Below, one piece after another: positions 1 to 64,000 of a stretch of 64,000 nt of DNA. The position numbers and the translations under genes were made by a program. The number at the start of each line of letters is the position of its first letter. The stretch's first letter is position 1. The notes below the pieces were generated by a model, which saw nothing but the letters and a program-made list of their open reading frames with translations, did not search any database and had not been told where the DNA came from. The stretch lies in assembly GCF_051622035.1 (NCBI RefSeq), contig NC_135366.1, forward strand, positions 687,001-751,000, given 5' to 3'. The stretch is from Arctopsyche grandis (Eukaryota; Arthropoda; Insecta; Trichoptera; Hydropsychidae).

Positions 1-1588
1 CTAACTGGGTATTTCCCAGAATACTGGAAAACAGCCAACGTAATTCCCATACTTAAGCCCGATAAAAGCTCAAAAAACCCGGCCAATTATCGACCCATTA
101 GCTTACCTTGCACGCTTTCGAAAATTCTGGAAAAAATAATCTACACTCGTTTACTTAAAGTCGTAAATAAGAAATTAATAAATGAACAATTTGGATTTCG
201 CACTGGACATTCCACGTCCCAACAACTAACAAGACTAACTGAACACGTGACGAAGAAATTTAATATGAAGAGAAGTACCGGAATGGTATGTCTCGACATA
301 GAAAAGGCCTTCGACACGGTTTGTCAAAATACCAAACTACCTAATTCTCATCATCAAATCGTACCTAACTCGTAGAAAGCTAGAGGTTAGCGTAAATAAT
401 GAATTATCGTCTCCAAAAATAGTCACAGCTGGCGTTCCGCAGGGGAGCTTGCTTGTCCCACTCTTGTTCTCCATATATATAAATGAGTCTAGAGGTAGGA
501 TAATTACAGTGCTATCAATTGTTCGGCAAACCTTTAACAATGCATTTACAACCTTTGAACAATACACGGCCCCCTCAGGCTCCGGTGACTATAAATGACA
601 TACCTATTCCAAAAAACTGTCACATAGCCCTATATGCAGATGATACCGCTTGCTTCACAAGTAGCAAAAAACCAGACACTATTCTTAAAAATCTTGAATT
701 CGCAATTAAAACAATGACTGAACACTTCACTAAGTGGAAAATTCAAATTAATCAAATCAAAACAGACGCCATATTCTTTAGTGTTAGAAAGCATAAGCCA
801 AGTTCAGATCTGAAAATCCCCTCTGGAGAAAGTCTGAAATGGCAGTCAGTAATAAAATATTTAGGAGTAACGTTCGATAAAAGAATGAGATGGGCACCTC
901 ACATTGAGGCAGCGAAATGCAAGGCGATGCGGGGTATATCCTCAATATATCCAATATTGAATCGCCATAGTTCTTTATCAGCGCTAAATAAAATAAAATT
1001 ATATCGCGCGCTCATATTACCATTATTAACCTATGCATCACCTGTATGGAATAACGCCTCAAATACTAACCTTTCCAAGCTCCAAGTAATACAAAATAAA
1101 TCCCTAAAAATAATTTATAATACACCCATATATACTAACCTGAAAAAACTGCATGCCATATATAATATTCCGTTTGTTACAGACATTACTAACAAACTAA
1201 CCAGTAGATTCTATGACAGAATCACTAATGACCATACTAACACACTTGTTAAGAGTCTCGGTGATTATAACAAAATGTCTATACCCTTCAGGTATAAACA
1301 CAGATTACCTAAACACAATCTGCTTTAGGTCATCGACTTTAGAGAGTCTTTAATTAATATTATGTATTAGATGTATTATGAACATTTATAAGGATTGTAA
1401 ATAGGTCTTTGAGCTCTTTTTCCTATTATGCTTTAGATTAACATTAGAATAATATAATACTGTGATTGCTAACCAAATTAAATTAAATTGTAAAATAGAA
1501 AATGATCAGTAGATCAGTAACTATTAAAATAGATATAAGATGTATTGTGAACATAATTTCGTAATAATAAAAAGCATTTAAAAATAAA
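1..1588 (+). mobile_element. Jockey-like non-LTR retrotransposon (3' part, copy 1)
   Basis: The 3' portion of a LINE whose 5' part would lie left of the window; the same element is complete to its truncation point at 25322-28005. It encodes reverse transcriptase motifs typical of the jockey group: a PANYRPISL-type block near 75-105, an EKAFDTV block near 301-320, and the catalytic YADD at about 633-644. The C-terminal part is an uninterrupted frame at 519-1328. Frameshifts and stops occur between about 320 and 520, so it is not an intact polymerase. The 3' end is AT-rich and stops in an A-rich tail near 1588, the same point where related truncated copies end. Confidence 0.85.
519..1328 (+). 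pseudogene. Jockey-like reverse transcriptase, C-terminal part (copy 1)
   Basis: An open frame of 269 codons covering the last third of a non-LTR reverse transcriptase. The YADD catalytic box is followed by the thumb region with a KYLGVTFDKRM block and by the C-terminal LTYASPVW block. The first two conserved blocks lie in another frame upstream with stops between, so this is a fragment of a broken ORF2. Its apparent start methionine is not a real start. The element lies just downstream of, and in opposite orientation to, the ZNFX1-like gene. Confidence 0.85.
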
Positions 1589-1900
1589 AACTATAGGGCG
1601 GGTAAGGTGTGTTGACCGTATCCTGGCCTATTAAAACACGGTTGTGTTTTGAAGAGTTAAGTTATTGTATGTACGAAGGAGTTATGTATATGTAGGTACA
1701 TAGTTGCTCACTTTGGAGAAGTGAGCTGGCTGAACTCCAGAGGTGCAGAATGTTCTCAGCGTCAACGTGTCGCCGTTCTGCTTGAATTGGTGTTTGGTAT
1801 TTCATGTCTGGACGTTGTTGCTTTGCGAAATGAAATCGGCGTTTGGGCGTGGGATTTCGTGCATTTATTCCTACAAAACTTTTTTCAAATTTGAATAAAG
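1589..1900 (+). other. Stem-loop-rich segment downstream of the LINE (copy 1)
   Basis: An island of higher GC content with no coding potential that I could find. It contains a perfect 8-bp hairpin (GCTCACTT at 1706-1713, loop TGGAG, AAGTGAGC at 1719-1726). Two weaker stems follow: GCAGAA at 1745-1750 with TTCTGC at 1776-1781, and ATTTCAT at 1799-1805 with ATGAAAT at 1830-1836. An AATAAA lies at about 1892-1897. It could be the 3' end of another mobile element or a structured RNA; I do not recognise it. The remaining 1901-2313 is AT-rich 3' flank of the gene with AATAAA on the minus strand at 2143-2138 and 2176-2171. Confidence 0.35.
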
Positions 1901-2313
1901 CCTATAAAAAGTTATGATTTAAAAAAAAAACAATTAGGGGGAGTACACCTGTTTCAGACCTCCCCCCCCCCAAAAAATGGATAATAATTATAAAAAAATA
2001 AAAGACAGTGTATAGTTTTGTGGCTATTAAAAATGTATTAAGTATGATTATCAAATACTTATGTCGATTATTTTTAATATTTACAATTAAAATATTATAA
2101 TAAAAAGAATTACATGCAGATAATGTTTGCACATACGTTTATTCCATGTAATATTTTGTAAGTTCTAAATTTTATTAATAGGTTTAATAATTATTAAATA
2201 CATTAATTAAGTAGTAATATGATAAAAAAAATTAAAATAAATTTGCTTGAATTTTGATTTATACTTTGTAAATACATTAATCAAGATGTAATATGAAAAA
2301 AAAAAAAAAAGAC

Positions 2314-5300
2314 TTATAAATAGTTATGTAAATTTAAATTAATCATCATTCCCTCATTCGCAATATCAGAATAGGCTGCATGTGTAGCATTGTCCATCTC
2401 GGCGGCCAAGCTATTGGTGCTAAGAAGTGCATGGTTTGTACCGCCAATTCCACTGCCGCATTCCGGACATAAACTTTTCTGCATTGCTCCACCACACTCG
2501 GTGATACAATACGGATGACCATTCGGACATTTGAACCAATGACCCTGTTTCAATTCCATGGCTTTGACTATCATAGATCTTTCCGCATCTGAAACCTCAA
2601 CTCTAAAAGTAAGCGATTTGAATAAACCTTTCACCATTACTTCAACATGTTTGTCAAAAGATTTAGTCGAAAATATAATCATGCTCAGATTTGATAAAGT
2701 GTCTTTATCTGTATTAGAGTTTGAAAGCCTTTGAGCGACTTCAAATCGGATTATACTCTCCATTCTGGCTAATTCAGTATTGAAATCTTCGATTTGTTGT
2801 TGAGTAACCTTAATTTTGCAATTACACAGGACTCTCAAAATAAATTTAAGTTGATTTATTATGAGGTTAGATTCAATCTGCTGCTCTTCTTTCAGAATTA
2901 TTTCAGATAAACGGTTCAATATAGTTGCTTGTACGATAAAATTCTCAATATCGGGTTTGCTCAGTTGCACAATTTTATTCCGTCGTTTTTTCTTATCTTG
3001 TATATCGTTGATATTGGCAATATGCGAATCTTTCTTTATTTTCATCACAACCGTATTCCATTCAGAAACTAAACTCAATAATATCATTAATAAATTAAAT
3101 AAAATATAATCTTATGTACATATTTACATATGAACTATAATAAAAACCAACCTTTTGCAAATAATTCATTAACTTGCATCTTGGACAATTGATCAATTAG
3201 TTTATTCAGGTCCGCAATTAAATTTTTAATTTTTTTTGGATCACCATAAATCTTTTTCTTGGCATTCTGAACGTCATTGAATGCTGTTTTAATAGCTTTG
3301 TAATATCTTGGAGTATTCATCACATGTGCGCTACAATGTGGACATCGGGGATAAGCAATTTCTCCAGTTTCCAGAGACTTGATCCAATTATCCATACCAT
3401 TCACTTCAATGATATGAGGACAATCAATCAGTTTAACGAATCTAAAACGATACATTTTAAAAATTATACTGCCAATATCATAATTGTAATTATGTAAATA
3501 TGTATGTATATTAATTAACCTTGCATCCTCGTCTTCTTCATTGCCGAAGAAAATCTCTGGCATGTTTTCAGGATTACAAACCCTGCAAATATCTGGACAC
3601 AATTCACCACACAAACCAAGACATCCATGACCACATTTCAGCTTACGAGGGCAAGGCTCAGAGCACGGTATTCTATCACATATTTCGCTGCATTCTTTAG
3701 TGCATTCGCTGTGAACGCAGCGCCGATTGCATTTATGCTAGAATATAATAATAAAAAAACATGTATTAAACCATGCTTTAATAATAAAAAAAATCACATT
3801 GGATTACTAACTTTACACGGTTTACAAGGAACACCACAAGTCGACGGACACTTTGAATGACTGCATTTTACACTGCAAGGCTTACGACACATGCTGCAAT
3901 CTTCCCTACAAGGATCATTACATCTGAAACATTATATAATCCTCTATATACATATAAGCGTTCTTCAGAATGAATATAATGCTAATAAAGAAAATCACTT
4001 CATACATATGTCCACAAATGAGGCGGTTTCCACAAGTCTCCGAGCACGGTTGGTGCAAACGGCCCCTGCATTTGCCGCAAGTGCCTTGACAAATATGTTC
4101 GCAATCTTTCAGAATTGTACGGCATGGCTCTGTGCAATACTCCATTGTCAATATGTTACCAACGGCTCCTGAATGAAAAAAAATACACTTCGAACCAAAA
4201 ACATGATGATACGTATGTTATAAAACAAGCAAATATGTAAAACTTCACCCAAGTTAGAATCACAACACGGTATTTTGAAAACGTGTCCACATATGGATTT
4301 GTAAGGATTAGGAATTTTTTCAATACACGGTTTAACACTGCATCGTTTCATACACTCATCCCGGCATCTATGTCCACATTTTAGTATACAGTTGCAACGT
4401 TTTGAACATATTATTTTTTCCACATCTTCACTGCACTCTATTGGAATAATGTGACCGCAAGATCTTTCCTTTTTTACCTGAACATGAATAGAGAAAAAAT
4501 TAAAATTTCAATAAGGAAATATCTGCAATATAAATACATATAATATTACCGTCACTCTGCAGTTAGTACAGGGTTCGAAGCACTTATTCTTGCAGAAATG
4601 TTTGCATGACATCTTCCTGACACACTTTTTATCACATAATACTGTATTGACATCCATATGGCACGGAACACTATCACTATGCGAACAGTTCATTCTCTTC
4701 TTTTTCATCTGTTCAATAAGTAAACATTAGATCAATCACATTACAAACATAATCAACATCTTGAAACATGAGAACCACATATATTAATACCAGAATAGTA
4801 CAAGGATCGCATTCTTGATGACAAAGCTTTTTACAACGATGTTCTCCAACGCATCCTTTATTATTACGTCCGCATTCAAATTTGCATTCATACTGAAAAT
4901 CAACAAAAATAAAAAGTCATTTAAAGCATCGATATTGTGTTAAGAATACTGAAAATGATAGCACTGACTTCCAAATGCTCGGGATCGTCATCCTTATGAC
5001 ATAGTTTAGTACAGGCATGTCCACATGGTAATCGATCAATACATTTAATCGAACATTTTGGACTACCTCGGGCAATGTAGCAAAGTAATTTAACCTGCAA
5101 TTTACATGTTATATTATTATGAGTTGTATTATTACACATTTGAATAGGTTTATCCGCTTTATTTACCTCATGTAAGCACTCGGAGAATGTATGTAACACT
5201 TCTATCCGGCATTGAACATTGTCAGGTTTGACACTACACATAATTTTGTTCGTATGCCCACATTCAAAAAGCTTCTCAACTATTTCAGAACATTTGCAAG

Positions 5301-8300
5301 GTTGACAGCATAAAAGTTTGCATTTATGACCCACAGAACAATCTCTGCAATTAAAAATAAACAATTGACATTGTTTTCAGATCAAATAAGTTTAGAAAGC
5401 TCGTTTTATTAATAATAACCTTTGGCATTCTTCATTGCATTCGTATTTTTCGTGCTTCTCCAAGTCAACGTGGCAAAATTGTAGACAATTGTGACCACAC
5501 TTTAAAAGAACATTGCACCGATTTTGGCAGCCACCTTCGAGAACTTTATCAAAATCTTCAGGCATTTTGATCTGCATTTTACACAAAAAATTTACATTTT
5601 ATCCACTATTAATATATTATTTCTTGCTTGAAAGCCATTTTAAAAATGTAGTATCTCATGTCACCCATGCTTTTCAATCTGTATTCGGAAATGGTGTTTA
5701 AACCAGGCAGTCAATAGCCGAATAGGAAGCGAAATAATTAACAATATCCGTTTAGCTGATGATATGGCAATACTGACTGGGAGTGCCGAAGACCTGCAAT
5801 CGTTGTTGATCGCAATCGACCAATCAAGTCAAAAATGGAGTCTACCCATTAATATTAAAAATAATAAAGCAATGATTATATGCAAAGAAAAGACAGATCC
5901 ATTAAACCTGAGTGTGCGCGGACAAATGATTGAACAGGTCAATTTTACAAATAAGTAGAAGGATCGAAATAGCAAGAAATGCCTTCAACAGCATGAAAAG
6001 TGTTTTGCTGTCGAAATTTGTCTATGAAATTGCGCTTAAGAATCCTATACTCCTGTGTATGGTCGGTGTAGCTGTACGGATGCGAAACATGGACGCTTTT
6101 AGTGGCAAGCCTGAACAGGATAGATTCCTTTGAAATGTGGTGTTACGGGTGGATGTTAACACTTTGACAACGGGGCGTATTCAATATGAATGTGCGCGTG
6201 GAGCGGGACGAATTCGCGACTTTTCGCAAAAGACACTTTGTATCCAAAAAAATGGAATAACTTTTTAACTATAGCATATTTCTACGCGAAACTTGGAGAA
6301 GTTATAGAATATGATATTATCTAAATTATTAACGTCTAATTTTACAAAAATATTATCTCTTCAGGGGGTGGTTCTGAAACAAATGCACCCTATAAGATTT
6401 TATGTGTTAAATATGTATGTATTTTGTTTTTGTAAAATTTAACATCTGTCCCGATGTGACACATATCTACTCAATACAAAAAAAATGGGTTAAAGATTTT
6501 ACGACTGTCGAAATGATGTACTATGAAAAGATTCGTGTGTTTTCAATGTGGAGCAACTTTAACTAATAAAACATGAGCCGCAGCATGGAGATTGTATACA
6601 TACACAATATACATATGGAAATGTAATACATATTTTATGTAGTCGTCCAAAGCAGTGATCCACAACCAGTAAGCGCGTTTTATTTTTTACACGATTATAC
6701 TTTTTCTTTCTATTTCAGTTTCTATCATATAACAATCTTTTTGAATTCAAATTATAAAAATAAAAATATTGTATTACAACGTAGAATATCGGCTTTTATA
6801 TGTAAAATAAAATTTATATAAAGGTGCTTCCAAAACATTGATAATCGCTTAAATTTACTTGGAACCTATTTTTTTGGAAGGTTATTCTAATTAGAGTCAT
6901 GAATTTTATGGAGTCGTGAACAGCCGAGAGGCGAGAAACAGTGTTGTGACAAATAAAGTCAAAATCAAAAATGTGTAAATTTCAATATGTATATAAAAAA
7001 AACAATTAGTCCCAGCGATTAGCACATATCAGTATTTCGATAATTATGATAAAACAATCCTTTTAAATTTCATTTCCAATAAAACAAACCAATTTTGCAA
7101 GTATAAGTGATGAATAAAATTCAAAAAATGATAAAAAATAAGTTCCGCTGGTAATCGACGACAGTAGTATTGTTCAGAATTTAATAAGCAAGGGTGGTGA
7201 ATGAATAAAAAAAAACACGTTTTTAAAATATGTATAGTACTTAGACAATTTATTTGAAGATTTTATTTATAGAAAGTCATAAAATAAAGAAAACTCAAAA
7301 AAAGGTACATTCAACAAAAAAATCAAATTCTTGAATAAATAAGTACATAAATTAAAGAAAATAAAAAAAGTCAGTTGCAAGAATGAAAAATTATTTTGAA
7401 ATGTACATAAAGTAAAGAAAACTAGAATAATCATACACAAAAATAAAAAAAGTCAAACATATGAATAAAATATTACATAAAACAAAGAAAATTAAAAAAA
7501 TCAGTTACAAAAATATTTTAAAAAGTACGTATAGTAAAGAAAATTAGAATAATCAAAAATAAATAAAAAAGCCAAACATATGAATAAAAAATAAAATATT
7601 ACATAAAACAAAGAAAATAAAAAAAAAACAGTTAAAAGAGTCAAAGAAAAAGCACGTAAAATAAAAGAAAACTAAAAAAATCATACACAAATAAAAAAGT
7701 CAAGCATGAATAAAAAATAAAATAAAATATTACATAAAACAAAGAAAATTGAAAATGTCACGGGTACATAAAACAATAAAAAATCAATACACGAGGCAAA
7801 AAGGAAGAAAACTAATATTTATTTTTTAAATGGTAATCTTTAAAACACTTCTCCATGTGGAGTGGCACTTTACAGGTCTCACACATATAACTTGTCTCTT
7901 TCCGTAATTTATATTTTATATTCTTCTCACAATTTTACCACCTTCACGCATATGAACAGGTTGATGTTCGATTGTTTTTGAAAGTCTATGGGCTGGATCA
8001 AAATGAGCAGCAACATGTGTTGATGTTGACGGCTCATTTATATTTAATACTACTATTTTAGGTTCAATCCACGATTTTGCAAGTTCAACCATATAGTCGT
8101 GGAATTTTAGTTTTTTATTTGGGTTCAGATTTTGATAAACCTTAAATGAGTTTAAAATAGCACAGTGTAATAAATAGAATGTCACTCTTTTTGTCCACTT
8201 CATTGTTTTACGGAAAATGGGGTAATACGAAAGGTACTGATCGGCTAAATCTACTCCACTCATATACATGTTGTAATCTATAATACTCTTTGGTTTTATT

Positions 8301-11300
8301 ATAGGAGTATTTGTCCTATAACTGATTTTCCCGGTCTCGGTCAGTGCCGAATTATGTATTGTGGAAATCCTCTTTATTTCCTTTTTTTTGTAATTTTTCC
8401 ATTTCTCAAGTAAAATTTCTCCTTTTCGTTGAAACGCAACTTGGTCTATTTCGAGTCGAACACATTCTAATTTTTTCTGCTATCAAATTCGTAGCGAGTT
8501 GTACACTGTTATAAAAATTATCGGTGTACAAATGGTGCCACTTGTTGGCAAAAGGCGTCATCAAATTCATTACCGTTGTCTGTATGTCACTGCCTCTGCC
8601 ACAGTATAACTGGAAATTTGAAATGTACCCTGTCTTTGCCTCACAAACCATTCTATTCAAAATACCGTATTTAATGATCTTCGCTGGATTGTAGACCCGG
8701 TATTTGAACCTTCCCCTCCAAGGTATCATTCCTTCATCCAGTGATAGATTTTTGGAAGGCTCATAGATCGACCGAAATTTTTCGAGGAAGTAGTCGATGA
8801 TTTTTTGGACTTTAAATAGCTTTGGTGCGTCGTCTGGCATATTACTGTTATCCGAGAAATGCAGAAAGGTCAGTATTTGCATAAATCTATCTCTTGCCAT
8901 AGTTTTCCTGAATATTGGCGTTTCAATGTATGGGTTGGTGGACCAATAACTTGAAATAGAGTTCTTTCTAACAAGGCCCATAATTAAAATCAACGCCAGC
9001 ATCTTCTTAATTTCTTCTACTGTTACGTCGATCCATTTCTTTCCATGCTCTGGAATTTTATATTTATATCCATTCGTTGCATGATACCTATTTGTTTCTC
9101 GTACAATATCCTCCAATAAGTCATCACCAATATATAAGGCCGTGACTTCTTCAATGTTATCAGGATTTTGGGGGAAAATTTTTACTCCGGGATTTCCCTC
9201 AAATGCCTCATTATCTCGAACGGGATCCATTTGAGACCAATCCACGGTAATTTCATCTTCCGAGTCACTTGATGACATATGCATTATGCGTGGGCCACCT
9301 CGATTTGAAATAAAATCAGAATCAGAATCATCACTCTCGTCATCATCAATATCTGATTGACGGTCTTCATATACTTCATTTATAAAAGTATCATCCATTT
9401 TGGCGTTTGAAATAAAATAAAATTTAACAGCAAAAAGCTTCACAAAAATTGCACGACACTCGCGAGAACAAAATAAAATTTGTCCTTTCCCGGCGACTTT
9501 CAGCAGATAACTGACGAAATAAATAAACGACCGAAAAAATGAAATAGTTTATGAAAGCAACCGAATATAAAAGAAACTGATTTTTTTTGAAAATTCTTTG
9601 TTTAATAAATGTCGGGAAATACACTTTCACACAATAAGATTGAGTGACGAAAGGTTCATAAAATAATAAAACTGAATCTTCCGTCGTTTACTGATGGCGG
9701 CAACTTAAATGCGTGCATACAAAAAAAACTTTCTATTGAAGAAACTGCTCTCAAACAGAAAATAAAACGTCATTGGCAAAAACCAATAAAAATAATGAAG
9801 CGAGAAGATTTTGTTTGTACCCAATTTTGTCGATGCTTACCTTTTTTCTTAGTAAAATTTCCCCGAAAGTATCGAACCCATGCATTTGTCACGATTTGCC
9901 TTTGATAAAAAAAAAGCCGCCGCTGTACTTGTGACGCTCTTTAGGCCCATAATTTATGGGGGTAATAGAGAAGTTTGGAAAGCAAAATGGAGTGTTAGTG
10001 TGTTGATAAAACATTATTTTTGCGTAATTATTAACGGAAAAATATATGTTTGCGTTCCACGAGTTGCGAATCACTTGCAATTCGCCTAAGCATTGCGCGT
10101 ATATTCAAGGTTGTGATATGATACTCCGACAGCGGTGATATTTTAATTAAATAAAAATACAATGAGAATTTTGTATGAGATCATGTATGTAATTACTAAG
10201 AATCAATTGAAATCAATAAAAATCAATGAAAATTTAAAATAAACCAAAATCTATAGCACAAGTTCTTAAAAAATTAAACGTTTTCTTTTTGTTCGATATG
10301 TCGGTGAAATTTAAAAAATATGATCATTTTTTTTCGAAATAATATTGTATAAACCCCAATTGAGACATCGATATTATGATATTATGGCGCGTATATGTGT
10401 GGGATCCCATCTCAAAGTGCGCAGTATCGACGACGTGGAATCCACGTTCCCCGGCACAGCGCAAGGTTTACCGAGGACGTGGATTCCGCGTTCCCCGTCG
10501 TTAACGAGTTAAGATCTCATGGATGGACCATGCAAGGAACAAAACGCTCCTCCAGCTTCTTCATAAAAAGAGAGAGCTTCTTGACACGATAAAGTGCCGT
10601 AAGATGGAATATTTTGGCCACGTTATTTGCGGTCTCAAATATTGCCTTCTACAAACAATCATAGAGGGGAAAATAGAAGGTAATCGGTGGCTTGGGGGAA
10701 AGAAGCTCTCTCTTGACTACGGAACATCAGGTCATGGATGAGACTCGAAAAATTGTATCGGCTTGTCCATGATAGGGCGGAATCCACACCGGCCATAAAC
10801 GATGTCTGTCCATGGTCAGTGCCAGTACCAGTAATTTATTAGATAATTTACTTGTCCATTTTAGGACTATTTTCCAGTTCATCGGTAAGCCGTAATACGA
10901 CTCCCTAGCGCTGAGCACATCTGAGTGATATTATCTTCAAAAATTGCCTTAGTGGCGTAATGCTATACTATGTATTTATTTAATTTGATTTTATTTAGCT
11001 TGTGAATAATTAATTTTAAATCAAAATCTTCAGGATACTAACTGTCGAGTCGTTTCAGTTAACGTTACGATGGTGATCTATTAATAATGGCACATTCTGA
11101 TAATATGGAAAAGCCATACCTCTGTTATAATGTTATGGTTTTGACACTGTAGTGGGATTGACAACCCTATAGAATCATGCTCTATTAAAGTTGTGTTGAT
11201 TTTCTTCCACAATTCACTTGCATTGACGAGATTATTCATATTTCCAATGATGAAAAATCCTAAAAAAAAAAAGCATATGAAAATACCATTTTACAAATGC

Positions 11301-14300
11301 AGACAAGTTTTTTAATTTTCGAATACCTTCTTTTGCCCTAGACAGAGCTACACAAACACGATTGGGAATATTAAGAAAGCCAACATTGTTATCTAAATTG
11401 CTTCTAACCAAAGTTAGCAGTATGATTTTACATTCTTCTCCTTGATAATTATCCAATATGCACATACGAACATCTTCAATCAATTTAATTTTTTTTTTCA
11501 GCTAAAAAAATTCACAACAAATCATATGAATATCTGGCGATACATACATAAAAATCTGCATTTACTACTTTTAGCAATCGATATTGTATATTTAAATTGA
11601 TTATTAAATGATATTGTCGGTTTCAATTTTAACCCAAAATGTATAGATTTTTTATCTCACCCCTCGAAGATGAAACATTTGACCTGAATAGGCACTTAAA
11701 ATAGTGATATCACGAGGATGATATCCTTGTTGAATCAAATATACTGCTAAACGCAAAATGAACTCTGCCTCATGTGCATTCTTGTGACTTGAAAGGTCGT
11801 CATCCTGCAAATTTCAGTGAAATAAAAGAACACTTATATACATATGAATATGTATGTCCACATGTTAAAATAATATACCTTAACTTCTGGAAATTCATGG
11901 GTAATAAAAAATAGATTCTTTGCGACCCCCTTAACATTGGGATAGTTCAAAACGGATGGATGATTTTCCAAAACAGGATATATTGATGGTGTAATCAAAC
12001 TGGCAATTTCAGGTCGCATTCGATGTTGCACTCCCAACTGGCAGATATTTTTTCCATTTTTGAACATACGTTCAAAGAGAGATATCTCTAGGTTGAATTT
12101 ACGTCCAAGTTGATAAGAAGCGGTCGTGGGTCGCAGCTGTTGGTGATCACCTGATAATGATCACAAAATATACATATGTAACTGTTTCCACCTCACGAAA
12201 GGAAAATTGTATTGGTAAATATCTTATATAATACATATATGAAATTGTAAGTATAATTATATATTTATAATTATGTAACTTATATTATTTACTATTTGGA
12301 GTAAATTGAAAGAGACTGTTTTCGAGAAAAAATACTATTTTAGTAAAATTAGACGTGTACATTTAATGCAAGACTTATATGGAATTATAAAAGATGCATC
12401 TCACCAATCATAATAACGTGTTTGCAATTTTCGTTCAAGTTTACTACAATATGTGACTCAAGAACTTCGGCTGCTTCCTCAATTACAACTAAAATAAAAT
12501 TTATTCCATTTAGCAACAAAAAATGGCATTGTATAGTATGAATAGATCGCTATATCAACCTATCGACGGAGACAAAGAACAAAGCAAAGGTCTCAGACGA
12601 GCGGCCGCAGTCGTCGTCAATCCAATCACGTGTGCCTTTTTCAATATCTGAATATCGCTCATTGTGTTAAAGTCATCATACAATGCGTAAAACGTGTGGT
12701 ATTTTTCCTACAAATTCAAATATATGTATATTATAATAAGAAAAAATGTGGAAACCATCGATAGCTATGGTAGACCTGCTCCTGGACTCTTTCCAATGTA
12801 ATAAACTAATCACTCGAGGACAATGATGTACAACTAATCTTTATTCAATGGATATCCTACTATAAGCGAAATAGCAAAATCTTGGTCGAAAGTAAAACCA
12901 ATAACACTAATTTGATTATGGAGAAAGACTCTTCTTAATGTGGAAATAGATTTAGTGGTTAGATCGCGATTCAAATGATCCGAAATTTTAGTGGAGAGTG
13001 ATGCAGATATCATTTCTATTGTCAACTCAAACAATAGAAACCATATAAAAAATTGATAGTTCGGATTATACGTGTTTTTCAATTATCCAGTCTCGTACTC
13101 CGCAGTATTAGGCCGGATACTCGAGAGTACGCTAGGATCAGGTCTTGTATTAAATATGAACTGGTAAGTCACAAACTATAAATTAGTCGAGAATAAACAA
13201 TCTACATACATACGTATATGGAAAACAATCGCTTAAATACATAATACATAATACTAAATAATTTAGAAATAAAATTAATATAAAAACACATAATTTGAAA
13301 ATAAACTACACTTTTTGAAATTGCCAAATACAAAAGTTTAATAATACTTTAATATATAATAAAATATAGTGTTGAATGTATACCCGTAATTTCAAAGTCA
13401 AATTGAAAAATATATTTTTCAACTCTGCACACCAGTATCTATATAATTGCCAACGTTGATTCAAGTTTAAAGATTTAGGAGAGAGGTGAGAGAAGTCTTT
13501 CATTTCATCTTTATCATATGTAAGCTGGTTCTGAAACCAAATAGCAATTAGTTGTAAATACATTATACTCATAATCATGCTATTAGTGACCCTCGTATTG
13601 TTAAGGGTGTCTCAATTAGGGTTCTCAATCGAATATTCGAATTATCTGCTCGATTTTCAGCTATACGAATATTCAAATTATCTATCGAACATTCGTTTAT
13701 ATTATTTCGAATGAAATTCGAAAAATATCCTGCAGTCAGGAAGTCGTTTTTTCCTTTTAATATACTAGAGCGAACGTGCCAATAATCCATGGTCCTTTTC
13801 CATGCACCTTTATATTGTTTTGGATTTTTTTTTTATCATTATTTATTATCCATTTTCTAATAGTTGACTGACAAACAGTAGCAAATATAGCTAGAAAGTA
13901 TCGAAAGCGAATTTTTTTATATTTGTTGAAAGTCACTTGTATATCCGCTTTAAATTGCTTTGATTTTCTCATAAATTTGGAAAAAAACGGCTTTTTAATA
14001 TCAAAAAGTATGCAAAATATAATAATAAATTTGGCATTATCCCTTTGACTTCCTCACTAATCAGTAACTCACACAGTATAATTATGTTATGCATATTTTG
14101 TAAAATTCAAAAGATTAAAAGATTATAAAAATAATTAATGATTGATTAAACTAATTATCTTCTTCTTCTTGTTAATGCCTTGTCCGCATCCGGACGTTGG
14201 CGACCACCTCGTCGATTATTTGAAGATATCCCCATCGGTCTTCAGCGGCTCGGAACAGCTCCTCGGCGCTCATATCGGTCCACATGCGCATGTTTCGAAG

Positions 14301-17300
14301 CTAAGATTACTTTTTCCTGCCAATCCATTTTTTTCCTTATATTTTCCCCCATGGTTATCAAACGGAGACATTCATATTTTGGACCCCGTATCATGTGTCC
14401 GAGGTACTCCATCTTTCTCCGCTTGATGACAGAAACAAGTTCCCTGCCTCTCCCCATCATGCCGAGGACAGCTTCGTTTGATATCTTTTTGGTCCACGAA
14501 ATCTTCAACATACGCCTGTAGACCCACATCTCAAAAGCTTCGATGCGGCTGATCATCTTGGTCTTCAGAGTCCACGTATCACATCCGTGTAGTAATACTG
14601 TCCAGACGAAGCTCTTCGCGAATCTCAACCGCGTTTGAAGATTGAGATGCTTGTTTGTAAGCGCCGCCTTCAGTTTTTTACAAATGCTGTTCTAGCCATC
14701 TCGATACGGATTCTTAGATCTTCATCTGGGTCCATCTCATCATTCAGCCAGGTACCCAGGTATTTGAATCTTTTTACTCTTTCTATCACCTCTCCATCCA
14801 ACGTTAGATCACCGGTGTCTGTTTTCATTCTACCTACTATCATAAATTTTGTCTTCTTTAGATGTATGCGCAGACCTCTTCGATTACTTTCTAGATGTAC
14901 ACGGTCTAGAGATCTTTGCAGGTCTGCTAAATTTTCAGCAACTAGTGCCGTGTCATCAGCATATCTTATATTGGTGATCGTCTCGCCACCCACCTTGATG
15001 CCCTCAGCCTCTTGGAGAGCATCGTGGAAGATGGATTCCGTGTAGGTGTTAGGATGTATCCTTGCCTGACGCCCCATTCTATAGGAATCTCATCAGTGAA
15101 TTGGTCATCGACACGTACTACTGCAGTCTGATTCCAATAAATATTTCGTAGCAATCTGACATCTGTCATCCAGGCCAATATTTTTTAAAGTTTCCATCAG
15201 GCAAGCGTGTTGGACACGGTCAAAGGTCTTTTCAAAGTCTATAGAGCAGATGTACACAGGTTTACGGACTTCTCTGCATCTTCGGAGTAGTGTTTTCATG
15301 CAGAAAAGGGCCTCTCGGGTACCCAAGCCTTGTCTGCACCCAAACTGATCTGTGCTAATCGCCTCTTCACACTGTGGTGTTATAATTATAATCAACTAAT
15401 AATTATTTTAATTAAATAATATTTTACTGATAACTTATTTACACTAATTGTTTAAATAAATCAATACTGAGAGCTGTAAAAAAATGACGAACATTCGAGT
15501 ATTTCATCAATTTTTATTCCGTATTCGAATATTCGATAACTACGAATAATTGAGAACCCCAGTGACACTGTAACGTAAACATTTTAATTTTTTAAATCAT
15601 GTACAAATCACCTGCAAGCAAAATAACTGACATAAAATGTAGTTGCGATTACTATTCAATTTCTGTTTTTCATCATTCTTCAATTTGTCATTTTCGATTT
15701 TTTTATCAATTTTATAAATTTCTTTGGCAAATGAATACATCGAAATTTTTTCATACTTCACTCTCACTTGAGGAGTTTGATTGTCTTCAAAATCTTCAGC
15801 TAACATATTTCGCATGCCATCAAATTCTAGACAATCGTTGTGTTTTGAATGTTTGACTGCAATAACATCTTGATAACATTGGAATACATCTTTGTTAAGA
15901 TACTTCCATATTTCCAGTCGGTTATCGCTCATCAAAAGCCAATTTGCAAGACGCGATTTGAAATCTTTGCTTTCAAAAGAACGTAGATAATCGTTTATAT
16001 TATTATTAGGCAAATATTCATTCAACAGATTCAAATCGACTATGCCATCATTGGCTTCAATGTGCAAAATTGCATTCTGCACCTTATTCATCAAGTCGAT
16101 AACTTCTAACAGATTGCGAGCGTGAGGATTTGCACGACCATACTGTCTACGTAGATTATGCAGATTATAGTTTTTGGCCAACTGTTCATTTTTAGATTGG
16201 CCACCGATTCTCACTACTTTTTTATTGGTCGGTAATATACCACAGAGAAACTGGTCCAGCGCGTGATTTGTAAAACAGATCACTAGCAACGGTTTCTCGG
16301 ATGATGGTACGTTCTCCAATAGTGTGTTGACTATTTTAAGGCCTATGAATGTTTTACCAGTCCCTGGCGGACCTTGAATCGTGACAAATTCTCTGGATAA
16401 AGCCATGCGGTAAGTATTATACTGATAATCGTCCAAACCGAGCTGAACAGCTGATGGCCAGCCTAAGTTGTTGATTATATCCACATTTAAATCTTTGATT
16501 AATTCACCATGTATTTTGTATCCACCATCAACGTGCCGTGGAACTGTTTCCAGCATCTGCACATTAATTAATTAATAAATCAATAAATCAAACAATGAAT
16601 AAAAATATTTATATACTTTCAGTTCTTTAAAACAAACCTGCATATATACGATGTAATCTTTCAGTGGAAAATTGTCGTTGATTAGTTGTAGAGCTTCCAA
16701 TACAGGCCCATATTGTGAGAAGAAAACATCACTTTCAAACATTACATATGTTCCAGTGAAAAGGTCGCCGGTGATATCTTCATTTTTCAAGTCGACAATT
16801 ATCTTAAAAAATGCACGATTACGTACTTAGATTTAATACCAATCCAGTAAAAATAGTAATATTTATGTTTAAATTTTTAAAATTGTCCAAGTCAGATTGT
16901 GGCAAAATGTAGGAATCATGTTTTTTTTTAACAACAACACAGCCTTAATGAATTAAATAATGAAATAAATTATAAATTCTCACCATGCCTCGAGACAGTA
17001 AGACTTCAGAGCTCTCGACAATTGTGCCGAAGAAGCACGTCTTAAATTTGTCTTTCGTAAAACACAACAGTGATCCGAACAAAAATCTCTTATAAAAAGC
17101 TTTCGGATTCTTGCGACGACTATTTTCATCAAAAGCCACCAATAAACCGGCACGCTTATTGGAAATGGCAAAATACTTGAATTTTGCTTCGCGGTAGAAT
17201 CTAAAAACGAAAAATTTAAGATCCATTCAAAATATAACACAAGAATTAGATATTTACTAAAAACAACCTTCCCCCGTTGTATTTCCTCTGTGTAGGTTCA

Positions 17301-20300
17301 TATATGAACCTCATTATGGCTTCCCTCATAGGACGAATGAAGTCCTCCCTCATTAAACGAAATTGAACATCTAAGTAATGATCGACACTGTTATATGCCC
17401 CATTAATTATATTCGGACGTAGAAAAACGTGGTTTTTCGTACTAATTTCAGTTACATCGGGACAGATTCGGCTTTTTCTAAAATCGTTGGGCACTTCTAA
17501 ATCTTCATCAGCTCCCTTTCGAGAATGCTTAAACAAAAAATATATATATTAAAACACATTGCATAATCCATATATTAATATATGTATATTTAATTCCTTA
17601 AATGTACATACATATATACATATGTAAGTGCTAGATATATTATGACAATGGTTTAAAATTGAGAAAGTAAGATAATGTTACTTTGTTAAAATTGAAATTG
17701 GTCGGAAATTTTAACCTTAGGAAGCTTTGAAAGTTAGCGTGGATGGTTTTAAATATCTTGGGTGCTATCTGGGTGAAACGTGTGGAAAGTGGAAAGGAAA
17801 TTCACGTTAGAGTGGAACAAGCAAGAGCTGCATACATTCTTGAAAATGAAAAAAGTCCTAACCACACGTGATCTCAGTATAGCACTCCAACTGAGACTTC
17901 TACGATGCTACGTTTTCTGTATGGGACAGAAGCATGGACCCTGACGGATGCCACATGCAAGAAACTAGAGGCATTTGAGATTTGGACATACAGAAGGATG
18001 CTGAGAATCTCATGGATGGCACGTCGTACCAATGCCGAGGTGCTTGCCCTGATGGGAAAACATGTCGAAGTGTGAAAAGGCGTAAATTGGAGTACTTCGG
18101 CCATGTGATGCGGAACGAAAAATACGATCTCCTGCGCCTAAAAATCCAGGGGAAAATCGTAGGCCAACGCAGTCGGGGCAGGTAAAAAACATCATGGCTA
18201 AAGAATCTTCGGCAGTGGAACGACCTCAGCACCCGAGCATTATTCCGAGCAGCAAAGGACAAAATAAGAATGGGACATCTAGTTGCCGGCACATGAAGAA
18301 GAAGAATACTTACTTATTATAATAACAGTCTAATTTAATGTTTGTTTGACTTTATTTCAAATAAAACTTGATTGAATCATTACCTATATTTATTTTAAAA
18401 TATACAGATGCAAAAGTCTAATTATCTCGAAACAGGCCACTGTCATTATAAACAGATCATACATACAAAACTGATCAATAGACAATGTAATAGAGATGTC
18501 CCAATTATACAATTGTGTAGTTCAAAATTAGACTGTGGCGACTCTCCTGCATTTCAAAAACACTAATCAAAAATAATAAATTAAAAAGAAAATCACCAAT
18601 TTTTCAGCAAACTCTTCCTTTATTGGAATCAGTCGCATTTGAATGTTGGCTAACGTCTGCAGCAGTTCTTCTTGATAATTCACTTTATGTCGATCTTTTA
18701 AATTTTGTAAAGTGATTTTACTGAAGTCGATCAACTTTGACAATATGCCCAAAGCCAAGTCCGGCGTCGAACTGATGACGCAATCGTAAAATGCGAAGAC
18801 GTTTTTCCAAAAATCATCACAATCGTCCCAAAACAATTTATTTTGCATCTTCATATCCGTCGTAGCATAAGGTAAGTTCAATATATATTTCTCAAACGTA
18901 TTCAAAAAGTTCGACTCACACAACTTAGTCATAATGTTCGTTTTCGATTCGTCAAACATAACTCCACACACCTTAGATATGCATTTCATAAAAAGGACAA
19001 TATTATCCGGCTTTATCTCCTTCGTCAACGTGTTGTCGAACTTCCTATTCTGTTGGCTGAACACCATAAGAATTTCTGATCCATCCTTAGAAGACATATC
19101 AAGGAGCTGCTTGAATCCGAATACCACATGACTCATATCCATATTGTTGGAGCCGCCTTTGTTATTTTGATGATTGGACTGAAATTTACGATGCTTTGTT
19201 GGAGCGATCATAGGACCTTTTTCTTTTGTGACAACTAAAATAAATAATAAAATATATAAGTTAGTCACACTTGGAGATAACATTCATAAAGTCTAACTTA
19301 GTTATGATTCAAAACAGACCAACTGCATACTCTGTTAAGATTAATATGATTGCATAGCAAAATATATCAGCAAAATTATAAGAATTTAAATATAATCTAA
19401 CTTGGAGAGTGATTAGAAGAATTTTGGTTTCTATGCAATAAGCCACCACGGCTGTTTCCTCTTGAAAAATCAGAGTCATTCCTTTTCCCTACAAAATATA
19501 TAAACATATATTATTTAATTGAATGAGCTTCCGAACTAAATTAAATATTATTTGCAACAAAAATCTCACCTGGTGGATGCTGATGGTGATTATTGTGCTG
19601 ATGGGATGAACTAGCACTTTGTATTTGATTTTCCAAAGTTGTATTCGGTCTTCCTAAGTTGAAAGGCATTCCTATTACGCAAAAAATTGTACATTAAATT
19701 TCAAGCAAACACACATACATATGTACATACAAATTATATGTGTAAAATTGACATTCTATATTATAACATGATAACTTTCATCCACCTGAATAGCTACTAA
19801 AACATCAAATTCATGATATGAATTACTACAGGTATTCAAGTTTGAACTCCAAACAAATCGAATCATCGAGCTATCCAGACAATCACTCTATAAAATTAAA
19901 TATAAAATTTAAGCTAACTTGGAGAGTGATTAGAAGAATGTTGGTTTCTATGCAATAAGCCACCACGTCTGTTTCCTCTTGAGAATCCAAAGTCACTCCT
20001 TTTCCCTGCAAAATATATATTTATTTTTTATTTTTAAATGCTTTTTATTATTACGAAATTATGTTCACAATACATCTTATATATATTTTAATAGCTACTG
20101 ATCTACTGATCATTTTCTATTTTACAATTTAATTTAATTTGGTTAGTAATCATAGTATTATATTATTCTAATGTTAATGTACAGCATAATAGGAAAAAGA
20201 GTTCAAAAACCTATTTACAATTCTTATAAATGCTCATAATACATCTAATACATAATATTAATTAAAGACTCTCTAAAGTCGATGACCTAAAGCAGATTGT

Positions 20301-21660
20301 GTTTAGGTAATCTGTGTTTATACCTGAAGGGTATAGACATTTTGTTGTAATCACCGAGACTCTTCACAAGTGTGTTAGTATGGTTATTAGTGATTCTGTC
20401 ATAGAATCTACTGGTTAGTTTGTTAATAATGTCTGTAACAAACGGATAATATATAAACATTAGGTATCGCACGGATAGAAGGAAATTTTATTTTAACGTT
20501 AACATATTTATACATGAAAGAGAGCAAAAAAATATATTCAAATAATACATTCCTTGTTTTTTTTTTTATAAAAATAAGCAAAAATCATCATTATATTAAT
20601 TCTTTACAAATTTGCTATTCACTGATGGAGTAAGCATATTGCACAATATATTATAATATTTACATATGTTTGCATGTTTATTAACTGTGTCTACTCAAAT
20701 AACCATGATTGGTGACAATCATAAATTAGCAAATACATACATTAATATAAATATTATATAGTATATACAGTAACAAAAGACACAGAGAGATCCCTGTATT
20801 GGTTTGATCCTATTGAGATTTAATAAACAATACCAAACAATTTTTTAAATCTAAATTATAAAAGGGGTATTTTGAACTGTTAATATTTGGTATAATTTAA
20901 TATAATATTTTCTTTCATATTTCTGAATAGTTGAATTTTTTTAATACATAATTGAGACATTTTCCATCAAATTTATAGGGATTTGAAATCTTTACGCTTG
21001 TTAATATTGTCTCTAATGTCCGTAATTAGAAACAGACATAGTCATGTAGAAACACAAGGTCTCCAATATCCATACATCGGGTATTGGTATATGATTGTAG
21101 TTTCGAATTACTAAAGTGTACATTAGTAATTCAATATTCGCATACATTGATAAGCAAAAATAAATAAATACGACTTAAATGCAAAGTTGGAGTTCGAATC
21201 GCACATTTTAACGACTCTGACTCCATGGGTCCCCTCTCTGTTAATGTACAGAATTACAAACATAGATCATCTCTTATTATATCCTTAAAATATTGAAAAC
21301 AACGACCGACCTGGGTGAGCGTTGGTTGTTGGTTGATTCCCACGTGATGATCCAGCATTGGCATCAAGGTTTTTTGCTTTCGGATATCCACCAGAGTCAT
21401 TCAAATCTACGAAAATATAAAGAGCAGTGTTTAAGATCTCGGAGACCTTTTCATATTATTTGAACCTAGATTTTTTAGATGGAACTAATCCACTTGAAAA
21501 GTATATGTAGTTTATTTTATCCATTAATTTGTTTGCTACTACGCACATATTAAATTAGATGAATTTAATTATTTTGAATATATGGAAGTCAATTTGAATG
21601 GAACAAACCTAATGTTCGGAGACGACGATTTTCTCGGCCTGGGCCAGGTTCATCCTCCAT
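2314..21660 (-). CDS. ZNFX1: NFX1-type zinc finger and helicase protein, ZNFX1-like (gene A, copy 1)
   Basis: The 28 exons are 21660-21609, 21406-21311, 20005-19919, 19671-19570, 19488-19402, 19234-18597, 17527-17268, 17200-16984, 16802-16638, 16556-15612, 13530-13384, 12707-12560, 12488-12405, 12150-11879, 11804-11661, 11501-11327, 11259-11120, 5571-5420, 5344-5167, 5094-4969, 4892-4791, 4708-4550, 4477-4249, 4168-4006, 3923-3812, 3737-3520, 3441-3152 and 3068-2314. Every junction is GT-AG and in phase, giving 2,080 residues; human ZNFX1 has about 1,900. The ATG sits in ACCATGG. Visible in order: a Gly/Asn/His-rich N-terminus, an armadillo-like region (about 142-354), an SF1 helicase with Walker A GPPGTGKT (630-637), EEAA (985-988), GDHQQLRP (1010-1017) and VALSRA (1199-1204), Cys/His NF-X1-type fingers (about 1254-1733), and an RZ-type finger (C2010, H2014, C2021, C2030, C2033). 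ZNFX1 proteins are known RNA-binding helicases in antiviral and small-RNA pathways. Exon choice rests on splice sites and family similarity, without transcripts. Confidence 0.92.
5650..6155 (+). mobile_element. RTE-like LINE remnant, left part, split by a piggyBac element (copy 1)
   Basis: Translated fragments show a reverse transcriptase: a SPMLFNLYSEMV-type block near 5660-5695, then RLADDMAIL at about 5752-5778 carrying the catalytic A/L-DD, then a region ending in FEMWCYGWML at about 6127-6158. Several stops and frameshifts make it a dead copy. It lies in the large intron between exons 17 and 18 of the ZNFX1-like gene. The coding sense breaks off at the TTAA at 6156-6159 and resumes after the TTAA at 10509-10512, so this and the piece at 10513-10815 were once one element. 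Confidence 0.75.
7225..7790. repeat. A-rich minisatellite, about 120-bp unit (copy 1)
   Basis: A very A-rich tract made of about four degenerate copies of a roughly 120-bp unit. The recurrent words are ATGAATAAAA followed by ATATTACATAAAACAAAGAA (near 7462, 7580 and 7707) and TAAAGAAAACT or a close variant (near 7396, 7534 and 7655). It lies inside the piggyBac-like element, just downstream of the transposase stop. Confidence 0.6.
7812..9398 (-). pseudogene. piggyBac-like transposase, frameshifted (copy 1)
   Basis: The likely start is the Met at 9398, followed by an acidic N-terminus (DDDESDDSDSDF) typical of piggyBac transposases; an upstream in-frame Met at 9443 is less likely. The family's three catalytic aspartates can be placed in LSLDEGMIPWRG (near 8738), LYTDNFYNS (near 8523) and MSGVDLADQY (near 8254). 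The frame is broken near 8406-8450 and again near 7918. A C-terminal cysteine cluster (MCETC and nearby Cys/His) survives in a third frame before a stop at 7812-7814. Known function: cut-and-paste transposition at TTAA. As it stands no full-length enzyme can be made. Confidence 0.85.
10513..10815 (+). mobile_element. RTE-like LINE remnant, right part (copy 1)
   Basis: Continuation of the remnant at 5650-6155 on the far side of the piggyBac-like element. It reads ISWMDHARN, then KCRKMEYFGHVICG at about 10593-10634, the conserved C-terminal 'R-K-EYFGHV' block shared with the other RTE-like fragments in this window, and ends in a decayed LYRLVHDRAES-like tail. One missing base just after the TTAA breaks the frame. 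Confidence 0.75.
12708..13383. other. Intron 11 of ZNFX1-like gene, nothing recognised (copy 1)
   Basis: A 676-bp intron between exons 11 and 12. It contains an 82-codon minus-strand frame (12834-13082) that I cannot relate to any family and that does not splice in phase with the gene in any obvious way. I see no clear repeat. Confidence 0.4.
13618..15560. mobile_element. Inverted-repeat-bounded insertion in intron 10, hAT-like ends (copy 1)
   Basis: The left end reads GGGTTCTCAATCGAATATTC; the right end, read on the opposite strand, starts GGGGTTCTCAATTATTCG and reaches TCGAATATTCGAAT within about 30 bases. Both ends are rich in the palindromic word GAATATTCGAAT. AGTGAC follows the right end (15561-15566) and also occurs at 13585-13590, about 30 bases before the left end, so a target duplication is only suggestive. 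The interior carries an RTE-like LINE fragment. GTTCTCAA-type ends resemble hAT elements, but I see no hAT transposase. The insert sits in the intron between exons 10 and 11. Confidence 0.5.
14158..15375 (-). mobile_element. RTE-like LINE fragment with (GAA)n 3' tail (copy 1)
   Basis: A 5'-truncated reverse transcriptase in minus orientation. Visible blocks in order: DQFGCRQGLGTREALF, SIDFEKTFDRVQH, GVRQGYILTP, NIRYADDTALVAENLADLQR, FKYLGTWLNDEMD, YRRMLKISWTKK and RRKMEYLGHMIRG. The catalytic YADD is kept, but frames change near 15070-15110 and near 14650, so it is inactive. The 3' end carries the short repeat GAAGAAGAAG (plus-strand CTTCTTCTTC near 14160), as does the fragment at 17720-18306, which groups them in one family. 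I call the clade RTE-like only tentatively. Confidence 0.8.
17720..18306 (+). mobile_element. RTE-like LINE 3' fragment (copy 1)
   Basis: A decayed 3' end of an RTE-like reverse transcriptase in intron 6 of the ZNFX1-like gene. Translation in mixed frames gives VDGFKYLGCYLG, a YRRMLRISWM-type block near 17990-18020, KRRKLEYFGHVMRNEKY near 18077-18127, and an SWLKNLRQWNDLSTRALF tail near 18195. It ends in GAAGAAGAAGAAT at 18295-18307. Several stops are present. Confidence 0.75.
20025..20456 (-). mobile_element. Jockey-like LINE, 5'-truncated copy (copy 1)
   Basis: The reverse complement of the last 430 bp or so of the jockey-like element that ends at 1588, including its AT-rich 3' tail (AATAATAAAAAGCATTTAAA on the minus strand). 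The end of the ORF2 frame is still readable on the minus strand (61 codons ending at 20287). It lies in intron 2 of the ZNFX1-like gene, in the same orientation as the gene. The rest of that intron, 20457-21310, shows nothing I recognise. Confidence 0.85.
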
Positions 21661-22052
21661 GGTCGGAAACGTGCACCAACTGGTTGGATAAAGCTGTTGA
21701 AATTCTGGTGTTCAATAGCAGTACCGGCTTCTAAAATCCCGAACAATCGGTGCAATACTACAGTGCTACTCAAATAGTGGTACGCATACGTAAACAGACC
21801 GGACAAGAGGGGGGGGTTCCAGTCGGTGATATTTTGGAATTCCACAAAATCAAATTATTTTTCAGAATAGTAATGCTTCTTGTGACTATGTAAATATGTG
21901 GTTCGGTGATTAAAACCCAAAAATGCAATCAATCGAAAACTACCCACGCGAAATATTGCACTAACAAGAACTCGAGTGCCAGATTTATTTATTACAATCA
22001 ATGTACACTCGTCATTACAGATCGCTCCAATGTGACGAGTATACGATAAAGG

Positions 22053-22162
22053 TCAGAATACAATAATACATAGAATATAATAATTAATCAAGTACCGAAT
22101 CAAGTACAATAAATAATCAAGTACAATCAGAATACATAGAATATAATAATTAATCAAGTACA
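22053..22162. repeat. Short direct repeat (copy 1)
   Basis: The words TACATAGAATATAATAATTA and TCAAGTAC occur twice in order, near 22066-22095 and 22132-22161, about 66-74 bp apart. A second diverged pair (ATAGAGACATC and ATAGAGACGTC) follows near 22175 and 22255. Confidence 0.6.
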
Positions 22163-22810
22163 GAAATAATAATCATAGAGACATCAATGGATTATTTTTA
22201 GATTTTGTGCACAATTATTAATACAATTTGTATACACACAATAAACACGAAATTATAGAGACGTCTATAGATTTCAGACTACTGTGCATAATTTCTACAA
22301 ATTATACACACAGACTTGTGACAACAGAAAATGATCTATTACCAATTTTCAGGAACCGTTTCAACAATGATCAGATAAAATTGGCAAACTCTGATAGAGA
22401 AACGATCGATTTGGAGTCACAAAACCCCCAAATCTAACCAGCAGTTTATTTTTATTTTTAATTTTAGATTAAATTATTTTTAAATTATTTTTTAATTTCA
22501 GTTAATTTTTATTTTTAACAAGAAAATTTATATATAAATTTTATAAAAAAAAATATTTTTAAAAAATTATTTTTTTTAAGAGTTAATATTTAAAATTAAT
22601 AATTTAAAGAAATTTAAATTTAGTACCATTAAGCCAAACTGCTGGCTATTTCGCTTATTTGCTGGCTATACAGATATTCCGTATTCGCGATTTTTGCGGC
22701 AACGATTGTCGTGCGCGCGATCGCAATTTGCGCAATAATCCGTTTACCCGTAAATTATAGTATGTATGATGTGATTTTTATGTTTTTCTCAGAAACCTTT
22801 TGATTTATTG

Positions 22811-23360
22811 AGCTGAAATTTCATATCTACGAGTTTAAGCTTAATATCAAGTTGTATATAAAATTTGGTAAGCATCCGTCAACCGAAAGTGACAGTTTAC
22901 TCTTGTTCGATTTTTCTTCCACTATTTTTTTCGACCGCTTAAGCATGTGTGCTCTTCACGAAAAAATTCAAGTGAAATTATTGTATCAATGTGATGAAAA
23001 TAAAAAAAATGATTAAATTTTATAACCCGAAAGTGGGATTTTTTCCTCTTAGAAAGGTCAAAAATGTTGTGGCCACTACTCTGTCCACACCCCTGAACGT
23101 ATCAAGCTGAAACTTTATATTTGTATTCTTTATGTACTAACTTAGAGCTGATAATGTTTTGGTCAGAATTCGTAAACCGGAAGTAGTATTTTTTTTTTAA
23201 ACAATATTACATTATTTTATTTTGACCTTTTAAATTATTTTAATCTTCTTGATTTTTATTTATTTATTTATAAATTTATTTATTGTGTATAATACTGATA
23301 GTGATTTTAAGTAATAAAAAAATTTAACAAAATCCAACAACCGGAAGTAGATCTTTTGTC
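22811..23360. repeat. Degenerate repeat with AACCGGAAGT motif every 140-165 bp (copy 1)
   Basis: AACCGAAAGT (near 22881), AACCCGAAAGTGGGATTTTT (near 23023), AACCGGAAGTAGTATTTTTT (near 23175) and AACCGGAAGTAGATCTTTT (near 23339) occur at roughly even spacing. Between two of them lie matching words AGCTGAAATTTCATAT (22811) and AGCTGAAACTTTATAT (23105). This looks like an old tandem repeat or a repetitive arm of a mobile element. There is no coding frame. Confidence 0.55.
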
Positions 23361-23801
23361 TTGTGCAAGTCTCAATACATTTGCGCTCAATTTGTATCGA
23401 AAATGCTGTCATAGCTATTAGTATTTCATAATGCTGCCTGTATGTGTGAATGTGTCTGTACGGTTCAATATCGAATATTGTTTTGTCACCTTATTATATT
23501 CCTCAAATTCATAGATAAAGTCGTAGGTTGGTCACATCCGAATTTTTTTATTATAATACATATATATTAGCACTGAAATAGCGAGTATATTTTTCATATT
23601 ATATTTACACAGTTTTGGGAGAAGGCAAGTTTATATTTCACTGCATTTCTTACATCTTATCTCGTCGAATCTAGATTTAGTCGAGTTATGAATCTCCTCT
23701 TAAAAAATTGTGGATATTTGATACGCATTGTATACGATATTTTATCTCCAACGTAATGGCAGACGAAACATTAACGTATATTGATGACCAAAATGTACAA
23801 T

Positions 23802-24175
23802 ATGGCAAAGTATGAAAACGATCGGATAAGAGATAAGAGAGATAAAAAATTACGACTTACACGAAAACCATGTGAACTGTATAAGAGGTAAGTAAAAAGA
23901 GGTGATTTCCGTATTTCACTAACAAATTTGAGCCAGATATGTACATATAAATAAACTCGCTAGTTTACATCAGGCACAAGGATCACACTAAATAAAATTA
24001 TCTTTCAATTCATTACTTTCAATTTATTATGTTTAAAAAAAATATTGCGTTTATATATTATATATGTTCAAATTTATAATTATAAAATTTACATAATATA
24101 TAATATTTTAAATATATACTTTTTTCCAGAAAATATGGGGGGAGACACAGAAAAATATATGGTGTAGATAATTAA
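23802..24175 (+). CDS. Candidate small two-exon basic peptide (copy 1)
   Basis: Hypothetical. An ATG at 23802 opens a frame of 28 codons that ends at a strong donor (AAGAG|GTAAGT, exon end 23887). A pyrimidine-rich acceptor (TTTTTTCCAG|A) at 24129 joins it in phase to a short second exon ending in TAA at 24173-24175. The product would be 43 residues and very basic (starts MAKYENDRIRDKRDKKL, ends GRHRKIYGVDN). I recognise no family. The good splice signals are the only support, and such a short gene can arise by chance. It lies inside the inverted-repeat segment upstream of the ZNFX1-like gene, on the opposite strand. Confidence 0.2.
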
Positions 24176-25386
24176 TATGTACATATGAAAATATATCATA
24201 TATATTCTTCGATCAAAGCACAATTATCGTGGTTACATGAGAATTTATTTGGCCCACTCATTGAACAAAAACAAAATCTGTTAATGAAACACAAACAGAA
24301 GTTGATTTTCGCATTTTTCTTCCCCACTTGTGATATGCCATTTTACTTATTTAAATATAAAATACGCGCGATTTTAAGATTGAGCCTAAACTTGGGTCTT
24401 AACTATCAATATTGATATCACGGCTGTCTTAAATGATTAATTATTGCAAAAATAAATTCAAAATTACTATAAATTGCATTTAATTTAGACCAGATCCCGA
24501 GGTGATGCTTTTGAAGATTCGTCAACACACTTGTTTTGTTTGTATTCATTCGATTATTAGTATCTATTAGCTATAAGTTAACTACAATTACTTTTAACCT
24601 GTCACCATGAAAGCAATCAGAATTGTTAAATATTTTGTAAATTATTGATGTCTTAATGAATTTCAATTATAATGTAATATGTAAGTAAAAACATTACAAA
24701 TTAGTGAGAATGTATCATTTAAAATAAATTACTAATGCCTGCACAGTTTGAGATGCATTTTGTAAGCATTTTTGCAATGATGAGTAATCGTGTTGGGTAC
24801 TCCCCGAAGAGAAAATACCAATGCTCATATTTTTTCAGTGTTGTCACTCTTAAAAAAGTTTGGAAAAACCATGGCTGTGTAGTCGCCTCAAAACTTACCG
24901 ACTTCGACCCTAACTTGAAACGACTTGCAAACGTATAAAATTGTTAATGAAAAAAAAAATAGCAATTTTCAAAATATAATTTTTTCGTCTTTTTTCACAT
25001 TTTCCAGTCGGCATTTTTTTCATTTCCCTACTACATATGGTAAACGGAACATCTGACACTCGAGTTCTCGTTAGTACAATATTTCTCGTGGGTAGTTTTC
25101 GATTGATGGAGTTTTTTGGGTGCCAAATGATCCATGATCGTGACTTGCGCGAGATAGCTTTTTACAAAATAATCACCGAACCACTACATATGTATGTACA
25201 TATATGGCACCCGTATGTACATATATGGCCAGGTTGGTTTTCAGTGCTCCGGATTATTTAACAATTCAATAAAAGGTACATTTTGAATAACATTAAGAAA
25301 AAACAAACAAACTATGCCAATAAAACGATTATTGGCATCCGATCTTTACAAAATATTTAACATTGGTAGTTCGGTAGTGGTAGCTG

Positions 25387-26094
25387 GTGACTAATGCCAA
25401 ACATCCGTTATGGAGTTGCGTAAACACTGACCAACAAGGCACAACTCTTTTTAAATACATTCAACTAACAGATACAATCTTACTTCATCCGGATACATAC
25501 ACACACTATCCCACAAATAACTCACAACCATCCACACTAGATCTTGTCCTTGTCAAGAACTGCCCAAAAATATCGACACCAAATGCCCTTCAAACCCTGT
25601 CGTCTGATCATCTCCCGATAATCTTCTCAATCGACGGGAAACCCAAGGAAATCATCAAGCATAGTTGGGATTACGGGAGAGCTAACTGGCGAGAGTTCAA
25701 GTCGTACATAAATGACCAAACTATTCTAACTTCTACCACACTCACAAACAAAACAGAAATCGACAGCTCCATAATACACCTGACGGAATCAATAACTCGA
25801 TCCAAACACCTTCACATACCTAAGACACAATACATTGAACACAAACTAGAGATAACTGACTTTGTTGCAAATCTAATTAAAAGTAAAAATAAACTCCGTA
25901 AAATTTGGCAAACATCAAAAAATCCAGCATTGAAAACATTAATAAATAAGCTCACATATCAAATTAAAATTAGAATCAAAGAAATCAAAAATGAAGCTTG
26001 GTCTAAAAAATTAGAAAAATCAAGCTCAGTTGATGGCTCTCTATGGAAATTAGCTAAAGCGATTCGCAGGACAAAAACTCGATTCCTCCGTTAG
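25387..26094 (+). pseudogene. Jockey-like endonuclease fragment (copy 1)
   Basis: A 235-codon frame holding the C-terminal half of an AP-type endonuclease (NAKHPLWSC at the start, TLDLVLVK, then LSSDHLPIIFSI with the catalytic-site SDH) and the linker toward the reverse transcriptase. The true frame would continue upstream but is broken by missing bases at the GD-NAKH motif, so the methionine-like start is not real. Confidence 0.8.
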
Positions 26095-26935
26095 ATGATG
26101 CAGGAATCTCAGTGACGCGTGATTGCGACAAAGCAGAACTATTATCAAAATCTTTCCAAAAACATCACACACTCACACAACATTACAATCACATACCAAC
26201 GCATAATAAAGTCAACCGGTCCATTAAAATCATCACAAAAACTCCCACTAACAGTAATAAAAATATAAAATTGGTGCATCCGTGTTAAATCCAAAATATA
26301 ATACGTAGTTTAAAAAATAAAAAGGCACCTGGGCGAGATTTAATAGATAACATCATAATCAAACAACTTCCGTTTAAAGCTTTAGTCTCACTATCTAAAA
26401 TATTCAACGCGTGTTTACTAACTGGGTATTTCCCAGAATACTGGAAAACAGCCAACGTAATTCCCATACTTAAGCCCGATAAAAGCTCAAAAAACCCGGC
26501 CAATTATCGACCCATTAGCTTACCTTGCACGCTTTCGAAAATTCTGGAAAAAATAATCTACACTCGTTTACTTAAAGTCGTAAATAAGAAATTAATAAAT
26601 GAACAATTTGGATTTCGCACTGGACATTCCACGTCCCAACAACTAACAAGACTAACTGAACACGTGACGAAGAAATTTAATATGAAGAGAAGTACCGGAA
26701 TGGTATGTCTCGACATAGAAAAGGCCTTCGACACGGTTTGTCAAAATACCAAACTACCTAATTCTCATCATCAAATCGTACCTAACTCGTAGAAAGCTAG
26801 AGGTTAGCGTAAATAATGAATTATCGTCTCCAAAAATAGTCACAGCTGGCGTTCCGCAGGGGAGCTTGCTTGTCCCACTCTTGTTCTCCATATATATAAA
26901 TGAGTCTAGAGGTAGGATAATTACAGTGCTATCAA

Positions 26936-27745
26936 TTGTTCGGCAAACCTTTAACAATGCATTTACAACCTTTGAACAATACACGGCCCCCTCAGGCTCC
27001 GGTGACTATAAATGACATACCTATTCCAAAAAACTGTCACATAGCCCTATATGCAGATGATACCGCTTGCTTCACAAGTAGCAAAAAACCAGACACTATT
27101 CTTAAAAATCTTGAATTCGCAATTAAAACAATGACTGAACACTTCACTAAGTGGAAAATTCAAATTAATCAAATCAAAACAGACGCCATATTCTTTAGTG
27201 TTAGAAAGCATAAGCCAAGTTCAGATCTGAAAATCCCCTCTGGAGAAAGTCTGAAATGGCAGTCAGTAATAAAATATTTAGGAGTAACGTTCGATAAAAG
27301 AATGAGATGGGCACCTCACATTGAGGCAGCGAAATGCAAGGCGATGCGGGGTATATCCTCAATATATCCAATATTGAATCGCCATAGTTCTTTATCAGCG
27401 CTAAATAAAATAAAATTATATCGCGCGCTCATATTACCATTATTAACCTATGCATCACCTGTATGGAATAACGCCTCAAATACTAACCTTTCCAAGCTCC
27501 AAGTAATACAAAATAAATCCCTAAAAATAATTTATAATACACCCATATATACTAACCTGAAAAAACTGCATGCCATATATAATATTCCGTTTGTTACAGA
27601 CATTACTAACAAACTAACCAGTAGATTCTATGACAGAATCACTAATGACCATACTAACACACTTGTTAAGAGTCTCGGTGATTATAACAAAATGTCTATA
27701 CCCTTCAGGTATAAACACAGATTACCTAAACACAATCTGCTTTAG
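26936..27745 (+). pseudogene. Jockey-like reverse transcriptase, C-terminal part (copy 2)
   Basis: The same 269-codon fragment as at 519-1328, with YADD near 27050-27061. The earlier blocks of this reverse transcriptase are present upstream at 26418-26740, in other frames. Confidence 0.85.
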
Positions 27746-28005
27746 GTCATCGACTTTAGAGAGTCTTTAATTAATATTATGTATTAGATGTATTATGAAC
27801 ATTTATAAGGATTGTAAATAGGTCTTTGAGCTCTTTTTCCTATTATGCTTTAGATTAACATTAGAATAATATAATACTGTGATTGCTAACCAAATTAAAT
27901 TAAATTGTAAAATAGAAAATGATCAGTAGATCAGTAACTATTAAAATAGATATAAGATGTATTGTGAACATAATTTCGTAATAATAAAAAGCATTTAAAA
28001 ATAAA

Positions 28006-28317
28006 AACTATAGGGCGGGTAAGGTGTGTTGACCGTATCCTGGCCTATTAAAACACGGTTGTGTTTTGAAGAGTTAAGTTATTGTATGTACGAAGGAGTT
28101 ATGTATATGTAGGTACATAGTTGCTCACTTTGGAGAAGTGAGCTGGCTGAACTCCAGAGGTGCAGAATGTTCTCAGCGTCAACGTGTCGCCGTTCTGCTT
28201 GAATTGGTGTTTGGTATTTCATGTCTGGACGTTGTTGCTTTGCGAAATGAAATCGGCGTTTGGGCGTGGGATTTCGTGCATTTATTCCTACAAAACTTTT
28301 TTCAAATTTGAATAAAG
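28006..28317 (+). other. Stem-loop-rich segment downstream of the LINE (copy 2)
   Basis: Identical to 1589-1900: the perfect hairpin GCTCACTT/AAGTGAGC lies at 28123-28143, followed by two weaker stems. No function recognised. Confidence 0.35.
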
Positions 28318-28730
28318 CCTATAAAAAGTTATGATTTAAAAAAAAAACAATTAGGGGGAGTACACCTGTTTCAGACCTCCCCCCCCCCAAAAAATGGATA
28401 ATAATTATAAAAAAATAAAAGACAGTGTATAGTTTTGTGGCTATTAAAAATGTATTAAGTATGATTATCAAATACTTATGTCGATTATTTTTAATATTTA
28501 CAATTAAAATATTATAATAAAAAGAATTACATGCAGATAATGTTTGCACATACGTTTATTCCATGTAATATTTTGTAAGTTCTAAATTTTATTAATAGGT
28601 TTAATAATTATTAAATACATTAATTAAGTAGTAATATGATAAAAAAAATTAAAATAAATTTGCTTGAATTTTGATTTATACTTTGTAAATACATTAATCA
28701 AGATGTAATATGAAAAAAAAAAAAAAAGAC

Positions 28731-31700
28731 TTATAAATAGTTATGTAAATTTAAATTAATCATCATTCCCTCATTCGCAATATCAGAATAGGCTGCATGT
28801 GTAGCATTGTCCATCTCGGCGGCCAAGCTATTGGTGCTAAGAAGTGCATGGTTTGTACCGCCAATTCCACTGCCGCATTCCGGACATAAACTTTTCTGCA
28901 TTGCTCCACCACACTCGGTGATACAATACGGATGACCATTCGGACATTTGAACCAATGACCCTGTTTCAATTCCATGGCTTTGACTATCATAGATCTTTC
29001 CGCATCTGAAACCTCAACTCTAAAAGTAAGCGATTTGAATAAACCTTTCACCATTACTTCAACATGTTTGTCAAAAGATTTAGTCGAAAATATAATCATG
29101 CTCAGATTTGATAAAGTGTCTTTATCTGTATTAGAGTTTGAAAGCCTTTGAGCGACTTCAAATCGGATTATACTCTCCATTCTGGCTAATTCAGTATTGA
29201 AATCTTCGATTTGTTGTTGAGTAACCTTAATTTTGCAATTACACAGGACTCTCAAAATAAATTTAAGTTGATTTATTATGAGGTTAGATTCAATCTGCTG
29301 CTCTTCTTTCAGAATTATTTCAGATAAACGGTTCAATATAGTTGCTTGTACGATAAAATTCTCAATATCGGGTTTGCTCAGTTGCACAATTTTATTCCGT
29401 CGTTTTTTCTTATCTTGTATATCGTTGATATTGGCAATATGCGAATCTTTCTTTATTTTCATCACAACCGTATTCCATTCAGAAACTAAACTCAATAATA
29501 TCATTAATAAATTAAATAAAATATAATCTTATGTACATATTTACATATGAACTATAATAAAAACCAACCTTTTGCAAATAATTCATTAACTTGCATCTTG
29601 GACAATTGATCAATTAGTTTATTCAGGTCCGCAATTAAATTTTTAATTTTTTTTGGATCACCATAAATCTTTTTCTTGGCATTCTGAACGTCATTGAATG
29701 CTGTTTTAATAGCTTTGTAATATCTTGGAGTATTCATCACATGTGCGCTACAATGTGGACATCGGGGATAAGCAATTTCTCCAGTTTCCAGAGACTTGAT
29801 CCAATTATCCATACCATTCACTTCAATGATATGAGGACAATCAATCAGTTTAACGAATCTAAAACGATACATTTTAAAAATTATACTGCCAATATCATAA
29901 TTGTAATTATGTAAATATGTATGTATATTAATTAACCTTGCATCCTCGTCTTCTTCATTGCCGAAGAAAATCTCTGGCATGTTTTCAGGATTACAAACCC
30001 TGCAAATATCTGGACACAATTCACCACACAAACCAAGACATCCATGACCACATTTCAGCTTACGAGGGCAAGGCTCAGAGCACGGTATTCTATCACATAT
30101 TTCGCTGCATTCTTTAGTGCATTCGCTGTGAACGCAGCGCCGATTGCATTTATGCTAGAATATAATAATAAAAAAACATGTATTAAACCATGCTTTAATA
30201 ATAAAAAAAATCACATTGGATTACTAACTTTACACGGTTTACAAGGAACACCACAAGTCGACGGACACTTTGAATGACTGCATTTTACACTGCAAGGCTT
30301 ACGACACATGCTGCAATCTTCCCTACAAGGATCATTACATCTGAAACATTATATAATCCTCTATATACATATAAGCGTTCTTCAGAATGAATATAATGCT
30401 AATAAAGAAAATCACTTCATACATATGTCCACAAATGAGGCGGTTTCCACAAGTCTCCGAGCACGGTTGGTGCAAACGGCCCCTGCATTTGCCGCAAGTG
30501 CCTTGACAAATATGTTCGCAATCTTTCAGAATTGTACGGCATGGCTCTGTGCAATACTCCATTGTCAATATGTTACCAACGGCTCCTGAATGAAAAAAAA
30601 TACACTTCGAACCAAAAACATGATGATACGTATGTTATAAAACAAGCAAATATGTAAAACTTCACCCAAGTTAGAATCACAACACGGTATTTTGAAAACG
30701 TGTCCACATATGGATTTGTAAGGATTAGGAATTTTTTCAATACACGGTTTAACACTGCATCGTTTCATACACTCATCCCGGCATCTATGTCCACATTTTA
30801 GTATACAGTTGCAACGTTTTGAACATATTATTTTTTCCACATCTTCACTGCACTCTATTGGAATAATGTGACCGCAAGATCTTTCCTTTTTTACCTGAAC
30901 ATGAATAGAGAAAAAATTAAAATTTCAATAAGGAAATATCTGCAATATAAATACATATAATATTACCGTCACTCTGCAGTTAGTACAGGGTTCGAAGCAC
31001 TTATTCTTGCAGAAATGTTTGCATGACATCTTCCTGACACACTTTTTATCACATAATACTGTATTGACATCCATATGGCACGGAACACTATCACTATGCG
31101 AACAGTTCATTCTCTTCTTTTTCATCTGTTCAATAAGTAAACATTAGATCAATCACATTACAAACATAATCAACATCTTGAAACATGAGAACCACATATA
31201 TTAATACCAGAATAGTACAAGGATCGCATTCTTGATGACAAAGCTTTTTACAACGATGTTCTCCAACGCATCCTTTATTATTACGTCCGCATTCAAATTT
31301 GCATTCATACTGAAAATCAACAAAAATAAAAAGTCATTTAAAGCATCGATATTGTGTTAAGAATACTGAAAATGATAGCACTGACTTCCAAATGCTCGGG
31401 ATCGTCATCCTTATGACATAGTTTAGTACAGGCATGTCCACATGGTAATCGATCAATACATTTAATCGAACATTTTGGACTACCTCGGGCAATGTAGCAA
31501 AGTAATTTAACCTGCAATTTACATGTTATATTATTATGAGTTGTATTATTACACATTTGAATAGGTTTATCCGCTTTATTTACCTCATGTAAGCACTCGG
31601 AGAATGTATGTAACACTTCTATCCGGCATTGAACATTGTCAGGTTTGACACTACACATAATTTTGTTCGTATGCCCACATTCAAAAAGCTTCTCAACTAT

Positions 31701-34700
31701 TTCAGAACATTTGCAAGGTTGACAGCATAAAAGTTTGCATTTATGACCCACAGAACAATCTCTGCAATTAAAAATAAACAATTGACATTGTTTTCAGATC
31801 AAATAAGTTTAGAAAGCTCGTTTTATTAATAATAACCTTTGGCATTCTTCATTGCATTCGTATTTTTCGTGCTTCTCCAAGTCAACGTGGCAAAATTGTA
31901 GACAATTGTGACCACACTTTAAAAGAACATTGCACCGATTTTGGCAGCCACCTTCGAGAACTTTATCAAAATCTTCAGGCATTTTGATCTGCATTTTACA
32001 CAAAAAATTTACATTTTATCCACTATTAATATATTATTTCTTGCTTGAAAGCCATTTTAAAAATGTAGTATCTCATGTCACCCATGCTTTTCAATCTGTA
32101 TTCGGAAATGGTGTTTAAACCAGGCAGTCAATAGCCGAATAGGAAGCGAAATAATTAACAATATCCGTTTAGCTGATGATATGGCAATACTGACTGGGAG
32201 TGCCGAAGACCTGCAATCGTTGTTGATCGCAATCGACCAATCAAGTCAAAAATGGAGTCTACCCATTAATATTAAAAATAATAAAGCAATGATTATATGC
32301 AAAGAAAAGACAGATCCATTAAACCTGAGTGTGCGCGGACAAATGATTGAACAGGTCAATTTTACAAATAAGTAGAAGGATCGAAATAGCAAGAAATGCC
32401 TTCAACAGCATGAAAAGTGTTTTGCTGTCGAAATTTGTCTATGAAATTGCGCTTAAGAATCCTATACTCCTGTGTATGGTCGGTGTAGCTGTACGGATGC
32501 GAAACATGGACGCTTTTAGTGGCAAGCCTGAACAGGATAGATTCCTTTGAAATGTGGTGTTACGGGTGGATGTTAACACTTTGACAACGGGGCGTATTCA
32601 ATATGAATGTGCGCGTGGAGCGGGACGAATTCGCGACTTTTCGCAAAAGACACTTTGTATCCAAAAAAATGGAATAACTTTTTAACTATAGCATATTTCT
32701 ACGCGAAACTTGGAGAAGTTATAGAATATGATATTATCTAAATTATTAACGTCTAATTTTACAAAAATATTATCTCTTCAGGGGGTGGTTCTGAAACAAA
32801 TGCACCCTATAAGATTTTATGTGTTAAATATGTATGTATTTTGTTTTTGTAAAATTTAACATCTGTCCCGATGTGACACATATCTACTCAATACAAAAAA
32901 AATGGGTTAAAGATTTTACGACTGTCGAAATGATGTACTATGAAAAGATTCGTGTGTTTTCAATGTGGAGCAACTTTAACTAATAAAACATGAGCCGCAG
33001 CATGGAGATTGTATACATACACAATATACATATGGAAATGTAATACATATTTTATGTAGTCGTCCAAAGCAGTGATCCACAACCAGTAAGCGCGTTTTAT
33101 TTTTTACACGATTATACTTTTTCTTTCTATTTCAGTTTCTATCATATAACAATCTTTTTGAATTCAAATTATAAAAATAAAAATATTGTATTACAACGTA
33201 GAATATCGGCTTTTATATGTAAAATAAAATTTATATAAAGGTGCTTCCAAAACATTGATAATCGCTTAAATTTACTTGGAACCTATTTTTTTGGAAGGTT
33301 ATTCTAATTAGAGTCATGAATTTTATGGAGTCGTGAACAGCCGAGAGGCGAGAAACAGTGTTGTGACAAATAAAGTCAAAATCAAAAATGTGTAAATTTC
33401 AATATGTATATAAAAAAAACAATTAGTCCCAGCGATTAGCACATATCAGTATTTCGATAATTATGATAAAACAATCCTTTTAAATTTCATTTCCAATAAA
33501 ACAAACCAATTTTGCAAGTATAAGTGATGAATAAAATTCAAAAAATGATAAAAAATAAGTTCCGCTGGTAATCGACGACAGTAGTATTGTTCAGAATTTA
33601 ATAAGCAAGGGTGGTGAATGAATAAAAAAAAACACGTTTTTAAAATATGTATAGTACTTAGACAATTTATTTGAAGATTTTATTTATAGAAAGTCATAAA
33701 ATAAAGAAAACTCAAAAAAAGGTACATTCAACAAAAAAATCAAATTCTTGAATAAATAAGTACATAAATTAAAGAAAATAAAAAAAGTCAGTTGCAAGAA
33801 TGAAAAATTATTTTGAAATGTACATAAAGTAAAGAAAACTAGAATAATCATACACAAAAATAAAAAAAGTCAAACATATGAATAAAATATTACATAAAAC
33901 AAAGAAAATTAAAAAAATCAGTTACAAAAATATTTTAAAAAGTACGTATAGTAAAGAAAATTAGAATAATCAAAAATAAATAAAAAAGCCAAACATATGA
34001 ATAAAAAATAAAATATTACATAAAACAAAGAAAATAAAAAAAAAACAGTTAAAAGAGTCAAAGAAAAAGCACGTAAAATAAAAGAAAACTAAAAAAATCA
34101 TACACAAATAAAAAAGTCAAGCATGAATAAAAAATAAAATAAAATATTACATAAAACAAAGAAAATTGAAAATGTCACGGGTACATAAAACAATAAAAAA
34201 TCAATACACGAGGCAAAAAGGAAGAAAACTAATATTTATTTTTTAAATGGTAATCTTTAAAACACTTCTCCATGTGGAGTGGCACTTTACAGGTCTCACA
34301 CATATAACTTGTCTCTTTCCGTAATTTATATTTTATATTCTTCTCACAATTTTACCACCTTCACGCATATGAACAGGTTGATGTTCGATTGTTTTTGAAA
34401 GTCTATGGGCTGGATCAAAATGAGCAGCAACATGTGTTGATGTTGACGGCTCATTTATATTTAATACTACTATTTTAGGTTCAATCCACGATTTTGCAAG
34501 TTCAACCATATAGTCGTGGAATTTTAGTTTTTTATTTGGGTTCAGATTTTGATAAACCTTAAATGAGTTTAAAATAGCACAGTGTAATAAATAGAATGTC
34601 ACTCTTTTTGTCCACTTCATTGTTTTACGGAAAATGGGGTAATACGAAAGGTACTGATCGGCTAAATCTACTCCACTCATATACATGTTGTAATCTATAA

Positions 34701-37700
34701 TACTCTTTGGTTTTATTATAGGAGTATTTGTCCTATAACTGATTTTCCCGGTCTCGGTCAGTGCCGAATTATGTATTGTGGAAATCCTCTTTATTTCCTT
34801 TTTTTTGTAATTTTTCCATTTCTCAAGTAAAATTTCTCCTTTTCGTTGAAACGCAACTTGGTCTATTTCGAGTCGAACACATTCTAATTTTTTCTGCTAT
34901 CAAATTCGTAGCGAGTTGTACACTGTTATAAAAATTATCGGTGTACAAATGGTGCCACTTGTTGGCAAAAGGCGTCATCAAATTCATTACCGTTGTCTGT
35001 ATGTCACTGCCTCTGCCACAGTATAACTGGAAATTTGAAATGTACCCTGTCTTTGCCTCACAAACCATTCTATTCAAAATACCGTATTTAATGATCTTCG
35101 CTGGATTGTAGACCCGGTATTTGAACCTTCCCCTCCAAGGTATCATTCCTTCATCCAGTGATAGATTTTTGGAAGGCTCATAGATCGACCGAAATTTTTC
35201 GAGGAAGTAGTCGATGATTTTTTGGACTTTAAATAGCTTTGGTGCGTCGTCTGGCATATTACTGTTATCCGAGAAATGCAGAAAGGTCAGTATTTGCATA
35301 AATCTATCTCTTGCCATAGTTTTCCTGAATATTGGCGTTTCAATGTATGGGTTGGTGGACCAATAACTTGAAATAGAGTTCTTTCTAACAAGGCCCATAA
35401 TTAAAATCAACGCCAGCATCTTCTTAATTTCTTCTACTGTTACGTCGATCCATTTCTTTCCATGCTCTGGAATTTTATATTTATATCCATTCGTTGCATG
35501 ATACCTATTTGTTTCTCGTACAATATCCTCCAATAAGTCATCACCAATATATAAGGCCGTGACTTCTTCAATGTTATCAGGATTTTGGGGGAAAATTTTT
35601 ACTCCGGGATTTCCCTCAAATGCCTCATTATCTCGAACGGGATCCATTTGAGACCAATCCACGGTAATTTCATCTTCCGAGTCACTTGATGACATATGCA
35701 TTATGCGTGGGCCACCTCGATTTGAAATAAAATCAGAATCAGAATCATCACTCTCGTCATCATCAATATCTGATTGACGGTCTTCATATACTTCATTTAT
35801 AAAAGTATCATCCATTTTGGCGTTTGAAATAAAATAAAATTTAACAGCAAAAAGCTTCACAAAAATTGCACGACACTCGCGAGAACAAAATAAAATTTGT
35901 CCTTTCCCGGCGACTTTCAGCAGATAACTGACGAAATAAATAAACGACCGAAAAAATGAAATAGTTTATGAAAGCAACCGAATATAAAAGAAACTGATTT
36001 TTTTTGAAAATTCTTTGTTTAATAAATGTCGGGAAATACACTTTCACACAATAAGATTGAGTGACGAAAGGTTCATAAAATAATAAAACTGAATCTTCCG
36101 TCGTTTACTGATGGCGGCAACTTAAATGCGTGCATACAAAAAAAACTTTCTATTGAAGAAACTGCTCTCAAACAGAAAATAAAACGTCATTGGCAAAAAC
36201 CAATAAAAATAATGAAGCGAGAAGATTTTGTTTGTACCCAATTTTGTCGATGCTTACCTTTTTTCTTAGTAAAATTTCCCCGAAAGTATCGAACCCATGC
36301 ATTTGTCACGATTTGCCTTTGATAAAAAAAAAGCCGCCGCTGTACTTGTGACGCTCTTTAGGCCCATAATTTATGGGGGTAATAGAGAAGTTTGGAAAGC
36401 AAAATGGAGTGTTAGTGTGTTGATAAAACATTATTTTTGCGTAATTATTAACGGAAAAATATATGTTTGCGTTCCACGAGTTGCGAATCACTTGCAATTC
36501 GCCTAAGCATTGCGCGTATATTCAAGGTTGTGATATGATACTCCGACAGCGGTGATATTTTAATTAAATAAAAATACAATGAGAATTTTGTATGAGATCA
36601 TGTATGTAATTACTAAGAATCAATTGAAATCAATAAAAATCAATGAAAATTTAAAATAAACCAAAATCTATAGCACAAGTTCTTAAAAAATTAAACGTTT
36701 TCTTTTTGTTCGATATGTCGGTGAAATTTAAAAAATATGATCATTTTTTTTCGAAATAATATTGTATAAACCCCAATTGAGACATCGATATTATGATATT
36801 ATGGCGCGTATATGTGTGGGATCCCATCTCAAAGTGCGCAGTATCGACGACGTGGAATCCACGTTCCCCGGCACAGCGCAAGGTTTACCGAGGACGTGGA
36901 TTCCGCGTTCCCCGTCGTTAACGAGTTAAGATCTCATGGATGGACCATGCAAGGAACAAAACGCTCCTCCAGCTTCTTCATAAAAAGAGAGAGCTTCTTG
37001 ACACGATAAAGTGCCGTAAGATGGAATATTTTGGCCACGTTATTTGCGGTCTCAAATATTGCCTTCTACAAACAATCATAGAGGGGAAAATAGAAGGTAA
37101 TCGGTGGCTTGGGGGAAAGAAGCTCTCTCTTGACTACGGAACATCAGGTCATGGATGAGACTCGAAAAATTGTATCGGCTTGTCCATGATAGGGCGGAAT
37201 CCACACCGGCCATAAACGATGTCTGTCCATGGTCAGTGCCAGTACCAGTAATTTATTAGATAATTTACTTGTCCATTTTAGGACTATTTTCCAGTTCATC
37301 GGTAAGCCGTAATACGACTCCCTAGCGCTGAGCACATCTGAGTGATATTATCTTCAAAAATTGCCTTAGTGGCGTAATGCTATACTATGTATTTATTTAA
37401 TTTGATTTTATTTAGCTTGTGAATAATTAATTTTAAATCAAAATCTTCAGGATACTAACTGTCGAGTCGTTTCAGTTAACGTTACGATGGTGATCTATTA
37501 ATAATGGCACATTCTGATAATATGGAAAAGCCATACCTCTGTTATAATGTTATGGTTTTGACACTGTAGTGGGATTGACAACCCTATAGAATCATGCTCT
37601 ATTAAAGTTGTGTTGATTTTCTTCCACAATTCACTTGCATTGACGAGATTATTCATATTTCCAATGATGAAAAATCCTAAAAAAAAAAAGCATATGAAAA

Positions 37701-40700
37701 TACCATTTTACAAATGCAGACAAGTTTTTTAATTTTCGAATACCTTCTTTTGCCCTAGACAGAGCTACACAAACACGATTGGGAATATTAAGAAAGCCAA
37801 CATTGTTATCTAAATTGCTTCTAACCAAAGTTAGCAGTATGATTTTACATTCTTCTCCTTGATAATTATCCAATATGCACATACGAACATCTTCAATCAA
37901 TTTAATTTTTTTTTTCAGCTAAAAAAATTCACAACAAATCATATGAATATCTGGCGATACATACATAAAAATCTGCATTTACTACTTTTAGCAATCGATA
38001 TTGTATATTTAAATTGATTATTAAATGATATTGTCGGTTTCAATTTTAACCCAAAATGTATAGATTTTTTATCTCACCCCTCGAAGATGAAACATTTGAC
38101 CTGAATAGGCACTTAAAATAGTGATATCACGAGGATGATATCCTTGTTGAATCAAATATACTGCTAAACGCAAAATGAACTCTGCCTCATGTGCATTCTT
38201 GTGACTTGAAAGGTCGTCATCCTGCAAATTTCAGTGAAATAAAAGAACACTTATATACATATGAATATGTATGTCCACATGTTAAAATAATATACCTTAA
38301 CTTCTGGAAATTCATGGGTAATAAAAAATAGATTCTTTGCGACCCCCTTAACATTGGGATAGTTCAAAACGGATGGATGATTTTCCAAAACAGGATATAT
38401 TGATGGTGTAATCAAACTGGCAATTTCAGGTCGCATTCGATGTTGCACTCCCAACTGGCAGATATTTTTTCCATTTTTGAACATACGTTCAAAGAGAGAT
38501 ATCTCTAGGTTGAATTTACGTCCAAGTTGATAAGAAGCGGTCGTGGGTCGCAGCTGTTGGTGATCACCTGATAATGATCACAAAATATACATATGTAACT
38601 GTTTCCACCTCACGAAAGGAAAATTGTATTGGTAAATATCTTATATAATACATATATGAAATTGTAAGTATAATTATATATTTATAATTATGTAACTTAT
38701 ATTATTTACTATTTGGAGTAAATTGAAAGAGACTGTTTTCGAGAAAAAATACTATTTTAGTAAAATTAGACGTGTACATTTAATGCAAGACTTATATGGA
38801 ATTATAAAAGATGCATCTCACCAATCATAATAACGTGTTTGCAATTTTCGTTCAAGTTTACTACAATATGTGACTCAAGAACTTCGGCTGCTTCCTCAAT
38901 TACAACTAAAATAAAATTTATTCCATTTAGCAACAAAAAATGGCATTGTATAGTATGAATAGATCGCTATATCAACCTATCGACGGAGACAAAGAACAAA
39001 GCAAAGGTCTCAGACGAGCGGCCGCAGTCGTCGTCAATCCAATCACGTGTGCCTTTTTCAATATCTGAATATCGCTCATTGTGTTAAAGTCATCATACAA
39101 TGCGTAAAACGTGTGGTATTTTTCCTACAAATTCAAATATATGTATATTATAATAAGAAAAAATGTGGAAACCATCGATAGCTATGGTAGACCTGCTCCT
39201 GGACTCTTTCCAATGTAATAAACTAATCACTCGAGGACAATGATGTACAACTAATCTTTATTCAATGGATATCCTACTATAAGCGAAATAGCAAAATCTT
39301 GGTCGAAAGTAAAACCAATAACACTAATTTGATTATGGAGAAAGACTCTTCTTAATGTGGAAATAGATTTAGTGGTTAGATCGCGATTCAAATGATCCGA
39401 AATTTTAGTGGAGAGTGATGCAGATATCATTTCTATTGTCAACTCAAACAATAGAAACCATATAAAAAATTGATAGTTCGGATTATACGTGTTTTTCAAT
39501 TATCCAGTCTCGTACTCCGCAGTATTAGGCCGGATACTCGAGAGTACGCTAGGATCAGGTCTTGTATTAAATATGAACTGGTAAGTCACAAACTATAAAT
39601 TAGTCGAGAATAAACAATCTACATACATACGTATATGGAAAACAATCGCTTAAATACATAATACATAATACTAAATAATTTAGAAATAAAATTAATATAA
39701 AAACACATAATTTGAAAATAAACTACACTTTTTGAAATTGCCAAATACAAAAGTTTAATAATACTTTAATATATAATAAAATATAGTGTTGAATGTATAC
39801 CCGTAATTTCAAAGTCAAATTGAAAAATATATTTTTCAACTCTGCACACCAGTATCTATATAATTGCCAACGTTGATTCAAGTTTAAAGATTTAGGAGAG
39901 AGGTGAGAGAAGTCTTTCATTTCATCTTTATCATATGTAAGCTGGTTCTGAAACCAAATAGCAATTAGTTGTAAATACATTATACTCATAATCATGCTAT
40001 TAGTGACCCTCGTATTGTTAAGGGTGTCTCAATTAGGGTTCTCAATCGAATATTCGAATTATCTGCTCGATTTTCAGCTATACGAATATTCAAATTATCT
40101 ATCGAACATTCGTTTATATTATTTCGAATGAAATTCGAAAAATATCCTGCAGTCAGGAAGTCGTTTTTTCCTTTTAATATACTAGAGCGAACGTGCCAAT
40201 AATCCATGGTCCTTTTCCATGCACCTTTATATTGTTTTGGATTTTTTTTTTATCATTATTTATTATCCATTTTCTAATAGTTGACTGACAAACAGTAGCA
40301 AATATAGCTAGAAAGTATCGAAAGCGAATTTTTTTATATTTGTTGAAAGTCACTTGTATATCCGCTTTAAATTGCTTTGATTTTCTCATAAATTTGGAAA
40401 AAAACGGCTTTTTAATATCAAAAAGCATGCAAAATATAATAATAAATTTGGCATTATCCCTTTGACTTCCTCACTAATCAGTAACTCACACAGTATAATT
40501 ATGTTATGCATATTTTGTAAAATTCAAAAGATTAAAAGATTATAAAAATAATTAATGATTGATTAAACTAATTATCTTCTTCTTCTTGTTAATGCCTTGT
40601 CCGCATCCGGACGTTGGCGACCACCTCGTCGATTATTTGAAGATATCCCCATCGGTCTTCAGCGGCTCGGAACAGCTCCTCGGCGCTCATATCGGTCCAC

Positions 40701-43700
40701 ATGCGCATGTTTCGAAGCTAAGATTACTTTTTCCTGCCAATCCATTTTTTTCCTTATATTTTCCCCCATGGTTATCAAACGGAGACATTCATATTTTGGA
40801 CCCCGTATCATGTGTCCGAGGTACTCCATCTTTCTCCGCTTGATGACAGAAACAAGTTCCCTGCCTCTCCCCATCATGCCGAGGACAGCTTCGTTTGATA
40901 TCTTTTTGGTCCACGAAATCTTCAACATACGCCTGTAGACCCACATCTCAAAAGCTTCGATGCGGCTGATCATCTTGGTCTTCAGAGTCCACGTATCACA
41001 TCCGTGTAGTAATACTGTCCAGACGAAGCTCTTCGCGAATCTCAACCGCGTTTGAAGATTGAGATGCTTGTTTGTAAGCGCCGCCTTCAGTTTTTTACAA
41101 ATGCTGTTCTAGCCATCTCGATACGGATTCTTAGATCTTCATCTGGGTCCATCTCATCATTCAGCCAGGTACCCAGGTATTTGAATCTTTTTACTCTTTC
41201 TATCACCTCTCCATCCAACGTTAGATCACCGGTGTCTGTTTTCATTCTACCTACTATCATAAATTTTGTCTTCTTTAGATGTATGCGCAGACCTCTTCGA
41301 TTACTTTCTAGATGTACACGGTCTAGAGATCTTTGCAGGTCTGCTAAATTTTCAGCAACTAGTGCCGTGTCATCAGCATATCTTATATTGGTGATCGTCT
41401 CGCCACCCACCTTGATGCCCTCAGCCTCTTGGAGAGCATCGTGGAAGATGGATTCCGTGTAGGTGTTAGGATGTATCCTTGCCTGACGCCCCATTCTATA
41501 GGAATCTCATCAGTGAATTGGTCATCGACACGTACTACTGCAGTCTGATTCCAATAAATATTTCGTAGCAATCTGACATCTGTCATCCAGGCCAATATTT
41601 TTTAAAGTTTCCATCAGGCAAGCGTGTTGGACACGGTCAAAGGTCTTTTCAAAGTCTATAGAGCAGATGTACACAGGTTTACGGACTTCTCTGCATCTTC
41701 GGAGTAGTGTTTTCATGCAGAAAAGGGCCTCTCGGGTACCCAAGCCTTGTCTGCACCCAAACTGATCTGTGCTAATCGCCTCTTCACACTGTGGTGTTAT
41801 AATTATAATCAACTAATAATTATTTTAATTAAATAATATTTTACTGATAACTTATTTACACTAATTGTTTAAATAAATCAATACTGAGAGCTGTAAAAAA
41901 ATGACGAACATTCGAGTATTTCATCAATTTTTATTCCGTATTCGAATATTCGATAACTACGAATAATTGAGAACCCCAGTGACACTGTAACGTAAACATT
42001 TTAATTTTTTAAATCATGTACAAATCACCTGCAAGCAAAATAACTGACATAAAATGTAGTTGCGATTACTATTCAATTTCTGTTTTTCATCATTCTTCAA
42101 TTTGTCATTTTCGATTTTTTTATCAATTTTATAAATTTCTTTGGCAAATGAATACATCGAAATTTTTTCATACTTCACTCTCACTTGAGGAGTTTGATTG
42201 TCTTCAAAATCTTCAGCTAACATATTTCGCATGCCATCAAATTCTAGACAATCGTTGTGTTTTGAATGTTTGACTGCAATAACATCTTGATAACATTGGA
42301 ATACATCTTTGTTAAGATACTTCCATATTTCCAGTCGGTTATCGCTCATCAAAAGCCAATTTGCAAGACGCGATTTGAAATCTTTGCTTTCAAAAGAACG
42401 TAGATAATCGTTTATATTATTATTAGGCAAATATTCATTCAACAGATTCAAATCGACTATGCCATCATTGGCTTCAATGTGCAAAATTGCATTCTGCACC
42501 TTATTCATCAAGTCGATAACTTCTAACAGATTGCGAGCGTGAGGATTTGCACGACCATACTGTCTACGTAGATTATGCAGATTATAGTTTTTGGCCAACT
42601 GTTCATTTTTAGATTGGCCACCGATTCTCACTACTTTTTTATTGGTCGGTAATATACCACAGAGAAACTGGTCCAGCGCGTGATTTGTAAAACAGATCAC
42701 TAGCAACGGTTTCTCGGATGATGGTACGTTCTCCAATAGTGTGTTGACTATTTTAAGGCCTATGAATGTTTTACCAGTCCCTGGCGGACCTTGAATCGTG
42801 ACAAATTCTCTGGATAAAGCCATGCGGTAAGTATTATACTGATAATCGTCCAAACCGAGCTGAACAGCTGATGGCCAGCCTAAGTTGTTGATTATATCCA
42901 CATTTAAATCTTTGATTAATTCACCATGTATTTTGTATCCACCATCAACGTGCCGTGGAACTGTTTCCAGCATCTGCACATTAATTAATTAATAAATCAA
43001 TAAATCAAACAATGAATAAAAATATTTATATACTTTCAGTTCTTTAAAACAAACCTGCATATATACGATGTAATCTTTCAGTGGAAAATTGTCGTTGATT
43101 AGTTGTAGAGCTTCCAATACAGGCCCATATTGTGAGAAGAAAACATCACTTTCAAACATTACATATGTTCCAGTGAAAAGGTCGCCGGTGATATCTTCAT
43201 TTTTCAAGTCGACAATTATCTTAAAAAATGCACGATTACGTACTTAGATTTAATACCAATCCAGTAAAAATAGTAATATTTATGTTTAAATTTTTAAAAT
43301 TGTCCAAGTCAGATTGTGGCAAAATGTAGGAATCATGTTTTTTTTTAACAACAACACAGCCTTAATGAATTAAATAATGAAATAAATTATAAATTCTCAC
43401 CATGCCTCGAGACAGTAAGACTTCAGAGCTCTCGACAATTGTGCCGAAGAAGCACGTCTTAAATTTGTCTTTCGTAAAACACAACAGTGATCCGAACAAA
43501 AATCTCTTATAAAAAGCTTTCGGATTCTTGCGACGACTATTTTCATCAAAAGCCACCAATAAACCGGCACGCTTATTGGAAATGGCAAAATACTTGAATT
43601 TTGCTTCGCGGTAGAATCTAAAAACGAAAAATTTAAGATCCATTCAAAATATAACACAAGAATTAGATATTTACTAAAAACAACCTTCCCCCGTTGTATT

Positions 43701-46700
43701 TCCTCTGTGTAGGTTCATATATGAACCTCATTATGGCTTCCCTCATAGGACGAATGAAGTCCTCCCTCATTAAACGAAATTGAACATCTAAGTAATGATC
43801 GACACTGTTATATGCCCCATTAATTATATTCGGACGTAGAAAAACGTGGTTTTTCGTACTAATTTCAGTTACATCGGGACAGATTCGGCTTTTTCTAAAA
43901 TCGTTGGGCACTTCTAAATCTTCATCAGCTCCCTTTCGAGAATGCTTAAACAAAAAATATATATATTAAAACACATTGCATAATCCATATATTAATATAT
44001 GTATATTTAATTCCTTAAATGTACATACATATATACATATGTAAGTGCTAGATATATTATGACAATGGTTTAAAATTGAGAAAGTAAGATAATGTTACTT
44101 TGTTAAAATTGAAATTGGTCGGAAATTTTAACCTTAGGAAGCTTTGAAAGTTAGCGTGGATGGTTTTAAATATCTTGGGTGCTATCTGGGTGAAACGTGT
44201 GGAAAGTGGAAAGGAAATTCACGTTAGAGTGGAACAAGCAAGAGCTGCATACATTCTTGAAAATGAAAAAAGTCCTAACCACACGTGATCTCAGTATAGC
44301 ACTCCAACTGAGACTTCTACGATGCTACGTTTTCTGTATGGGACAGAAGCATGGACCCTGACGGATGCCACATGCAAGAAACTAGAGGCATTTGAGATTT
44401 GGACATACAGAAGGATGCTGAGAATCTCATGGATGGCACGTCGTACCAATGCCGAGGTGCTTGCCCTGATGGGAAAACATGTCGAAGTGTGAAAAGGCGT
44501 AAATTGGAGTACTTCGGCCATGTGATGCGGAACGAAAAATACGATCTCCTGCGCCTAAAAATCCAGGGGAAAATCGTAGGCCAACGCAGTCGGGGCAGGT
44601 AAAAAACATCATGGCTAAAGAATCTTCGGCAGTGGAACGACCTCAGCACCCGAGCATTATTCCGAGCAGCAAAGGACAAAATAAGAATGGGACATCTAGT
44701 TGCCGGCACATGAAGAAGAAGAATACTTACTTATTATAATAACAGTCTAATTTAATGTTTGTTTGACTTTATTTCAAATAAAACTTGATTGAATCATTAC
44801 CTATATTTATTTTAAAATATACAGATGCAAAAGTCTAATTATCTCGAAACAGGCCACTGTCATTATAAACAGATCATACATACAAAACTGATCAATAGAC
44901 AATGTAATAGAGATGTCCCAATTATACAATTGTGTAGTTCAAAATTAGACTGTGGCGACTCTCCTGCATTTCAAAAACACTAATCAAAAATAATAAATTA
45001 AAAAGAAAATCACCAATTTTTCAGCAAACTCTTCCTTTATTGGAATCAGTCGCATTTGAATGTTGGCTAACGTCTGCAGCAGTTCTTCTTGATAATTCAC
45101 TTTATGTCGATCTTTTAAATTTTGTAAAGTGATTTTACTGAAGTCGATCAACTTTGACAATATGCCCAAAGCCAAGTCCGGCGTCGAACTGATGACGCAA
45201 TCGTAAAATGCGAAGACGTTTTTCCAAAAATCATCACAATCGTCCCAAAACAATTTATTTTGCATCTTCATATCCGTCGTAGCATAAGGTAAGTTCAATA
45301 TATATTTCTCAAACGTATTCAAAAAGTTCGACTCACACAACTTAGTCATAATGTTCGTTTTCGATTCGTCAAACATAACTCCACACACCTTAGATATGCA
45401 TTTCATAAAAAGGACAATATTATCCGGCTTTATCTCCTTCGTCAACGTGTTGTCGAACTTCCTATTCTGTTGGCTGAACACCATAAGAATTTCTGATCCA
45501 TCCTTAGAAGACATATCAAGGAGCTGCTTGAATCCGAATACCACATGACTCATATCCATATTGTTGGAGCCGCCTTTGTTATTTTGATGATTGGACTGAA
45601 ATTTACGATGCTTTGTTGGAGCGATCATAGGACCTTTTTCTTTTGTGACAACTAAAATAAATAATAAAATATATAAGTTAGTCACACTTGGAGATAACAT
45701 TCATAAAGTCTAACTTAGTTATGATTCAAAACAGACCAACTGCATACTCTGTTAAGATTAATATGATTGCATAGCAAAATATATCAGCAAAATTATAAGA
45801 ATTTAAATATAATCTAACTTGGAGAGTGATTAGAAGAATTTTGGTTTCTATGCAATAAGCCACCACGGCTGTTTCCTCTTGAAAAATCAGAGTCATTCCT
45901 TTTCCCTACAAAATATATAAACATATATTATTTAATTGAATGAGCTTCCGAACTAAATTAAATATTATTTGCAACAAAAATCTCACCTGGTGGATGCTGA
46001 TGGTGATTATTGTGCTGATGGGATGAACTAGCACTTTGTATTTGATTTTCCAAAGTTGTATTCGGTCTTCCTAAGTTGAAAGGCATTCCTATTACGCAAA
46101 AAATTGTACATTAAATTTCAAGCAAACACACATACATATGTACATACAAATTATATGTGTAAAATTGACATTCTATATTATAACATGATAACTTTCATCC
46201 ACCTGAATAGCTACTAAAACATCAAATTCATGATATGAATTACTACAGGTATTCAAGTTTGAACTCCAAACAAATCGAATCATCGAGCTATCCAGACAAT
46301 CACTCTATAAAATTAAATATAAAATTTAAGCTAACTTGGAGAGTGATTAGAAGAATGTTGGTTTCTATGCAATAAGCCACCACGTCTGTTTCCTCTTGAG
46401 AATCCAAAGTCACTCCTTTTCCCTGCAAAATATATATTTATTTTTTATTTTTAAATGCTTTTTATTATTACGAAATTATGTTCACAATACATCTTATATA
46501 TATTTTAATAGCTACTGATCTACTGATCATTTTCTATTTTACAATTTAATTTAATTTGGTTAGTAATCATAGTATTATATTATTCTAATGTTAATGTACA
46601 GCATAATAGGAAAAAGAGTTCAAAAACCTATTTACAATTCTTATAAATGCTCATAATACATCTAATACATAATATTAATTAAAGACTCTCTAAAGTCGAT

Positions 46701-48077
46701 GACCTAAAGCAGATTGTGTTTAGGTAATCTGTGTTTATACCTGAAGGGTATAGACATTTTGTTGTAATCACCGAGACTCTTCACAAGTGTGTTAGTATGG
46801 TTATTAGTGATTCTGTCATAGAATCTACTGGTTAGTTTGTTAATAATGTCTGTAACAAACGGATAATATATAAACATTAGGTATCGCACGGATAGAAGGA
46901 AATTTTATTTTAACGTTAACATATTTATACATGAAAGAGAGCAAAAAAATATATTCAAATAATACATTCCTTGTTTTTTTTTTTATAAAAATAAGCAAAA
47001 ATCATCATTATATTAATTCTTTACAAATTTGCTATTCACTGATGGAGTAAGCATATTGCACAATATATTATAATATTTACATATGTTTGCATGTTTATTA
47101 ACTGTGTCTACTCAAATAACCATGATTGGTGACAATCATAAATTAGCAAATACATACATTAATATAAATATTATATAGTATATACAGTAACAAAAGACAC
47201 AGAGAGATCCCTGTATTGGTTTGATCCTATTGAGATTTAATAAACAATACCAAACAATTTTTTAAATCTAAATTATAAAAGGGGTATTTTGAACTGTTAA
47301 TATTTGGTATAATTTAATATAATATTTTCTTTCATATTTCTGAATAGTTGAATTTTTTTAATACATAATTGAGACATTTTCCATCAAATTTATAGGGATT
47401 TGAAATCTTTACGCTTGTTAATATTGTCTCTAATGTCCGTAATTAGAAACAGACATAGTCATGTAGAAACACAAGGTCTCCAATATCCATACATCGGGTA
47501 TTGGTATATGATTGTAGTTTCGAATTACTAAAGTGTACATTAGTAATTCAATATTCGCATACATTGATAAGCAAAAATAAATAAATACGACTTAAATGCA
47601 AAGTTGGAGTTCGAATCGCACATTTTAACGACTCTGACTCCATGGGTCCCCTCTCTGTTAATGTACAGAATTACAAACATAGATCATCTCTTATTATATC
47701 CTTAAAATATTGAAAACAACGACCGACCTGGGTGAGCGTTGGTTGTTGGTTGATTCCCACGTGATGATCCAGCATTGGCATCAAGGTTTTTTGCTTTCGG
47801 ATATCCACCAGAGTCATTCAAATCTACGAAAATATAAAGAGCAGTGTTTAAGATCTCGGAGACCTTTTCATATTATTTGAACCTAGATTTTTTAGATGGA
47901 ACTAATCCACTTGAAAAGTATATGTAGTTTATTTTATCCATTAATTTGTTTGCTACTACGCACATATTAAATTAGATGAATTTAATTATTTTGAATATAT
48001 GGAAGTCAATTTGAATGGAACAAACCTAATGTTCGGAGACGACGATTTTCTCGGCCTGGGCCAGGTTCATCCTCCAT
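28731..48077 (-). CDS. ZNFX1: NFX1-type zinc finger and helicase protein, ZNFX1-like (gene A, copy 2)
   Basis: The second copy of the 28-exon gene. All exon boundaries of copy 1 apply with 26,417 added (start codon at 48077, last exon 29485-28731). Every open frame in the exons is identical to copy 1, so the predicted 2,080-residue protein is the same. The Walker A exon is 42973-42029 and the RZ-finger exon is 29485-28731. The only base difference I found between the copies is intronic (40426). The gene is intact, so if the duplication is real the organism carries at least two full doses of this protein from neighbouring, identically oriented genes. The upstream 240 bp and downstream region are also identical, so regulation should be alike. 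Confidence 0.92.
32067..32572 (+). mobile_element. RTE-like LINE remnant, left part (copy 2)
   Basis: Identical to 5650-6155. Reverse transcriptase blocks with ADD are readable near 32169-32195; the remnant is interrupted by the piggyBac-like element at the TTAA at 32573. Confidence 0.75.
33642..34207. repeat. A-rich minisatellite, about 120-bp unit (copy 2)
   Basis: The same array as at 7225-7790, with the same number of units as far as can be read. Confidence 0.6.
34229..35815 (-). pseudogene. piggyBac-like transposase, frameshifted (copy 2)
   Basis: The same as 7812-9398, with the same frameshifts near 34823-34867 and 34335, so the enzyme was already dead when the unit duplicated. Confidence 0.85.
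36930..37232 (+). mobile_element. RTE-like LINE remnant, right part (copy 2)
   Basis: Identical to 10513-10815; it continues the remnant at 32067-32572 across the piggyBac-like insertion and includes the MEYFGHV block near 37021. Confidence 0.75.
40035..41977. mobile_element. Inverted-repeat-bounded insertion in intron 10, hAT-like ends (copy 2)
   Basis: The same as 13618-15560. It contains the only base found to differ between the two units (C at 40426), which creates an extra in-frame Met on the minus strand of a meaningless short frame. Confidence 0.5.
40575..41792 (-). mobile_element. RTE-like LINE fragment with (GAA)n 3' tail (copy 2)
   Basis: Identical to 14158-15375: a truncated reverse transcriptase with YADD and broken frames. 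Confidence 0.8.
44137..44723 (+). mobile_element. RTE-like LINE 3' fragment (copy 2)
   Basis: Identical to 17720-18306, in intron 6 of the second ZNFX1-like gene. Confidence 0.75.
46442..46873 (-). mobile_element. Jockey-like LINE, 5'-truncated copy (copy 2)
   Basis: Identical to 20025-20456, in intron 2 of the second ZNFX1-like gene. Confidence 0.85.
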
Positions 48078-48469
48078 GGTCGGAAACGTGCACCAACTGG
48101 TTGGATAAAGCTGTTGAAATTCTGGTGTTCAATAGCAGTACCGGCTTCTAAAATCCCGAACAATCGGTGCAATACTACAGTGCTACTCAAATAGTGGTAC
48201 GCATACGTAAACAGACCGGACAAGAGGGGGGGGTTCCAGTCGGTGATATTTTGGAATTCCACAAAATCAAATTATTTTTCAGAATAGTAATGCTTCTTGT
48301 GACTATGTAAATATGTGGTTCGGTGATTAAAACCCAAAAATGCAATCAATCGAAAACTACCCACGCGAAATATTGCACTAACAAGAACTCGAGTGCCAGA
48401 TTTATTTATTACAATCAATGTACACTCGTCATTACAGATCGCTCCAATGTGACGAGTATACGATAAAGG

Positions 48470-48579
48470 TCAGAATACAATAATACATAGAATATAATAA
48501 TTAATCAAGTACCGAATCAAGTACAATAAATAATCAAGTACAATCAGAATACATAGAATATAATAATTAATCAAGTACA
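48470..48579. repeat. Short direct repeat (copy 2)
   Basis: The same pair of repeated words as at 22053-22162. Confidence 0.6.
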
Positions 48580-49227
48580 GAAATAATAATCATAGAGACA
48601 TCAATGGATTATTTTTAGATTTTGTGCACAATTATTAATACAATTTGTATACACACAATAAACACGAAATTATAGAGACGTCTATAGATTTCAGACTACT
48701 GTGCATAATTTCTACAAATTATACACACAGACTTGTGACAACAGAAAATGATCTATTACCAATTTTCAGGAACCGTTTCAACAATGATCAGATAAAATTG
48801 GCAAACTCTGATAGAGAAACGATCGATTTGGAGTCACAAAACCCCCAAATCTAACCAGCAGTTTATTTTTATTTTTAATTTTAGATTAAATTATTTTTAA
48901 ATTATTTTTTAATTTCAGTTAATTTTTATTTTTAACAAGAAAATTTATATATAAATTTTATAAAAAAAAATATTTTTAAAAAATTATTTTTTTTAAGAGT
49001 TAATATTTAAAATTAATAATTTAAAGAAATTTAAATTTAGTACCATTAAGCCAAACTGCTGGCTATTTCGCTTATTTGCTGGCTATACAGATATTCCGTA
49101 TTCGCGATTTTTGCGGCAACGATTGTCGTGCGCGCGATCGCAATTTGCGCAATAATCCGTTTACCCGTAAATTATAGTATGTATGATGTGATTTTTATGT
49201 TTTTCTCAGAAACCTTTTGATTTATTG

Positions 49228-49777
49228 AGCTGAAATTTCATATCTACGAGTTTAAGCTTAATATCAAGTTGTATATAAAATTTGGTAAGCATCCGTCAAC
49301 CGAAAGTGACAGTTTACTCTTGTTCGATTTTTCTTCCACTATTTTTTTCGACCGCTTAAGCATGTGTGCTCTTCACGAAAAAATTCAAGTGAAATTATTG
49401 TATCAATGTGATGAAAATAAAAAAAATGATTAAATTTTATAACCCGAAAGTGGGATTTTTTCCTCTTAGAAAGGTCAAAAATGTTGTGGCCACTACTCTG
49501 TCCACACCCCTGAACGTATCAAGCTGAAACTTTATATTTGTATTCTTTATGTACTAACTTAGAGCTGATAATGTTTTGGTCAGAATTCGTAAACCGGAAG
49601 TAGTATTTTTTTTTTAAACAATATTACATTATTTTATTTTGACCTTTTAAATTATTTTAATCTTCTTGATTTTTATTTATTTATTTATAAATTTATTTAT
49701 TGTGTATAATACTGATAGTGATTTTAAGTAATAAAAAAATTTAACAAAATCCAACAACCGGAAGTAGATCTTTTGTC
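49228..49777. repeat. Degenerate repeat with AACCGGAAGT motif (copy 2)
   Basis: The same as 22811-23360. Confidence 0.55.
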
Positions 49778-50218
49778 TTGTGCAAGTCTCAATACATTTG
49801 CGCTCAATTTGTATCGAAAATGCTGTCATAGCTATTAGTATTTCATAATGCTGCCTGTATGTGTGAATGTGTCTGTACGGTTCAATATCGAATATTGTTT
49901 TGTCACCTTATTATATTCCTCAAATTCATAGATAAAGTCGTAGGTTGGTCACATCCGAATTTTTTTATTATAATACATATATATTAGCACTGAAATAGCG
50001 AGTATATTTTTCATATTATATTTACACAGTTTTGGGAGAAGGCAAGTTTATATTTCACTGCATTTCTTACATCTTATCTCGTCGAATCTAGATTTAGTCG
50101 AGTTATGAATCTCCTCTTAAAAAATTGTGGATATTTGATACGCATTGTATACGATATTTTATCTCCAACGTAATGGCAGACGAAACATTAACGTATATTG
50201 ATGACCAAAATGTACAAT

Positions 50219-50592
50219 ATGGCAAAGTATGAAAACGATCGGATAAGAGATAAGAGAGATAAAAAATTACGACTTACACGAAAACCATGTGAACTGTATA
50301 AGAGGTAAGTAAAAAGAGGTGATTTCCGTATTTCACTAACAAATTTGAGCCAGATATGTACATATAAATAAACTCGCTAGTTTACATCAGGCACAAGGAT
50401 CACACTAAATAAAATTATCTTTCAATTCATTACTTTCAATTTATTATGTTTAAAAAAAATATTGCGTTTATATATTATATATGTTCAAATTTATAATTAT
50501 AAAATTTACATAATATATAATATTTTAAATATATACTTTTTTCCAGAAAATATGGGGGGAGACACAGAAAAATATATGGTGTAGATAATTAA
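50219..50592 (+). CDS. Candidate small two-exon basic peptide (copy 2)
   Basis: An identical second copy of the hypothetical 43-residue gene at 23802-24175 (exons 50219-50304 and 50547-50592). Identity of the whole unit means this copy adds no independent support. Confidence 0.2.
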
Positions 50593-51803
50593 TATGTACA
50601 TATGAAAATATATCATATATATTCTTCGATCAAAGCACAATTATCGTGGTTACATGAGAATTTATTTGGCCCACTCATTGAACAAAAACAAAATCTGTTA
50701 ATGAAACACAAACAGAAGTTGATTTTCGCATTTTTCTTCCCCACTTGTGATATGCCATTTTACTTATTTAAATATAAAATACGCGCGATTTTAAGATTGA
50801 GCCTAAACTTGGGTCTTAACTATCAATATTGATATCACGGCTGTCTTAAATGATTAATTATTGCAAAAATAAATTCAAAATTACTATAAATTGCATTTAA
50901 TTTAGACCAGATCCCGAGGTGATGCTTTTGAAGATTCGTCAACACACTTGTTTTGTTTGTATTCATTCGATTATTAGTATCTATTAGCTATAAGTTAACT
51001 ACAATTACTTTTAACCTGTCACCATGAAAGCAATCAGAATTGTTAAATATTTTGTAAATTATTGATGTCTTAATGAATTTCAATTATAATGTAATATGTA
51101 AGTAAAAACATTACAAATTAGTGAGAATGTATCATTTAAAATAAATTACTAATGCCTGCACAGTTTGAGATGCATTTTGTAAGCATTTTTGCAATGATGA
51201 GTAATCGTGTTGGGTACTCCCCGAAGAGAAAATACCAATGCTCATATTTTTTCAGTGTTGTCACTCTTAAAAAAGTTTGGAAAAACCATGGCTGTGTAGT
51301 CGCCTCAAAACTTACCGACTTCGACCCTAACTTGAAACGACTTGCAAACGTATAAAATTGTTAATGAAAAAAAAAATAGCAATTTTCAAAATATAATTTT
51401 TTCGTCTTTTTTCACATTTTCCAGTCGGCATTTTTTTCATTTCCCTACTACATATGGTAAACGGAACATCTGACACTCGAGTTCTCGTTAGTACAATATT
51501 TCTCGTGGGTAGTTTTCGATTGATGGAGTTTTTTGGGTGCCAAATGATCCATGATCGTGACTTGCGCGAGATAGCTTTTTACAAAATAATCACCGAACCA
51601 CTACATATGTATGTACATATATGGCACCCGTATGTACATATATGGCCAGGTTGGTTTTCAGTGCTCCGGATTATTTAACAATTCAATAAAAGGTACATTT
51701 TGAATAACATTAAGAAAAAACAAACAAACTATGCCAATAAAACGATTATTGGCATCCGATCTTTACAAAATATTTAACATTGGTAGTTCGGTAGTGGTAG
51801 CTG

Positions 51804-52511
51804 GTGACTAATGCCAAACATCCGTTATGGAGTTGCGTAAACACTGACCAACAAGGCACAACTCTTTTTAAATACATTCAACTAACAGATACAATCTTAC
51901 TTCATCCGGATACATACACACACTATCCCACAAATAACTCACAACCATCCACACTAGATCTTGTCCTTGTCAAGAACTGCCCAAAAATATCGACACCAAA
52001 TGCCCTTCAAACCCTGTCGTCTGATCATCTCCCGATAATCTTCTCAATCGACGGGAAACCCAAGGAAATCATCAAGCATAGTTGGGATTACGGGAGAGCT
52101 AACTGGCGAGAGTTCAAGTCGTACATAAATGACCAAACTATTCTAACTTCTACCACACTCACAAACAAAACAGAAATCGACAGCTCCATAATACACCTGA
52201 CGGAATCAATAACTCGATCCAAACACCTTCACATACCTAAGACACAATACATTGAACACAAACTAGAGATAACTGACTTTGTTGCAAATCTAATTAAAAG
52301 TAAAAATAAACTCCGTAAAATTTGGCAAACATCAAAAAATCCAGCATTGAAAACATTAATAAATAAGCTCACATATCAAATTAAAATTAGAATCAAAGAA
52401 ATCAAAAATGAAGCTTGGTCTAAAAAATTAGAAAAATCAAGCTCAGTTGATGGCTCTCTATGGAAATTAGCTAAAGCGATTCGCAGGACAAAAACTCGAT
52501 TCCTCCGTTAG
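51804..52511 (+). pseudogene. Jockey-like endonuclease fragment (copy 2)
   Basis: The same 235-codon fragment as at 25387-26094. Confidence 0.8.
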
Positions 52512-53352
52512 ATGATGCAGGAATCTCAGTGACGCGTGATTGCGACAAAGCAGAACTATTATCAAAATCTTTCCAAAAACATCACACACTCACACAACAT
52601 TACAATCACATACCAACGCATAATAAAGTCAACCGGTCCATTAAAATCATCACAAAAACTCCCACTAACAGTAATAAAAATATAAAATTGGTGCATCCGT
52701 GTTAAATCCAAAATATAATACGTAGTTTAAAAAATAAAAAGGCACCTGGGCGAGATTTAATAGATAACATCATAATCAAACAACTTCCGTTTAAAGCTTT
52801 AGTCTCACTATCTAAAATATTCAACGCGTGTTTACTAACTGGGTATTTCCCAGAATACTGGAAAACAGCCAACGTAATTCCCATACTTAAGCCCGATAAA
52901 AGCTCAAAAAACCCGGCCAATTATCGACCCATTAGCTTACCTTGCACGCTTTCGAAAATTCTGGAAAAAATAATCTACACTCGTTTACTTAAAGTCGTAA
53001 ATAAGAAATTAATAAATGAACAATTTGGATTTCGCACTGGACATTCCACGTCCCAACAACTAACAAGACTAACTGAACACGTGACGAAGAAATTTAATAT
53101 GAAGAGAAGTACCGGAATGGTATGTCTCGACATAGAAAAGGCCTTCGACACGGTTTGTCAAAATACCAAACTACCTAATTCTCATCATCAAATCGTACCT
53201 AACTCGTAGAAAGCTAGAGGTTAGCGTAAATAATGAATTATCGTCTCCAAAAATAGTCACAGCTGGCGTTCCGCAGGGGAGCTTGCTTGTCCCACTCTTG
53301 TTCTCCATATATATAAATGAGTCTAGAGGTAGGATAATTACAGTGCTATCAA

Positions 53353-54162
53353 TTGTTCGGCAAACCTTTAACAATGCATTTACAACCTTTGAACAATACA
53401 CGGCCCCCTCAGGCTCCGGTGACTATAAATGACATACCTATTCCAAAAAACTGTCACATAGCCCTATATGCAGATGATACCGCTTGCTTCACAAGTAGCA
53501 AAAAACCAGACACTATTCTTAAAAATCTTGAATTCGCAATTAAAACAATGACTGAACACTTCACTAAGTGGAAAATTCAAATTAATCAAATCAAAACAGA
53601 CGCCATATTCTTTAGTGTTAGAAAGCATAAGCCAAGTTCAGATCTGAAAATCCCCTCTGGAGAAAGTCTGAAATGGCAGTCAGTAATAAAATATTTAGGA
53701 GTAACGTTCGATAAAAGAATGAGATGGGCACCTCACATTGAGGCAGCGAAATGCAAGGCGATGCGGGGTATATCCTCAATATATCCAATATTGAATCGCC
53801 ATAGTTCTTTATCAGCGCTAAATAAAATAAAATTATATCGCGCGCTCATATTACCATTATTAACCTATGCATCACCTGTATGGAATAACGCCTCAAATAC
53901 TAACCTTTCCAAGCTCCAAGTAATACAAAATAAATCCCTAAAAATAATTTATAATACACCCATATATACTAACCTGAAAAAACTGCATGCCATATATAAT
54001 ATTCCGTTTGTTACAGACATTACTAACAAACTAACCAGTAGATTCTATGACAGAATCACTAATGACCATACTAACACACTTGTTAAGAGTCTCGGTGATT
54101 ATAACAAAATGTCTATACCCTTCAGGTATAAACACAGATTACCTAAACACAATCTGCTTTAG
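53353..54162 (+). pseudogene. Jockey-like reverse transcriptase, C-terminal part (copy 3)
   Basis: The same 269-codon fragment as at 519-1328, with YADD near 53467-53478. Confidence 0.85.
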
Positions 54163-54422
54163 GTCATCGACTTTAGAGAGTCTTTAATTAATATTATGTA
54201 TTAGATGTATTATGAACATTTATAAGGATTGTAAATAGGTCTTTGAGCTCTTTTTCCTATTATGCTTTAGATTAACATTAGAATAATATAATACTGTGAT
54301 TGCTAACCAAATTAAATTAAATTGTAAAATAGAAAATGATCAGTAGATCAGTAACTATTAAAATAGATATAAGATGTATTGTGAACATAATTTCGTAATA
54401 ATAAAAAGCATTTAAAAATAAA

Positions 54423-54734
54423 AACTATAGGGCGGGTAAGGTGTGTTGACCGTATCCTGGCCTATTAAAACACGGTTGTGTTTTGAAGAGTTAAGTTATT
54501 GTATGTACGAAGGAGTTATGTATATGTAGGTACATAGTTGCTCACTTTGGAGAAGTGAGCTGGCTGAACTCCAGAGGTGCAGAATGTTCTCAGCGTCAAC
54601 GTGTCGCCGTTCTGCTTGAATTGGTGTTTGGTATTTCATGTCTGGACGTTGTTGCTTTGCGAAATGAAATCGGCGTTTGGGCGTGGGATTTCGTGCATTT
54701 ATTCCTACAAAACTTTTTTCAAATTTGAATAAAG
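54423..54734 (+). other. Stem-loop-rich segment downstream of the LINE (copy 3)
   Basis: Identical to 1589-1900. The segment that follows, 54735-55145, is the AT-rich 3' flank of gene B and shows the first differences from the other two copies. Confidence 0.35.
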
Positions 54735-55145
54735 CCTATAAAAAGTTATGATTTAAAAAAAAAACAATTAGGGGGAGTACACCTGTTTCAGACCTCCCCC
54801 CCCCCAAAAAATGGATAATAATTATAAAAAAATAAAAGACAGTGTATAGTTTTGTGGCTATTAAAAATGTATTAAGTATGATTATCAAATACTTATGTCG
54901 ATTATTTTTAATATTTACAATTAAAATATTATAATAAAAAGAATTACATGCAGATAATGTTTGCACATATGATTATTCCATGTAATATTTTGTAAGTTCT
55001 AAATTTTATTAATAGGTTTAATAATTATTAAATACATTAATTAAGTAGTAATATGATAAAAAAAATTAAAATAAATTTGCTTGAATTTTGATTTATACTT
55101 TGTAAATACATTAATCAAGATGTAATATGAAAAAAAAAAAAAGAC

Positions 55146-58100
55146 TTATAAATAGTTATGTAAATTTAAATTAATCATCATTCCCTCATTCGCAATATCA
55201 GAATAGGCTGCATGTGTAGCATTGTCCATCTCGGCGGCCAAACTATTGGTGCTAAGAAGTGCATGGTTTGTACCGCCAATTCCACTGCCGCATTCCGGAC
55301 ATAAACTTTTCTGCATTGCTCCACCACATTCGGTGATACAATACGGATGACCATTCGGACATTTGAACCAATGACCCTTTTTCAATCCCATGGCTTTGAC
55401 TATCATAGATCTTTCCGAATCTGAAATATCAACTCCAAAAGTGAGAGATCTGAATAAAGCTTTAACATTCTCCTCAACTTGAGCATTGAAAGAGTTATTA
55501 AAATATATAATTGAGGACAGATTTGAAACTGTATTTTTGTCTTTTGAGTTAATATAGGATACTGCATCCATTTTCTTTTTGGCAACTTCATATCGTATCA
55601 TATTTTGTGTTCTCGCTATTTCGGAATCGAAGTCGTTGATTTGCTGTTGGGTCACTTTTATCTTACAATCGCACAGAACGCTTAGAATGAATTGAACTTG
55701 ATATTTCAACAGCTTTGACCTGATCGAATAGTCTTCCCCCAGAAATACATTGGCCAGGCGATTCAAAACAGTCGTTTGAACAATTAAATTGTCAAGATCT
55801 GGCTTGCATAATTGAACGGTTTTTTTGGTCCATTTCTCAGTGTTATGCTTGTCTTTCTTTGCATTAATAAAGAGTGGCTCGTTCTTTATTTTTTCGACAG
55901 CAGTTTTCCATTGAGGAACTAGAATCAAAAGATTTTAAATAAAAATTATTTACTATTCCATGTGTGTAGTATATATACATATTAAAGTTTTTATATTCAA
56001 TGAATAATTTAATTAAAATCTAACAAGCATATTTACATACATACATAAGTACGTCGAATGTAGGGGCACGAAAAACCCGCCCGAAATAAAAAGCCGGTTT
56101 TCGGTTTTTTTTACAAATAAAAAACCGGTTTATCGTCTTTTTATTTGTAAAAAAAATTTTTTGTAAAGATTTTTTTAAAGTTTTATATTTTTATATCGAA
56201 AAAATATATATATAAAACATTATATTATTATAAATATTAAAAATTTTATTATATATCACAGCCGTAAAATGGCAGATTCTGACTACAAATTATGGGAAAC
56301 CCAATTTGCCGAAATTCTGAAGGGCCTTGTGTAGGTTATTGAAACTACTTTCAATAATATTTTACTGTTTTATGAACTGGATTTCATCCGTTACTAAATC
56401 TCGAATCCACCGCTAAGTTCTGTACCTTTTTTTTGCTGTTCAAAGAAATATACGCCCATTCCCTAGGAAAGTTTGAAAATATACACATTTTTTTTAATCT
56501 TTTATAAAAATTTGAAATTTATAATTACTAGTTTTGAGGAAAAAATACCTTAATTAAAGAAAACCTTAAAAAGCCGGTTGATCGAGTAAAAAAGCTGGTT
56601 GATCGAGTAAAAAAGCCGGTTTTCTGATTTCTGAAAAATGATCAAAAAGCCGGTTTTTCGGTTTCGGTTTAAGTCGGCTTGGAAACCCTACGTAGAACGA
56701 TATGTTAATAATTGATTAAATCTTATGTTTCATGAAAATAAACGATGAGATACTTTTCCATACTGTTATGTACTCTCCCACTGTAAATACATGTATGTGT
56801 TACCTATTCTGAATAAGTCGGTCATTCTCGTCGTTGTCAGCTTGTCAATTTCCAAATCGAGCTTCTTGATTAAGGCTTTATTTTCGACTGGATTGCCGTA
56901 AATTTTTCGCTTGACGTTTTGGATGTTATCGAATGTCATTTTTATCGCGTTGGAATATCTCGGTGTGTTCATTACCGCTGTGGAACAATGTGGACAACGG
57001 GGATAAGCGATTTCTCCCTCTTCCAACGACTTTATCCAGTTGTCCATGCCTTCTACCTCTATGATGTGCTTACAATCAATTAGCTTGATAAATCTGAAAC
57101 CATAAAATTATTTAAGATTACGATGTTTCAATTAATGTAATTTGTTTCCGTGAAGATTTAAAATTAATTTCATTCCATTGAGAAAATATGATGCTAACTT
57201 TGCATCTTCATCTTCTTCATTGCCAAAGAAAATCTCAGGCATGCAATCGGGCTTACAAATCCTGCAAATGTCTGGACACACTTCGCCGCACAAACCGAGA
57301 CATCCATGACCACATTTGAGCTTAAGAGAGCAAGGTTCAGAACATGGTATTCTATCACATATTTCTCCACATTGTTTGGTACATTCGCTGTGACTGCAAC
57401 GCCGATCGCACTTATGCTAAAATATATGTACATATTTATTCCATGTAACCATTCATGCTGATGTTACCAGAACAGTACTGGTTTTATGGGTATCTGTCCG
57501 GTTAAGTCATGAAATAAAACCAGTACACTTTTTACTTTATCTATGTACAGAAGATGAAGTTTTGTGATCATGCAAAAATCCGAACTCAAGATTTTGACTG
57601 ATTCGAACTTAGAATCAATCACAGCTCTGTGTTGAATTTTATAAGAGCATTCAAGAAAATTAATTAATTTTCTTGAATGTTCATTTTTAATAATGGAAGT
57701 ATGTAAAAAAAAATTTTTTTTGAAAAATGTCCTGGTTTTAAATTTGATAAAAAAACGGTCACCTTATACTAAAGAGTAAAAAGCTGTTATCGTAACGAAA
57801 CACATTAAATCACTCACCTTACACGGTTTGCAAGGAACACCACAAGTAAATGGACATTTGGAATGATTACATTTGACCTTGCACGGCTTACGACACATGC
57901 TGCAATCTTCCCTACATGGATCGTCACATCTGAAACATTATATAATCGATGATAGGTAAGTGCTCTACAGAACGACTAAGAATGCCTATGAATAGAAATA
58001 CCCTTACGTGTCTCCACAAATGAGACGATTTCCACAAGGCTGCGAACACGGTGGATGCAAACGACCTCTACATTTGCCGCATGTGCCTTGACAAATGTGT

Positions 58101-61100
58101 TCACAATCTTTCAAAATTGTACCACACGGCTGCGTGCAATACTCCATTGTTAACAAACCACCGTTGTGTGCTAAATAAACAAAATGCAATTATAGGTATG
58201 TACTGGTATCATTTGCAATGTGCAGTCATTAGTCATATGTATTATTTGAATTTAATATGTTTGTATTTTTACATGATGCAAATCTTTTAGGAGGTAATAA
58301 AAGAGATCATATAGATGCTATCTAACCACATTAACCTCAATCCAAAGTCTTACGGTTTTGAAGATAATCTGGGTTTTTGACCTTTTTTTTTTTAAAAATC
58401 CTGAAATCTCGTAATTATTCGCTGGTAACACAAAAACTAATGTTGCTGTCTTTATTTTTTGTTACTCGAGTGCAGGGGTTCCCAACCCTGTGCTTGCGGG
58501 CGCCATGGCGCTCACTATTTGAATGCGGTAGAAATTTTTTGTTATTATTAAACGTATTATTATTTGTTAAGCACCTTCAAGTGCTTCAAGAACAGTTTGG
58601 AAAGAGATTTCAGCAGTTTACTATCATCGAGCCAATGCTCTCCTTTTTATCAATTATTTTACTTTCCAAATAAATATAATGGAAATAGCTGTATCCATTG
58701 CTGAAATTTTCCAAGTATGGACAGAAGAACTGGAACTAGAAATTTTACCTTCAGAATGATATTATGCTAAATGCCTTTATATCAGATAAAGACTACTGGA
58801 ATACAGTGAACAGAAAAAAGTTTCCATAGTATAAAATCATTTTCTAGGTGCTTGCCGTCCTACCTATATTTTAGATTGTGTCACCTATAGTTTAGATTGT
58901 ACTCTAGGCCCTAAGGTACAAAAAGGCTGGGAACCCCTGCTTTAGTGTGTATTTTTATCGTGATGAACGTTAATACGTATCTAGAAATATCGGAAGCTTT
59001 GATAAAATCACGTTAAATTGAAAACTGTTTTTCTCATGGTGGAGCACGGAGGGGAGCTAGAGCAAGGTGTCCCAGCAAGTGGTTGCCCCAGATCTATTTA
59101 AAATAAACCTTGACCAACCCAGTTGTGATCTCGCAATATACTAAATTTATTGACATAAGTACCCAGGTCAACCTTAAATTAAAGTCGAATTATGCATTTG
59201 CAAGCGAGATTTATCACATCAAAAAAATAGGAGCCCCATGGGGATTGTTTTAATGAATCGAAATTCTTTGCTTAGATTTCTTGTGTACTGTGGGATAGGA
59301 AAAAATAGTTCTACAGCAAATCGACAATTTGTCATTTTTCAAAATGCCTTGAAAAAAAATAGGATTAAATGAATGATTAGACTTTACCCAAATCGGAATC
59401 ACAACATGGTATTTGAAAAATGTGTCCACATATGGATTTGAAAGGATTTGTAATCTTTTCGTTGCACGATTTAACATTACACGGTTCCATACACTCATCC
59501 CGGCACCGATGTCCACATTCCAGTCTTAATTTGCAGCGTTGTGTGCATTTTATTTGTTCCACGTTTGTGCTACACTCTGTTGTAATAATGTGACCGCAAG
59601 ATCTTTGCTTTTTCACCTGATACACATGTAAGAAAGTACATATATAAAAATAAAGAGAGAATTATAATAAAATTTTTGTAAAGTAAAAAATAACCATCAC
59701 TCCGCAGTCGGTGCAGGGTTCAAAACATTTTTTCTTGCAGAAATGACCACAGCGCATTTTCCGAACACAATTTTTCTCACATCGTACTGAATTCACATCC
59801 ATATTGCACTGGACTTTGTCACTGTGTGAACAGTCCTTTCGCTTCTTTTGCACCTGTCCGACAAATTAACTTTACATCAATCAAATTGCAAATATACCTA
59901 ATCAACGTCTTAAACATGAAAAATATAAACACCAGTATAGTACAAAGGTCACATTCTTGATAGCATAATCTCTTACAAGAATGGTCTCCGACACAACTTT
60001 TATTTTTACGCCCACAACTGGCTTTGCATTCGTACTAAAAATTAAAAAAAAAATTTAAGCATCAATGGCGTGTTTAAAACACAATACTTCGATAACGTAA
60101 ATACAGACTTCCAAATGCTCAGGATCGTCATCCTTGTGACACAGCTCAGTACAGGCATGTCCGCACGGCAATCGATCAATACATTTAATTGGACATTGTG
60201 GTTTATCACGGGCATTATAGCAAAGTAATTTAACCTGTAATTTGTATGTAGTATGATAAGTCAAATTACACATTTTAATAGGCTTTTCCATCTTACTTAC
60301 CTCATGTAAACATTGAGGAAATGTATGTAACACTTCGATTCGGCATTGAACATGGTTAGGATTGACACTACACATAATTTTGTTCATATGGCCACATCCA
60401 AAAAGCTTATCAACTATTTCAGAACATTTACAAGGTTGACAGCATAAAAGTTTGCATTTATGACCCACAGAACAATCTCTGGAATAAAAAAATGTTATAT
60501 TACGTTTGACACTTATTGCATATGTTTAAAAATCTATTTATTTTATACAAGGCTATATCCGCATACATTTTTAATCTAAGGAATATTATTTGTCTGGTTT
60601 AACGGGACATATCAAAAGCGAAACACTTCCAGTTAACTTTAATATAAGCCAATCTGGACCAATCAATCAGATCTTATATTTTACTAAAACTGACTAAAAT
60701 AGAGCGTAGAGTAACTGATTTAGTGGATTGAGTGAAGAGATTGAAATGATAATTGGTAGGTTATATGGCTAGAGCTAGGATGATAGTTGGAGAATGGTTC
60801 AAAAAGATACCCAAGAGAGTATCGAAGAATTGAAGAATGAGTAAGGTCATAGAAAAACATGACAGAAATACTTTCATCTATCAGACTGTGGCGTTTGTAT
60901 GTAAATGATGATATCTACATCAAAATTGAAAGCTGATAAGATCGGATAGAAGCAATACAAAACGAAAGACAAGTGTGTGCTCGAAAGGCAGTGGTTGACT
61001 CCATTCGTTTTAAGTTTTTGAACATTTCTTTAATTTTAATGCATGTCTTGCCATTTTTATTTTAATTAAATAAACTTTTCTAACCTTAGACAGTTTTGCG

Positions 61101-64000
61101 TGCATTTATAATCATCATGCTCATTAAGGTTTAGGTGACACAGTCTTGGACAATGGTGTCCACATTTCAAAAGCTTATTGCACTGATTTTGGCAGCCCCC
61201 TTCAACGACTTTGCTAAAATCTGCGAGAGATTCCACCTGAAAAAATTACATTAATATGATCAGAAACTAGAATATTTTGGACCGTAAATTAAAGACTTAT
61301 TTCCAAAATTTAATGGTGAGTTTAAAAATTTGTAAGGGGATGTGTAGTATTTATGTATATTGTCATCATTAAATTTTGCTGTTTGAAACTGCTGTCAAGG
61401 AAATTTAAAAAGAAAAACCTTCGTTATGAAGTTATGATTTTGACACTGCAATGGAATTGACGGCCCTATGGATTCATGCTGTATTAATTTACGGCAAATT
61501 TTCTTCCATAACTCACTGGCATTGATGAGATTATTCATATTTCCTATGAGGTAAAATCCTAAAAACAAACATGTGATAATTATATTATATATTTTTAGTA
61601 CATTAACTACACAGTATACATACAGTAGCACAACCAGGGGGAGAGGGTGTGTTTAAGAGTGCATTTTTACGCCTATTAATGTGAGCAAAATATTTATTCC
61701 CGATAGTAAAAAAATTAATTATAAAAACAAATATAAATATAAATTACTTAATAGATTGTAATTTAAATATTAAAATTGATAAACACAAGTTGTGGCAATG
61801 CATTTATAATATTTTTGATAATTCTATTGCTTTTCTACTTTTTTTTCAAAATCTGGTTGCACCTATGATAACATGATTATCGAATACCTTCTTTAGCTCT
61901 AGATAGAGCAACACATACGCGATTAGGAATATTCAGGAAACCAACTTTGTTATCAGTATTGCTTCTGACCAAAGTTAGCAATATTATTTTGCATTCTTCC
62001 CCTTGATAGTTATCCAATATGCATATGCGAACGTCTTTTATTGCATCCATCTTCTTTTTTAGCTGAAAATGGTCAGATATACAAAATAGATCTTGATAAG
62101 AATTGCGCTCGGTTTCAGGGAATTGTGTTTTAACTATGTAATGTGATTTATGTATGTTTGTTTATAATTATTTGCCAGTTTTTCAAAGCGGGTCTGTTTT
62201 ATCTTTTAATAAAATATGACTTTTTTATAAAATATGGTAATTTTTTTTCATACCTCTTTAAGATAGAACATTTGACCGGAATAAGCGCTCAAAATAGTTA
62301 TATCTTCACCGTTATATCCTTGCTGAATTAAATAGTTTGCTAATAGCACAATGAATTGGGCTTCGTGTGCATTTGAGTGACTGGAAATCTCGGCTTCCTG
62401 AAAATGAGCATACCAGTAATTAAGGAAATGTAATGAGATATGGAGTATTTGCTCCAGTGAATGACCGAGTCAAATATGTATGTACATGTATTAAGAACAC
62501 CATTTATTCTGATGAGACACTTTCAATGCAAACAGAAAATACGAAAAATATTGCTATATTTAACCTAATATAATCGCTTGATTGTAATATGTTTTTGAGC
62601 TCTTTTTCCTATTATGCTGTAGATTAACATTAGAATAATATAATACTATGATTACTAACCAAATTAAATTAAATTGTAAAATAGAAAATGATCAGTAGAT
62701 CAGTGGCTATTAAAATAGATATAAGATGTATTGTGAACATAATTTCGTAATAATAAAAAGCATTTAAAAATCAAAAATATATAATACCTTCGCTTCTGGA
62801 AATTCATGTGCAACAAAGAATAAATTCTTTGCAACCCCCAAAACATTGGGATAGTCGTAAACAGATGAATGATTCTCCAACTTGGGATATATGGCTGGTG
62901 TGATCAAACTGGCTATTTCAGGTCGCATCCTATGCTGCACCCCCAACTGACAGAAATTAGTACCGTTTTTAAATGTACGTTCGAAGAGAGATATTTCTAG
63001 ATGGAATTTGCGGCCCAGCTGATATGAGGCGGTTGTAGGTCGCAACTGCTGATGATCACCTAAATGTTAGAAAAAGGATAAAGAAACAATTCGATGGTAT
63101 ATGAGTCATAGGTAACGTTTCTCAAAACTTTAATAAATAATCTTCCAATTAAAGTGAGTGTTAAAATCTACATTCAGAAATGTCTGATCGCAAATTTCAT
63201 ACATATACAAATCAAATGCCAAAAATATGTCACATGTTTTAATTATTTTATATCTCAATTAGGTTGACACGTCTTCAGTATATCTGAAGAAAGGTTTCCA
63301 AAAAGGAGCCATCCTCCAGTATAAGGAAGATAAAATATTGGTAGGGTGACCCGGAAGTAAATGGAGAAAGCAGAGCAGATTCCAGCAACAAAAGGAAGAA
63401 TAAATAAGAAGATAGAATATGTTTGATTTAATTGACATTTTAAAACATTTGTGTACACTAAATAGGGGTGGGGAATCTCATGAGTCGAAGTACGATTCCC
63501 CAAACTCGAACGCTATCAAGGTTTTTAGTTAATTTGAATAAAATAAGTCCTGCTTCGTTGATATTGCATAAAATCAAACTGTTCCTCTAAGAAAGTATAT
63601 GGAGTTTTTGACTGTTATTAATACTGTATACCAAGCAAATAACAAGCAAAGTTTAATTGTTTTTTTTTTTTTTGTATTAATATTTGAAATGTATTATTAT
63701 ATGTGAGTATGTATATGTACTTAGATATATCACTAATAAGAAAACTATAACACGATTACAATTATTTCAACCTAAAAACTGCTCTTCATATCACTTTTGT
63801 GTTCTACATATTGTATATTATGTACATCTTACCAAGCATGATGACGTGTTTACAATTTTCGTTCAAGTTTACGACAATATGTGATTCAAGGACTTCAGCC
63901 GCCTCTTCAATCACAACTAAAAACAATTAAAAATGCATTAACGATTATGAAATCAATAGCATTGTTTAAGTATATCGAAGTATCAACCTATCGACGGAGA
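55146..64000 (-). CDS. ZNFX1: ZNFX1-like paralogue (gene B), 3' part, cut by window edge
   Basis: The exons seen are 64000-63988 (partial), 63916-63833, 63059-62788, 62397-62254, 62062-61888, 61558-61419, 61236-61085, 60478-60301, 60234-60109, 60034-59933, 59853-59695, 59616-59388, 58170-58008, 57929-57818, 57416-57199, 57093-56804 and 55918-55146. They correspond to exons 12-28 of gene A, all phases agree, and the frame is open to the stop at 55146-55148. It encodes helicase motifs EEAAEVLE, DHQQLRP, VQHRMRP, NYQGEECK and VALSRAKEG, the NF-X1-type fingers, and the C-terminal RZ-type finger. Exons 13-27 match gene A exactly in length. The last exon is 18 nt longer. The protein is clearly diverged (roughly 60-75% identical in the parts I compared) except the last 70-odd residues, which are nearly identical. 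The N-terminal half lies outside the window. The likely role is the same as gene A: an RNA helicase with zinc fingers. Confidence 0.92.
56060..56690. mobile_element. Non-autonomous hAT-like element in gene B
   Basis: It lies in the last intron of gene B, which is 885 bp long where gene A has 83 bp. It starts TAGGGGCACGAAAAACC and, read from the other end, starts TAGGGTTTCCAAGCCGAC. The flanking octamers are CGTCGAAT (56052-56059) and CGTAGAAC (56691-56698), 6 of 8 equal, as expected for an aged hAT target duplication. The interior holds AAAAAGCCGGTTTTCGG-type words in both orientations, so it could fold back on itself. There is no coding frame. Confidence 0.65.
57648..57679. repeat. Perfect 32-bp palindrome
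   Basis: The half-site CATTCAAGAAAATTAA at 57648-57663 is followed directly by its exact reverse complement. It lies in a 401-bp intron of gene B that is only 74 bp in gene A. It may be the centre of a decayed fold-back insertion: the ACCAGTACTGG-like word near 57480 and CCTGGTTTTA near 57731 may be its outer parts. Confidence 0.8.
58473..58939 (+). mobile_element. hAT-like element with transposase remnant
   Basis: It starts CAGGGGTTCCCAACCCTGTG and, from the other end, starts CAGGGGTTCCCAGCC, the classic end of many hAT elements. The flanking octamers are CTCGAGTG (58465-58472) and CTTTAGTG (58940-58947), 6 of 8 equal. The interior plus strand reads LQEQFGKRFQQF followed by EPMLSF, resembling the ZBED5/Buster-type hAT transposase, with stops further on. 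It is 467 bp long, internally deleted and dead. It lies in the 1.2-kb intron of gene B that corresponds to an 80-bp intron in gene A. Confidence 0.8.
60479..61084. other. Intron of gene B, nothing recognised
   Basis: A 606-bp intron where gene A has 75 bp (5345-5419). Possible stop-rich coding-like stretches on the plus strand (60700-60850) did not resolve to a known family. Confidence 0.4.
62592..62777 (+). mobile_element. Solo 3' tail of the jockey-like LINE
   Basis: About 185 bp matching the last part of the jockey-like element (compare 1407-1588), from TTTTTGAGCTCTTTTTCC to GCATTTAAAAATCAAAAA, with a few substitutions. It lies in a 390-bp intron of gene B that is 74 bp in gene A. It is an extreme 5' truncation by incomplete reverse transcription. 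Confidence 0.85.
63060..63832. other. Intron of gene B, nothing recognised
   Basis: A 773-bp intron; the matching intron of gene A is 254 bp (12151-12404). It contains a small inverted pair GGGGAATC/GATTCCCC near 63471-63500 and a T13 run near 63660-63672, but no element I can name. Confidence 0.4.

Follow-up and report, generated by a model that had tools for sequence, protein, structure and literature searches.

Genes and repeats at the locus

The window, meaning the whole stretch of 64,000 nucleotides that was analysed, holds as assembled two head-to-tail copies of a ZNFX1-like gene (gene A), followed on the right by a diverged paralogue (gene B). All three are encoded on the minus strand, and their positions are given in Table 1 together with those of the repeats. 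The DNA looks eukaryotic, because long non-coding stretches interrupt a series of blocks whose matches follow the order of one protein, and from the character of the gene and the transposons we presume that the cluster is probably of arthropod type.

Table 1. Features of the window, with the basis of each assignment or a remark
Feature	Position	Strand	Basis or remark
Repeat unit, copy 1	1..26417		Phase arbitrary; the window opens inside a LINE
Repeat unit, copy 2	26418..52834		Offset comparison and 31-mers
Third partial copy, start (zone 1)	52835..54969		Identical to 1-2135 and 26418-28552
Zone 2, continued homology to gene A 3' end (28553-29001)	54970..55416		6 substitutions; A run differs by 2 bases
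T at 14009, C at 40426	14009..14009		The one mismatch of copy 1 against copy 2
Gene A copy 1, ZNFX1-like	2314..19283	-	Approximate outer limits of coding ORFs; Pfam and structure match
Gene A copy 2	28731..45700	-	Copy 1 limits plus 26417
Gene A RZ finger ORF	2314-3087	-	Pfam PF20173
Gene A AAA_12 pieces	within 11235-12160	-	Pfam
Gene A AAA_11	in 15597-16562	-	Pfam
Gene A ZNFX1 domain	in 16948-17226	-	Pfam PF25396
Gene B, diverged paralogue in tandem with gene A	55146..64000	-	Same blocks, Pfam; 5' end past the window
Gene B RZ finger ORF	55146-55928	-	Pfam
Gene B AAA_12 pieces	within 61877-63066	-	Pfam
LINE remnant; pieces of endonuclease and RT, frames shifted	25384..28010	+	Spans the seam between copies 1 and 2
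Transposase pieces (DDE_Tnp_1_7), two frames	7919..9443	-	Pfam; between gene A coding blocks; same at +26417

Read from about 19283 down to 2314, the open reading frames (ORFs) of gene A carry, in this order, the ZNFX1 domain (57.6 bits in Pfam), AAA_11 (46.1 bits) of an SF1 helicase core, AAA_12 (52.5 bits, with a second piece that at 26.0 falls just below the cut-off of 27), a Cys-rich region and a C-terminal RZ-type zinc finger. The scores of the finger were 81.7 bits (gene A) and 81.5 bits (gene B), against a cut-off of 27. Of the 26 proteins submitted to Pfam, 12 had no match (2 of 8, 5 of 10, 4 of 7 and 1 of 1 by batch). The N-terminal ORF of gene A (18567-19283) matched no family when searched alone, and the Cys-rich pieces matched none, zf-NF-X1 included, at E values up to 1.

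When the pieces of gene A were joined by hand into a query of 1904 aa with approximate splice sites, the top solved match was chain A of PDB 9q9z, a ZNFX1 structure (E = 6.5e-162). The alignment is made of two colinear stretches, at query residues 31-572 and 764-1160, with the part between them unaligned. The first aligns in order to residues 231-800 of 9q9z, weakly at its N end, and may include an N-terminal ARM-type region. Together the two stretches cover the N-terminal region and the helicase and extend into the Cys-rich region, near whose start the chain ends. Judging from the position of the Cys-rich pieces and from this partial alignment, they would contain NFX1-type fingers. As predicted from pieces with approximate splice sites, gene A is plausibly complete and intact, and the immune-type gene proposed in the sequence-only reading was borne out as ZNFX1 homology, both by the Pfam domains and by 9q9z. 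Viral contigs were also scanned for relatives of the helicase exon, and none of the eight pattern matches was related.

Near the 5' end of gene A, two direct stretches of 115 bp (19388-19502 and 19905-20019) are 91% identical and have similar open peptides; an acceptor-like TTTTGCAG lies ahead of the second one, and the pair is possibly a duplicated small exon. The 3' flank of gene A contains a 37-bp direct repeat (2195-2305, 89%), which is also found in the flank of gene B. Gene B adjoins the array on the right, and its block order is that of gene A as far as the window shows.

The LINE lies downstream of gene A, with its 3' end at about 1593, 28010 and 54427. That it runs across the unit boundary chosen in the sequence-only reading is a coincidence, the boundary being arbitrary. 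Two 5'-truncated copies of the LINE 3' end (about 95-96%) were also observed, one at 20022-20455 in the 5' region of gene A, antisense to the LINE downstream of that gene, and the other at 62580-62786 between gene B coding blocks, in the same orientation as the LINE. The DDE_Tnp_1_7 transposase pieces we take to be piggyBac-like. Between gene A coding blocks there is, in addition, an AT-rich tandem repeat of 122 bp in 2.9 copies (7386-7755, with its copy 2 equivalent at 33803-34172), and on the minus strand at 14245-15395 an RT fragment (RVT_1, 39.7 bits) is located in the likely gene A intron that also holds the 14009 difference.

Extent and identity of the repeat

Direct comparison over 28,552 aligned positions showed that 26418-54969 equals 1-28552 at an offset of 26417, with one mismatch and zero indels, a length of match that excludes chance as its source. 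Shared 31-mers gave the same picture, with 28,631 pairs in the window at offset 26417, 2,245 at offset 52834 and 157 at the next largest offsets. The offset, the coordinates and the single substitution reported by the sequence-only reading are right. So is its count of 2.08 copies for what the window shows of the array, whose left end is outside it. The one mismatch, T at 14009 and C at 40426, is probably intronic, because the helicase ORF and the next coding-looking block lie on either side of it and it is upstream of an acceptor-like TTTCAG. The window contains no N, and the seam between the copies is gap-free.

Past the identical stretch, the first mismatches are at 28553 (C/T) and 28555 (T/A), and the register at offset 26417 is lost at about 28726, by a 2-base difference in an A run. 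Homopolymers of at least 8 bases in 1-28552 have equal lengths at this offset in 30 of 30 cases. Equal homopolymers had been claimed for all copies; this holds up to 54969, as compared between copies 1 and 2, and fails beyond it, where the third partial copy has, just after the identical stretch ends, 13 A in place of the run of 15 A that copies 1 and 2 have in common. At a mutation rate of 2.8e-9 per site per generation, the neutral age of copies 1 and 2 would be about 6,800 generations (95% range about 170-38,000), a figure that depends on a borrowed rate, that conversion would reset and that is not relied on here.

Comparison of genes A and B

Over 1009 codons in 14 blocks, genes A and B differ with a dS of about 0.96 and a dN of about 0.17, both somewhat inflated because 8 of the 14 blocks have stops at their ends and run slightly into introns. 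In the last exon, synonymous sites are saturated over the first 156 codons; over the last 100 codons, dS is 0.07 and dN is 0.025 (4 synonymous changes in 60 sites). The last 90 or so codons and the 3' flank are about 98.7% identical, the similarity running on through the flank until dense differences begin at 29003/55418. On this pattern we read genes A and B as a mosaic whose common 3' end was acquired by exchange, and gene B as an old paralogue of gene A in a cluster that recombines and has exchanged 3' ends. The exchange is the one part of these results that goes beyond the sequence-only reading, and it is independent of the number of unit copies because both versions are distinct within the window. 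A mis-join inside gene B may, as a formal alternative, be the source of the mosaic. Purifying selection on the RZ finger, a curated conserved domain, might also keep the tails alike with no exchange at all. This is exceedingly improbable and was rejected, because the synonymous sites of the last 100 codons and the non-coding 3' flank are near-identical as well; moreover, the similarity drops sharply just upstream of the tail.

The edge of the repeat, at 54969/54970, falls inside the tail shared by genes A and B, and divides it into two zones. Zone 1 has 0 substitutions in 2135 positions and zone 2 has 6 in 449 (Fisher p = 2.7e-5, or 1.5e-4 without the one substitution that defines the edge), the upper limit of zone 2 having been picked by eye after the substitutions were inspected. 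Judged by these counts, zones 1 and 2 differ in age, and the simplest reading would be that the exchange of tails came first and that a recent event then both made zone 1 uniform and doubled the gene A unit.

Origin of the array

The sequence-only reading left the choice between a very recent duplication and an artefact of assembly, and is supported in part. On balance we favour a real and recent head-to-tail duplication of the 26.4-kb unit, produced by unequal homologous recombination in a ZNFX1-like cluster, and consider it rather probable; to about the same degree we believe that the duplication is real and comprises two or more units. Genes A and B would earlier have acquired a common 3' segment, by conversion or by crossing-over within the last exon. 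At this segment, together with the LINE, chromatids would later have misaligned and crossed over, giving an extra gene A unit. The recombining segments would be the LINE plus 3' end to the left of gene A and its counterpart to the left of gene B, and 54969/54970 would mark how far to the right the recent event homogenised the sequence. A substrate for recombination is available, because the 3' end of the right-flank paralogue is near-identical to that of the unit, a feature that the sequence-only reading had not seen. Homologous segments are present at the right edge of the unit (54970-55416 against 28553-29001), and the same would be expected under a graph loop. Since the encoded ZNFX1-type RNA helicase would be the same for both copies of gene A, dosage is the likely effect. 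A single crossover between unlike segments would make the middle segment a hybrid and leave copy 1 with the old left version, whereas zone 1 of copy 1 is identical to that of the third copy, not different. This identity would be explained by old versions that matched fully before the crossover, or by an array with at least one unit ahead of copy 1.

The repeat structure found here is also the one that yields an assembler loop, which counts against a real duplication. A single gene A may lie between two near-identical segments of LINE plus 3' end, with a graph loop walked twice or haplotype copies chained, and we think such an artefact possible, though we doubt it. The layout suits a loop and would leave the same trace as a duplication, the homopolymers are equal in every case compared, the lone difference could be one heterozygous site, and false duplications within a scaffold are documented in PMC9516828. 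The marks listed there are half or very low depth, gaps between pairs on the same scaffold, discordant linked reads and one-copy k-mers; the seam in this window, by contrast, has no gap. Two haplotypes at a heterozygosity of at least 0.05% would differ at 13 or more sites on average, and the probability of at most one difference in 26,417 bp is about 3e-5 at an assumed 0.05%, an expectation that an inbred or clonal animal would change. Unless the animal is of that kind, the unresolved haplotypes suggested by the sequence-only reading are made less likely by the single difference, and haplotype duplication is probably not the leading form of artefact. Even under an artefact, zone 1 would have to be truly repeated to the left and to the right of gene A, and the C at 40426 is 14.5 kb from the first base specific to gene B, which should be within the reach of long reads. 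The unit itself, at 26.4 kb, is longer than ordinary HiFi reads, so the copy number may be off in either direction.

The array may also be a longer real one, with many gene A units among which repeated unequal exchange and gene conversion maintain uniformity; the window would then show its right end, some units having been collapsed in the assembly. This we regard as unlikely, more so than an artefact; it overlaps with the reading of a real duplication, and the weights given to the several readings therefore do not sum to one. It is in keeping with the identity of zone 1 in copy 1 and the third copy, as if copy 1 were not the first unit, with a window that opens inside the array and with the exchange of tails between genes A and B as a sign of a recombining cluster, but its evidence is that of the window, from base 1 rightward.

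Significance and comparison with known systems

PMC11959080 links ZNFX1 homologues with innate immunity (in vertebrates) and with the inheritance of small RNAs (in C. elegans), and by analogy the ZNFX1-like gene might have an immune or small-RNA role in this animal. The literature on ZNFX1 in insects and invertebrates names no tandem ZNFX1 array in the portions available. More speculatively, and in our view improbably, the locus would be a fast-evolving arthropod ZNFX1 cluster in which the copy number of gene A is in flux and the 3' end with the RZ finger is exchanged with an old paralogue, that is, an antiviral locus that shuffles dosage and domains. Such loci are known for other immune families. 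A real array would capture a ZNFX1-type gene in the course of tandem amplification and of exchange at its 3' end; an assembly loop would be a warning that gene counts for clusters of this type are unreliable. Recent tandem duplication by recombination is of a well-known kind and ZNFX1 is a known family, and the event is ordinary overall.

Like the false duplications described in PMC9516828, the copies described here are adjacent and near-identical; unlike them, they have no gap between them and too few differences for the usual haplotype (heterotype) type. In comparison with the solved ZNFX1 (9q9z), gene A is colinear in two stretches and has the Pfam domains ZNFX1, AAA_11, AAA_12 and RZ, but it is tandemly duplicated beside a diverged neighbour, and its Cys-rich pieces are without Pfam zf-NF-X1 at E values up to 1. 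Tandem gene amplification by unequal crossing-over between repeats is a general mechanism. Although the crossover itself is deduced here from assembled sequence, the array resembles the products of that mechanism in its near-identical head-to-tail units and in the homologous segments at their edges.
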